Part shown: in pieces, positions 1 to 64,000 of the stretch
Layout of the letters: each line of letters opens with the position of its first letter
Numbering within the stretch: the first letter of the stretch is position 1
NCBI GenBank assembly: GCA_004794785.1
Contig: SJOL01006586.1
Coordinates: 1,984,569-2,048,568 of the forward strand
Source: Opisthorchis felineus
Taxonomy: Eukaryota > Platyhelminthes > Trematoda > Opisthorchiida > Opisthorchiidae
Direction of reading: 5' to 3'
DNA length: 64,000 nt
Made by a program: the position numbers and the translations under genes
Notes under the pieces: generated by a model
Seen by the model: only the letters and a program-made list of their open reading frames with translations
The model's database searches: none
What the model was told of the DNA's origin: nothing

Positions 1-2870
1 AGAGACACAAACGGCCCCCAGCGGGAACGGTCTTAATCTGAGTGTGAGAATTGATCTTCAGGATTCGAGGAGCTCAGTCATCTCCAAACCTATACCCGCA
101 TTTTTGAGGTCATTTTATTGATTGCTTCTTACCGCAGTGCTTATCCTAGGTACGAGCCGAAAAGATTACGCGGTGACGGGAACTGCCTGCTCTCGACGAA
201 GTCATAACTGGCCTGTCGCCGGACCGCCACGCCACCCGCCGTAAGAGTGTGTATAACGTACACCTACCCGACAAAAGTCAGGCGCCTGAAAAGAATTTAC
301 TCACGACGATTTGTATCATGCGTAGCGTCAGCATTTTCGATGTCTGGGATACGTTGAAACAGCTATTTGTTACACACGGGCAAAATAAATGTGACTAGAA
401 CGGCCGCCATCAGAGTGTATTACCGGCACGTGGCCAAGCTCGCGAGGCTTTGCGAGAAGAAATGACATGCCATCTGCCTGAATAGGTCAAATGTACACAT
501 CGAACCATTTGATACATTAGTTGAATGTTTTGGGTGGTCAGCATCTTCACAATTTCACCTGCAAAATATTACCGCATCTGAGACGAAAATGTCCCACACT
601 CAAGAAGTGCACATCACTTTAATAACTCGTTGCAGTTCAGGAGTCGGTTGATTGGGAGCTTGTCGAAAAGAAGATTGGCGACCGAGTTTTTGTACTCCAT
701 GTGACAGGACCTCACCATCAAGTAGTCATCATGCCGGTGAATGTAAACCTCCGTCGGAGACTTGTTACCGCGCGCGTTGTCTGCTATAAAGCAGCAAAAG
801 TACCAGCTGCGTCGAATTACTTCACTTTGGTTTTAACTGTCTGGACGCTCGCTGACATGATAAAAATCTTCATCGCACATACTTTGCGGATAGATGACCC
901 TCTTTGGGTCCACACACACAAAAACGACGTAGTGATTGCTTTGCATATTCCTTCAAGGCTTTTTCAAACAAAAAAGGATAAAAAACGTGGAGAGACTATC
1001 CTTTCCAAAATATCGCCCACCGCCTCCAGAGACTGATCAAACTGAGTTATGACAGCCAATAAAAAAGAGGTCTGCGCCCAGCGCGTGCTCTGATTTGGTT
1101 TAGGCAAGTTGTGTCAGAGCCGTGACTCCCTAGGGAGGTTTCAAAGTCTGGAATAAACATCGTCATATGCTACAGCATTATGTAAACTTCCAATTGTTCC
1201 GAACTGTGGGTTCCGAGAAATTTCGGACTTGCGACTTAGCGTTGGCGTTCTTCGCTTGTTAGCCAAATGCGCCCAAAAGTACCGGTGGTAATACGCTCCT
1301 TCTGCTATTAATCAATTGCTATTTTAGACCGATTTTTCCCTGAAATGTGTCTTGTCGTTCCCGGTTTTCACATCACTATATTTACACTCATGATACAATT
1401 CTATGTTCAAGTCGTTACCGTATTAAGTTTTATTTACCAAAGCAGTCATATTGTTTGTTCGCAGCTGGCGAATGGTATACCGTCAGGTATGATCATAATG
1501 GTACAGTAAGAATGAAGGCACGACTGATGCCACTTGTGGGTGCTCATAAGTGTGCGGAGGTAGTGCAGTCACACAAATAGTGGACATTATCCGACGCAGC
1601 TGAGGTCATGCCTAAACTGGCACAATCCAAATGCGGTGGACATCGGGGGCGGAGAAGCACAGATATTACAGGTCTTCCTATCCCTTAGGGAACAATTGAA
1701 ACTGAAGCAATTTGAAGATGGTGGGCAAAAACGATGTGGGAGGAGGTAAAACTAAGAGATCCTGTCCGGTATGTGATAAGAAAACTGCAAAGTGTGGAAA
1801 ATGGGGAGCCAGAACAACGAATCTGGGCAAGCAGCAGACTCTCAATGATCCGACCGGTCAATTGGAATTGAAACTGAGAAGCATTACTGATGGCCGACTC
1901 TTGAAGGCACACCTCAAGTTTCTCTAAAACCAAACTTGGAAGAAGGAAATTTTACATAATCTGTCAGCATTCGACGGTACTTATTGGAAGCCAGAAAATC
2001 TCCCCAGACTGGCAGTTTTGCTAAAATACAAGCGCACCCAAAGTCTACGTTGGGCGGGGACACCAAAATTATAATGGCTGCCGCGTCTCAGTATGTCCGT
2101 GAAGACGGTGGTAAGTTTTGTGGAGAAGTTAGTTCCTTCACGCGTGTTGTCCTGGTTTGGGTTTGAAAATATTTTGGAAGACTATATAAAAGTTATTATG
2201 TTGTACTTGCCCGCGCAAACACAAAGACGAGCAGCTATTAGCGGTTTATGCATGAAAACGCCTCCCTTTTTTGCAGCAGGTGTCCTGCCAGACCAAGCCA
2301 AAGAATTTGTTACGGGTAGCAATTTTTCGTGGATTTTCCCTTGGAAGCAACAAACATTGTACCGCGCGAACGACGAGGATTTATCTTTACCGGTACACCG
2401 AGTATTTCATAGTGCTATGGGAAGAATTACTGGGTTTGTGTGCAGCACTTGCATGCGGTACAATAACGGTGGGCAATAATTTGGAGTTCTGGCACAAATT
2501 CAGCAGAGTAATACAATCGTGTAGACACATGTAACGCACTTGGTCAGGAGATTAAAGACCAGGTGACATACGGGCAGGCCGTCGGACTGGGTATAGCAGT
2601 CGCGACGACTTACTCGTGTCCGTGGATAGCATTGTACATGAATATCTTGGGTGAGCCAGTCGGGGTTGTAAGGGAAGTTAAGCTTGGCGTAGAAGTCGTC
2701 AGAAATCAAGATCAGCGTGGACCACGGATAGTCTTGTATCTGTCAGTGGTGCGGTGAGGCTCATTGCTGCTATTCAAACGGGACAATGGGACACCTGCAT
2801 CCAAATGGCGGACTAAAAATGGAAAAGTGTCAAAAGAATCTGCTGAAGTTTAATAACTTATAGGTGAAAC
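1..2870. other. No recognisable gene
   Basis: I see nothing here that I can name. Several open frames of 60-130 codons exist, but most begin with non-ATG codons, none carries a recognisable motif, and their lengths fit chance. No LINE, LTR or SINE signature was found. Confidence 0.5.
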
Positions 2871-2879
2871 TGAGGCCCG

Positions 2880-3560
2880 AAATCCCGGTCAGCAGATGCT
2901 ACCGTAGCTAGCTCGTGTAACCAGGTGGATGGCTGGAAAGCACTCAGAGAGATGGGATTATTATGTATTGGGGCGTGCTAGGGCAAAATAAGTGGTTAAA
3001 AGTCTATCATATACAGTTTTTGGACCGGTCCAAAAAGTGGGTCAGGGAGCTGCAGATGAAGTCAAGTTACTAGTTGGGGGCTACGGTGAACAGTAGCGTC
3101 TCAACATGGATATAAATGGCTTTTCGATTTAAGATGCTGCGCGAAAGAAAGTGCTGAGTACTCCTGAAAGTTGGATGCGTCACAGGACTTAGTAGTTCAA
3201 AGCATGTAGGGACGAGAGATCAAAAACACGTGAGGCGTATGGTAGATTTGCACGCTTGGACGATGAGGTGACCACAGTAGGGCACAGTTATAACCTAGAA
3301 CCGTTTCATCACGTGCATTTTGTGGGCCTCTCAACTCACACATGAGACCGTGTTTTTACTCTGCTATAATCAACGTTTTGGATACATTGGAGGATTACCT
3401 AGGATATGCGCTAAAGCTCGGGGAAAGGTTACGCCGGCGATAAAGGTTTTCGACGAAGGTGCTTTCGGTTCAGTTTTCTGTATGTGTTATTGAGATTGCC
3501 GAGCCAACTGGCTACTCATTAGATGCACACCCCAAATTCCTCTGAAACCATATTTTGAAT
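2880..3560 (+). repeat. Diverged tandem duplicate block, copy 1
   Basis: This block is paired with a second copy about 950 bp downstream. Shared landmarks in the same order include a GTAGCTAGCTCGTGTTACC-like start, a CATACAGTTTTT stretch, a GGGGCTACGGTGAACAGT stretch, a GTGCTGCGC(A)GAAAGAAGTGC stretch, a CACGTGCATTTTG stretch and a GGCGAGCCAA-like end. Identity is uneven (estimated by eye at 60-75%). Neither copy carries a convincing reading frame, so this is non-coding repeat sequence of unknown origin. Confidence 0.7.
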
Positions 3561-3834
3561 GGAGGAGTTTTAGCACTTGACGGTATTCGTTCGGTTCATC
3601 AAAATCTACCCAAGCAGAAGAATTTTTACTAAAATTTGTTTAAGCGGTAGAGGTCGTGGGGAATAGCGGTATGCAGTTGATGCAGACTGGTCTGGCCATA
3701 TGCAAAAATGAGTAACATTCATTGGCCAAATTTTGTGCCGCTGAGTTCACAGCTAGTTAGATAATCGTCCATAAAGCTGGGCAGGAAAAGCAGGCGTGTG
3801 AACAGACGATTCCCGAAATTGTGGTTGAAGCGTA

Positions 3835-4500
3835 CGTGCCTTCGTAGCTACCTCGTGTTACCGAGTGGTTAGATTGCACGTATTCTGATGAACTTGAGGG
3901 CGCTAAAGCAAAAAACGGCGTTAGAAGGCCCTCACATACAGTTTTTAGGAGGGTTAAGCAACGCTCATTCAGAAAGTATGTTTGTGGGCAACATAAATAC
4001 ATGCTACCAGTTAGGGGCCATGGCGAACAGTTGAAGGCTGACTGGGGATATGGATAGCCTCCTGATATTGCGTGCTGCGCAGAAAGAAGTGCATGCGTGT
4101 CCTGGAAGTTGGTTGAATTATTAGTTAAAAGCATGCCGGAACAGGCGATCTTATAAAAAAGTGAAATGTCTGAGCATATTGACTTTTGGGCGATGGGGTG
4201 ACCTCAGCATTGCGCCGTTACAACCTAGGAAAAAGAGTAGAGGCTATGCAAATCAAATCGCGTCAGGGCCGTAACGCCACGTGCATTTTGCGAGTCTCTG
4301 TTAACTTACATATTAACAGCATTTTTAATCTGTTGTTTTTGGTTCATAAGGGACTTCTCTGGGATGGATGCTGCAACCAGGGCGAGCTTAAGCCAGTGAT
4401 GCAGGCTTTCGACAATAGCTTCTTTCTCCTAAAGTTTTCGTGAATTTTGTTGAAATTATTGATGATTTCGATGGCGAGCCAATTGTTCCAATTAGGAAAT
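3835..4500 (+). repeat. Diverged tandem duplicate block, copy 2
   Basis: Second copy of the block at 2880-3560, in the same orientation and with the landmarks in the same order. It runs directly into the first unit of the larger 2 kb duplication that follows. Which copy is ancestral cannot be judged by eye. Confidence 0.7.
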
Positions 4501-4519
4501 TGATAAAACGGTCCTTGGA

Positions 4520-6640
4520 GTGTTTTGGCATTATGGGAATTTAGGGGGAGAAGTGGTTAACTGGGCGTGTGTTCAGGGTTGATCGAGGTGTACTTAACGC
4601 TGTAGGTAGAAGAGTGAATGGAGAGGAAATAAGACTGGAACCCAGGGCAGGTGAAGTACGATGACTATCACGGAGTTAAGAGGGTCATTGTGAGGGCGGC
4701 GTGCAGCTGAAGGGAGAGTTGTCAACCGTGCGGTCTTTAGCACCATTGGGATTGGGGTGGGGAACATGGTACAGAAAGAGCTGGTGGGTGATTAGGGATG
4801 GGAAGCGTACAAAAAGACTAACCAGGTAGGAAAATGTGGATGTGCACTCAGAGCGCATTGGTTGAGTGCGTCATGGGAAGTCAGGGTCCGTCGACCGCTT
4901 AGAGGACAGTGAAGGGAGTGGTGGCATTGTGGAGGTGTATGACAGTTGGATGTGTGCTGAAGGATACTTATTCCTTAGGGCAAAGAGCTAGAGTAAATCT
5001 TGCAGTCTCCATTTAGGTCTCATCGGGAGTGACTGTCTTGGTCGAGTGTGTATTCGGTTATTTCAGACATGATTGCGGGAGTGGAGATGGGTAGCAAAAC
5101 GTTTGGCATGAACGATGAGGCCCAAAACCGTATGACAGACGTAAGAAGAGCCCCAGGGTAGCCCGAAAAAGCAAGCGGCTTTCAGCTTGTTAGCCGTGTC
5201 TGAGATGAAGAAGCTATTTCAACCATAACCGGATACTGAATATCCCAAAAGTACCGGAATACTAACGCATAGACCGGAGCTGATAAGCGGTGTCCAAAGC
5301 AGGGGCCCGAGTTAGTGAGCGTTGAGGACGAAATAGCTGTGGTTTCTATTGAACTACAGAGTATAACTGACGGCAAGCTGTGTCCAATAATATGTATGAT
5401 CACTGAATCTTGACGTCAAAACATCGTTGTTCACGCAGATCGTTCAGTATCGACAATGTGACTAATTGACGAAGTAGTAAGTTTGCCTTTATGACGGTGA
5501 GACCTCTCAAAGTTCTACCTAAGACAGATGGTTGATTATAAATTTTTCCTTTCAAAATTCCTACCGAGTAACAATGGCCTCGAGTAAATGAGAACTAGAG
5601 TAACTACACATCACGTTTGCACAGATGCGACAAATTATTAGAAACATATAATTCCGCCAGAGGCGGTCGTGTATTTTTCAGGCGTATGGATAGTAGACTG
5701 GCATGCGTTGGTATGTAGGACAATCGTTGGCCGTTGGATTAGACTATCGTGCATAGTTGAGGCCTGATAATCAGCGTCGGGCACAGGTATGGGCCTAGCA
5801 GTTGTAATAAGTGGCCGAGCTAAACGGCATCGCGTAAATGTATCTGTATGAAGGGGCGTCGTTGCCCATTTGATTAGGCCACCGTGCATGATTAAGGCCT
5901 CATAATCAGCGTCGCACGTGGCCACTGGCCTAACAGTTACGATAAGTTGCCAAGGTAGGCGACAGCGCGCAAAGTTATCATGACGACCGGCAATGGTTGG
6001 CCTTATTTTCCGTCAATGTAGCTGGGCTTTATGATGTATTCTAGCTAGGAAGATGGAATTTGGAGGAAGTCGTCGTTTTGGTAATTTACATGCAGAAATT
6101 GCATAAGGCCGCATCATCTACTGACCAGCTGTGTATATCTGGGAATGGGGATCATCCAAAGAGATCACACGCGCATGACTGCTGCACAATGCATCAAGTA
6201 GTTTTCCACTGTCATACTGAATTGTTGGGAAGCTTCCTAAAAAGACTGTTGTGCCAAAGCTCACTGGACAAATTCATCTCATTTGCTACGTCTGAAGAGT
6301 TTAAAGCATACAAAAGTTATTCACCTATTTACTTGGGTGGAATTTGCATGGGATATTCTGTAGGTGTCATCTCACTTTCAAAGAACACCGCGGAACGCTA
6401 AAACATGCTAATGTTTCATATTGTGCTTTATCGCGTAAACTGGTGATAAAATGCCGGTCGGTGATGACCTTGAAATTTCGCTCACTCAAACAAAATGCCA
6501 TGAGTAACGTATGAACGAAATGTCCAAACAGATTAGACTAACCTCATGTAAAACTCGCAACTTCGAGAACCCCGTAGTTAAGCGGAAAATAACTTCCGTT
6601 TACTTCTAGCGAGCGGTGCTAATTGCTCTATGCAGGTCGT
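4520..6640 (+). repeat. Large tandem segmental duplication, unit 1
   Basis: A ~2.1 kb unit repeated directly at 6655-8485. Unit 1 starts at the TTTGGCATTATGGG stretch, continues through a GTTCAGGG-TGATCGAG stretch and a CTGTAGGTAGA-TGAATGGAG stretch, then a ~135 bp sub-repeat region, and ends with a segment containing TTGTGCTTTATCGCGTAAACTGG. All landmarks recur in the same order in unit 2. The stretch 5240-5640 has no clear partner in unit 2, where a SINE lies instead. No coding capacity is recognisable. Confidence 0.75.
5705..6005 (+). repeat. ~135 bp tandem sub-repeat, about 2.2 copies
   Basis: A motif reading GAGGCCTGATAATCAGCGTCG near 5759 recurs as AAGGCCTCATAATCAGCGTCG near 5894, a spacing of about 135 bp. 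Flanking matches (ATGCGTTGG/CGTTGCCC, TAGCAGTTGTAATAAGTGGCC/TAACAGTTACGATAAGTTGCC) support a tandem array. A third partial unit begins near 5980. The same sub-repeat recurs in the second 2 kb unit. Confidence 0.75.
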
Positions 6641-7389
6641 TAAAATCGCCCGCGGTACGTTTTGGCATAATGGGGCAATACATAAAATAGGGTTACCTGG
6701 GTAGTAGTTCAGGGTCGATCGAGATATATTTAACACTGTAGGTAGAGCTGTGAATGGAGGGGAAATTTTTGAACCCAGGGCATAAGCTGGTGCATGAGAG
6801 TAGGCATGGAGTTGGGAGAGTCTTTAGGAAGAGGGCATGAAGTTGATGGGAGAGTCGTCAGCCGTGCGGCCTTTCGCATCGTCGGGGCCCCGGGGTAGTG
6901 GAAGAGTGAGACATGGTGCAGGAGGGCTGGTGGATGTTTGGGGCTGGGTAGTGGAAAAAAAGTCCGATCAGGTGGAACGAATATAGTTTGGTCGACAAGG
7001 CGCTTCGGGCGTACAGGTGATTGGAAGTCAGGCTGCATCGACAGCTAACAGGGCAAAGACTGGAGTTGTAGCATTGTGATGGTGAATGTCAGTTGGATGT
7101 GGGCTGAAAAACAATTGTTCCTGGGGTAACTGAGTGAGCCCTTCAGTCTCCAGTTAGATAACTATCATCATAGACAGTTAGATTGCATCGGGGTGGCCGT
7201 CTTAGTAGCCCATAAATCCGGATAGTTTGGGCTTGCTTACGGAAGTGATGATGAGTGGCAATAAGCCGACATAAACGACGAGCTTAAGGATAACAAAATC
7301 CATAAGGGTGGCCTGAAATAGCTAGCGGCTTTCACCGATCTAGGTGTCCGAGATGGGAAAGCTTTTTTTAGTTATAACCGAGTGTTTGT

Positions 7390-7650
7390 AAGGAGTCGAG
7401 GTGGCTCAGTGGTTATTGTGCAAACTCACTGACCAGAAGGTTTTTGGTTCGAACCCGACCCAAGCATTTTGACCGCTCCTGTCTAGGCCAGGGCGGTCTG
7501 GCAGAAATTCGGCCCTTGTGCTTTCGTCGGGTGGCATGGCAGCTACACATCAAAATGGTGATACAGCTGAACGTTGTTCCTTCTTTATTGGTTGCACCAG
7601 TCTGTTCAATAAATGAGAATATTTCGTTAATAGTAGTTTTATAACTTTCA
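7390..7650 (+). mobile_element. tRNA-derived SINE
   Basis: The head carries both RNA polymerase III internal promoter boxes at tRNA-like spacing. An A box, TGGCTCAGTGG, lies near 7403 and fits TRGYNNANNGG. A B box, GTTCGAACC, lies near 7448 and fits GWTCRANNC. The flanks do not pair as a tRNA acceptor stem, so this is not a functional tRNA gene. The body runs to an A-rich stretch with AATAAATGAG near 7609. It interrupts the alignment between the two 2 kb duplicate units, which suggests insertion after the duplication. Confidence 0.65.
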
Positions 7651-7669
7651 AGCGCGGGTATGGCGGGCC

Positions 7670-7985
7670 AGCACGGTTATTATGATGAAGGACCGTCTTT
7701 GGTTGTTGGATTCGGTCATCATGCATGGTTGAGGCCTCATAATCAGCATCGCTCATAGACACGAGCCCAGCAGTTGTGATAAGTGGCCGAGATGAGCAAG
7801 AACTCATACGTTTGTATTGATAAAGGTTCGTCTTCGGCCATTGCCTCAGGCTATCATGCGTAGTTAAATCCTCAATCAGCGGCGCGCATAGGTATTGGCC
7901 CAGGAGTTACGACAAGTAGCCAAGGTAGCCGACAACACGTACGGCTATTATAATGAAGGCTTATCTTTGGCTTCATATTCCGGAA
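7670..7985 (+). repeat. ~135 bp tandem sub-repeat, second array
   Basis: The motif TTGAGGCCTCATAATCAGC near 7730 recurs as a diverged TTAAATCCTCAATCAGC about 133 bp later, with matching flanks (CCCAGCAGTTGTGATAAGTGG/CCCAGGAGTTACGACAAGTAG). The start of a third unit is visible near 7940. It is the counterpart of the array at 5705-6005. Confidence 0.7.
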
Positions 7986-8489
7986 ACGCCGTTACGTTTT
8001 ATGACGCAATTCAGCCACGTGAGGTCATGCTTTCTAATAAGGGAGATATCTCATCGGAGTGTCAGTATTCACATGCAAATATCTGAAAATGCTGCATTAC
8101 CTGACTAGCTGCGCAGTGTTGTGCCGAAGTTCTCTGAACAAACCTGTGTGCCAAGTATGACGCATACAACTGTTACTCAGCCATTCACCTGGGTGGAAGT
8201 TACATTGTATATTCTGTATACATTTTCTCCCATTTGACGAACACCACAGAACGTTAAGTTATCATAAGATTATGTTTTGTGCTTTATCCCGTAAACTGGT
8301 AATCAAATGAGAATCGCCAATAGTCGGTCACAATGAAACTTCACTCAACTAAACAAAATGCTATGAATAACACATTACCGGAAGGTGCAACCAGATTAAA
8401 CTTTCCCCCCATAAAACTCGGACCGTTGAAAATCCCGCAGTTTCGGTGAAGTTAATTTTTGCTCGCTTTTAAACAGCGGCCAAGCCCAA

Positions 8490-11400
8490 GCCATGTGAAA
8501 GACGACTTAAATGCTCAATCGACTTAAATCAAGAAAAGATGGATGGTACAATAAAGCGAGAAACTCATCCATAACATTTTGGAAGATTTACTCCAGGAAA
8601 TCTTACCTTAACTTGCTTGGAATGTGTATAATTTGACATTTACCAGGTGTCTGAGCTAAACTAACGTTGGAAAATATGTCTGCGTATCCCGAAGGAACGT
8701 GCCCTAGAAATGATCCCATTTCCACAAAATAACATCAATGTTATCTCTGGTGCTGTACACCTTGGGACTGTTTTACTATTGTGTTCGCTAGAACAAACGA
8801 TAGCACCAAAGCCGAAGCGACAGGATAACCGGCCTGAACCCAGTCAGTTATGCACTGACCGGAAAAAGTGTAAAAGGTTTGGGCGACGAACTCCTGATTT
8901 GAACCGCGGTCTAGAACGAGAGCTATTCTTAATGTACCAGCTTATCTCACTCTACAACCTAGCCGAGAAATTGTGTTTGTGGAAACTTTGTTTGAGTGGC
9001 TGGGCTTCTTTGGACCAAATATACTTTCGGGTATGGCTTGTGCCTGAATAGGCTGTCAAACAAAATTGTATTCGTTTTAAGCTTACAAAGGAAAGAGTTT
9101 TTACAATTTTGCCTGTGGAACACGGTGAGCGGTTCAGACTTTGTAAACCATTTTGTGTAAATTGTAGGTTCGCATTGATGTATTCTAGCGGCACTTGGGG
9201 AATGACGCTGGGATTTATGCTGACTTGTCCCTCTTATGTATCACATTGTCCAGGGGCATTTGAGACAAACATATCAAGAACAGCTCATTTGGTTTTAGGT
9301 TGTTGATTTGAGTGAGCTGGTTGGAAGTTACTTATTGCAATTGCAATGAATTCATTGTTCGCGTCTTTGATGAACGATATCCAACTTTTGGGTTCAACAT
9401 TCGTACTGCATATGCGCTTTGGCGTGCTACACACAGCATATCATATTTTACATGTTTTACGTAGCAAGTTTAACCGCCGGCCGATGTATAGAGTTACGAT
9501 GGAGGGGCATAACTACCCATGTACATCACACAATATTGTGCGCGAGACTAACGAAAGTGATTTTTGGCTATTTGTCTCTTTTTTGGTGCTAAGAAGACAA
9601 AAATACAGTCCCCTGACGGAAAGAAAATCGTTGGTTCTTGCCGGAATTGAAATAAACTAGGTTCTGATCCTCTGAGACAGCGGGGTCCTAAGGCTGATTA
9701 CGCTCCCCGTCGATGAGCAGTTGTCCTCAGAGGGACGTTGTGGCAAATTTTTGGAGCACATTCATGAAGTACGAGACTAGTGGTAAAAATTTTGACCGTA
9801 TACCCCTGTAGATCAATCTGGAAGTTAGGCCTCTTGACACACTGCCTCTAAAAATGACTCTAACTTTAAGTCGTGGATGATTATTTTTTCCTAAAACTGT
9901 GGTCGTGAACGCTTCATCTACCGCTGTTGATTGTTTTACATCCGCTTTACTTTTTGGCTAACCAAGTTGACACGCTTTTATTGCATCTTTCTCTTTTTGC
10001 AGCAGATACACGAAAATACGAGAGTGAACACAAAAGAAGGTCGTAAGGATACGAGAGCAATGTTTCACTCAGATAATGACGTTAAGGGTTATACTAAGTT
10101 CCGGTTTCTACCTTTCCAAGCAGAAGATGAACTGGTGTCGGTCAGACGACTACTTGATACTAAGCTATGAAAACCTTGGCTGCACCACTGAGTAAGTTTT
10201 AAAAGTGATAACTGGTCGGTATAAGAACTGAGTAATGTTCAACAACAATGTGCCCACAATCCCCGCCAGTCCTGCCTTTATTCGGACTGTAACCTGATGA
10301 TCATACCTGACGGCATGCCACCCACAAGTTGGGAATAAACATTATTATTATTACTAACAGGTTATTATCCGTGACTAATGGGCCTTCAGTAATTCGTGAG
10401 AACGCCCTTGTGAAGTACTCACTAGTGACCGAAGGGAAATATTCTGGTAGTTGTCACAAGAACTTATGAAAGCCTCTTGTAAACATCTAGATGGCTCACG
10501 GAGAATCAGCAAGTATACCTACATTGAATCAGGTGCTTTTGTTTGAAGCACTCACTTTTACACCCATGGCTGACGGCATGGAGATCTGTTAAAATCAGTG
10601 CTTCTGGAGTAAATGGGTTTTCAAAGACCATAATGATGATAATGATGAAAACAAACGGAAACCTCCAATAAATTACAGCTGACTGAGAAGTTTTACCCTA
10701 ATCCACTAAAATATTTTAAGGAGAACCATTGGGTGCTGACTGTCAGGTGGATGAGGTAATGACGGTGACTGGGCTGGCCAGCATAGTGCCTTTTGTTTTG
10801 TCCAGATTGTGACGCGTGCCGTTAGGTTAATTGGTGATTTTAGTCTTGGAATGTTGTGCAACCCTCAGTCTAAGCTGACTTAGTCATTGAAACGACCGAT
10901 TGCTTTGGGGCACTCATACGTTGTAGCAAGCTCGATCGGTGCGTAAAATTCTTGTGAAGTATCATTGCTGCGACTAGAGTCCTACTGGTCACACTGGTGA
11001 TATTATTTGGGACACGTTTGTTGCCATTTAACTCCCGTTCTTGATAATTCTAGCGTAGGATGACCCAATTTTTAGACATCCAATGGGATTTTGCAAAACA
11101 ATTCTAGATACGGGCCAGGTAGATATGGGATACTGATGCCTAACTACTATAAATTGAGTAATTTTACTAGTTATAACTACACGAATTTAGTGAAGAATGA
11201 AGAAGCCTTCGAAACAGCCATGATACGTGACAGGCTTCATACAAATCTGGTAGTTCACTGTTGAAATTTGCTTCAGCCGAAAGTGACCAAAGGTCATTCG
11301 TCTCAACCCCGAGCGACGTTCAAAACTTTATACGTTTTCTAGAGTTTCAATTTTAATGCTAAACCACCAGGATTAAAGCTCGGGAATTTGGCTCCGTTCA

Positions 11401-11970
11401 AACATCCCCGTCACAGAGGTGTACTTCTGCTGTACAAAATGTTGGGCCCATCCAAAGGGGTTCGCTTTCCGTTTGGTTCATTACAAAGTCCGAATAAAAG
11501 GCGCCTCAAATATTACCACCTGTTCCTGAAATAAACACATTACGAAATTTTGAAAATTTAGGACTGAGGTTGGATTACTTCGTTTTAGAGCCTGCGGATA
11601 TTTCCACAGGATTTGAGGAGTTTAACTAAAACACGAGGTATGAATCGACGTTTCTCATCAAGTAATTTGCAACAGTTACGTAGGAAGAGCAGCGGTTTGA
11701 TAGTATCAAACATGTCGGTGTAATTTTTGGACGTCTTATTTCACTGTCCATTGTCAATACACTGACAATGGGATACATACTGAAAGCATAGAAAAACACT
11801 AGATGGATTTCAGAGCATAAGTGAACAAACTGTACTCGGGGTTCATATGACAGTGAATGAAAAGTTGATCAGCTCGTAGTTGTACAGATCTGAGTAAAAG
11901 ATATGAACCTGCGTCAAATGAGGCATAAATATGAACAAAGGGAGGAAAGATTCATTTTATGAGGTACGTG
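8490..11970. other. No recognisable gene
   Basis: No motif-bearing frame was found on either strand. The longest frames (113, 104 and 79 codons) resemble nothing I know. Small ATT and GAT microsatellite-like stretches lie near 10342 and 10630. Everything else is unique-looking non-coding sequence. Confidence 0.5.
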
Positions 11971-11974
11971 ATGG

Positions 11975-12060
11975 GTCCCCGCAAGCTTCGTAACCTCGAA
12001 ACCCCCGAACGTTCACGAGATTAATTTCCGTCTACTTCTGGTGAGCGGCTGCTGAGACTG
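11975..12060 (+). repeat. Fragment of the 2 kb duplicated unit (third copy)
   Basis: The stretch with TTCGTAACCTCGAAACCCC followed by TTAATTTCCGTCTACTTCTGGTGAGCGG matches the ends of unit 1 (about 6550-6625) and, more weakly, unit 2 (about 8400-8475). Only this short part can be aligned by eye. Confidence 0.5.
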
Positions 12061-12069
12061 TGTGGCCTT

Positions 12070-14740
12070 GGATCGTTGATTTAATGGCCGGGGCACGGTA
12101 AGCTTAAGTGGGGATGATGAAGTGGATAAATTTGCATCGCGGACAAATGGTAGCCTAGAGCTCAGGATCATGGTGTACACTGAGACTGTATAGACTCACT
12201 GGTGTCACTGTTGGAGATTTGTCGCGGGCAAAAGTTCCTTGGGAGAGTGGTTTGCCTCTAACGCAGAGGATAAAACGCAAAACGTAAAGAACGTCATTGA
12301 TTTTGTGGGAGAAACGAACTGAAAATTCACCGATATGTTTGAATCCTAGGGAAGGGGCGAGTGTATTACAACGAACTCACCCCAAAAGTGATTGGGGCCA
12401 GGTAGGCAGTTTGTTCGTATTCACAGCTGGGGGTCCGAGAGGAAAAGAGGGACAGTCAGGAGTTTGGGGAACATGGTTGCGGATGTGCCATCAGACTTGG
12501 AATGGCAGTACCGTGCTGTCGTTACACTAATGTAGTTTGGTTTCTGAACAAATCTTAGAAGACGTCATGATCGAGGTGATCCGACCGGGGATGTGCATTT
12601 CTGTGAGTTGTGGGATTTTGGGTTACCCAAGGGGCTCCACGCATGTAGAACAAGGCCGATGCAGGATCACATGTAATTTTGGTTCATTTGGGATTAAGTG
12701 TGAATGTAAAGTGGGGAACAGGTGGGCTAGATAGCGACCACACAGGGCATTGGAAGCAGCTTTTGTCAAAGATAGAAGCTTAGGAAGAGGGTGAATGGGA
12801 TGTGATCGGTAAATTCCGGTGAGTGTGATGAGGCATAAGATAACATGGAGACAATTGATAGAACATAACTTGAGGTTTATTACAGGTGGAGCGGAGAGAG
12901 CAATGGCTAAATGAGACACGACAGGGGTAGATTTCGCCAATTGTCCTAGCAATCAAGGACGGGTTAAACCTACCAAAACGATGCAATTATCGTACAAGGG
13001 GCATGAAACAAACCAGTATAAGTATGCTTCTGGTAGGTGACTACAAAAGTAGCTGAAATAGCGGCGCTTGGGGTTGACAGCAATGACTCAGTGACTGTTC
13101 AGTGACTCTGTTCAGTTCATGTAGTAGCTGCCAGTTCAATTAGAGTTCCTATCCATTACCTCGGAAGCTCTCACTCGAGCAGTCATTACCTGTCTGCTGT
13201 CCGTCTTCATATTACCTAGCCTTTGCACAACAAGGACCATCTGACTGGATTCTTCAGCCGATCTTAAAGCTACTACAGCTCCGTCTTACTCATACTGTTT
13301 TACTCATACTCACTTACTCATACTTACTCATACTGTTGTATTTGTTAACGGCCCTATGAAGTCTCTAGTGAACAGAACAAATTTCTAATGTAAGTCAGAT
13401 ACAATGTCACAAGGAGAAAAATCCAAGTAAATTTTGACTCACAGTTCACAACAGGAGAATCCGTAGTCCCGTATTCTGTTGAACGACCACACCAAGAAGA
13501 GAATGTTCTACTTTCCTAGTATTGCAAACCTCCGGGGATCGTAATATTAATCCACTGATGTAAATAGATTAGTCCAGCCTTTGTGGCTAAACATTTTGTT
13601 CATGTTTAGAGTTAGTAGCAGCCAGTGATGCACAACCGACAGTCACAACCACAATCACTAAGCAAAAGTCCCAAAGTCACGTTGGGCCCAAAACGTGGGC
13701 GGTTGTTGTTGTATTTCAGTAAAACAAACTTTTGTACAGTAATGTGAGTGAAATTCATGAGGAGAAAGGAGATGATATTGAGCGTGAAAATAGCAGTTTA
13801 CAGGTGCTACACTGTCATTGCCCGCACCAACTAGCCCGATGGCTAGCCTCCCTGCACGCTACTTCGGCGGATAAGTCCTCACCATACCAAAATTACGCAA
13901 CTAATCCCGCCTTGGCCTTGGGCCTTCTGATCGACTGACGCCCAGTGCAAAACAAGAAGCACAACTCTTACCACCTATGAAAGCTTCCTGCATCGCTATC
14001 TGAAGGTGTTGCATACTCGCCGAGCAGAACCACACTAGCAGTGATTTGTTGTGTCCTCATACTACATACGCAACCTCAGCTGGTCCTTGGTTGCCGGGTG
14101 ATCCAACAAAAATCCACCCTTTCTTAGGTTCATACGGTTAGCTGTCATCCCCTTTTAGATTTTTTCTATTGGACACCATTTTATCTGATACTTCTCGGCA
14201 CTCACCGGACTCTACTGATCGCATCCCATACCCTCCTCTTCCCAAGCTTCAAACGTCGGCAGTAGCTGCTCCGAACTTCCCATGTGACCGTCATTTATTC
14301 GTTCTGGCTAGCTACCGATTTACCCACACATGTTTTTCCAGCAGGGTTGAAATTACCCGTGACTCTACACCGGCCTGACTCTATCTGTATCAATCCTCTC
14401 GTCTAAACCAGATCCAGCCGCTACAGGAATGAGCATCCTCAGTCCGATTACCGCAGTCATGACGTCCATTATGGGGCCGTCCAAAAACCGAAGTATGCTG
14501 GTGAAATGGTGGCATGACACTGCCACTCCCAGTCCGATGGCACCCCCGTAACCATTTTTTTCCTACCCTCGACCGTCACCTGCCACACACTCGGGCCTGT
14601 GATTGCAAGTTTGGAAAAATAGTTCACCCGGCCACAACCACCTCTGTAACGAGTTTGTTCTAACCCGCTGAACCCTTTATCGTACCTAATCATCCCGGTT
14701 TGGTGATGGTTTACCCGGTTTTCCCCTGCCACATATTAAG
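12070..14740. other. No recognisable gene; short TACTCA microsatellite
   Basis: No coding region can be supported. A small (TACTCA)n-like stretch lies at about 13285-13335. The right end (14.4-14.75 kb) may be the 3' tail of the CR1-like element that follows, because that element reads leftwards into it, but no motif confirms this. Confidence 0.45.
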
Positions 14741-14744
14741 CAAT

Positions 14745-15905
14745 TTTACTTACGGTGCTGTTTCCCGCAATGAGGAAAATTGTTGCCCGCTAGAGGTGTG
14801 CTCGCCGAGCTTGAAAATCTTCCTGCCTTGTGTTAGTTGGGTCAACGATGGAAAACCTGTTGGCCAAACCTTGTTCAAACAGGGCATAATTAAGCATCCG
14901 CTCTCCTCGGAGGCGACAATATCCCAGGGAAAATAGGTCAAGCACCGCGAGACGCGTTTCATAGTCCACGGATTTAAGGCCGGTAACCATTTTCGTAGCA
15001 GCTGGTTGGACACGCTCAATGAGGGTTACGTTTTTCTTGCGCCTTGAGTTGGCTGACATTCGAGAGGTGGTCTGATGTAGGCCTCATAGATTATCTAGGA
15101 GTCCATGCCGGTAATACTGGTGAAGGTGCGCCGAATCATTCGTGGAACGGCGAACGCATTTTGGCCAATTTTTTTACGGTGCAGCGTGAAGGAAATGTTT
15201 GAAGAGAGCCAGATACCTAAATCCCTTTTGGCATCTATCCTCGTGATGTCTTCTGGTCCATTATCACCATGTATGACATAGGCGTTCGCTGAGTCTCCTC
15301 CAAAGAACACATGAACACACTTTTCCTCATTCAGGGGAAGGCGCCAGTCCAACAACTACTGCTTCGAAGCGTTTGCATCCATTAAGTGGGCGCTGGCATT
15401 TGAACCCCACGATTTCAAGTCGTCCGCAAAAAGTAGACATGGACTTGAAAGAAAATTTGTAAGGTCGTTGACGTAGATCAGAAACAGAAGCGGTCCCAAA
15501 ACAGAGCCTTGAGGACCCCCTACGCGATCGGTGCCGAAGAAGGGTAAGTCAAGTCCACTTTCACTCAGAATGTTTTTTCTGATAGAAACGCCCTAATAAG
15601 ACGTAGAATTTCCCCTTGAATCCCGTAAGACTTGAGTTTGTGGAGCAGCGAGACGTGTGGGGCTTGATCGAATGCCTTTGACAAGTGGAAAAATATGGCA
15701 TTCGATATGAGTCCCTTATCTTTAGCTTGGGTTAAGCTGTCCACAAATACGAGCATGTTCAACGTGCAAGAACGGTTTGGAAGAATCCGTGTGGCATTAT
15801 GGATATCAGGTTGTTTCCGGTGAGGTGATTGATGGTGGCCTGCTACAAAATGCGTCCCATCACCTTGCACAGTGCGCTAGTGAGGCGAATAGGCCAAATC
15901 ACCAT
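14745..15905 (-). pseudogene. CR1-like non-LTR retrotransposon, RT and C-terminal remnant
   Basis: Read on the minus strand in several shifted frames, this encodes the central and C-terminal part of a CR1-type LINE polymerase. In order there is a PIRLTSALCKVMGRI segment near 15890, then IFFHLSKAFD (normally DFSKAFD) at about 15690, HKLKSYGIQGEILRLI, then GVPQGSVLGPLLF and FADD near 15420, then a thumb-like [10 protein letters not shown] segment and DLGIWLSS. After these come [16 protein letters not shown] and [11 protein letters not shown] at 14.9-15.05 kb. The catalytic aspartate of the first motif is replaced by His, and frameshifts separate the pieces, so the copy is dead. The N-terminal endonuclease is absent, as is usual for 5'-truncated LINE insertions. 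Confidence 0.85.
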
Positions 15906-15909
15906 TGGT

Positions 15910-17640
15910 ACGCTTCTGCTCTGTGAGTATGCAGTACATTCAGATAACGATGCGAGAGACCAGGATTGATGTTAGGAGTTGTGTCTTGTACTTTGCACTG
16001 AGCGTCAGTTGATCAGTAGGCGTAAGGCGAGAGTTGCTGCCTAATTTTGGGAAGGTGAAGACTTCGCCGCCCACACATCGAGCAGGAAGGCTAGCCGTTG
16101 GACCAGTTGGTATGGGCGAACTCAGGGTGAGTTTGACAAGGAGCTGTAGTAGATTTATCTACAGAACCCTGTCGGAAGGTATCTGTTTTGCAAAAGGTTC
16201 GTTAATATGAGGAGGGACAACAGGCGGATAATAAACGGTTGAGCCGGAGCTTCCGAGATAATGGATAAGGACGGTAGTTGGGCTGGCAGATACTACTTGA
16301 ACTGAACAGAAAGGTAAGAGTATAGTTCGCCAGTCCATGAGCCTCTTCTGTCAGCTTCAAGCGGCCAGGGGTCCACGATGCTAATCAGCCGGCGTGATGC
16401 AACCAATGTCTATCAGAGTCGACAGCTAACCGAACCTAGCTGAAGCGCACGAGTAAAAATTACCCATCCATCCGAATTGGAAAAAGTCAATGGTCCAAAT
16501 TGGACAGAATGGAAAGTTGAATTTCATCAGGCGATCCGAATATTACATATATTCTGGCAGGAAAAATACGGCTTTCTATGTAAATAGTGCTCAGTGAGTT
16601 ACTGACGTCCCGAACTGAGGCGTTTGGTTGATAACATGATAGCAACAATTATTTCATAAAGCAAGCACTTCAGTGGCAAAAAGGTCTCGTAGAATAATGC
16701 TTACAGGACATAATTTTGAAGTGTTGATTCATATAGCGTTATATTTTGTAGGTGATGTCCACTGGGCATAAGACTCCAAGAAATACGAGGCATTTCTGCA
16801 GTGGATGAAGCCTCAGTGAAGAACGAACAGTGAAGCTGGATGTGTCTAGCTACTGTCTAGCTACTGTCTAGCTAGATTTTTGCTTACATCGCCCAGACAG
16901 TGCATAGCTCGGCCACCACGTCGAGACTGCAGCATAGTAAATTAGGTGATCCTTACAAGATCCGGCGAGCATTCTCATTTTGCATGCTTCAGATTAAGTC
17001 ATGATCGCCACTTTCCTCAAACTGGCGCTCAAAACAGTTGGTAATGGTATTATGCTCCGCCCTAGAGCCGAAAAGGTGGGGGCACAAATGCTTCTCGTTC
17101 ACACTGTGCTAAAATTCTGTGCTTCAGTTCAAGTGAACTCCATAGCATGGCTTCTTTGCAGACGGGTTGGAGACCAAACTTGTGCGCTTTCGGGGGCGGC
17201 CAGGGGCCAAACCACAACGTTAATGTGTCTTATGCGCACTCACCTTGGGACAATTCCGATGACCCCCGCTGTACAGAAGGTAAGGCTCATTATTACATCG
17301 ATCTACGTGGTGTGATAAGCGATCTTGTGGACGCCAGTGGTCAATCTGAATGGTCGTCAGGTCACAAAGCGCACAGAAGCCAAATTCGGTATCCCTAGAC
17401 CGCCATCTGGATTGAAGACCATTACCCTTGGCTGCTGGTGGCAGCTCGTTCGTTGCAGATATCCTGCCCAGTGTCAAGAGCATTTTCCCTTGAATAACCT
17501 ATTACCTTATAAGGTTTTAGGTTTCCTGAGTTCCAGCATTAGTGGAGTATACACATCAACGTTTAATTGTCTACGCGGGCGTGCGGTAGGAACAATTATA
17601 AAAAGAACCCCTTACACCAGTCGGTTGTAGTAAGAAAACC
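15910..17640. other. No recognisable gene
   Basis: No motif can be named. Overlapping open frames on both strands between 17.0 and 17.6 kb are compositionally coding-like but have no recognisable domain; this may be another unclassified repeat. A short tandem of an 11 bp unit (CTAGCTACTGT) lies at about 16848-16878. Confidence 0.45.
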
Positions 17641-17700
17641 TGAGAAACCTGTATGAATAATGGTCGTTGGCTTGTTCGCTGAGCTGGGCACTTTGGTTGC

Positions 17701-17740
17701 AAACGTTTCATCACCAATCGAGGTGACATCATCAGTACGT
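17701..17740 (-). ncRNA. Hammerhead-ribozyme-like core in Penelope-like element
   Basis: On the minus strand CTGATGA (17735-17729) is followed by GTCACC, a six-base loop and GGTGAT, which can pair as stem II with one wobble. GAAAC (17709-17705) comes next. CUGANGA, stem II, GAAA is the conserved hammerhead order, and hammerheads are known in the terminal regions of Penelope-like elements. A minimal stem III (AC/GU) followed by GUU could supply the cleavage triplet. No convincing stem I is visible in this single copy. It may need a tandem partner or may have decayed. Confidence 0.4.
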
Positions 17741-17818
17741 TATTGGGGAGCGTAGTGGTGCGTAGCGGTGGGTTGGTGGTTGTGCGTTGAGTAGTGTTGC
17801 GTGTGTGTTAATATACGT

Positions 17819-18011
17819 GCTGCTAGCTGGGGCTGACCTTTGATCGCCATTAGTTGTTCGGCCGAGCGGTTCCATTGGTTGCTCCGTTATTTTGTGTCCT
17901 CATTCGTCGATGCCCATGTGACCTTTGAGCTTGGCATCCCCTGTCGTCGTACTCCGGTCGATGCTGGAGTGACCTTTGCCCTTGGCCCTTCCGAGTTCCG
18001 GCTTGTGACCT
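17819..18011 (-). repeat. Repeated AAAGGTCA words in Penelope 3' region
   Basis: The plus-strand word TGACCTTT occurs at about 17834, 17920, 17971 and 18007. The middle two sit in a longer shared context (GTGACCTTTGxxCTTGGC). This looks like an internal tandem of about 50 bp within the 3' region. AGGTCA is also the half-site of nuclear receptors, but nothing here shows that it is used that way. Confidence 0.45.
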
Positions 18012-18599
18012 TTACTGATCCGACTCCAAGGGGTTCCTTGTTTCTTTGTTTTCGAATCCAATATTTGGTTCTCCTTGAGTATTCCGGCTGAGATGTTGGT
18101 CCTTTGCCCGTAGAGGCGCGTAAATTGGATCCAGTTCGATGCACCGGTTGATCGAATCCGCCGTGGAGTACCATGCATCCAGAAATTCTCTTCCGTGTCT
18201 CCTGTCTCCGTGTGCCAAAATTTTCGCGTTTTCCAGATTGAATTTGTGGCCTTCTTGGTCTTCGTGTATGGATATCAAGGATAGGGGGTCATGTCTCCTG
18301 ACGGCCGCCCTGTGTTCCTTTATTCGTGTGCCTAATTTCCTCCCGGTTTGTCCAACGTAGAATTTGTTGCAGTTGTTGCAGTTGATTTGGTATACCACAT
18401 TGTTCCTCTTGGTTTTGTCTTGGTTGTTCTTGCGTCTGGAGATCAGTTTCCACAAAGCATTTGGTTTGTGGGCCACGACGATTCCTTTTTGGGCCAACAA
18501 TCTGGTTGCGGGTTCCGATATATTCTTGATGTAAGGCAGAACTTCCCGTCTGATGGCTTGTTCCTGCTGTTGCTGTTGTTGAGATGTCTTCTTCTTCAA
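18012..18599 (-). CDS. GIY-YIG endonuclease part of Penelope-like polyprotein
   Basis: This frame carries a glutamine run (residues 6-12, from a CTG/TTG repeat), a basic linker, and the element's endonuclease. VVYQI at 68-72 stands in place of the GIY motif, a CX2C pair lies at 74 and 77, and YVGQTG at 81-86 stands for YIG. An Arg-Ile-Lys-Glu-His segment follows at 92-96 and a His-rich region at 96-120. The Cys pair inserted between the GIY- and YIG-like motifs is typical of Penelope-like endonucleases. In an intact element it is translated with the RT upstream; here the two are in different frames because of a slip in an A6 run at 18658-18663. The frame is given from the point where it opens; no independent start codon is implied. 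Confidence 0.85.
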   Translation of the reverse strand: MKKKTSQQQQQQEQAIRREVLPYIKNISEPATRLLAQKGIVVAHKPNALWKLISRRKNNQDKTKRNNVVYQINCNNCNKFYVGQTGRKLGTRIKEHRAAVRRHDPLSLISIHEDQEGHKFNLENAKILAHGDRRHGREFLDAWYSTADSINRCIELDPIYAPLRAKDQHLSRNTQGEPNIGFENKETRNPLESDQ

Positions 18600-19204
18600 G
18601 CTTCTCCTGATAAAATTCCTTGGATATCTGCTGTTCTGGAATACTCTGAATATATGGTTTTTTCCTTCTTCCGTAGTTCTGTGGTGCTGCAGCGTGTCTC
18701 CGTCCTCTTGAACAGGGTTTGGACGCAGCTCTTCTTATGGTTTACAGGATGATTGCTGTTGTAGTTCAGTATTTGATCCGTATGTGTCTCCTTCCGGTAT
18801 ACGCAGGTTTCCAGAGTCCCATCCACCTTTCTGTTCACCAAAACGTCTAGGAATGGTAATCGATTGTTCTTCTCCAGTTCGATTGTAAACTTGATCTCTT
18901 CAAACGTGGTGTTGAGCAGTTCATGTGCATTGTGTACTGAATCTCGTTTCATGATGACGAAGGTGTCGTCCACGTAGCGGATCCACAGATTTGGATGGAT
19001 GATTGGCAGTACCATGCACTCTAACCTCTCCATTACCGCCTCAGCGATAAATCCTGATATTGGAGATCCCATTGGAGTCTCTTTCAGCTGCTGATATATT
19101 TGTCCGTCGAAGGTAAAGTATGTTTCCATGCAAAAGTCCAACAGCTTGCATTGACTTTCAGGTTTCATGGTTTCTGTCGTGTTTGGATTATTCCGAAACC
19201 ACTA
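18596..19204 (-). pseudogene. Penelope-like reverse transcriptase, C-terminal half
   Basis: Counting from the Met at 19168, TPMGSPIS at residues 31-38, the catalytic YVDD at 65-68 and LPFLDV at 104-109 are the hallmark RT motifs of Penelope-like elements. A conserved THTD and an HPxxHK segment follow. The frame extends about 12 codons upstream of the Met to a TAG near 19205, beyond which the fingers domain is absent. After about residue 167 the frame is wrong. Reading one base over at the A6 run (18658-18663) restores a continuous path into the endonuclease. The copy is therefore 5'-truncated and carries one frameshift. Confidence 0.85.
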
Positions 19205-19209
19205 ACGTT

Positions 19210-20900
19210 GCTTGGTCGAACTTTTGATTTATCTATTAAGGATAAGCAACCGTGGTGCCGGGCAAAGCTTCTTTTCTTGGTGTACGTCTCTAAAGCGGGA
19301 AGCTGCTTTCTGGGGATTTGGTGGCACTCTCGAAAGTGCCTACTGCACTCAATCTAATGCGTGTTATTGATCAGCGAAGGCCCGTGATAAACGTTAATCC
19401 AGGGTCAGACCGAATACAGAGATTTCCCAGGTGTCGTCGGACTTGTCGGCTAGGGTTATCATGGTGCACCACCGTTCGCATTTCTACCAACTACTAGTTT
19501 TTTAAAATTATCCCGAAAACTGAAAACGTTTCTTATATTTGCACTGCTATTGCCCACAACGTGGAATTCACACGGAAGGTGCACGATTGGCATATCAAAC
19601 GGAGTTTCGAATGAATGTTTAGTCGTTCATTTAACTGGACTGCATCTCTTCTGCAACCTTCTGACGCCTATGGACTGAGATCAAAGTGATAGCCCGGTTA
19701 CAAATGCTGGTGTTGATGGGGGAAAATCTTGGCAACTTGGAACGGCAGAGACTGTGAATAGCTTCCTGTCGAATTAAGCGTTCTTTCTTCTTAGGACGGA
19801 GCTTACTTGTAGTGAAAACCGTTCTGCGCAACATCCAAGTAGGTTGTAAAATCAATAAAATGTGATGGAGTTCTAAACCGTTTTTAAACAAAACCAATTT
19901 GGTATGGTAAAACAAAAAACATTCGATGTCATCTTAACGTGAAAAAAATGTCACATGCAAACTCCAAACTGAAATGATGGAAACCGGCGCACCAGAATCG
20001 ATGCCTACTTGCGACATACAACCATACTTTGAATAGGACCCACACTAACTTAAAACTGAGATTCATCTTTCGCCCATGATTTACGAGACTAATTGAAAAC
20101 CTTTTTCGTGAGTCAACTGAAAGCTAGACATAGAGGGATTCAGATCCACCCCCGATTTCATCGGCTTCGATACAACCATCTAATTGATTAGCATTGGTAC
20201 AGCGTCGTGAGAAAAGCAGTCGGAAAATAATAATCGGTGGTTTGTTGGACGCTGAACACTGTTTCACTCAGACGAAGAGATTTTCCAGTCCAAAAGGAAT
20301 CACCTACTTAGCCGCTGTAAGCTCAGCAACCACCGTCTAAGGACTGCCCGGAATATCAACGCAGAGAACCACATAGGAGGGTCGAGTAGAACACCTGGTG
20401 AGTGAGTGAAACTCAGATGTTATATCAAGCATCTGATCTAACCAGCATGTGATGATTAACAATAGGGAAGTGGAAGAGTAATTGTAAGAAGGTGCATAAT
20501 TTAGCGAACATATATCTCTTTGTCATGTTTCAGCTGACTCTGGAACTTGCAGGATAATGAATGAACACGTACAGAAACAGAGTGCAAGAATGCAGAGTCA
20601 GAATTCGGACCTCTAACAGGGTGAATAACGGTCATGTACTAACGCTGGAATTTCCTCCTGGGTGATGGATCGATGGCCAGTTCAAACAGATAGGTTGGGT
20701 GATTCACTTCTGCACACACAGAGCTCAACTTAGTAGTCTGACATTCGTTAATTAGGCAGCCGTCAACTCTAGCTCTAACTAAATTTGACTGTAACATTCA
20801 GAAGAGGGCATTTTATGTTTATTTCAAATTCACACGTGAACAAGTGAGTAGCAATTAGGGATATGTTTATTGAGGAAATTACTAATAATAATGCTGAAAA
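19210..20900. other. No recognisable gene
   Basis: No domain, repeat family or splice-consistent exon was recognised between the Penelope-like element and the next interspersed repeat. The open frames are short and motif-free. Confidence 0.45.
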
Positions 20901-20904
20901 ATAT

Positions 20905-21110
20905 TCGACAGTGCACGACCGGTTTCGCCCTTCTCTGGTCCCATCAGGTAGACGCAGTCCCGAGTTTCCGTCAACCTTATGTTCTACTTGAACCCAAATT
21001 GGACCGATTTCCACAAACACATTCATTCGCATATCGATTGGGCTTTCACGGGAGACCCACGGTCTTGAATCGGCATTTCGAAGGCTTGCGTGAACCGGTA
21101 CGAAACATGT
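20905..21110 (+). repeat. Interspersed repeat family 1, plus copy
   Basis: Carries the family core GACCGGTTTCGCCCTTCT near 20917, then a CATCAGGTAGACGCAGTC segment, GAGTTTCCGTCAACCTTATG and TACTTGAACCCAAATTGGAC, ending with CACATTCATTCGCATAT. The same ordered blocks occur at 36490-36700 and 52190-52450 (plus) and at 35240-35485, 42330-42490 and about 49600-49800 (minus). No coding capacity or polymerase III boxes are seen. Confidence 0.75.
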
Positions 21111-21114
21111 CTGC

Positions 21115-23820
21115 CTAAACAGCTCAAGTGCGATCGCTGTTTCGTTTAATCGCTAGGTAGGTTGGATGCTGTCCACGGTGAGCCTGGGAAGGAAGGTCGA
21201 GGGTTGCTACCAGTGCACGTTCACTGAGGATTGGGGATTTATTATTTATCCTGCTGTTCACGAGAGTTTTCGTCCTATACTTTCGTCACGAAATTGTCCG
21301 CTGCACCTGAAGACTAAAAACGAACCAGCCTGTCGGTCGGATCATGTAATAATATAAGGATTCGTGGAAGCGACCAAAATTTTAGTTAATGAGCGTTTCA
21401 AACTTCCACTGAGTGTTATTCATAGAAAGTATGGACTCTTCGAAAGGGATTTCTTTCCGGAGGGGGAAGTGTGGGTGTGTCAAATGACAAAAACAAAAAC
21501 CCATACACATTGGTTAATCAATGCCAAATGAAACGGTTTTACTGGGCACTTTGTACCACTGAATCGGCTCTTATACAGTCGTCTGAAAACAGAAGGAAAC
21601 TCCTCATCAGGACACCAGGCAATCTTAAGTTTCCCGCAACCTTCTGACAACCGGGCACAAAAATAAACAAATGGTGATACCAGCCAAATTTGGTTACCTT
21701 TTGGTCGTTGTTCTGTGAGGGCTGAATGGCAATATGATGTTAGGGTTCATTCAGATGATTCTGTCTTTCCTCTAGCTAGCCGTCACCTCAGGATATCTAC
21801 TGAAAGGATGCCATTATCTTAAGATCCTTCATTGTTTTTCATTTATTTTCTACTTATAGCACGGCTTGTGATTATCTTATGCTTGGTCATTTATTTCTTA
21901 TTTCTTGTGTCTCACGGATGCACTGTTTCATGACGTAACAGGTGCTCCACAATAATCCGGTCTCAAATCGTGGGCCAGAATATTTGGCAGTCCATTGTTC
22001 TTAAGAGAACCGTACTGAACAACTAAACAAATCAATTTCTACAAAATGCACCCATTTGCATGCCAAGTTGGTTTTTGAAGGAAAACTCAGCTGAACGCCT
22101 ACAAAATCCCTCGTTTACGATATCTGATATTCTTCAACTGTGCTGAATTAGCCATGTCATGTTCCAGTTGGGACGACACTCGATATACCACAGTATATTT
22201 TCTTGAAGGAACACTATTCATAAGAGTTTTCGGTGGCCACATGGCTAGTGTTCCTTGGAGAATACCATTTCTGTTAACGCTTCATAATCGGTGGCAAATC
22301 ACTTACGACCATTTATTAGAATGCTCTCAGGAGATTGCCGAAAAACTTTTGGAATCGCACGATCCGTTTGGTCTTGTTTCGGTCTCAGGATGTAGATACA
22401 GCCTCAGAGTTGCCGCCAAACTTATGTTTCACTCAAACACCTACATTCTTGTGTTTATCTTGAACGTGGTAGTGTGTTTCAACAAGAAAATGCTTTTCTA
22501 TCCTTTAGGGAGAAATAATCTGGCTAGACGGAATTCTTCACCAGGAATGTCTCCCACGGTGCTAATTGTTGTGAGCCCCAAAAAATGGTGATCGTTTGGA
22601 AGAAAAACGTCCTTCCCTTCAAAACTTGTGTGTTTTCAAGGCAATGATAACAGGACAGACAGTCTTTCCGGTAAACGAGTTAAGTGTGTCGGGGTACAGT
22701 AATTTGGTAGTCATAATCGTTAAGCATTGCAATATGAAACGCGGTATTACAACCCACAATCAAGTACAATGACACCAAATCACCCATGACTGAAACTGCC
22801 CAGTGCCTGGCCACAGCACGACCAGTGGGATAACTGAGTGAAATTCACTTCGATGGAGCACACTTGTCTCCCAAATTGAATGTTTAACCGTGTCACTTGT
22901 GGGCAAAGTTCTCTTTACAATAATAGTGGCAAAAACGTCTGATGGTTCAGCATGCAAATCCACTGCGAGCAATGACGATGGCTTAACCACACTGTGTTAC
23001 AGTGAACCTTTCTCACACACAAGACGAGCCAGTAGTAATGAGGTTCAACATGGAGCCTAGCTTGATCACTTAGTTTTCTTAATTTTTGTCCTCCTAATAA
23101 GTTCATTGGTCAATGCATATCGGGAGGCGATTTCACCGTATTTTCCACACACGCAAACATCCCTGAAATGTATCACAGAGCGTAAATCGAAAGGTCTACC
23201 TAGTCTTCATTTCTCTTTTGCGGATATTTCATGCATCAGCAACTCTCAACAGGAAAACACGAGTATCACAAACGGGAACGAGACAGCTCAGTAATAGAAG
23301 CACTTCAATTAACGGACAAACTGAAGGTGTTTTCGGTGAAATGAGACATCGACTTGCTGGCGAAGAATACAGATGTTTCAAGTTAGCTGGCTGCGTTATT
23401 AGTAAAATTGAAAATTAGGACGCAACCACTTGATGTGTATGTCCAAAAGGTAACGAAGGATAGTTTTACCGTAACTTTTTTTCTTTCTGGAATATTACTC
23501 ACACAAAGATGAACCGTTTGCTATCGCACCAACCCCTCATAGCGGCATCCTTCTGAAGTGACCATTTTCCATTTTTTTGAGTACATTTGCTGCAGGAATG
23601 TTTATATCAGCCTTATAAGTAGTTTATATCAAGGGAAGCATTAATGTTTGGAAATCGATAATGCTTGTGACCGGTCGGGGTGAAAACTTGACGCTCACTG
23701 AGGGGTCTTGTAGATGCCGTGGTTGAAGGGGGAAAATCAGTCAACTGAGTTCTGCTCTCAGACGTCGAATGCCACCTAATAGGGACTCAAATCCACACAC
23801 TCACTTTATTAGTCTTGTGG
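21115..23820. other. No supported gene; one half-copy of repeat family 1
   Basis: The stretch 22070-22215 resembles the other half of repeat family 1 (ATATTCTTCAACTGTGCTG, then CATGTTCCAGTTGGGACGA). A 145-codon ATG-started frame (22154-22591) begins inside that half-repeat and shows no known motif, so I treat it as chance. Nothing else is recognised. Confidence 0.45.
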
Positions 23821-23825
23821 CTGTG

Positions 23826-24030
23826 TGCTAGCTGGGTGATTTAGGAGCTTGATGGAATTTATTCTATCTCGTTTGACAGTCTAGTACTTGAGTGCGAAAA
23901 CCTCAAGGAAGAAGACAAAGGACAGCAGATGAAAATCGGCTATATTGCAGATGAACCAATGGAAGAAAGAGCGCTGCGGGTCATTTGACTACAACAGAGA
24001 GAAAATGAAATCTCAGTGAAGTATTACAAA
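23826..24030 (-). repeat. 3' LTR of Mag-like element
   Basis: About 203 bp, matching 26159-26361 in the same orientation with roughly 21 substitutions and no visible indels. On the minus strand it starts TGTAATAC and ends CTAGCA, giving TG...CA termini. LTRs this short are usual for Mag-clade elements. Confidence 0.8.
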
Positions 24031-24081
24031 CCTAACACCTCACTTTTCAAAATGTGTCTAGGTTTTCAGATGTGGAATCAC

Positions 24082-24600
24082 CTACATTGGTGTAAATTGT
24101 TTTGGGTTACGAATGGACCACCGTCTTGGTGTGCATATGGATTCGACTTGGGTTTTGTCTATTTGCACAGGGGGCACATGTGTGGATGGTAACTCAAAAG
24201 TATCCAACAATATGTTCAGAGGAATTGAGTTATCCGATGTATCCGGTGCAGCGTGTCCAGGGCGAAGTTGATTCGCGTGACGGACCCATGTGGCAGACTG
24301 TACGTCAGCTTCGTATATGACGCTACCCACGCGGCGCTTGAAGTAACCTTGAGTCCATTTCTCTTCGCCGCTGCGATAGTCCTTAGCCAAGACCGAATCA
24401 CCGGGATTATAGGTGGTATGAACGGCACCATGATGGCGGTTGAACTGTCGCTCCATTTGTGTTTCTTTTTTGTAGGTGCGGGGGAGATAGGCTTACCACA
24501 TCTATGGGTAAACGGATTTTACGCCCAAAAAGCGCTTCCGCGGGTGAGTTGTTGTTGGTCATATTTGGGTTAGGTGTCGCACGGTAGCTTAACAAGAAGC
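24082..24600 (-). pseudogene. Integrase C-terminal remnant (Ty3/gypsy)
   Basis: The segment begins ESFLLSYRATPNPN, continues with NNNSPAEALFGRKIRLPIDV, and, after a frameshift near 24440, with ERQFNRHHGA, PGDSVLAKDYR, KWTQGYFKRRVGSVIYE and HANQLRP. These are the end of the integrase core domain and the GPY/F-type C-terminal module of Ty3/gypsy integrases. The zinc-binding HHCC domain and the DDE catalytic residues lie in the deleted part. The segment is not functional alone. Confidence 0.85.
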
Positions 24601-24649
24601 TTTCAATAATCTCCTCTGACGTTTTCTTCCCTTTAAGTTTTTGAAGTGT

Positions 24650-24889
24650 GGCTTAGGTTTTGGAACAATGTCCAAGACCATCGTGAAAAACATCAGAAAA
24701 TTTTGATTGGATTGTGCGTGTGAGTTGCTGGGGAATGCTTGTATGTGTGAGATGCACACTGTCACATACAGGCTGCAGAGGGACACAAAAAAGATTAAGC
24801 TGATCTATCCAGTCAAGACCAAGCGAATTCAGATCTGGACAATCTGTGAGGTAGCAAATGCCTTTAAATCGTATATTATTGAATGACAC
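24650..24889 (-). pseudogene. Protease-RT linker remnant and pol deletion junction
   Basis: The minus-strand reading contains LGLDWIDQLNLFCVPL (the GxDW motif at the end of gypsy proteases or RT linkers), then TRTIQSKFSDVFHDGLGHC. That segment normally stands just before the first RT motif of Mag-type pol proteins. Within a few codons the reading passes into the integrase end (…EEIIESFLLSYRATPN), so the deletion junction lies about 24600-24660. It removes all of the RT. Confidence 0.75.
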
Positions 24890-24959
24890 ATCACAAGTGA
24901 GTTCACCAGTGAACGGTAAGTTGTTGCCGGAAGCAGACTGTGCACGAAGGTTGGTAGCA

Positions 24960-25160
24960 GAAAGTAATGGCTTCCCGATTGCATTTCAAATGGAACGTGA
25001 AAACAGTGTGATGTCTGAGGCTGTATCGAGCTGAAGACGGACAGGATGATTATTCACGGAAAGTGTGATAAATTTTCTGCAGGCTGCGAAATCCACTTTG
25101 AATGATACGAAAACAGAATTCGATCGACATCGTTTCCGTTGTGATGTAGGAGCCGATTTA
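24960..25160 (-). pseudogene. Retroviral-type aspartic protease remnant
   Basis: Near 25025 the minus strand encodes VRLQLDTASDITL, the catalytic D-T/S-A/G motif of LTR-retrotransposon proteases, preceded by KFITLSVNNHP. It follows gag directly and is followed by the RT-proximal linker, so the gene order is as expected. The frame is broken further downstream. Confidence 0.75.
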
Positions 25161-25164
25161 GGTG

Positions 25165-26142
25165 CTATCTTTCGGTGATCAGTCGGCTCTGCTCTCTGTG
25201 GGAAAAAAATCCTTCCTTATGACCAATACGACGGCACGTTTGGCATTGGTGTTTTCTGAAAGGGCAAAAGCGAGTGTAATGCCAGTTACCACGGGACCGA
25301 AATGGTGTAGAAGGTTTATTGTGTTTGAAATGAGAGCTGCGCTGCAACGCCTTATTCTGATTTCCGGAAACATGGTGCATTATGTCGTATGGGCCAGCTG
25401 ATGCTTGGCCAATCATTGTGTTGTCCTGGTTCAGTTGAATGAGGTGGTGACATTCAGCACTGAGCTCCTGTAGAATGATGTTTGGGTTTTGTTCAAGCAA
25501 CAATATTGTCCGGATGTTTGCATGACGAGAGGACTGGGTGCCAGATATAAATATAAGGCATTGGAACTGATGTTCGTTTATATCGCTGGGCTTGAAACGC
25601 TCGCATTCTCGATTGACAAGTGTTGTAAAGCCGACAAAGTCATCATCCTTCATGACGAATTTGAGACATTGGTATCGGATGTTGAACAAGGATGTGTTGT
25701 CATCAAAGATTTTGGTAAGGGTCTGGACAGTGCTGTCGAAGCTAAGATCATTGCGCTGTTTAGGAAGTATGTAATTCGTGTAACGGTTATGTTCACGTGT
25801 GCCAAGTTTCCTAAGTAACAGCCGTACTTTCCATGGGTCATCTTGCTTGGCGAAATCAACTCTGAATATTTCTTGGTACCTTTTGAACCAAGAGTCAAAA
25901 TTTCGATCTGCATCCGCGTCAAAAGTAAATTTGATGATAGAATTAGCAATAGAGTCTGCAGATGAAATTGATGGTTGACATATGCTACTTTCTGGGGCCT
26001 GAATACTCAGATTTTTTGTCAGCGCTTCTATGAGTTTCAGCTGCGTGTGCTCAAATTGCTTTTGTTGCTGCAGTTGCGCGTGCTCAAACTGCTTTTGCTG
26101 GTGTTCCAAAAGCACCTGAAGTTGATCAGCTGAAATTGACAC
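25165..26142 (-). CDS. Gag-like protein of Mag-type LTR retrotransposon
   Basis: An open frame of about 325 codons. Residues 5-40 are a glutamine-rich heptad region containing a duplicated QQKQFEH unit. Residues about 65-230 match the gag core of K02A2.6/Mag-type elements: FTFDADADRNFDSWFKRYQ, KVRLLLRKLGTREHNRY, FNIRYQCLKF and QFQCLIFISG. Near the C-terminus HQCQTCRRIGHKEGFF is a CX2CX4HX4C nucleic-acid-binding knuckle in which the last Cys has become Phe, so the zinc finger is probably lost. The first listed codon is GTG. The frame is open upstream to an in-frame TAG inside the LTR, with no ATG close by, so the start is uncertain. Confidence 0.8.
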   Translation of the reverse strand: MSISADQLQVLLEHQQKQFEHAQLQQQKQFEHTQLKLIEALTKNLSIQAPESSICQPSISSADSIANSIIKFTFDADADRNFDSWFKRYQEIFRVDFAKQDDPWKVRLLLRKLGTREHNRYTNYILPKQRNDLSFDSTVQTLTKIFDDNTSLFNIRYQCLKFVMKDDDFVGFTTLVNRECERFKPSDINEHQFQCLIFISGTQSSRHANIRTILLLEQNPNIILQELSAECHHLIQLNQDNTMIGQASAGPYDIMHHVSGNQNKALQRSSHFKHNKPSTPFRSRGNWHYTRFCPFRKHQCQTCRRIGHKEGFFSHREQSRLITER

Positions 26143-26158
26143 CGTGGGAGACCCATCG

Positions 26159-26361
26159 CTAGCTGGGTAATTTGGGAGCTTGATGGAATTTATTCTATCT
26201 CGTTTGATAGTCTAGTACATGAGTTGGAAAACCTCAAGGAAGAAGACAAAGGACACCAGATGAAGATCCGCTATATTGCAGACAAACTAACGGAAGAAAG
26301 AGCGCTGTGGCCCAGTTGGCTACAACAGAGAGAAAATGAAGTCTCAGCGAAATATTACAAA
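26159..26361 (-). repeat. 5' LTR of Mag-like element
   Basis: Pairs with 23826-24030. On the minus strand it starts TGTAATATTTCGC. The 3' end reads CCCAGCTAGCG where the other LTR has CTAGCA. Directly downstream comes TGGGTCTCCCACGG, a TGG-starting candidate primer-binding site; I could not match it to a specific tRNA. Confidence 0.75.
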
Positions 26362-26364
26362 GGG

Positions 26365-28775
26365 CAGAATTGTTCGTTAGGAACTGACAGTCCTATCAAT
26401 TAGTGAAAGACTGAAGTAGACTCAGAGGTTTTGGATGGGAAGTTGCTTGAATGTTTCATAAGTTTGGAGGTGTTTAACCCAGGGTAATCCAGCGAGTCAC
26501 AAAACAATACATCGAATCCTGCAGAGAACAACCTCTATGCTTGCTAACAGGTGTTGAATTAACATTTCAGCTACGCACGACTTAAGGCAGTAAGTACAGT
26601 GTTCAGCAAAAAATGTACAAAAGTTATTCTATGGAATTCACATGGAATTCAACTGAATGTTCCCACCTGGATTTGAATGTATACCTGGTCAGTGAATGCA
26701 TTCGACTTATTCACTGAGGCTCATTGCCATGTCGTGAATTCATGAAAATTGTACTGTTGCATTACAACCCCGCAGCGTACCAAGCTTGCCCCTCATGTAC
26801 TATGTGTTATTACCATGTGTTATCTAGTCAAGTAACCCGATCTTACTTTGTTATTTATCGTCCCCTCAGCTAGATGCCGAACCAGATCTCATTCACCTGT
26901 ATTATCGAGTGTGGAAACTGCAGTACCCGAAGAGGATGGGTGCGTCAGCCATATACCTGACATTGAATGGTGGAGCGCTCCATGTTTTTCAGTAAGTGAT
27001 TACTCCCTCAAATATAGAACACTGCATAGGTAGTAATTAGACACTCGATTCAACTGCGGAGCTGACAAGAGTAACCAAATACTCAGACACGACTGTTATC
27101 ATGGCTTGGATAAACAGTGGTCACAACGCACACGCTCGGCAATACAGATGGATAATTGGTTTTCTGTAGGACATATCTGTTGGGTACCTTTTTCTAACTG
27201 ATGACTTCAAATGGAAAGGACCATTAGGCAGCACGAACAAATGGTGTGCAACCGCCTAGATCACAACGATCGATTGAAGCGGACGTATATGGTTCGCTAG
27301 ATTTTGGTGCTCTTAATCTGGCACGAGGGGGTTGCAGACGGCTTCAAGTGAAAAAGAAACAAGTGAAGTGAGTAGTCAACTATATGTTCATGTTTTCGAA
27401 GACTACGCCATTGGTCTTAAACATCTTCCAGTCTATTGACAAGAATTAAAACCACTTCGTTACGTATGCTAATGTCGAACAGTGTACGTGCACTTTTTGG
27501 CAAATGGTGCACTTATACCTCAAGGTTGAATGTAACGTTTAGCTAAGGGTTACGGTTTCTGTTGCCTGCCTTTTGAGTAAGGATTTAACTTCAGACGGAG
27601 AGCACCTGTTCGAATTAGAAGTGTCTTTGGGTCGGGAAAGCTTTTCGTGGACAAAACTCTGAAACAGATATTCTGAGACTCCACGTAACAACATAAGATT
27701 CATTATCGGAAGTGAGTAGGGACAAATCTTTTGGGAGTTTATTCTTTATCACCGTATGCAAAAACCGCAATTCCACAAGAACACGTGAAATAAGAGGCCA
27801 CATATGTAATCCCAAATCCCACTGCTAACAGTCGCTTTTTCACCACTTAGTAGGGAAAAAGCGTCACCAGTGGGTACGAAAATTGCGTATTTAGTAGCAA
27901 GTAGGAATGTCATTCCATTGTCTGTCAGTTCTGTAAGCTTACAGTCCTAGCTCAGTTGACATGTGCCAAGTGAATCTCCGCAAAAGGGAAACCGGAATGA
28001 TTACATTTTACTCGATTTAGATGAGTCATTTCTGAGCACCATTATGGAAAGTCTGATTATACGACGGAGAATCTGAAATTTCAACCCAGAGTATGAAGTC
28101 GGTCGAGATAAAGTCAAGGTATCAGATGCTATTTTCGGTGACTTCAAAATAGCAGCCTACCCCATCTCTGTGAGCCATACGAGTCTGGTTTTATTAAAGT
28201 TGAAGGCTGGTAATTAGCAACGTTGCAACTTACTGACGAGGTCAGTGTGTCTGTTGGTGGTTGACCTGTTTATTGTAACCGATAATCTTGATACAGGTAC
28301 CCAACCATGAACCAAAGAGGCATCAAGAGGGACCACTGATGATACCTTACAGACAAGCTCAGCAAATACATCAATCAGCAACTCGCTAACCCCTGCTTAA
28401 ACTCCGAGTTTCCTGATTCACTGAAGTACAAAACATGTAGGAATAAAAGGATCACGTATCGGCACCACATCACCTGATCTTGTGCCCAGTTTTCTGCCCC
28501 TATCAAAAAGGTTTCAAAATCCATAGTATACAGTCAGTTTTTGTCAAATAAGTCACTGAATTTTAAACGTGTGCATTAGAACCACATTCGCCTGTAGAGA
28601 ATTAAACATGTCGCCTTTTTGACGAAGTTATGGGCACAGTTTGTGTTATGAACTTCGGCGAAACTGTATTTTGTTGACATTACGCGGAGAGTCCTAAACT
28701 ATTCAGCGGAGATTTCTTCCTGTAAGTTAAGCCATTCTTATTGGAAATGAGTGGAGCTATATTCCGTCTGAGTGC
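26365..28775. other. No recognisable gene
   Basis: Nothing here resembles a coding exon or a repeat seen elsewhere in the window. Open frames are short and start with alternative codons. Confidence 0.45.
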
Positions 28776-28777
28776 AA

Positions 28778-28960
28778 GCTAATCACAATACTGATAAAAC
28801 GCGATTAGCCCAAGAGCTTAATCTTCAATACTAGTTGGGAGGTTTCGAATCCAAATCACTCCCGACGTTTATGGGATGGGAACATCTGATGATTCCGAAT
28901 AACCGTGAAAGAGCTATACAGTGGTTCTCGGCTTTTTGGCATAGATTACCTTCACTCACA
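28778..28960 (+). mobile_element. tRNA-derived SINE with hammerhead-like tail, copy 1
   Basis: Starts with GCTAATCACAAT like the 43.9 kb copy. A decayed tRNA-like head follows (TTGGGAGGTTTCGAATCC near 28836 is a B-box relic). A hammerhead-like segment comes next, ending in TTCTCGGCTTTTT. The architecture of tRNA-related head plus hammerhead is that of the Sm-alpha family of schistosomes. Confidence 0.55.
28880..28925 (+). ncRNA. Hammerhead-ribozyme-like motif in SINE copy 1
   Basis: CTGATGA at 28886-28892, a short stem II candidate, then GAAA at 28907-28910. GAGCTATA would give an AUA cleavage triplet, and CAGTGG stands in the stem I 3' position. Stem II and stem I pairing are poor in this copy, so activity is unlikely. 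The motif is identified mainly by alignment to the copies at 34.3 and 44.0 kb. Confidence 0.45.
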
Positions 28961-28964
28961 GGGC

Positions 28965-30110
28965 AAGATCTCCTTTGAGGGACTTATTTCTTCCATCAGC
29001 ATCTTCAAACTGTAGAAGTCCTAGATTTCTTTTTCAGTCCTGTTCACCAACGGCTTTTAAACCCTAACTGTGTTTTCTATAACGCGGGGTTAGCTCTTTG
29101 GGTGAGGGTTTGTGGCCACTCGCCTAAACCGGAGGTCACTCAATGTTCAGTCTGTTTTCCAGACAATATGCCTGCGTTTTTCGACAAGCTGAATAGTACC
29201 CACTTCTCAATCCGTTCCAGATTTTTCTTGCTGCGTAAGTGTTCTTTATCCGAATCTCTGTTCACCCTAAGTTCTTCTGTATACGAATAACTTCATCATC
29301 TAAAGCAAACCCCAACTACAAAAGTAAAATATTACCTTATCATCCGGTGATGTTACACCAATGAAGGTAGTTCCCATTGAGGTGTAATTTTCATTTCGAG
29401 GTTGTGAACTGGACCCGAATCACACAACTCAAGACTTGCAATGTAGCTCCAGTTTCCAGGCTTGCTGAATTTATCATTGGCTGACTGACTTTATCATTAT
29501 TGCAAGGACGGTTTACAATGAGCAGCCTTGACAACAATGGACAAAACTTTCATGAGGTTGTGGGTGCTGAATTATTTAGTGCAAAATATCCTACCGTTTG
29601 TTGTTAAATTCAATGTGGTAATGAGCTGCACGGTCCTCCATGAGTGACTTCATTTGGTCGACTATAGTTAGGCTACCAATGAGGTAATTCATACTGAGGT
29701 CTGCGTCCTATGGCTCAAGTCATTCAGATTCACCGGGCTGACGTAGAAGCATCATGTTTGTTATTGCAATTTTCTATTCCTAAGAGAGCCTACTATTCTC
29801 GGGCGGCACAAAACAGTGACATTTCCAATATTAAGAATATGTCAAGGGTTTGGCCCGATAAACGAACTGATGACTTTCCATCTAACGTTCTAACCCTTTG
29901 GGATATGAGGAATTCGGTCCCCAATAAATCAGGGGAACAACAACGACTAGCATGTCGACTTATTCATATCGATCGAGGAATATTGGCGGTGGAACATATC
30001 AATTTGTCAGGGCCATGTTTACATTCATACATGAAAATGCAGAGACTTCGTTTGTATACGACGAAAACCAAAGCGCTCTGGAAACGACTTGAGACATGCA
30101 AGTAAACCAA
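28965..30110. other. No recognised gene; 131-codon ATG frame
   Basis: A frame from an ATG at 29710 to 30105 (131 codons) has no recognisable domain and no splice context linking it to the FN3 exons downstream. It could be chance or a decayed repeat frame. Otherwise nothing is seen. Confidence 0.35.
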
Positions 30111-30123
30111 CTTCAATTTGTAT

Positions 30124-30330
30124 TATGAAGTTCCCAGTAAACTGCTCGATGCCCGTGTGTCGCCAATAAAAAAACGTTTCAGATTGCCTGTGGAGATTTA
30201 TGAACCAGATACATAGCACAATGAAATAGTATTGTCTGGCACACCCTCAAAAGTCCCCGGGGCACAGGCACTATGTTGTACGACAACAGTGACAAAATAT
30301 GTCTGACATTGGAAATCATACAAGACTTTT
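30124..30330 (+). repeat. 210 bp direct repeat, copy 1
   Basis: Runs from GAAGTTCCCAGTAAACTGCTCGAT through TTTCAGATTGCCTGTGGA to GTGACAAAATATGTCTGACA. It matches 35560-35765 at about 85-90% by eye, in the same orientation and 5.4 kb away. The pair brackets FN3 exon 2 of gene A. No terminal inverted repeats or polymerase III boxes were found. Confidence 0.8.
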
Positions 30331-30637
30331 GGGTTTTTCTCGCCAGAGAAGTAGTATAAAAATACCGTGCACACTTGTGGTGTGCAGACTATCGAAATCA
30401 AATGCGGTCTCTGGTCTTTTGCGTGCTTTCTTTCGTTTGCGCTACAAGTAGGTGGCTTAGCAGCATATCTAATTTTCGACTGAGTATTACGGCTGGCTTA
30501 TTTTGCATCTCAGATGAGTTTAAACACAATGTTCTCCAAACAGAGTGCCTCTTATTTATAAGCTGTTTTCTCGAATCTTGACAAAATTATACTTCGAAAA
30601 CTAAGCAGTCATATTGTTTTCATTTTCATTGGACTAG

Positions 30638-30928
30638 CAGATGCAAATTATGAGATAGCTCAACCTGTGATCACGAATGTCACCCTTACGAGCGCAGGTG
30701 CAGTCGTGTCTTGGTATGTACCCAGTCTGGTTCCAATGGAACGACACGAAGTCACCTACAAAGGATCGGACAATACCGTTGAAACGATCGCCGTGACAGG
30801 AGACCGAAGTGATGCACTGCTCCTACTCATAAGGCCATGTGTTAATTACTCTGTCGTGGTGCAATCCTTCAGCCGGACTTCTCAGTCACCCGAGTCTCTC
30901 CCCGAGGAATTCTCAGGAAGATTGTTAC
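30638..30928 (+). CDS. Gene A, FN3 exon 1
   Basis: A 291 nt exon (97 codons) in phase 1-1. It lies between an acceptor TTGGACTAG|CA and a strong donor C|GTAAGTG. The encoded domain reads QPVITNVTLTSAGAVVSWYV, then EVTYKG, then RPCVNYSVVVQSFS, the B, C and F strands of a fibronectin type III fold with the core Trp in VVSW and the F-strand Tyr. It has the first-position Cys (RPC) but lacks the CGWS-type Cys found in later domains. There is no counterpart for this domain among the recognised exons of gene B. No upstream start exon was identified, so it is not necessarily the first exon of the gene. Confidence 0.8.
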
Positions 30929-33382
30929 GTAAGTGTAGGCTGTCATAACAACGTCGTCTATCGCGCTTTTTAATTAATACGACACATGATGGGCCAAGCA
31001 AATGGTATCACTGATCTGAATTCGTGACAAATGTGAGTTCCGTGGCGTCTGCGGTATTATCAACCGTGCTGTTGGGATGTGTACACTAGATTCCATAAGA
31101 AATATACCCTTGAGGCTTACCGAGACACAAGGAAAGGATGTCCCTTAATTGTAACTGGTGAGTATAACAACAGGCGTAGAGTGAGAAAAAGGTTACTTCT
31201 ACTCTGGATGAGCATTTTTTGCGAGTAGAATAGCTACGACAGGTCGATCAATTCATACATATATACATGAAACACTTCTTTGGTCCCAACACGAGTTGAT
31301 GTCCCTTGGCCATGTATATGTGCACGGTACACCAAAATATTCCTGCTTGCGGTAGTCCATCGACTTCATTTACATCATAGCCTAATGGGCCTGGATCTCA
31401 TGCATTTTGTGCCGCAATTCATGGTACACGTAGATGACCTCTATTCAGCATGAGCTATCTAGGTTTTGGGGTTACTACCGTCGTTGGTAACACCCCTTCC
31501 GTTGGTTTTCGTACATCCAGGTTGAACGAAAAGCATCAGTGAGCAGTGTGAATGATAAGTAACGTGTGGGTGTTGAAAAATTTTGTTGCCTGAATTGCCG
31601 TCCAGATAGCTTCAGTCGGATTTGAGGGACAGGGAGGAGGCAAATCATTCTTGACATTTTCATAAATTGTTGATCTAGAACAGGTTATAAATGACACTTT
31701 CGAGGTCAAAAACGAATAACGTTTAGATAAATTTGTTGTCCCGTTTGAAGTATGACCTCCAGTGGTTAATTAATTGAGGGCGGAATTTAAGATGCTGAAA
31801 ATCTCCTCAGAGGCTCGTTGCATTCTAAAGAAAAAAAACTGAAGAGACCATGTCACACCTGTATTTTTTGCATACCCAGTAATGGAGACTGCTATAAAAA
31901 AACAGGTCATGTTCACTCCACTTTTTACTCGACTGAAGCTTAGTTGTATCATTCAGTTTACAAGAGTTGTATGCTCGTGATTTGTCCTATCGTACAGCCT
32001 GCGAAACTTTTACCCTAATACTTTTTTCTGGATTTTGAATGTGTTTTGATCTATATAGTCGAAATTTTCCGGTGTAAATCTCAAGGCAGTGAAATACTAT
32101 TCTGTCTTCCCATCACGAGGAACGGTCGAATTGGCAATTTTCTTGGAAGTAAGCTCTGTTTTGGGGAGATAAGCGGGTAGACTTTGTAGGATCCCTTCGC
32201 ATGGCCGAAGTGGACACTAATTGAGTTCTTCAACAAATTCACCATAATAAGACTGGAAGTGGTCACGGGTTCAGAGGGGAGATTTTTGTTACCAACAACC
32301 ACCATATTAGGTGAATTTGACGATAAATGCATCTGAACGTTGTTTACCAGGGTAAAACATTCCGGGATTAAACAAAAGAAAAACACAACATGCCTCTAAC
32401 GTACTACTTTTGTCGGTTGGCTGTGATTTTCATGATCATCCGCTTTTCTATCCCCACTCTTTCGAAAACGTCAACTTTTTCGTTGCTCTCTACCCAACTT
32501 TTCCTATCATAGAGCGTACAGACTATTTAGAAAACACATCAAAATATGCTGAGACTAGCATCTAACTTAGAGTTCATATGTTTGGCACTAGTCATATGGG
32601 TGTTTCATTGAGATTATATTCCGTTAGAGCAGTCTTTACAGTGCTCCACATGCTTTAAGGAGACCACAACTTTTCAGGCAATATTACGCATCCGAAGGCC
32701 GCTTGAATTGAAGATTTAGCCTAATACGACGTACTTAGAGCCTTTAATCCTGAAACATGCACGCGTAATGCGACGTTTCATTAAATAAATTGGCCTTGAT
32801 TATGTTTCTTCAGTGCCTGGTGCATGCAAAACGTCAGTTACCTACACTTTTTTCCTGTCGCCAAAGAGTGGACTAGGAAAGAATCACCCTAAATTGTGCC
32901 CCTGTGTGAATGTCGTTGATGGAAGCAACGGGCACCGATTTGACTGGTTTTAAACGGATACTGTTATCCCAGGTAAAAAGTCAAAATCACAGTTTTGAGT
33001 ACGGGTTAGCTTATGTACAAAAGTTACGTTTTAATCTGATTGACCAGCCTTCCGTCTTTTCGAAAGCACTTCTTTCGAGAGGTGTTCTGTTCCTCTTAAT
33101 TCAAAAAAAGTGGGACCAACTCATTTCGCGCTTCTAATGAAAACGCATCCTTCTGAACGGCGGTACTCTACTTCGACAACATGGTATTGTTCACACAAGA
33201 AAACATCTGAAATGGGTGTGCCTATTTATTTAAACCAGGGGAAAAACAGATACTGATTCCATATTGGTGTCCTTAAGTTGCATGTTGGGCGTTACTAAAT
33301 TCTAATACAGAGTGTAATCATCCGTACTGTTAGCCTGTCGCTGAAATGCAAATATTTGTTCTCTTGGTGTCGTTCTGCTCAG

Positions 33383-33661
33383 CCACCCCGTTATCTCCCA
33401 TCAATTTGTACGTCGAAACTGGCCCGACCGGAAGGTATTTATACTGGGAATACCCGGGCGACATAAGCTCGGTTAGAAAGTATAACATCTATGGTTATTC
33501 AAACACAACCGTCAGCGAGCACCAATCTGTCCTTTCAAATGCGAACATGGCCGATTTGGTGCAGTTTCCTTCTGAACATCAATTCCTTCTTTGGATGACT
33601 GCAGAAAATATGTGTGGCACTTCCAGTAAATCGATTCCGGTATTTTTGAATGCACTCCAAG
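33383..33661 (+). CDS. Gene A, FN3 exon 2
   Basis: A 279 nt exon (93 codons) in phase 1-1, after TTCTGCTCAG and before G|GTAAGTTT. The FN3 features are SPINLYVE, a core Trp in YLYWEY, VRKYNIYGY, then LLWMTAENMCGTSSKS, the F strand and F-G turn with the family's second-position Cys. The best match is the gene B exon at 58644-58922; both share KY after the Trp, a FxxEH segment and AxNxCGxSxxS. An in-frame ATG with a hydrophobic stretch lies just upstream (33346), but it is the pyrimidine tract of the acceptor and should not be read as a signal peptide without transcript support. Confidence 0.85.
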
Positions 33662-34225
33662 GTAAGTTTCTTCTGCATTTTTTCTTAAACAAGCAGGTTT
33701 GTGAAAAACCGGTACTTTTTATTCTATTTTTTATGACAGACATATAGAGACAATTTTCACAATGGAGTCAGTTTGCAAGCATGTATATGCAGGAGCAAAT
33801 AACTACTTTAGTATTGGTAGTCACACTAGAAATATCCAGCAGAATATGCATATACGGGCTGTTTCAAAGAGATACTTGTCACATGCTTTCTGGTTGCAGT
33901 GAATACGTGAACGGTAGAGACGGGAGGCTTATCGGAATTCCGACTAACTGACACTTAGACTCTGGATATAGCGCCACTTACCTTTCAGTGACGGTATCCA
34001 TATCCTCAGTCTATAACTACTCAGATGGGAATTTCACCCATTGTATCACATTTTCTCCATTTCGCGCTACATATAGATTTTTAGGAATGTGGAGATATTC
34101 GAGAATTCTGATAGAAATTTCGTCCTATATATGAACCTAATCTAACCCAGAGCCACTGTGCAGCCGTTTCCTCCCTATCGGAAATTATTACTGGTGCCAT
34201 CAAAATCTACCAATTCCTTGCACCG

Positions 34226-34400
34226 ATGCCCTTCAACTCACAAGGCTGATCAGCCACTCGTTGCCAAATGTTTGTGTTCAAACACTGGACAGAAGGTTGC
34301 GGGTTTGTGAGATTTGCACTGCTGAAGATTCCAAACTCGGATGAAACAGCTGAACAGTGATTATCGGCTTTTAAGCGTGGATTGGATTCACTGGCGCAAT
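34226..34400 (+). mobile_element. tRNA-derived SINE with hammerhead-like tail, copy 2
   Basis: A decayed head (GTTCAAACACTGGACAGAAGG, then TTGCGGGTTTGTGAG) is followed by the hammerhead segment and TTATCGGCTTTTAAGCGTGG. It aligns block for block with the copies at 28.8 and 44.0 kb. It lies in the intron between gene A exons 2 and 3, in the sense direction. Confidence 0.6.
34316..34360 (+). ncRNA. Hammerhead-ribozyme-like motif in SINE copy 2
   Basis: The best-preserved layout in the window. GCACTG (34316-34321) can pair with CAGTG (34355-34359) as stem I. CTGAAGA (34322-34328) fits CUGANGA. TTCC/GGAT can form stem II, and GAAA lies at 34343-34346. A palindromic ACAGCTG provides a minimal, loopless stem III like that of schistosome hammerheads. 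The cleavage triplet reads GAA instead of a GUH triplet, so this copy should be inactive. Confidence 0.6.
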
Positions 34401-35239
34401 GAAAACCCTATTGAATTTAAAATAAGGCTTCCAAATCGTTCAAGGTCAAGCTGAGCTGAAGCAGCACGAGATTATTTATAAAAGCACCCGTTAGATTGCC
34501 TTTCTAATACACAACTTGACAACATATTGCAGGGGACACCAATGCCGAAGGCCTCTAGGTGAATGCATTTCATCGGTACTGTATTATGAGCTTGTTTTTC
34601 GCTTGTTCTGAATTGGTTTTCAGTGAAACAGTAAGGATGGTTGTTTGGCGGCACCAATTTCAGCTGCTTAGCGTGCTTGGCAAATACTTCTGGCCCTGCT
34701 TTTGTGAATGAATTTCTATCCGAAACACTTATGTTTTTCATGGGATAGAAAACTAAGCTTTTGGTACTGTCCAGTCCAGATAGGCCTTCCCTGAATACGG
34801 TGAGACTCAGTACCTCGCGGTTGAAATGTGCAAAATCGGGATTTGTTCTCTGTCTCAAACTCACTCATGGAAAACAAGCTTTGTTGGTGTGTTACCAATT
34901 AAGAGTAAACGTTCAGCTTTTCGCCCAAAATGTATTTAGCTCAAGTATTGTTCATTCAAATGAAATTGCTGAGTGTGATTTTATGTGGATTACTCAAGCT
35001 TCAAGCCAAAAATATCCACCTATTTCCGTCCCAACGAAATCCCCATAGTGACACTACCGAAGTGTCACATTGGTGTCTCTGAAGCAAACTCAACTGCTCG
35101 CGAAACACACATTTGCACACCAATTTGGCTTTAATGAGAGGCTCAACTGAAACCGGCCGAATCTGTCGTTTTGACAACCTTCAGCTGAATGCCCAATAAA
35201 AAACTTGCCTTATTTTTCAGTTGATATAGCCATAAGTAG

Positions 35240-35485
35240 TGTGTTATGCCGTGATATCTAAAATATCGTACCAACTGATGGATGAGTTGGTCTTTGTGCA
35301 GCACATCCAGTTCAGTCTCTGGTGAACATCCACGTTGTTCTAAACTGATTGCATTTTGCCAATCGCGTACAATTTCGTGTTTGAGTATGACAAAGATTTG
35401 TGGAGACTCGAAAACTTCGCCTACCTGCTAAGCCCCAAGAAGCGGTCGTGAGCTGCCGAATAGTTTTCAGCAACCCTGTGAGTAA
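35240..35485 (-). repeat. Interspersed repeat family 1, minus copy
   Basis: Reverse complement of the family blocks. CGCCTACCTGCTAAGCCCC and AAGCGGTCGTGAGCTGCCG near 35430-35455 correspond to the GACCGGTTTCGCCC core region, and GTGCAGCACATCC near 35296 corresponds to the other half. It lies in the intron between gene A exons 2 and 3. Confidence 0.65.
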
Positions 35486-35559
35486 TATGCTACGTTAATA
35501 AAGGTACTATATCCCCTCAATAAACATCAGTTTTTGTGCCTTTCCATTGGACGCACTGT

Positions 35560-35765
35560 GTTAGGAAGTTCCCAGTAAGCTGCTCGATTTCGTCGTCAAT
35601 AAAACAAAGTTTCAGATTGCCTGTGGAAATTTATGAATCAGTTACATAGCATAATGAAACAGTGTAGTCTGGCGCACCCTCAAAAGACCAGAGGCACAGG
35701 CGCTGCGTCGTACGACAACAGTGACAAAATATGTCTGACACTGGAAATCATACTAGACTTTTAGG
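35560..35765 (+). repeat. 210 bp direct repeat, copy 2
   Basis: Partner of 30124-30330, with the same ordered blocks (AGTTCCCAGTAAGCTGCTCG, TTTCAGATTGCCTGTGGA, GTGACAAAATATGTCTGACA). The flanks outside the ~206 bp are unrelated, so the boundaries are fairly sharp. Confidence 0.8.
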
Positions 35766-36489
35766 ATTACGTATGAATTAAAGACAACAGACATTTTCGA
35801 ATTGAAGTTTAGTGAGTGTCTTGTTTACAATCAGTGAGAAATACAAATGAACAAGGGACCTGAAGCAGGCTTTTATCACGAAAAGCTCCAGATTGGTATG
35901 AAAACTAGTGATTTACTTCCCTTATCTCACAAAAAGTGTGTCAAATGGAAAAAAATAACGCATCATTTTAGCAAAATGCAAAACTTCCCCCTAATATGCA
36001 AGCGAAAAGAACACCGTTTGAAGTGTCTAGCTGGTGCTCATACGCCATGAATACTAAGTTGCCTTTTGTGACTACTATGATCTATCATTGATCTACTAAT
36101 AATCCTAGGATCTTAGTATCGTGACACGCTTGGTAGTTTTACTATTCACCAAGGAACTATGGGCTCGTCAAGCGCGATATTGTTCTGAACCGTTGGACGT
36201 TAGCCGGACTAAAACCCTTTCATAAAGATGCAGCACCTTTGTCAATCATCACTGTAAGAAGCTGTCTATCAAAATTGTGTTCCGAGCCGCTTGTTCTCCC
36301 TATAGTAACGCGCGTCCACAAGGCGGATTTCATGCCCCCATGGACGCCTAAACTGGCTTTTCGGTCATTTGCATGCGAGTAATTACGCAGCACGCACACA
36401 GTTTACGCAGTCTATACAATGTTCGATGAATAAGTAATTTGCTTTTTATAGAGGAAACTACTCACAAGGTTGGTAAAAGCTCTTCCACA

Positions 36490-36700
36490 GACCATGACCG
36501 GGTTTGCCTTTCTTGGGGTTTATCAAATAGGCGCAATTCCCGAGTTTCCATCAACCTTATATTCTAGTTGAACACAAATTGCACGAAATTTGATAAATAC
36601 ACTCATGGAGCGACCTGTTGCAGCACATTCAGCTGAAGAATATCATGAACGACAGATCCATTCGGGTCTCTCGTGAAAGCTAAATTGATATGCAAATGCG
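36490..36700 (+). repeat. Interspersed repeat family 1, plus copy
   Basis: Contains GACCGGGTTTGCCTTTCTTGG, CCCGAGTTTCCATCAACC and GTTGAACACAAATTGCACG in the family order, then CTGTTGCAGCACATTCAGC and ATATCATGAACG. This copy shows that the two halves seen separately elsewhere belong to one element. Confidence 0.7.
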
Positions 36701-36783
36701 AAGGGAATCAATTGTTTTTCCGTCACAGCTAGACTTAGTCAGTTCGATTGCTCAAACCTCACAATTAAGGTGCATTTAATGTG

Positions 36784-36870
36784 CCCTGGTGGAGTAGTAG
36801 AAACACGCACGTCTCATAGGTCAGATTTTCGGGGTTCAACTTCCAGCGAAGTCAGGGATATGCGCCGTTG
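36784..36870 (+). mobile_element. Decayed tRNA-derived SINE
   Basis: TGGTGGAGTAG is an A-box relic one base off consensus, and GGGTTCAACTTC 42 bp later is a B-box relic one base off. AGCGAAGTCAGGGATATGCG follows. The layout is that of a tRNA-like SINE head, but the copy is degraded. Confidence 0.5.
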
Positions 36871-37520
36871 ATTACGTATATTCAAGCACAACTCAAGTCC
36901 AGTGATTCCCTCCTCTGGTGTGAACTTACCAGAATAGTTATGCCCGGACTAAAGAAGAACTGTTTAAATGAGTGACGTAACTATAACGTCTTAAACCTAG
37001 CAGCCACCGATAACAAATTCCGTTTGGGTTATTCATGGTAGTCAGAAGAGGAAACTGGTGAAAAACACAAGCTACAGTCAGTTTTTTCGGTAGTGAGGTC
37101 AAATGAGGAGGCTAAACGTACGACTGACGGTTTTTATCAAGTCACTCTCGAGTTACGGATGCAACTTTGACGGCTGTTTTAGCCATGTTATTCGACCGGA
37201 TCGGCGGATTCGTGCCTTTTCTTGCAGTTTCAAAAAGAACACATACCATACCAATAAGCCCGTACTTTGGCTCAAAGAACTATTCACAGATTTAGATACT
37301 AACCCAGCGTAATCCGGCTTTAAACATTTCTGAGTGGGAATTCTCCCACAAAGCTCTGTGGTTGGGGTCTTACTGAAAACCACGTTTTTGGAGGGGTAGA
37401 AGGGAACAACTGTCTTGCAACGAATTTTTTACACCATGAAAGTAGTTAGTTAAGCTCGGAAAACCAACGCCAAAGTGGATTTCTATCCCATAGGACTATT
37501 TGTAAGATAGCATGCATACG

Positions 37521-37544
37521 TTATATATATATATATATATATAT
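37521..37544. repeat. (TA)12 microsatellite
   Basis: An uninterrupted TA dinucleotide run in the intron before gene A exon 3. It is probably polymorphic. Confidence 0.95.
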
Positions 37545-37736
37545 CACTCAGGAGGGCGGTTGCAGTGTCAGGCAACGGGCCTTTTTGATAAATAGTACTA
37601 CCAGGTATGCGTAACACCAGATATTCACACTAAGTTATCAATGTCAGTATGTCTACTCTATAGTTGCAGTACTGACCTGTGCCCCCAAAAATTCTTTCTT
37701 AATTTAGGTTGCTGGTTGCCTTATTTTTTTTCACAG

Positions 37737-38015
37737 CTCCTGGTCAACCTAACGTCATTAATGTAAACTCCGGCCCCAATTCCATCACTATTTGGTTCGA
37801 GGCTAATCTCGAAGGTGGTCCAGTCAGTAACTACCGGATTCGGTACACAACCCCCTTGGGAGACCAGAATATCACCGATCTACCGGGGGATAGCACCGAA
37901 GTTACGCTGACCGAATTCCTTCAGTCGTGCTTCAAACATGAAATTTGGTTGTACGCGGAGAACGTCGCTGGGGAGTCGCAACCTTCTTACCTGTCGGCAT
38001 TTATCAAATCTCAAG
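37737..38015 (+). CDS. Gene A, FN3 exon 3
   Basis: A 279 nt exon (93 codons) in phase 1-1, after a strong pyrimidine tract TTTTTTTTCACAG and before AAG|GTATCC. The domain reads QPNVINVNSGPNSITIWF, NYRIRYTTPLG, then QSCFKHEIWLYAENVAGES. It has the first-position Cys (QSC) but Ala in place of the second. It is clearly the partner of gene B exon 56461-56724, with which it shares NTITI-like, YxTPxG, QxCFxHEIxLYA and AGES segments. Role inferred: one repeat of an extracellular FN3 array. Confidence 0.88.
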
Positions 38016-39566
38016 GTATCCAACTTGAAGTGGATCTCCAGCTAGTACTCATTCCGCTGTTCATCTACGTTTTGGACTGAAATATTCGTCACTCAAAAGC
38101 TCTTCAAACGACAGTTCTTTCAATTAATGTCCAACTTTAAACTATCTAGAATTAAAGAGGTGCTTCTTCCCAATAATATCTTTTCGTACATGCTACTCAC
38201 AAACTGTCTCCAGCGGTACACTTCTTTTTACTAGGACAAAAGCGGACATACGGACAGCCGGGAAAATTTTACTCAGACACCCTGGCTCTTCTTTTGAATA
38301 TCCTGGCGTCCTAAGGAGAGCTTCAGCACACAAGAACTTCGTCGCTGCCCAGTGATAACATTACATCTGCGCGTTAGAATGACCATTTGCAAGTTTAGCG
38401 TACACCAAGATGTTCGAAAGTGTGCAAATATGTGTACACTGCTTCTTCAGAATCACCCCAGTTGAAAGAGGATATCAAAAGTGCACAAAACACGTGAAAA
38501 CTCATGCTGATATTACTAACCATTACGTCATTTCAGGTAATTCACTAAACCTTTATAAAAATGCGGATAAATTCGGGTGCAGAATCCTTGCGATTATGAG
38601 TGGAAAATACAGCTAAACTTAGAATGAAGACAGCTCTACGGCAAAAGTCGCCTCTTCTTTTCCGGAGCCTCGAATTTTTGGACATACCAACACTACATCA
38701 ACAGATTTCTTCGATGTAATCTCCCGAAATGAAATTCTCGAAGGGCACTTGTTCCGCTGAATACTACAAAACCGGGTTTCTTATTAAGCATGACTTACTG
38801 TGCGACATGTCAAAACTGCAGTCACTTAAAGAAATGGCCAACTTCTCACTCCCGCGGTGATAGACGTCCTCTAGGATATTGCTCACCTCTGGAGTGATAA
38901 ATGTAGCGTGGTTAATTCCAGAACTAGCGTTATTTAAGACAGAGTATGGGCGTTCATTGGGTGTTGAGAAAATTCGACAATATATCCCAAAGACAATTTC
39001 TCACATAAAAAGGGGCATTTTACCCCCTTACAGTTGTGAAAAGTTTAGAGCCATTCATGGCCAACATTTGGCTTTACTGTATAATCATACGAGTTTTCTC
39101 GTCTTGGGAGTTTTCCTTTGAAGATTACTACACGTTGGTTCCACCAAAGAGAGTATTTCGAAGAAAACGGCCTTCTGATTGGTGAAAGATTACGTTTCCT
39201 TATTCGTTAATGGGAAGCTTAGGGTTTGTAGCAGGAAAGGCGAACAACATCACAAACGAACGATTTTTCCTAATCTTTATGGTGCTTGTTCTTTAGAGGG
39301 ACGACCGTGAATCCAAAAAATCACAACATCTTCAAGCATCCCCAAGTCATACACGTATTTTCACCGACTACGCAGACGGGGCGAAGATAAAGAGGACACA
39401 GGCTTTGTTGGGCGACTTTTAAGTTGCATTTTTTTGTTACAGTTCGACTGATATTTATGAAGTGTAATCGGTAAGTAACATCAATTTTTAAACTACCCCT
39501 AACCTGCTCCGAAACTGTTCAATCCAGTTTCCACTCTCTTCTCCACCCCCGAAATAAAAAAATAAG

Positions 39567-39845
39567 CGGTACCGGGTTCTCCATTTCTGAAACCAATTAT
39601 CTACTTCAATGGGAGGTATATCGCTCGATGGAATCCGACTTCCGCAGATGATATCTACGCGTATGAACTCTGGTGCGAAACAGAGGCGGAATCTCCAAAA
39701 ATCTTCAACATTGAAGATAACTCCACGCAGGCTGATCTGGAAGGCTTAACTCAGTGCACTGTGTACACTGTTTCGATTCGTGCGCAAGGCAGTTGTGGAT
39801 GGTCGGAATTTTCCAACTCGGAAACATTTACTTCTCGACCACCGG
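39567..39845 (+). CDS. Gene A, FN3 exon 4
   Basis: A 279 nt exon (93 codons) in phase 1-1, with donor G|GTGAGTG. The acceptor AAAAAATAAG is unusually poor in pyrimidines, but the frame, the length and the VPGSP start fit the family. Motifs are IARWNP with the core Trp, YAYELWCE, then LTQCTVYTVSIRAQGSCGWSE. It has both family cysteines, separated by 12 residues, exactly as in gene B exon 53192-53470. No long open frame begins with ATG here; the exon is recognised by domain content and splice borders. Confidence 0.8.
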
Positions 39846-40664
39846 GTGAGTGCGGCGGTATTTTAGTAAAAGAAAATTGTACTATCTATCGTTCGCGTAA
39901 GTAACCAAAGTGAGTTGGAAATACATGAGAAGTAGTACAAACAGATGTTACTAGCAAGCATTCGTAATTTTGAGTTTTTTCGTAGCAGGCTAACACCCTG
40001 AGGCAAGGATTTGCTTCCACCTGTGTCTATCGTTTGCTTGACTTGTAGCCTAGCGTGGTGAGTAATGCTCTGTAAAGAGCAATGAAAAATTCGGCGCGAT
40101 CGCATTCGTAAGAAGTGGAGTTGCACGATTCTCGTTACAACTACTTTTTTATACTAATAGATCGCTAAGCGGTCATCAGTACACTTGACGGACAAGGCCT
40201 GTACCAAACCACGGACTCTGAATCAATTTTTATTTTGTTTGTGGAATTAGCGTTTAGACCACATGAAATTTTTTAATATGAGAGGGTTTTTCACTTGAGC
40301 CTCAAGATATTGGCCATGTGACCTTTTGATTGGCCGTTTAGACTGTTGACTTTGGGACCATGCGTGGACCCACCAGTACAGAGCATTCAGTTTTCTATGG
40401 GACATTAGTTGACGACCATGAGGAGTCGGAGGCATATGCGTGCTTCGAAGGGAAATCACTCAGTGTATGCATATAAAAGTATCACATTTAATGTCTTGTA
40501 AGCTCTGTACTCTATTTTTTTTTGCTTCATCGACATGGAGAATGAGAAGTAAATAAGTGCGCAAAGTTCGCTTGTGTGCTCCTGCTCGCCGTGCTCTCAA
40601 CTACGTTTTCCAGAATGTCCATAGCCTGGTGTCAACAGATAATTGTTTCCTTCATTTACAACAG

Positions 40665-40963
40665 ACACTCCACGTACGCCGGTAGACTTGTCCGCTTCGG
40701 GAACTGCTTCCCAGTGCATAATCACCTGGAGCAAAGGCGATCCGCATGAACTACTTTGGGAATACGAATTGGCTACTGAAAATCAGAACTACGACTCAGT
40801 GTTTTACTGGGTACCGCCGAATGCGACACAATACACTTTGAGGAGTCTTGATCGTCCCAGCAAGCAGACCGTATACTTGTGGGCAAAGAATGCCTGCGGA
40901 TGGTCAGCGGAGGCAACACTTAGTCTTTCTGTCAGCGACACCGGCGCCATATTAATTCAGTAA
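40665..40963 (+). CDS. Gene A, FN3 exon 5 with stop
   Basis: Starts after TTTACAACAG in phase 1 and runs to a TAA at 40961-40963: 99 codons including the stop. The domain reads TPVDLSASG, CIITWSKGDP with the core Trp, WEYELATE, then TVYLWAKNACGWSAEA. The AKNACGWS segment is identical to gene B exon 50083-50360. No good GT donor lies where the other exons end, so this is read as the terminal coding exon, with eight residues after the domain. If a later donor is used the gene would continue, but no further FN3 exon was found downstream. Confidence 0.78.
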
Positions 40964-42110
40964 CATTAAGTTCATCATCGGACTGTGTGAAATTTAACGC
41001 AGAATGTGGTGGTAACTTAACAGTACTTTTACCCATGAACTGCCCCTTCTTAACGTATTAATTTTTTCGCACCGCAGTTGGCAGTAAACTATTTCAGGGG
41101 TCTCTGCCAGTCTTTGTTTCCCTCACAAAGAATACTCGTCAAGGGGAGTTCCCTCAAAGTGAATAGTTATTTACTTCTGTCAAGCTATTTCGCTGTTCAT
41201 TTGTCCAGTGCATTCAAGAACCAAGAACTTTCATTTTTTGAAGCAAAGCTACTGACATGACGTGGGATTTCGACATTTATTAAAAAGGAATGCAAATCCT
41301 AGATATGATTGTTGGCCTAACCGGTTGTTAGAACGCCATCCGACTTCTAATGAATATACAGAAACATCCGCCCTCACGGAGGATCTGGTAATTACCGAAA
41401 TACCCACCTGAAGTTTGTTTCGGTGTTCACAGCAAACGTGTGATTAGATCTGGAAAACGCCAGCCACAAAAAATCTCTAAGCTCTATCAGGACTCATCAT
41501 TTAGGAGTAAAAGCACAGAACTTATGTAAATTCAGTCAGCAGTTCCACACCTAAAATCAAATTCACCAAATTGGCAAACCTCACACTCCAAATGGCAAAT
41601 GGAAAACTCTTTGTGCGATAACATTTTGATCCAGAGGACTTAGATCCTCTTGAAAATATCACTGTCCACAAAATCAACATAAACTGTTTGCACTACTCAC
41701 TCAATGCACCTGGCTGGCAAGCCGATCCTTTACGTTATCAATCGTGGTGGTCAAGTTTGACAGTGCTGCACTGGCACAAAACAATGCGAAGAATGTAGGA
41801 GTGGACCTATATAGGCAGCCACTAAGCAGAAACGAGCTTTATCGAAATTGAAATACATCATGGGGACTCCACTTGTTTACCATCCACGTAAAAAGGCTCC
41901 CTTGCTGCTCAAATCTGGTTACCATATCGGTTACTTGAACTACACAACTTTGTTGGTAGACCAACATAGGCAAATCAGAGCAGAGTCAGCCCAATACAAG
42001 AGCCCGTTTCTCTATGTGACCGAAGAGAAACTAATTCTCCAAATACTCTCATTTGTATACTAATTTGGCCTTGACAGGAAACTCAGCAGGATCCAGCTTA
42101 ATCTCACGTT
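40964..42110. other. Probable 3' flank of gene A; no gene
   Basis: An ATTAAA at 41279-41284 is a possible poly(A) signal 316 nt after the gene A stop. Nothing else is recognised. Confidence 0.3.
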
Positions 42111-42119
42111 TGAAATGGT

Positions 42120-42490
42120 CTACTTCAACTGAATGTGCTGCACGAGGCCACTCCATGTTTCAGTTAGTACGATACTGGAGATATCGCAATACAACTTCTG
42201 GGTGTAACACGTAAGGTTGTGCGGCCCTGTACAGCACATTTGGTTGAAGAAGTCTATCATGAACGAGAATTTCAACTGGATTCAGTAGGGTCTTCCGTCA
42301 TTACGAAATGAGTATGCAAATAAGAGTATTTGATGAATTCTAATCAATTTGGGTTCTGGTGGAACATAAAGTTGATAGAAACTTGGAGTCTGTGCCTAGT
42401 TGATGAGCTCCAAGAAGGGCGAAACCGGACGTGGGCTGCCGAAAAGATTTTAGCAAGCTTATGAGTAGCGCTTTACGTATAGAAACAAAT
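42120..42490. repeat. Interspersed repeat family 1, half copy (+) and minus copy
   Basis: The plus half at 42120-42200 contains TTCAACTGAATGTGCTGC and TTTCAGTTAGTACGATA. An opposite-oriented block at 42330-42490 carries the complement of the core (GGGCGAAACCGGACGTGGG near 42417, GGAACATAAAGTTGATAGAA near 42360). The inverted arrangement suggests two insertions or a rearranged one. Confidence 0.6.
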
Positions 42491-42814
42491 TTTATCCACC
42501 CACCTGAATTCGGTCTTAGCAACTGGACGGCGCTACTTATGACGCTGTGACCAGTTAGAGACACGCCCGTCTATGTCGATAGCATTATCCTGAAAGAAAA
42601 GCAACAAATTCACTCGCGACAAGAAACTTGTAAGGCAGCTGGCACCACTAGTCACTGAGAGCTTCGTGAGGACCAAGCCCAATGAATTAGGAAGCTGGCT
42701 GGATAAGGAAAACATTCACTGATTTAGACCAAAGTACACTCAGATAATATGCGATACATTGTGATCCCCTCAACTCATGATGAAATAGTAATTGTAGATT
42801 TCCCAGCCGTAAAA

Positions 42815-42940
42815 CCCTTTCGGTGTGAAGCTGGCATGCTGCCCGAGGGAACCACTAGAGCTGAGATACTGCCGGGTCGCCAGAGCCTCGACCGGAGCAG
42901 TCGAGTTGCCAGGGTTGGGTTCGAACCTTAACCACTGACA
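42815..42940. repeat. tRNA-like repeat fragment with B-box
   Basis: GGGTTCGAACC near 42918 is a perfect B box, followed by TTAACCACTGACACATCTAG. The upstream GC-rich segment (GCCGGGTCGCCAGAGCC) looks like part of another SINE type. No clear A box was found. Confidence 0.4.
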
Positions 42941-43945
42941 CATCTAGAGCTGCACCCTTGAAAATCTTTTGAAATTCTGCAAATTATTCAACTTTTGTGT
43001 CCTGCAATTCAAAGAAGTTTTGTTGCAGTAAGGAACTGCCTATAGATTGGAATATATTTGTTGTTATATCCTCAACAACGACCAGTAGTCCGCTAAGGAG
43101 TCGGTGATTGATAAACTCCGTGAACGCACCATGATTTTGCTACTCATAAAGTATGGTGTCGCTTCGTGCGTACACTGTGGCTGCTCAATGATAGTCGTTG
43201 CAGCAATTTTGCTGCCACCAGGCTATGCGGTCCCCTGGGGTGCGTGAAACCAAATGGAAGATCACATTTACTTGCACGTTAAATATTGACATTTTCAGAT
43301 AGTTCCCGTAACTACAGGTGTAAATGACAGTGTTGTCATCACTGAACATCAGGTGTGAACACTCTGTGGCGGTTCTAGCTGGCAAATGGCAGGGCGGAGG
43401 CTTTTGCTGACGCACGTAGGTGGCAAGTAATTCTTACGTGGATCCACTACTTGCACGTGGAAGCCTAGAGTATGACTGCCGTTTTCGTTTGGTATCGGGA
43501 AGTCAATCTAAGTAAGCAGCAAAACGTCCCATGCAAATGGCGATAGCGTACAATTACTTCTTGTAGGTGGACATGCCTAACATATCTGAAGTGCGCATTG
43601 TAACATCTGTCCCAAATGTGACCGGTAAATGTGAATGAAGCTCATCTGTTGCAGACAGTAAGTCTGGTAGTTTGGAAGACCTCCCAAACACGACTGAACT
43701 GAAACAAACAATATTAATAAACAACAGGGCAACGGGTCTCGTACCATGATCTGTAGAATGAAAACAGCTGAAATTCCTTGCGTCCTAAGTAAACTGGAGA
43801 TTGTCTGCCATGTACTGTTGAAAGGAGTAAGGCAAACTGAAATCCCCGTCTGAAAGAACAAGCCCCGTTTTGTTTCTCCTTGACAGGTGGCCGTGTGATG
43901 TGGATTCCATGACTGGAAGATGAATGGTGCCATATCCTAAATGTG

Positions 43946-44160
43946 AGCTAATCACACTGCCGCTCGAGGCCGAACGGTCGTGTTCAAACTACCAAACGGG
44001 AGGTAGCAGGTTCGAAACTCCTTGCCGTTTCGTAAGGTTTGCACCGCTGATGATTTCTTATAAGGATGAAACAGTTTCTCCGCTGTTTCAGTATCGATTA
44101 GCTTCACCTACAGGACGAAGTCTCAACTGAAAGTTCCCAAATCATCTCACACTCCAAATA
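43946..44160 (+). mobile_element. tRNA-derived SINE with hammerhead-like tail, copy 3
   Basis: Starts with GCTAATCACACTGCC. The tRNA-like head contains AGGCCGAACGG (A box one base off) and GTTCGAAAC (B box) near 44011. The hammerhead segment and a tail with AAAGTTCCCAAATC follow. This copy best shows the composite structure. Confidence 0.65.
44041..44094 (+). ncRNA. Hammerhead-ribozyme-like motif in SINE copy 3
   Basis: CTGATGA at 44047-44053, a stem II candidate closing around TTATAA, and GAAA at 44068-44071. GAAACAG and CTGTTTC form a 7 bp hairpin with an 8 nt loop, an extended stem III. The triplet GUU is a permitted cleavage site. Stem I (GCACCG with TCAGTAT) is weak in this copy. Confidence 0.55.
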
Positions 44161-44435
44161 GTTCATCTTTGCTCCTTTTCATTCTTGCCGCTTCACATGT
44201 GAGGTGTTTCCCCCACATGGTGCTCTTATGCTGCTGTGGTCACAGGCTGTTCCAACTCGCTGACTGGTTCTTGTCAGGATCCACTCTCCGGCCATTTTAC
44301 TGCCTCCGTATGGGTCACTTGATTCCGGTTTTCGGATTCTTTGTGCAGCTAATCATTGTGTGGACATAGCTCATTACCTGACCCACTAGAAGTGAGTATT
44401 GGTTTCAAACACTACCCTATGTTTATTTCAATCAG

Positions 44436-44975
44436 ATGGCCAGCCGGCTACTAGTGGATAGTCATAAATTACAATTTGCAGGACCAACCCATCGACTTGG
44501 ATTTGACCGGACGCTGCATACTAGCTCTTTATGTGTGATTTTTCGCAGTCTCATGTTGATGTATACTAAGGATAAACGTGAACTTTATGTTTCGGCTGAA
44601 CATTACAAGCATAGCTGCGTATTTACACTGGTTGGAGGCAAATGTAGCAAGTTTAAGGTGATACTGATAGGACAGTCTGTGCAAGCGGACACTATTTTGA
44701 CATTACGCAACGCATTCATGGGAGGATTTGGATACTATGTTTTTGGCACAGGAGCTTTTGATTTGATCAATATTCTTACGAATGATTGTCGACGTCGTTT
44801 AATGAGACTGTTATACTTTAATTTCTTTCTTTACTGGCTTTCAAATACACCTAAGTTTATTGGCATAGTGATTTGTGTTTCGGACTTTCCAGATAAAATG
44901 TACGAGCGGACATTTTATCGTCCTAGAAGGCCAATTCCGCCGACTGTTTGGGTGTTATTAACCGGCTCGTGCTAA
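44436..44975 (+). CDS. Unrecognised 179-codon ORF
   Basis: An ATG-started, intronless frame and the longest one in the window without an assigned domain. The C-terminal half is hydrophobic and aromatic (LLYFNFFLYWL, FIGIVICV), with a Pro-Arg-rich end (RPRRPIPPTVWV). No signal peptide is evident. I do not recognise any family. By rough estimate a frame this long could occur by chance once in several such windows, so it may be fortuitous. It lies between the tails of genes A and B. Confidence 0.25.
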   Translation: MASRLLVDSHKLQFAGPTHRLGFDRTLHTSSLCVIFRSLMLMYTKDKRELYVSAEHYKHSCVFTLVGGKCSKFKVILIGQSVQADTILTLRNAFMGGFGYYVFGTGAFDLINILTNDCRRRLMRLLYFNFFLYWLSNTPKFIGIVICVSDFPDKMYERTFYRPRRPIPPTVWVLLTGSC

Positions 44976-44979
44976 ATAC

Positions 44980-46590
44980 AGTTCTTAGAATTCTGCACAA
45001 ATTCAAAACGATCAAACGTTTGAAAACGGTCTGCTGACCACTGGCGAGTTAGCAGTGGGTTGGTTCTCGATGGAGTAGATGCAGTAACAGAAAGCCACTT
45101 CTCGGGTTTTAGGAACCTGCATCGATTTTCCGGATGGACTTTCTTCATCTTCGTATCATCTTATCCGCTTGACAGAGGTTAGCCCTTGCTAAGATGGGTT
45201 CTACCAGTGCTCGCGTGCAGTGTATTCCGCCGGAATGATACTAAGCTGACGCCTAAGCTGATTACGCATTTTGGAATAATGTACCTACGATGCTAGTGAC
45301 CAAATTTAGGCCGCGATTCAGAAATAAGCAACCAAATTCGCACACATTTGTTCCCAGCCTTGTTACAGTATAGATAACAATATCCGTAGGCCGCAATACA
45401 AATTCAAAGCGGCTGAACCATAGGGCTCGAATGTTTGCATGTCTTTGATTGTTAGTATCTACGTCTTGAATAGACAGTGTATAGTTCGGAATATAGACCT
45501 GTATGTGCTCGAACGAAAACCCGACCACACAGACCAGTAGCTCAAGTGACAAACCAGTTAGGCTTGATGGGTTTTTCAATCTGTCAGACACGGTAAGTTG
45601 TTGATCACTGAAGGGAATAAATAAACTCAGAGTTTTTAAACCTGAAGCGTTTTTGTGTGGTCCACTCAGTCTAATTCTTAGTAAGCTTAGCTGGGTGATG
45701 TCTGATGGATTCAACAAGTCCTATACAGACTCATGAAAATGGGTATCAAGACAGGTTTCTTCAAAGACACTTAAAACTCAAGATTCCAAAACAGTTGACA
45801 CATAACATGACGAAAAATCTGCTAGCCTGCTCCTTCCTTTCGATGATAGTGCACCTTGTTAGTGCTTGTGGGACGACACAGAAAGAAAGGACACTCCTTT
45901 CAGCCGGTCCGGATGTAGCCTTTACAAGTTGTCGTTCAGTCAGCCGAGAAGGGCAAAGTAGACTGTCCCGTTAGACCACACCGACATGCTTACAGCGATT
46001 AGTCTGCTTCAATTCAGTTAGATGTGTTTATTGATTAAAAACCAGACTGCTGTCCAACGGAAGATCAAAAACATCTCAACTAGCTTCTAGAAAGGCTAAC
46101 GACTTACTACTGCCTGATCCGTTCTAGCCCTTTTAATGGACAAGCGGCACCACCTTGAATGCTGCAACAGCTTCTAAACCCATCTACAAAATATCGGCAA
46201 ACTTGCCGAATTCAGTTAGAATACAGATTATGGGCAATTCAGAAGCCAGTGCCATAAGAATTCTCAAGTCTGAACTTTGCTATCAAAAGCGATTCGTAGT
46301 GATGCTAGCCCTCAAGTGACTGTGACCACCGTGTGAATTTTTAACTGTGAGTTGAACTCTAATCACTGAATTTTACTCTTATCGAGGATGTCTTACAACT
46401 CGTCGATTTTCTTATGTGCTATTTATGTTCGGCTTGTCTTGTTTCGGAATGCTAAAAAGGTTTGGTAGGGTTTTGGGTTCAAATTTCTCCCAAAGATATT
46501 GAATTCCTTGATTACTCCAACCAGGAATGAAACCAGTGTGCCTGAAATTTTATTACAGAATGACCAAATTCGGATGACGAAGTCCACCAA
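44980..46590. other. No recognisable gene
   Basis: A 151-codon minus-strand open frame (45262-45717) has no ATG start and no known motif. Nothing else is recognised. Confidence 0.4.
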
Positions 46591-46599
46591 TCAGATCTC

Positions 46600-46710
46600 G
46601 AAATCTTATCCCATCCACAATTGGACAGATGGTTGCAAAATAGCATTCTGCTACACTCGTGAAAAATACAAACAATGATACCAGCTTTTAATCACTGAGG
46701 CGGAAACCGC
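46600..46710 (+). mobile_element. Decayed SINE with hammerhead-like tail, copy 4
   Basis: ACAATTGGACAGATGGTTGC, GCATTCTGCT, ACACTCGTGAAAAATACAAAC and TACCAGCTTTTAATCACTG align in order with the 34.3 kb copy. Several bases are lost between the CUGANGA and GAAA positions, so no ribozyme could form. Confidence 0.4.
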
Positions 46711-46714
46711 GAAT

Positions 46715-49595
46715 GTTGGTGATACATGTTGGTAATTGGGTTTTTGCATTCGCATTTGACTGCAATCTCTAATCCCTAGACTTCATATGCGTTTCGGATA
46801 TCCAGAGGCGCATTACTTTAGTCCAGTTTGTGGGCTGCCATTCGGCTCCTGTATTGTTTTCATATTCATTCGAGAAGCTTAGGTTTCCACGTACCAATTT
46901 CCACCCACCACCGGACCGCAAAACTGGGCTACCTAAAAAAGAAACCGGTCGAACACCGAATACGTCCTGTGCGAAAACACTGGGATCACCCATTGTTCTT
47001 TTTGTGACAGTGGATAGAAGTGAACGCTTTTCCGTCAGGAAATGCCTTCTTCCATTTTTAGTTATCTCCAGTATTTTCAAGACCAATACATTCATCAAAA
47101 AGACTACTACCTGTTGAGATTTCACTGATGAGATTTTCCAACATTGGAGTCCTATTAACCTCTGCTGCTTCTCATCTTGCTTTACTTTCATGAGTGTGCT
47201 GCTGACATTTTCATTGGGGTTTCACCATTTGAGTTCTATCGCAGACACCAATCTAGTTCTGAAGATAGATATTGCACCTTTGCACTTTCTCTTAGGTAAT
47301 GTACTTTATAGAGTCTTAGTGAGCCAAAGATATGGACTACAGATTTGTTGTTTCAATAGCTTTACAAGAAAAGACACGTCAGCCGTTTATGAAGTGAAAG
47401 GTGTACACCACTACGTTTTCAACATCCTGTCTAGTGAGGATGTCTGAATTTGTACATGCATATGGTTCTCACAATAACTCCAATACAAGCGAAGAAAACG
47501 CAACAAAGCTTGGTCAGTTTGGTTAGCAATGCGACCCTGAGTTTCCACAAATCTACTTTGAAGTAGACAATGTGAAGCTAATGTGATAGGTCCATTCGCA
47601 CTTTTCCCACTGTGAAAACCATTGTCAGGCTAGTGTCATAGCTATTCGGGATACGCAGCGAATAACAATACTTGCTTTATTTGCGTGATGATACTCTCTG
47701 CTCCACACGCTCAGTCACATTACTGACCGCTGCTCAACCCTCTGACCCTGAAAATTGACCCTGTCGCATTCCCCAATATTCTAGTTCGTTTTCTGATGCC
47801 TGTGTACTCACTTATAATCAATACGATGGTTAGTTAGTTGGTCCATTGGTTATTTTTCCGGCCTCAGTGTCTTCTGTTTACTCATGCTTTGTGGGCGTTG
47901 ATTGGACCGATTCCCGTACCAGCTCAGCAGAAGCAAGGATTGTTACTATACGCAGGTTACCATTAACAGCAAAATTTAGAAAATAGAAAGAACAAAAAAA
48001 TCGACAGCTTAAACTCCAATTGGGAAAATTTTCAATGATGAATCCTTGCTCGTGTGCCTTAGAATCTCCACGAAATGCTTTTTGATAATTACAATGTGCC
48101 TGAATGGCTCTTTCCCCTGTGATTCTTGATTCTGCTCTTACTGTAGCCATTTAATTGGTTTAAGGGACACCGATTTTTTTAAATTTGTTCGCTCGACATA
48201 CAAGTTGTCTCAATCTGTCGGAAGTGAATTCAAAGGAAGTAAGCAGGCTGAGTCGCTACTTTATCCAGCTGAAATATCCCGTCCTCACGCCTACTGGTGG
48301 GGATCAGCAACGATAAAAACTGTTCTGGCATCCGTCAGTCTTAAACACCAGTGATTATTTTAAGGTTGCTAGGTCCGTAGACTGAGAATGCCTCCTCATT
48401 CGGCACTCATTGACATAGGAAGCGATCAACTCAGCTGTTCCATAAGCCAGAATAACTAAAGATTGATATTAAGCACCCAAATTTCTGGGCTACCTAAAGT
48501 CCAATACTTTTTCAAACCAGTCAGGCTGTGCTAAGACTGATCCAGTGTCTCACTTGAATAAAGTCCAAATAAAGTCCAAATTTGCACTATTTAGATGTTT
48601 TTTCTTTCGGAATCAGTATTTGATAGCGCAAGTGAATAATGCCGATGGACCAGTAATTTTCAGTCACCTTGAAGGCGACTGAACTGAACTTTACACTAGG
48701 CTGAGCAATAGAGACTGTATTAAATACGCTTTAGGATCCTCCGCAATAGAAGTCTTTCCGTAGTCCTGTGCTCTATATATGACCGTAGGTGTTAGATTAC
48801 CTTCATCCAAATTTTGGTGCTGTTGTTCATTTTAAGGCATACAGCCCTAGTGGACTGAAGTAGTGAAATATCGAAAAGGACAAGCACAGCTCCCGTCTAA
48901 TTGTGCTGCGTGATCATTGTTGGTCAAAATAGCATCTAATTCAAATTGGCGGATTTTCCTTCAACGGTTTTAAAACTCCAGACCACCACTCGGCTGAAAC
49001 GTCCGAAAAATCAAAGTGCGCTGTTTCACTGTTAACATGGGCAAACCAGATAGGCTAGAGAGAGTAAAACTATTCCAAAAAGTTGATGTGCCAGAGGTCT
49101 GTTAAAACCACTCAGTAAGATAGGGCAAGAGCTTTTTCTCCGATCATTAGCGTAACCGGATCTTTCAAAGAGGGAATTGTTGAAGACTTAATTCGTACAG
49201 CAGCTCTCAGTATTGATTGTCTGAATCTTTAGTTTCCGTAATTCATCGAGCTTTGTTTCCTCCGTATGGTGTGTGCTTATTTCCGGTCATGATATCGTCG
49301 ATACTGATAAAAACCGTAGCAAGCCTTTCTTTCAAAAATTCCCCTTCTTCATACACATAATTTTGGACTCCTTGTTTCCGCTCCGCATTCGAAAAAGGGT
49401 CCGAAAGAACTCACAAAATCCGTGGTTCTCTGAACTTTCATATCAGGGTAGCTAGGTTTTTTAAGGACCTTCAGCCTTCTCATTGATCTTAGGGTGGTCT
49501 TGTAGGTGGATTATTTTCGATAAAAAGGACACTGTAAAGATGTCATATTGTTAGTGAAATGCGTTCATATTCAAATTTGAATTGTAAGCTCAAGC
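46715..49595. other. No recognisable gene
   Basis: No exon or known repeat was recognised. A short duplicated AATAAAGTCCAAATAAAGTCC lies near 48560. Confidence 0.4.
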
Positions 49596-49599
49596 GATT

Positions 49600-49800
49600 T
49601 CCGGTGGAAGATCTCGTTTATGGTATTCTTCAACTGAACTTGTTGCACAACTTAATTTTCAAATGAGTTTATTTCGTCATTTACGTAAAAAAGGGGGTTG
49701 CAATAGAATATACGTTTAAAATAAACTCGGAGGTATGCCTACCTGATGAGTATAAGGAAGGTGAAACCAGCAGTGGGTTGTCAAATAGTCTTACAAGTAG
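49600..49800 (-). repeat. Interspersed repeat family 1, minus copy
   Basis: Reverse complement of the family: TATTCTTCAACTGAACTTG near 49624, GCCTACCTGATGAG near 49737 and GGTGAAACCAGCAGTGGG near 49760, in the order expected for a minus-strand copy. Confidence 0.6.
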
Positions 49801-49970
49801 TGAGCTACGTCACATTGTTGTTTGTTCCCCTTTTTCCTTGTTAGGCGAGAGAAAGCTGTGACGAGGATCTCATCAGTTGTCTAACATTTTCAGTATTCAA
49901 ACTGGTCAATCAGTAGACGGGAAAATCCGCTCTCGACCATCTCAAAAATATTCAGACTAAAGCAAACGCA

Positions 49971-49976
49971 TTTATT
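49971..49976 (-). promoter_or_regulatory. Candidate poly(A) signal of gene B
   Basis: TTTATT on the plus strand reads AATAAA on the minus strand, about 107 nt after the gene B stop codon. The position is plausible. AATAAA is common in A/T-rich sequence, so the assignment is tentative. Confidence 0.4.
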
Positions 49977-50082
49977 TGTAGAGGTCCTGTTAGAATAACG
50001 TTATTTCTGATCATCATTTTGACAAAAGTATACGGAGCTATGCGGTTGAGTATAGCAAAGTCTTTTGAGGAATCGTTTGCTG

Positions 50083-50360
50083 TCAGGCCACCGGGACAAA
50101 CCGTGTTACACTCGATTTGGACCAGCCGCAGGCGTTCTTTGCAAATACACTGACGTGTTGCGTGGTTTGCAGGTCTGCGCCGTCAACATCGAATGACTGG
50201 GCCTGGCCCGACACGTAGAAGGAACGAGAAAATCCTGTGTCATCGACAACCATTATATCGTATTCGGTTATCCATTCCTGAGGGTCGACTGTTGGCCAAG
50301 CGACGTGTAGAGCGGTTTCATTTTCGGTTGCTTCAACAGCCAAAGGGGCCGATGGACCTT
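50083..50360 (-). CDS. Gene B, last FN3 exon with stop
   Basis: Starts after TGTATTTTTACAG in phase 1 and runs to TGA (50085-50083): 92 codons including the stop. The domain reads APLAVEATEN, HVAWPTVDPQE with the core Trp, ITEYDIMVVD, then HVSVFAKNACGWSKSS, and it ends VPVA. It pairs with gene A exon 5 (shared W..x..DPxE, EY and AKNACGWS). Like that exon, it stops just after the FN3 fold, so the protein ends without a visible membrane anchor. Confidence 0.85.
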
Positions 50361-50581
50361 CTGTAAAAATACAAGAGAGTGTATGGTTTGCTTTCTAATG
50401 CCCACAACAAAGTTCGAAAATAGTTAGTAAAAAGATAATTGGTTTGAAAGGCTGGCTATTCGGTTCATGCGAAAAGTGACTGTTACTATTAATAACATGT
50501 TTTCAGTTTTGCTAGCAATGGAGATCTTTGAAAATTGTGAGAAAAATTGAATCCATGCATATCAGCTGCCGTAGTTTTTAC

Positions 50582-50678
50582 CTGGGACTTCCCTGATGAA
50601 ATACAGATATAATGACAAAGAGATGATGAGGATATTTGTCATAAATAAGCTTGCAGAAAAAAATCTATATTGTAACAT
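50582..50678 (-). CDS. Candidate alternative leader exon upstream of last gene B exon
   Basis: From ATG (50678) the minus strand encodes 32 codons, MLQYRFF… with a hydrophobic core NILIISLSLYLYFI, to a donor CCAG|GTAAAA in phase 1. That fits the phase-1 acceptor of the 50083-50360 exon across a 221 nt intron. If real, it would give a small secreted or anchored protein with a single FN3 domain. The evidence is only frame and hydrophobicity, in A/T-rich sequence, so the call is weak. Confidence 0.2.
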
Positions 50679-50684
50679 ATTTTC

Positions 50685-52185
50685 CTACAATTTCAATCAA
50701 ATTTTGCCATTTCGAAGTAAGAAGGAAGCGATTGATATCCATTAAATTGAAAACTGACCTTTCAAGAGAGCATGCTTTGTTTATGGGAGATTAACAGTGT
50801 GCTGTAAAAGATGCTCATAGCATGAAAATGACATCCGATGAGACCCGGAACTTTAATCGATTAGATTCCAAAAACAGATGACGCCTGTCGTGAATGCGTA
50901 AAAATTCAATGCAGGTGATAAGGCTTCTAGCCAAATGTGTACTACGGTCGAGAATTGTAGGAGCGCTTAAATCACAGGATGTTACCGCAGTTTTCCCCTT
51001 GTACTCATAAGGTAAGAAGTCTCTGGAACGATGGGCGTCAGATTATAAGAGAAAAATGAACAGTGACGATACATTGTACACTGGACATACAACCGGTATA
51101 CGGCTAATTCATTCATGGAAAGATCACTTTAATGGACCGGCGGAAACTGACTGCTTATCCATAGATTCTTGTTGAACAGAAGCCGAAAACCCGAGTCCGC
51201 AGACCATTACAGATAGAATCTGCGACGGACATTCATTCTAACCGACATGTAGTTGCTCAAACCAAGTGACGGCTGAACCGTGAACTCTTAGGCAGATGAT
51301 TGTCTTTCCCCAATTACATTTCGCTTTGCTATCACCAATTCCACTGCGTATGAGACTTGTAGGGCCGTTAACGATTCAACATGAGACTGCCTGATTCGAC
51401 GGTTCAGGCGTGCTATTCGAACATTCGTAAGACCAACTCATCCATGAGTTGCTCAACTCATGAGATGGCAGGCGATAATTTATAATCCTATTGAAGATTG
51501 GCCGAGTAATCAGCTGTGCATGTGAGACATTAGATCGGGATAAATTAACTGACAATAAACTGACCTGGGAAGGTTTGATCAGGATTGAATGGAAGAACGC
51601 GGCTGCAGGATACTGTCAGTGTAATTTGTGTACGACAGCTATTTGACTATGGATTCAATTATGGTTCGTTTTGAACAAGTTGTTGAGCAGACCAAAGTCA
51701 AGAATGCCGAAATAAAAGAGATTTACACACATGACTTGTTTTTTATAGCTGTGGGTTACTGTGAAGGGAAATACACAGGGAGCTTTGATAAATCTGCAAT
51801 TACCCTGCTGTTTATAAATGACCGGGACTACTGCAAATTTGTCCATTATTAATACATATTAGTGGTTATCCTGTCTTTAGCGATCATGGTAACCTTGTTC
51901 TGAAATGAAAGGTCAAGATCACAGATGAGCTTGTTCTTGAGGTCTGGTGAGGATTTATAGATCTGGCTGGCGGATCCATGCAAATACATTATAAGACCAA
52001 TAACCGCGTTTAAATTATTGCAATGTTTCGGTTCAGTACGATCAACGAGCGTGATTTTTTAACAGTAGTCTAAAAAGAAATCAGTAACTGGTCTGCCCTC
52101 CGAGAAATGTACTGATCTGAACAGCGATTTTTTTCTCGGGGAGATTCAAGTGAACCCCGGTTGAATCTCTCCTCTCTCTACAACT
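50685..52185. other. Intron of gene B; no exon recognised
   Basis: No FN3-like segment was found on the minus strand. A small palindrome lies at 51433-51463. A 74-codon plus frame (51628-51852) has no known motif. Confidence 0.4.
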
Positions 52186-52189
52186 GGAT

Positions 52190-52450
52190 GTGCCGTGCAA
52201 AGGCTGCCTCGTGTTTCATTTGGTACGATATTCGAGAAATCGAACTACATTGTCTTAAATGAAAATGTACACATTGTTGCTAAACCCCATGACCGGTTTC
52301 GCTCTTCCAATTTGGGCTCGTCAGACAGGCGCAGCCATCGAGTTCCCCCCAATCTTATGTTATACCTGAACCCACATTGTACGAAATTCACCAGATACAC
52401 TCATGTACAAACCAGTTTGGTTTTTCCTGGTGACTCAACCTTCGAAGAGC
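52190..52450 (+). repeat. Interspersed repeat family 1, plus copy
   Basis: GCTGCCTCGTGTTTCATTTGG and GTACGATATTCGAG (first half) are followed by GACCGGTTTCGCTCTTCC near 52291, CAATCTTATGTTATACC and CATTGTACGAAATTCACC. It shows both halves of the family in one contiguous copy. Confidence 0.7.
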
Positions 52451-53191
52451 TTCAGCAACTTTTTGAGTAGCTTCATGGTCTACTTTCCGTTTATAGCCTT
52501 CATGATGGGTCATTTTGAGCAAAAATGCCCAAAAGTGTTGCGTGACTTTTTACGTATGTAGAGACAACTTAAAATTCTTTAATCAAACAGACAAACAACG
52601 CCTTGTGGTAACCACACGATGTCCAGTTTGTTGTCAACGTATTTTGCGGTCGGTTTGAATAACGTTTATTCGAATAAGGCTACAGAATTTTATGGTTTGT
52701 CAAGCGTAAACTCGCTACTGGAATGGACTCTGTGACTTCGTCAATAAAAAACACTGCAGCAACTTGTTCGTCCATCGCCAGACCTGTAAGGATTGGTTTT
52801 CCTTATGCTACCCATGAACTCATAGTTTGCATGAAAAGCACGTAAATTAAGGCAAATTTTCGAGCGCAAATGCTGCATATGTGTTAAAATCGACAACTAA
52901 TTGTGAGCATCAGCCATAATAAACAGAAACACGCGAATATTGAAAAAATTGATTAACATTGCAATTCAACCTAGTAAAATCCATCCTGACTTCTGAGTCT
53001 AACAGTTCGGTAATGTCACCTGAGATATTTTCACAGTTAAATTACCTTTCAATTCTGATCCACTTAAAATTTCCAAGACATCAAGAAACTCAAGACAAGT
53101 AGGCCCATCCGATGTGAAATACCGTCGGTAGAAAAAATTACTGGTGGAAAATATTTAGAATCAATACTTTGGTTATTCTTTGGACACCTAC

Positions 53192-53470
53192 CTGTTGGAG
53201 GAGCTTCATAGATAAATGGCGGTGAGTCTGAAGACCATCCACATTCATTTTCCGACCTCACTCGGATATCGTAATGTTGGCAGCCATTCATATCCCTAAG
53301 TGTGGCTGCTCTCGCTCCTCCAGGTACATGAGTTGTGAAGGATTCGCCAGTGTTTGTAGTATATTCAACAATGTGGCCAACGAGAGGTCTGTTTGATGAA
53401 ACTGTCCAGTGTGCAGTATGTCGTCTCCCTGAAGTTGTGATGTTTATAATTTCTGGTTTGTCCGGTACTT
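53192..53470 (-). CDS. Gene B, FN3 exon (partner of A exon 4)
   Basis: A 279 nt exon (93 codons) in phase 1-1, between TGTGAATTTCAG and G|GTAGGTG. The domain reads VPDKPEIINITTSG, TAHWTVSS with the core Trp, HIVEYTTNTG, then MNGCQHYDIRVRSENECGWSSD. It has two cysteines 12 residues apart followed by GWS, the same arrangement as gene A exon 4. It ends YEAPPT, matching the SRPP end of its partner. Only part of the exon is open from a Met; the rest is recognised from the splice borders. Confidence 0.87.
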
Positions 53471-53474
53471 CTGA

Positions 53475-56455
53475 AATTCACAGTGATATCAGCGGTATTG
53501 CTAACAAAATTACTTGTTGATGTTTACCTTCACTTGTTCCAGTCGAAACACTTTTCGGTATAAGATGCTTCCTTTTCCCTGAAGCGTTGTTCAACCGTTT
53601 ACTAGAAATTTCGCTCGCATGCACAAAGTCGATCTGATCTGATAAGTGACTGGCTACTATTTGGTTCATGCTAGTTTTACTGTCAAATTGATATAGGTTG
53701 ATTAGAATCCATGGTACAGAACGTGATGTGCTGTTTGACAGTTAATGAAAAAATGTGCTTCATTTCGAGAACTGGACGGGGAAAAACGGATCATAACGCT
53801 CATTTTACGTGGAAGTCTGAAGGGATTCATTCTCATCCATGCGTGGCACACAGACGGGAGATGATTCACCAAGGTTGCGGATCACATTATCTCACGCCAT
53901 ACGGGCTCCCAGATGAAATTATAATATTAGAGAATTCGTACTGTGTTTCGAGAGAATTATCTGGGTTAAGACTCTGATTGTACTTCTAGCCCTCCGTACG
54001 GTGTTGCTTGCTTTGTCTCAGCTGACGCACCGGTATCAACGTAATGAATTTTCTTCCATTAGTTCAGCCATACTGTAAGTTTATATTGGCCCTTAATCGA
54101 GCCGGAAATAAGGCACGTTTGATCCATTTAACCCGAGGTGGCTGCCGAAAAGAAAGTGTCCGGGTGCTTCGAGCAACTTTTTCAGTACATTTTAGCATAC
54201 TTTTATTTTAGTAACGTGAACAGAGCCTAAGAGAGAATTTAACTACCATTTGCCAAGGCAATCTAGGTCGAAGGCTATTTCTTTGATAAACTGAGAAACA
54301 TTCACAGTGCCAAAGGCATTCAGAGAAAGCTTAAGTGCGTGAACGACGCTGAATTAGGCCATAATATAAAACGATACAAGTATCAAACGCAACCGCAAGT
54401 TTTCCGTCAGTGGCACTACTTGTGAACAACCTATTCAAACTGTTCTGTCTTATCGAAACTGTCATCATTCAAAACTTTTCGAACACTCAATTGAGAGAAA
54501 AGGCCGCTCAACGAAAACAACTCTTGCTGGTAGTGTGAGGAGATTTGGTAGATTTGGGTTGAAATTCCCCCCCCCACACACACACACGCACACCCGCAAG
54601 TGGAGCCAATCTGTTCTGAAAAGCCAAGAAACACGGTACGGCTGTTTCCTCCTTATTGGGAATCATCAAGAGTGTGCTTCTCACAAAACTTCAAAGAAGT
54701 TTCTGACCCACGACTTTCAGGCTATCAGCTGAACACAACTCTTCGGCTATGAACGGTTGGTCAGCAGTGCGATTAAGTCACCTTTAGAGAAAATATGGCA
54801 CCGATCATCATTTACTCACGGGATCCATATCATCTGGTCACACGATTGACTGGCTCCATAAGCAACGACTTCTCAGAGAGAAGTCTCACTCGTCGATAAA
54901 TTGTGGAAAAAATAATAAGAAAGATAGGATAGGTATTTTTAGCCCTACAAAGTGCACACCTTTCATATAATGCACTCATAGGTCATACGGTAAAATCATA
55001 ACTAACTGCAGAGCTAGAATTAGTTGTCACGTCCCCACGAATTTCAAACTGATGTATTAGAATTACCGATCCTAATACACTTCACTGGTATCGTCTAACC
55101 ACCGGACTTGTTCTCCGGGAAATGTGAAGGCGAGAACAGTAGAATGGGATAAACCAAGTGGAATGGTAAGATGCGCACATTTGTTTAATTCTGAAGTTCT
55201 GTTGTTTGGTTTATGCAGGCAAGCCAAGATGTCATTGTTTTGATGTAAGATCACGGATTAGATGCATATCTGGTTATTTACTACGCATGTGTAGCGCTTT
55301 GAGGCTCATATTAGTAATTATCGCTCCATATTTAGCCCAGTTGCACATCTATCCAACGTTATTTTTGGTGTTGAGCTACTTAGGACATATAAGCTGGAGA
55401 AAACGGAAGCAAATATATCTAACCGTGCGCGTACACTCTGTGATTATAGAGGACCCAGCTCCGAGCCCGTGCATCATCGAAGGGTGGGTTTTAAATCCTA
55501 CTTCCATTATGCTGGTGCATTTGGCCAGGCTGTGTGAAACCAAACTTCAAATGAAAGCTTCAGATGGTATCAGTAAGAAAGAACGAACAGTGTAACACAC
55601 TAAGAAAGTTCCCCAAATATAGGTATGTTTACAAAAAGGGAGCGAAATGGACTAGACTGAAAGTTATTTATATTATAAGTGACAGACTGCCTTCCAAAAA
55701 GACGCTTTCAGGAAGAGAGCATCCTTGCCACCCAGATTGAGAAGTACCTTTAGCACATGTGCCGAAACATTTTCACAAGTACTGTTTTGGCAACTCAGCT
55801 GGGGCGGTAGTAATGGGTATCCGCCCGAAAACTGAAGGTTTGGTTATCAGTAATGACATTCGTATAAGTGAATCAATACGGGCAAGCAATATAGTTTCAG
55901 GACCCTATGGTCTAACCATTGGTTAAGTGAATCATTCATCCCATGGAAGTGATATTATGGAACGCTTGCACATGCACCGAACCGAATCGAAATGTGATCA
56001 TTTTATTTCAGTCTGTATCGGAATTTCATCCGGCAATCAAGTGTGCCCGATTAGGAGATCAGTAAAGCAGGACTCAAATGGAAACTAGGACAATCCGCAG
56101 CTTTCATCCTTGCGTTTTATCCGTTTTAGTTCATCAGTGCGTACTGAATGATACTCCACCGTAACAAGATATACCATACACTTGCTAAGGAATGATAGCA
56201 ATGGAGAGTGCATACTAAGAAAGCATCCATAAGAAAGATGCTAATGACTGTTTCCAAAAGCTCATTCTTAGGGGACACAAATGGGCCTTATTTAATACAT
56301 TGATAATTATGAAAATGCCCAACGTCCACCTCAAAATCTTGGAGAAAATGAACGTGCATGTCAAGTAGTATGCTCAGTGCAAATAGTGAAAGTAAGTTCA
56401 GACCGATTTTGATTCAAAATTTGATTCCTTAAATGAAGCAAGTCACTAAAATCCA
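53475..56455. other. Intron of gene B; no exon recognised
   Basis: Holds a C9/(CA)n stretch at 54567-54592 and a relic of repeat family 1 near 54130-54200. A GTGAGTAAA donor-like site near 54815 (minus) has no acceptable open phase-1 exon in front of it. No FN3-like sequence was found. Confidence 0.4.
54567..54592. repeat. Poly-C/(CA)n microsatellite
   Basis: A run of nine C followed by alternating CA, interrupted once by CG. Confidence 0.9.
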
Positions 56456-56460
56456 CTCAC

Positions 56461-56724
56461 CATTTGACGATGCATATGCATGTATGATAGTTGCGTCAGA
56501 CTCTCCGGCAGCACTCCTTGCATATAGGTAAATTTCGTGCGCAAAACACGGCTGGATTCCTTGGCGAAGCGTCTCTGTGCCACCTGCATCAAAGTTTTTC
56601 TGCACATATCCTGAAGGCGTGGAATAATTGGCACGGTATTCCACACCGTCAGCTGGTGCTGCTAGGTTAATGGTGATAGTGTTCACAGTGGAGCTGACCG
56701 AGAGCACTTCAGGAGGTTCTGGAA
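56461..56724 (-). CDS. Gene B, FN3 exon (partner of A exon 3)
   Basis: A 264 nt exon (88 codons) in phase 1-1, after TACTTCTTCCAG and before G|GTGAGTGG. The domain reads PEVLSVSSTVNTITINL, YRANYSTPSG, then IQPCFAHEIYLYARSAAGESD. It shares the YxTPxG, QxCFxHEIxLYA and AGES segments with gene A exon 3 but is five codons shorter, mostly around the C-C' region. It lacks the usual core Trp (INL instead of IxW), as does its partner (IWF). Confidence 0.88.
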
Positions 56725-57722
56725 CTGGAAGAAGTATCAAACAAAATTACCAAGCCGATATATTTGTAATTAAAGGGTCTGCTGGTTCTTAAATTAAAAT
56801 GATAATTTTCCCTATAAGTGCCCGTGCGTGTCAAATATAGTTCGAAAGTTAAGAATGGAGTCAGTGCTTATGAACAGCCAGCAAAATCGAACGTAGTATG
56901 TGGTGCACTACGCCGTGACATTGCTTTATTGACCTAATTTAAACAAGAGTAGGTTTTCCTTCAGAATATGGCCCAGTTACCGAGACAACTTTTTGCCTTT
57001 TTCAGTGTACTGCAAACGGAGTTCCGGAATTCATACTACGAGGCTACCGAGTTCTCATAATCTCAACTTGCATTTTGAGCAAAGTTCAACATCATCTAAG
57101 CACATCCTTCAGAATGTGACCACCACGAGGAATGAAGGATTGGTTGCATCTGTCAAATTTCTAACAGGATCAAATACTATCATTTGGCTGACAGGGGACG
57201 TTGCGTTGGACTCTTCAGATTACTAGCCTTTCTTGAGAACAACTTCACCTGAGTTTTATTGTGCCCCAGCTTTCTTATTGAGAGAGACTATTTGCATGAG
57301 ATATACAGATACAGTGTGCCCATAGGATTTTTAATGCGCTGGAACCTAAGCGTGATTGCCTCCAAAAGACTGACGATTCTTTTTTGCAATTTTTGATCAG
57401 AGTGAAAGGCAAAAAGCTCCCCTGCTTAGGTGTATAGATAGGTTTCAGGCAGTGTTTTCGTCCTAATGAATCAGCATTCGTTGTTTAAGCAAAAAAATTA
57501 AGAACTTTTAATACATAGATTTTGGAGAAAAAATTTTCGCTGAAACAGGGAAGCATGAAATCAGACTTCAGCATTTTTATTTAGAGTTAATTATAACCGC
57601 TGACCATTTTGAATGCACATTCGTGGTGGGATGGAGCAACTCATAAGCCGGCTCACCGAACTACGGATTTTTTGACCTGTCTAAATAGTTGCACTTCAGC
57701 TCTACCTATGTAAGTTACCTAC

Positions 57723-57941
57723 CATACGCACGTAAAACAACAGAAGAGATTTGGTATGACTCGTCACTTTCTTGAAAATGAGCCTTTTGTTCATTTAAAA
57801 ACTGCACTCCACGTTGTTCATCAGACCAACATGAGGTAAAGTGCTGAAATTTGCTGATTTCATTGCCATCAGGGGGTGGAAGCCGGAAGCGTGTAAACGG
57901 AAGGCATAAAGCATATGGTTGACAGTTCTCCGATGGTTGAC
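57723..57941 (-). CDS. Gene B, candidate extra exon
   Basis: A 73-codon open stretch in phase 1-1 (219 nt) between acceptor CCTTTAGCAG and donor G|GTAGGT, in the right orientation between two certain FN3 exons. It encodes FTRFRLPPPDGNEISKF and YQISSVVLRAYG. The latter could be a shortened FN3 F strand, and PPPDG looks like a B-C loop. There are three cysteines (ENC, LCL, SCW). No equivalent was found in gene A. It could be a chance open frame. Confidence 0.35.
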
Positions 57942-58643
57942 CTGCTAAAGGCTCTTGTTCCGGTTTATTTATTCATTTGACATTCCCCGTAGTAACAGCC
58001 GAAAAGCTACATCGGCCTCTACTTGAAGCATCGTGCAACAGCTCAATTCTGTCTGCTCTGTTTTAGATTCTACTGAACGGGTCATTTTCAAGTTTCTAAA
58101 AATCCAACTGCAAAATTCTTGAAGAATGTTGAGCAGTCACTAATCTCACAGAGTTATTTAGTACCTAACTAATTAATAGCAAAAATTATTCCTAAACCAA
58201 GAGAAAAGAACTCCTTACCGACAGCAAAGCTTCGGACAGTTGAAATAATCATATCATCATCAGCTGTAAGAACAGCTGATTATTTGGAAATCCCTAATTG
58301 ACAATGGTACGTGCAATTCACGCATTCTCAACAACTTTCAGCTTTGCCACCTCTACTGATCTCATTGTAATGTTCTTTACTTAACAACATGAAAAATCAT
58401 GTTTCCAGAAGCTGCTTTTTTAAAACGGCCATGATTTAACTCGTCTTCCGGAGATGTGGATAAGAGGATGATTTTGAGTGAAAGCAAGTATCTGTCCTTA
58501 CTCAACCACAATGTGTTAACAATCATAAAATAGGATATTCAACAAATGAGTTAAATGAAGTGAAATACACTACTCGGTGAGGACGGGCATTGGTCTGAAA
58601 AATTCTCGATATACTGTCCCAGTCTTGATGCACTGATGTTTAC

Positions 58644-58922
58644 CTGCAACTGCGAATAACTCGATAGGTTCAGAGGCTTCCGAAACACCGCAGAAGTTGT
58701 CTGCGGTCACTGAGACGTTGTAGTTGTGCTCAAAGTGAAAATCTGTGAGTGCCAGGTAATTCACATCGGACGGCACTGATCGCTTTATTATCTCGCCGCC
58801 CAGCTCTTCTCCCGTGACAGTGTATTTGGATACCTCAAAGTGTGGTGCAACTGGAGTCCAGCTGATAGTTCTTTCAAAGTTCACAGTCTTCAGGAGGACA
58901 TCCGTTGGGGGTGGTGGTATTT
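58644..58922 (-). CDS. Gene B, FN3 exon (partner of A exon 2)
   Basis: A 279 nt exon (93 codons) in phase 1-1, after TTTATCTAG and before G|GTAAACAT. The domain begins IPPPPTDVLLKT, has the core Trp in TISWTPV, VSKYTVTGEE, then FEHNYNVSVTADNFCGVSEASEP. It carries the second-position Cys only. It matches gene A exon 2 over the SKY, FxxEH and AxNxCGxSxxS segments. This is the most 5' exon of gene B recognised; the upstream part of the gene was not found before the retroelements at 60 kb. Confidence 0.87.
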
Positions 58923-58924
58923 CT

Positions 58925-59980
58925 AGATAAATAGAAATTTTAGGGTGTCAGATTTACGAGGCATAGTACTTAGAAAAAAAACTACCTGGATTTTGAGACA
59001 AAACGCCCAATATCTGAAAATACCATTAGAATTGGTAATGAGTGTGCAGCAGCCAGATGAGAAATGCTTGTGAAGAACCGAACACATGAAGTCCAAAGCT
59101 AGAACTCCAATGGCATAAACAGACCAGCGGGGGGCAGAAGTTCCCTTGGAGTGAATCAGTTTGAACTGAAAGGTGACTGTAAGAAAACGAATAACTCAAT
59201 GGAAAGCTAATTGTACGTGTTGTTACGCACGGTGCATGATGTTGTGTAGGCTTGAACAATACGGCCGCCGTTTCCGAGCTTTTTGGTTGCAAGCTTATGT
59301 GATTACGGATGTTATGCAAAAACACCGAGGAAACAAATATATGGCATGACAATACTATGCGGGCTAATCTCCAAGTGAAGTTGGGCAACTGAAAACAAAC
59401 CAAGACTCCTTACAGGAAACGTTACACGTGAAAGCCAGAGTAAGAATGGTGCGAATGAAATGTAAAATGCGGAAGCTAAAAGTAGAGCGACTATTTTTCA
59501 TTTTCTGGCCCCTGTTATATCCAAATCTCAATAAAATCATTTCTTAGGGAAGTTAAACTAAAATTCTTTGGTTTTCAGCATTTGCATTGTTATCAACCAA
59601 TAGAAAAATGAAAGATAGCTTCAGTGCTTTAGTGAACCAAGTAAGACAAACTTTTTTGGGTAAGTGGAATCATAACTGGTTCTAGTTAACTTCCTCTCTT
59701 CAAATCATTACTTCTGGCCGGTTGGTCTTACGTAAACAAATTTAGCCAGAATTCACACGGAAGATCGTATGTATTACTATCCCTGGTTATGACGATTTCA
59801 CCCGTTTCCATCACTTCGGCTTCCCCTTGCGTGAGGATGAGCCGGCTGCTTAAATGTCTCGTCTAGCAGCTACCTAAGTGCGATGATTGGCGGCATGGTT
59901 CTTGCAGATATCGATCTGGTGTTGGTTCTAGTGAATTGGGTCCTAGACAGCCTGTAGACTTAGACTTTCAACGCTGATCC
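58925..59980. other. No recognisable gene
   Basis: Presumably an intron or the 5' flank of gene B. A 125-codon minus frame (59026-59403) has no known motif and no compatible splice borders that I can see. Confidence 0.35.
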
Positions 59981-59984
59981 AGGT

Positions 59985-60740
59985 TTTCAGTTTATCACCT
60001 CGGGGACAACGCCATTCTTGACACGATTTGGGAGCAAGGAAAGCCCTGGCGGTGTGCGTATGTGGGTGGCGCAGAACGTGGCCAAACCATCAAAGTTGAC
60101 GTCGTTTGGATAGCTGTTTAGTTCGTGCGATGCCACATCATAAACGGCGAGCCTCCGCTCGATACGCGGTACACTGAGAAGGTTCCTCAAAGGTTAGTGT
60201 TCGAAAATCTTGACCCAGCGAGTGTATGAGATAAACATTAATGGGTTTACGCCAGCATGAAGTATAACAGGTAGGATGGCAAACTGGTAGAACCCAGATC
60301 TTCAAACTAACTTCTTTTCTGTGTCCAATCATACTGTAAGTTCATCCTTGGCCTGGCCTTTCAGAAGAAGAGTTGAGCGAAGGTATCTAGAATCACACTC
60401 ATTCCTCAGGGTTTCTCCGTTTACTCTAAACGGTTCATCGAAGTTGAACGTTGATCTCATTGCAGATGGAAGCGGTACATTGGCAGACTCTGTTGATAAC
60501 CTGAGTTGAAGAGTAGTGAGGACCACTATGTCGTCCGCGAATTCAAGATTCATGAATGATACATTCTGTTCAGCTCTACCCAGTGGTGTCCGTTGCCAGC
60601 CGCAGCATAATCCAATCGACCACAAAGTCAAACAGAGAAAAACGGACAACTCTATCAATCCCAGAGGACTATTTGAAGGCTGGTGAGTCTTTGCCATGTA
60701 TATGGACACGTGGTTCCTTGGCGACGTAGCAGGACCTCGA
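59985..60740 (-). pseudogene. RTE-like non-LTR reverse transcriptase remnant
   Basis: The minus strand encodes, in shifted frames, MNLEFADDIVVL (the YADD-type catalytic box, near 60540), then RVNGETLRNECDSRYLRSTLLLKGQAKDE near 60400. The latter corresponds to the FKYLGS...GQ..DEI segment of RTE/SR2-type elements. A segment related to RVYxxxVxxVLLYG near 60290 follows, and the end near 60000 resembles their RWLGHVLRM terminus. The N-terminal RT and the endonuclease are missing and the frames are broken, so this is a 5'-truncated, dead copy. Confidence 0.7.
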
Positions 60741-60744
60741 TAGC

Positions 60745-61109
60745 CTAATGAACTACTTAGGGATAGCATCCAATTTATCGTTTATTTTTGAAGAGCATGG
60801 TCACAGACATAAAAAGTAAATGCAAGCGATGAATGTGAAAGGGTTACAGGAGAATATGAGATAAAAGAGAGAAACGTCTCTTTCGAAGTCATGCCACCAA
60901 CAGTTCCAGTCAGATAAGATGAATCCCAACGTATGTAAGAATTTTGGTATGGAAACACGCGTGTAAAGATCAACAACCGAAGAAAGGACAAACAATGCTG
61001 AATGCTCTTCAAGGCGCGGTAAGCGCTAGCACAGTCAAGACTCGCACATCAGGCACAAAGTGTCCGTCATACTGAGTCTGGTGTGAGATTCAATGGCAAG
61101 AATGTGCAC
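60745..61109. other. 3' flank or UTR of the R2-like element
   Basis: No frame with a motif was found. On the minus strand this is the region downstream of the R2-like stop codon and probably includes its 3' untranslated region. No poly(A) tail or target-site duplication could be defined. Confidence 0.4.
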
Positions 61110-63878
61110 TCAACGCCATGTACCACGCATAAAAGTGTCGTAAGTACGCAGGGAGCCCACAATGGCAAGCAAACACAAGTCACTGACTGTGAACTTAGGA
61201 AGTCCCAGTCCAATAACAGCCTTGGCGGATTGAGGAAAGCAGATACCTCGATAAGAGATGATCATCGGTTGGTGGACCAAAAAGTCGACATCACAACCAA
61301 TTGCACGTAGGGCTGAGATTATGGCGAGGGAATATTCATCAGCACCATACTTCTGCTTCTTCTCATTCCACACAGTCACTCCGCGCCCATCCGAGACTAT
61401 GCTAACGTCTATCACAGTTGCTCGGCGCTCCCGAACAGCGATTAGGTCAGGCTTGATGAAGGACGTCGAAGTAGGTGCTCTCAACTCCTCGAAGACGGTG
61501 TATCCCAGGCGACGGAGACGCTTTGCGAGTTCCCTTGCAACCCGATTATGACGAGCACATCTGGCATCATGCGTGATCCAGCAGGACTGCAAAATATGCA
61601 CCAAACTCTCCGGTTGGCCACAGTTTCCACGACATAAGATCGTCTGGCCACCATGACCATGCCGAGCGCTTCTAACTCTCGTCCTGAGCAGGTTGCATCG
61701 GAGCTGGATACCGCGGATAAATATCCGAGGAAACACTCGTTCTGGAAATACAAGCCATCGATTCGAAAGGGGTGAAGCGACCAACTCTCGTAAACCGCGA
61801 CCGTCAACGCTGTTGTGCAGACTATCACCCCAAGCAGCCACCAGCTCTTCCTTGGTGTTTACGCATGCACCATGGACTCGGATCGGAAGGCTGAGATCCC
61901 GAACAATCTTGCCAAATGCGGAATCGTTGACTACATTGCGTAGTACTCGGCACTGGGTAGAAAAGAGCTTTTCCATACGCGCTCTCCGCTGCATCGGGAT
62001 TGTTGCACTCAGACTTGGGATACCAAGTCCCCCATGTTGTTTACCGGCGTGGATGTAGCTGGTCGGGGTGTCCTTCGGTAGACGTAGCCAGCCACGAATA
62101 GATTGCCTGATGTAGTTGTCCAACCTTTTGAGCGTGTTTCGGTGGACTTGACCGAGCACGAGCGAATATGTCAGCCTCGGTATCAGGTAGTTCCTCGTGA
62201 TCTCCATTCTTTGATGCGGCTTCAACGGGGCACGCGTCACCTCATCGAGCAGTTTGAGCAGATGCTGTCGGTGGTTGAAGACCCCTTTCCCCTTGAATGT
62301 AAAGGGAATGCCCAAATATGTTACGGTGTCTGTCGGACCCAGAGGAGTGATGAGTTCCTCGGCGAAGCAAAATGGTTCGACTGAGACTGCTGTCGCCCGA
62401 TGTTTCCTGTCCCCACAAATCACCATCGCTTTCGTCTTTCGGGCGTTTATCTTCATACCAGCTCTTCCCAACTCGACCGCAGCAGCTTCAAGCTTCTCTT
62501 TAAGGCGAGCCTGACTTTCCGCACACACGACCCAGTCGTCAGCGAAGGCAAAACCATCTACTAGGGTGTCATGGAACTGATATCCCAGTTGCGGCATCGA
62601 CAATCCAAGAACCTCATCCATTGCCATGATGAACAATAATGGGGAGAGTGGATCTCCTTGCCTCACACCTCTGTGGCAGTGGACCTCGGAATTGGGGAAA
62701 ACTGCTACAGCATTCTCATAGGACTGTGCGATGTATCGAACTAGAGGTGACGGTGCTCCAAACGCCTTGGCAGATCTGACGATTGTGTCATGCGAAACCG
62801 AATCAAACGCTTTCGAGATATCAACAAACGCCAAGCTGAGGTTAGAAGCAGTCGCTGAAGAGTGACGAAGCAGGGCATGTAACAGCGATGTAGCTTCCAA
62901 ACAACCGTCTCGATGTAGAAATGCAAACTGGAGTGAGGGCAGTTGCAATCTACGACTCCAGCGATCAGCAAGCACCTTATGAAAGCATCGGACAAGAATG
63001 GATGACACGGAGATCGGTCTCAGTTGATCCGGTGAAGTCGGATTTGGGACCTTCGGAACTAGAGTAATACGGGCACGACACAGATGTGGGGGACAACCCC
63101 CAGATAATAAGAGTAAGTTGAAATACCCAGCAAGCGCGTTAGCATTGAACCGGCGGAGCATCCTGGGCGTGAGCTTGTCCAGGCCTGGGGACGAATTGCC
63201 CATTAAACGGATCGTACGACCGACTTCCTCTCCTGTAATTGGCTCGATCAAGCTCCAATCGGATGGTACTACTACGCGACTTGGCCGGCTATCCACGTGT
63301 TTTGGAGCTGAGAGCACCTGTTTCCAGTACTGCTCGGCGTTCAGAGGTAGGCCGCAGTTACCTTTGTATAGATCCTTCCATAACCCATCGAGCACAGCAG
63401 ACGCTGCATCTTTCCGTCTTTGGTGGTATAGGGTCTGGATGGCGGCGTAGTTGGCTCGGCGGATCTGCTTTCGGTTGACCGGAATCCGATGGGCTAACTG
63501 ACGACGGCGTCGGGATACAGTTTTCCAGATGTGTGGAAATGTCCTGGAGGCGTGGAGGTCCAGAAGCGACAGGACTTGCTCCGGTGTCATGATGCCAGAC
63601 TGCAACCCTCGGGCAAATGCCAGGAGGTCAACACTAGCAAGCGAACTGTCAGCATGGGATTCCAAGAGTGACACGGCGCAATCCACGGTTTGTTTAAACC
63701 AGACGCTATAGTCATCAGCTTCTGACGAGTAGGCCGTTATTTGACCGATAGTTTGGTCAGGGCCACCAGATGATGATTCGTCCTGTTGTGCTTGCCAGTT
63801 AAGCACCCGTAACCTGGTTTTGATGCTGATAGCCGATCGACCAGGAAAATACTGCTCCAATCTCGCGAACAGCGCGGT
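61110..63878 (-). CDS. R2-like non-LTR retrotransposon polyprotein (RT + restriction-like endonuclease)
   Basis: An open frame of about 922 codons. Residues below are counted from a Leu codon (TTG) at 63860. Residues 1-22 (EQYFPGRSAISIKTRLRVL) are the end of an R2-type Myb-like DNA-binding segment. RT follows: SSPGLDKLTPRML (223-235), VDISKAFDS (346-354), RQGDPLSP (400-407) and FAFADD (437-442). A C-x3-C-x7-H-x4-C knuckle is at 743, 747, 755 and 760. The endonuclease has KPD at 803-805 and D818 in VIDVS. All catalytic residues are present. Upstream, in-frame TAA (63879-63881) and TGA (63945-63947) remove the N-terminal zinc-finger part, so the copy is truncated or mutated at its 5' end. No ATG lies before the Myb-like segment; the first in-frame Met is residue 91. 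Confidence 0.9.
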   Translation of the reverse strand, partial: TALFARLEQYFPGRSAISIKTRLRVLNWQAQQDESSSGGPDQTIGQITAYSSEADDYSVWFKQTVDCAVSLLESHADSSLASVDLLAFARGLQSGIMTPEQVLSLLDLHASRTFPHIWKTVSRRRRQLAHRIPVNRKQIRRANYAAIQTLYHQRRKDAASAVLDGLWKDLYKGNCGLPLNAEQYWKQVLSAPKHVDSRPSRVVVPSDWSLIEPITGEEVGRTIRLMGNSSPGLDKLTPRMLRRFNANALAGYFNLLLLSGGCPPHLCRARITLVPKVPNPTSPDQLRPISVSSILVRCFHKVLADRWSRRLQLPSLQFAFLHRDGCLEATSLLHALLRHSSATASNLSLAFVDISKAFDSVSHDTIVRSAKAFGAPSPLVRYIAQSYENAVAVFPNSEVHCHRGVRQGDPLSPLLFIMAMDEVLGLSMPQLGYQFHDTLVDGFAFADDWVVCAESQARLKEKLEAAAVELGRAGMKINARKTKAMVICGDRKHRATAVSVEPFCFAEELITPLGPTDTVTYLGIPFTFKGKGVFNHRQHLLKLLDEVTRAPLKPHQRMEITRNYLIPRLTYSLVLGQVHRNTLKRLDNYIRQSIRGWLRLPKDTPTSYIHAGKQHGGLGIPSLSATIPMQRRARMEKLFSTQCRVLRNVVNDSAFGKIVRDLSLPIRVHGACVNTKEELVAAWGDSLHNSVDGRGLRELVASPLSNRWLVFPERVFPRIFIRGIQLRCNLLRTRVRSARHGHGGQTILCRGNCGQPESLVHILQSCWITHDARCARHNRVARELAKRLRRLGYTVFEELRAPTSTSFIKPDLIAVRERRATVIDVSIVSDGRGVTVWNEKKQKYGADEYSLAIISALRAIGCDVDFLVHQPMIISYRGICFPQSAKAVIGLGLPKFTVSDLCLLAIVGSLRTYDTFMRGTWR

Positions 63879-63881
63879 TTA

Positions 63882-64000
63882 CGTGCCACAAGACGGATAT
63901 AAGTTGTTAGCCAGGCGCAAGAGCGATTGTGACTCTTGTTGGGGTCAACGGGCCCCGGAATACTTCACTCGGCCAAGCTTATCTGCATTATGCTGGGTGG
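63882..64000 (-). pseudogene. Broken N-terminal region of the R2-like element
   Basis: Continues the R2-like sequence upstream, but with stops in the main frame. One other frame stays open across this stretch (…VDPNKSHNRSC…), possibly the original N-terminal frame after a shift, but no complete zinc finger can be recognised. It runs off the window. Confidence 0.4.

Follow-up and report, generated by a model that had tools for sequence, protein, structure and literature searches.

The analysed window, a stretch of 64,000 nt from Opisthorchis felineus, contains two convergent genes for proteins built of fibronectin type III (FN3) domains. Gene A is located on the + strand (30402-40963) and consists of six exons, one for the signal peptide and five for FN3 domains, which together encode 489 aa. 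Exon 1 (30402-30447), which carries the start codon and the signal peptide and ends at a phase-1 donor, GTAGGT, was identified by tblastn of the Clonorchis sinensis protein CSKR_112240 (P0001) and by spliced translation. The FN3 exons follow at 30641-30928 (exon 2, domain 1, EF-loop Cys; Pfam fn3 26.3 bits), 33383-33661 (exon 3, domain 2, FG-loop Cys; no Pfam match, but pairing with gene B domain 2 at z 11.5), 37737-38015 (exon 4, domain 3, EF-loop Cys; 32.3 bits), 39567-39845 (exon 5, domain 4, EF- and FG-loop Cys; 29.5 bits) and 40665-40963 (exon 6, domain 5, FG-loop Cys; 20.5 bits, below the cut-off), the last of which ends with the stop codon and encodes no membrane anchor. Exons 2 to 5 are bounded by splice sites. 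The acceptor of exon 5 is a weak AAG, and at this junction the spliced protein aligns gap-free to CSKR_112240, which also shares its C-terminal residue. The first FN3 exon more probably starts at 30641 than at 30638, because the exon length then agrees with that of the Clonorchis ortholog. A TATAAA is found at 30355, 47 nt upstream of 30402, and a polyA-signal hexamer at 41279.

Gene B occupies the - strand from 58922 to 50083 inside the window and encodes FN3 domains 2-5. Its exons lie at 58644-58922 (domain 2; Pfam fn3 31.7 bits; 88% identical to C. sinensis CSKR_112241, P0003), 56461-56724 (domain 3; 91%; no Pfam match, with seven strands in the AlphaFold2 model of P0003), 53192-53470 (domain 4; 28.5 bits; 81%) and 50083-50360 (domain 5 and stop; 24.7 bits, just below the cut-off; 88%, with the same C-terminus), the first three being supported by splice sites. 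PolyA-signal hexamers are present at 49976 and 49673. Upstream on the same strand, 58923-64000 is expected to be part of a first long intron of at least 5,078 nt that holds a reverse-transcriptase ORF; an RVT_1 match was found in 61113-63878. When the N-terminus and domain 1 of P0003 were searched against 58900-64000 by tblastn, the best hit to the signal peptide (E 0.039) was on the + strand, which is the wrong strand, and the best hit to domain 1 had E 0.87. The exons that encode the signal peptide and domain 1 are presumably located past the window edge. The tRNA and Rfam scans of the window were empty.

The preliminary description of this DNA had named or implied nine FN3 exons, all of which are present with usable splice sites and contain the motifs it listed (AxNxCGxSxxS; QxCFxHEIxLYA..AGES; C-x12-CGWS; AKNACGWS). 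It had also placed about 9 kb between the stops of the converging genes, in agreement with the 9.1 kb between 40963 and 50083. Its gene models needed extension: the exons are real, but gene A has an additional signal exon and a first FN3 exon that was given the less probable start at 30638, and the four exons of gene B are domains 2-5 only, without the first domain.

Splice sites were chosen among candidate sites for each exon, and a symmetric phase 1-1 reading is available for all seven internal FN3 exons. FN3 modules typically come with a single domain on each symmetric phase 1-1 exon, and the exons of both genes follow this layout. With the FN3 exons numbered in order (A1-A5 and B1-B4), A2, A3, A4, B1 and B3 are 279 nt long, B2 is 264 nt and A1 is 288 nt. 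Pfam fn3 (PF00041) matched seven of the nine exon translations at E<=1, five of them above the Pfam cut-off, while A2 and B2 had no match. Our own profile built from the nine exons recovered these at 85-126 bits, as its construction implies; no other open segment of at least 25 aa scored above 7.8 bits. The AlphaFold2 model of CSKR_112241, based on a five-row alignment including three distant FN3 proteins, showed five seven-strand domains with a pLDDT of 84.8, but its pTM was only 0.46, so that the interdomain geometry is unreliable. The model of CSKR_112240 from a two-row alignment was of low quality (mean pLDDT 54.6), including domains 1-2; only domains 3-4 came out better. The PDB matches of the proteins of the gene pair include FN3 structures; no secreted helminth FN3 protein was seen among the best 50 matches listed per structure search, which is not evidence of absence. 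The products of both genes are thus predicted to adopt the FN3 fold, a repeated seven-strand sandwich.

CSKR_112240 is the ortholog of gene A (443 of 489 aa identical), and CSKR_112241, a 476-aa protein in which a signal peptide precedes five FN3 domains, is that of gene B (88% identical over 365 aa). The two C. sinensis genes have consecutive locus tags and the same domain architecture as A and B, from which their proteins differ by 9-12%, and are deposited as hypothetical or FN3 domain-containing proteins. They were the only close relatives in protein searches that covered 5.8 billion proteins under word and length limits, one of which scored only the 7994 candidates that had the most words in common with the query. 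The other matches, P0002 (E 0.024), P0004 (E 7.6e-5) and P0005 (E 0.55), are distant FN3 proteins and were given no weight. The suggestion that the pair belongs to a larger expanded family in this worm found no support within these searches. We found no mention of the CSKR locus tags in the literature, and the matches listed for fluke FN3 proteins contained nothing on gene A or gene B; the word fibronectin is absent from the main text of PMC7538622 and occurs once in PMC11732047, in the reference list only, and FN3 is mentioned once in PMC2749447, in a figure legend on granulins.

BLASTP of the spliced A and B proteins gave 30% identity over 359 columns (E 4e-48). At the DNA level, blastn (word size 7) between the two gene regions returned nine matches at E<=1, only one of which lies in partner exons. 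This match of 23 nt (40883-40905 with 50142-50120; E 0.012; 95.7 or 91% identical, listed at 91.3%) corresponds to the AKNACGW codons of domain 5. The stronger matches fall in introns or flanks and connect non-corresponding introns: the best one (~36.5 kb with ~52.3 kb; E 9e-11) is in the same orientation and represents a repeat also found at ~20.9 kb, and the second (~34.3 kb with ~54.6 kb; E 5e-8) joins introns that do not correspond. The pS between partner exons is saturated at 0.82, no lower than the mean of 0.77 for non-partner exon pairs (0.57-0.90). With protein identity down to 30%, saturated synonymous sites and just one 23-nt stretch of exon DNA similarity left, the duplication is an old one. 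An inverted segmental duplication had been proposed for this locus; a whole multi-FN3 gene has indeed been copied into an inverted convergent pair, but no segmental event is visible in the DNA. A recent inverted segmental duplication with introns and flanks, although consistent with the adjacent, inverted arrangement, the equal domain order and intron phase and the 23-nt match, has a negligible probability in view of the lack of any other exon-level match, the saturated synonymous differences and the identity of each copy to its own Clonorchis ortholog (~90%) versus the other copy (27-30%).

The order of the domains was compared between the two genes. Among 120 assignments of gene A domains to the four gene B domains, the collinear one scored highest (415 vs 391.5 for the runner-up), in line with the one-to-one, same-order match of A2-A5 with the four B exons noted in the preliminary description. 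In a free domain tree, A and B partners grouped in four of the five pairs, with ultrafast bootstrap values of 97 (D1), 92 (D2), 95 (D3) and 89 (D5), those of D2 and D5 being under the usual 95, and D4 partners formed no such group. The fully collinear tree was within 0.54 lnL of the best tree. A tree grouping the domains by gene, the outcome that had been named as speaking against a common origin, was rejected at a cost of 43.6 lnL (p-AU 0.0002). These results, a common domain order and partners grouping in the tree, identify the two genes as inverted tandem paralogs. FN3 arrays often grow through internal exon duplication, and each array could in principle have arisen independently by tandem domain duplication inside its gene, with convergence or gene conversion producing the one-to-one motif match. 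The ungrouped D4 partners and the good scores of some non-partner pairs (A1-B3, z 8.5; A3-B3, z 9.5) would fit such a history, but the rejection of gene-wise grouping, the four supported partner groups and the top rank of the collinear assignment make it very improbable.

Judged from their sequences, the two adjacent tail-to-tail genes are probably ancient copies of a single gene that encoded a secreted rod with five FN3 domains. They would be opisthorchiid paralogs derived by an old inverted tandem duplication from an ancestor in which a signal-peptide exon preceded five FN3 modules, every module having an exon of its own. Each product is probably soluble and secreted, with its domains arranged as a stiff rod with stapled joints. 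The duplication is later than the five-domain array and earlier than the Clonorchis split. The duplication itself is ordinary in kind, and the repeated cysteine pattern is a curious exception. Two proteins listed as hypothetical in databases can now be described as a defined pair of paralogs of concrete architecture, with a cysteine pattern open to testing, in liver flukes, a group including carcinogenic species.

Six conserved cysteines flank strand F, and the presence of one in the EF loop of domain n is matched by one in the FG loop of domain n+1 (15/15 joints). The EF-loop Cys precedes strand F by two residues and lies at the domain end that points to the next domain; the FG-loop Cys follows strand F by two residues and lies at the end that points to the preceding domain. 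In each of the two Clonorchis proteins, the members of such a pair sit in neighbouring domains 105-107 residues apart, and neither cysteine is present at the D2-D3 joint. This register predicts disulfide staples at D1-D2, D3-D4 and D4-D5. In P0003 numbering, the predicted bonds are C81-C188, C263-C368 and C355-C462. By our own arithmetic, with three cysteines of each type, EF and FG, distributed among five domains, a match in register would arise by chance in 1 of 10 cases for one gene, and genes A and B are not independent tests because they are homologous. Gene A has two further cysteines (334 and 408 in Clonorchis) without an assigned partner.

Fibronectin itself is a disulfide-linked dimer, and the six cysteines might serve intermolecular bonds, in homodimers, A-B heterodimers or polymers, instead of linking neighbouring domains within a chain. 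The genes are adjacent and could be co-expressed; however, this alternative is unlikely, because dimer cysteines need neither the neighbour spacing nor its interruption at D2-D3. If the bonds are formed within the chain, the EF-loop Cys of each domain would bond to the FG-loop Cys of the next, stapling D1-D2 and D3-D4-D5 and leaving D2-D3 as the only unstapled joint. We tentatively propose a pair of secreted FN3 rods with EF-to-FG disulfide staples at all joints but one and hence two segments (D1=D2, hinge, D3=D4=D5), in which the paralogs may have kept this mechanical layout while their binding surfaces diverged to ~27% identity, the two perhaps being partners that act at the host bile-duct interface. 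Such staples would be a simple natural design to set stiffness and hinge in FN3 rods; if this reading is false, the pair is an ordinary, well-preserved gene duplication. The EF/FG cysteine pattern is new here. No phrase match for interdomain disulfides in FN3 arrays occurred among the literature matches listed, from a search that reached few subscription papers, so that a precedent is possible.

Both Clonorchis orthologs end with FN3 domain 5, the chain terminating with the last strand or shortly beyond it, and neither has a transmembrane or GPI-like tail, the highest 19-residue hydropathy after residue 30 being 1.49 and 1.19. We infer that the products are soluble secreted proteins serving as adhesion or ligand-binding rods, in which the five domains would form a stiff extracellular rod that presents its loops to a partner in the manner of FN3 adhesion proteins. 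In the cestode oncosphere antigens EG95, Tm16/Tm18 and TSOL18, the signal peptide is encoded by exon 1, and exon 2 covers a single FN3 domain largely or completely (PMC2671473, PMC2706984); the EG95 genes form a multigene family in which the signal-peptide exon precedes an exon with most of the FN3 domain, and EG95 carries a single FN3 domain and is GPI-anchored (PMC2671473). These antigens resemble A and B as secreted flatworm proteins in which the signal-peptide exon precedes an FN3 exon, a likeness of fold and exon layout. By analogy, the A and B proteins might be host-directed surface or secreted antigens involved in bile-duct attachment or immune interaction. The module layout and the multigene family of EG95 favour this role, but it seems rather doubtful, since A and B, with their five domains and lack of a hydrophobic tail, differ from EG95 with its single FN3 domain and GPI anchor.

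The proposed secreted rods also differ from FN3 receptor phosphatases and cell-adhesion receptors (LAR, neogenin, Dscam), which are characterized by a transmembrane segment and/or Ig and catalytic domains, whereas the orthologs end at FN3 domain 5. In structural alignments with the rods of fibronectin type III 7-10 and LAR FN3 1-4, identity was 16-17%, and neither C. sinensis protein contains an RGD. Unlike these systems, A and B have no Ig, kinase or phosphatase parts, consist of five domains only and carry the cysteine register between neighbouring domains.

The FN3 exons proposed in the preliminary description are real. For each of the seven internal ones, a phase-1 reading with an AG acceptor and a GT donor is possible, and five of the nine FN3 exons measure exactly 279 nt. 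Pfam fn3 matched seven of the nine exon translations, five of them above the curated cut-off, but neither the second FN3 exon of gene A (A2) nor the second gene B exon in the window (B2). Even so, both match their partner exons strongly (A2-B1, z 11.5; A3-B2, z 16.8). A profile built from the nine exons scored no other open segment of at least 25 aa in the window above 8 bits.

The signal-peptide exon of gene A was located by tblastn with its Clonorchis sinensis ortholog, CSKR_112240, at 30402-30447 on the + strand. Joining the six exons across introns of 193, 2454, 4075, 1551 and 819 nt gives a protein of 489 aa, equal in length to the ortholog and identical to it at 443/489 positions. A TATAAA stands 47 nt 5′ of the ATG, and 316 nt beyond the stop there is a polyA-signal hexamer. 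Gene B is 88% identical to CSKR_112241, a 476 aa protein whose N-terminus resembles a signal peptide and is followed by five FN3 domains, and its four exons correspond to domains 2-5 (D2-D5). These two matches place the window in an opisthorchiid liver fluke or a near relative, and the protein difference of 9-12% makes C. sinensis itself an improbable source. A search of 58.9-64 kb of the window detected neither its domain 1 nor its signal exon; most probably gene B is cut off by the window edge and both are sited past 64000, their loss being the less probable reading. Between the stops, at 40963 (+) and 50083 (-), lie 9.1 kb, in agreement with the described convergence of the genes across a 9 kb gap.

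The spliced proteins of genes A and B align over 359 columns with 30% identity (E 4e-48), and the two complete Clonorchis proteins align over their whole length at 27% identity, the first domain included. When A domains were paired with the window's four B domains in 120 arrangements, the proposed collinear match scored highest. In a maximum likelihood tree (WAG+G4) of 19 domains, 10 from Clonorchis and nine from the window, partners grouped with support of 97 (D1), 92 (D2), 95 (D3) and 89 (D5), while the D4 partners formed no resolved group. Forcing all five partner groups cost 0.54 lnL (p-AU 0.39), whereas an all-A versus all-B grouping cost 43.6 lnL (p-AU 0.0002). Because partner grouping fits and gene-wise grouping is rejected, the five-domain array must already have existed when the gene was duplicated.

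The collinear domains uphold gene duplication; the inverted segmental duplication that had been suggested is not supported as an event visible in the DNA. Synonymous sites of the partner exons are saturated (pS 0.82 over four pairs); non-partner pairs range from 0.57 to 0.90 (mean 0.77), so partners are on average no less different. Blastn of the A region against the B region gave nine matches at E<=1, just one of them within partner exons: 23 nt at 91% (E 0.012), in the expected inverted orientation, where the codons of domain 5 spell AKNACGW. The remaining matches, placed by coordinate arithmetic, are confined to introns or flanks, and none links an intron to its counterpart. Each copy is much nearer to its own ortholog in Clonorchis than to the sister gene, which together with the saturation indicates that the duplication is older than the split of these flukes. 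Since the orthologs carry consecutive locus tags and both contigs measure 168,711,085 nt, the pair appears to be still adjacent in Clonorchis.

Of the DNA matches between the two gene regions, the strongest is explained by a dispersed repeat of ~120-160 bp, 71-74% alike and perhaps SINE-like, found on both strands at 20866-21033, 36445-36607, 42313-42467 and 52287-52405. Remains of several transposable elements are present elsewhere in the window. An uninterrupted 922 aa frame (61110-63878; Pfam RVT_1, 5e-31) runs on gene B's strand (-) within its expected first intron and ends, by eye, in a CCHC-like and a PD..ID endonuclease-like stretch, as R2/RLE-type non-LTR retrotransposons do. Penelope-like remains occupy 18012-19201 (-), where frames matching RVT_1 (7e-8) and GIY-YIG (3e-5) overlap. 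Direct repeats of 204 bp, 90% alike (23827-24030 and 26158-26361), flank an ORF matching the gag-like DUF7083 (E 3e-20), and 23827-26361 is perhaps a short LTR-type element. A 218-bp direct repeat, 85% alike, lies just 5′ of gene A (30119-30336) and in its third intron (35557-35768), and a diverged direct repetition (~70% alike, offset by about 2 kb) spans 4555-8442.

Past its signal peptide, CSKR_112241 has exactly six cysteines (81, 188, 263, 355, 368 and 462). Relative to the strands of its model, three are in the EF loop, two residues ahead of strand F (domains 1, 3 and 4), and three in the FG loop, two residues past it (domains 2, 4 and 5). CSKR_112240 has the same six and two more, 334 and 408, absent from gene B; these gene-A-only cysteines, in domains 4 and 5 of window gene A, are kept in both flukes and fall outside the pairs predicted below. 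Across the 19 domains, the EF cysteine of one domain goes with the FG cysteine of the next at 15/15 neighbour joints, both being present in 11 and neither in four, all D2-D3. The outer array ends (FG of D1, EF of D5) carry no register cysteine in these domains. In the FN3 topology the C-terminal pole carries the EF loop and the N-terminal pole the FG loop. Because the loops lie at opposite poles, the natural pairing predicted from the modeled strands is by disulfides between neighbouring domains (D1-D2, D3-D4 and D4-D5), with 105-107 residues between the predicted partners in both Clonorchis proteins. In domain 4 both register cysteines flank a single strand, one at either end, and should be too distant to bond together.

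Both genes encode signal-peptide-like N-termini and five FN3 domains with no membrane tail. The products may be soluble extracellular rods having one hinge, which would bind a partner via FN3 loops, either within the matrix of the fluke or where it meets the host. No paper naming CSKR_112240 or CSKR_112241 was found, and the matches listed in the fluke FN3 literature held nothing on genes A and B. They form a clear-cut new pair of genes of a known type, and the disulfide-staple reading is the sole element of specialist interest past annotation. In the flatworm EG95/TSOL18 class, a signal exon is followed by an exon holding all or most of the FN3 domain (PMC2671473, PMC2706984). The layout of modules in genes A and B is similar, but EG95/TSOL18 proteins have one FN3 domain, EG95 being GPI-anchored, whereas genes A and B have five. 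The EG95/TSOL18 class is a biological analogue of the pair, by likeness rather than membership.
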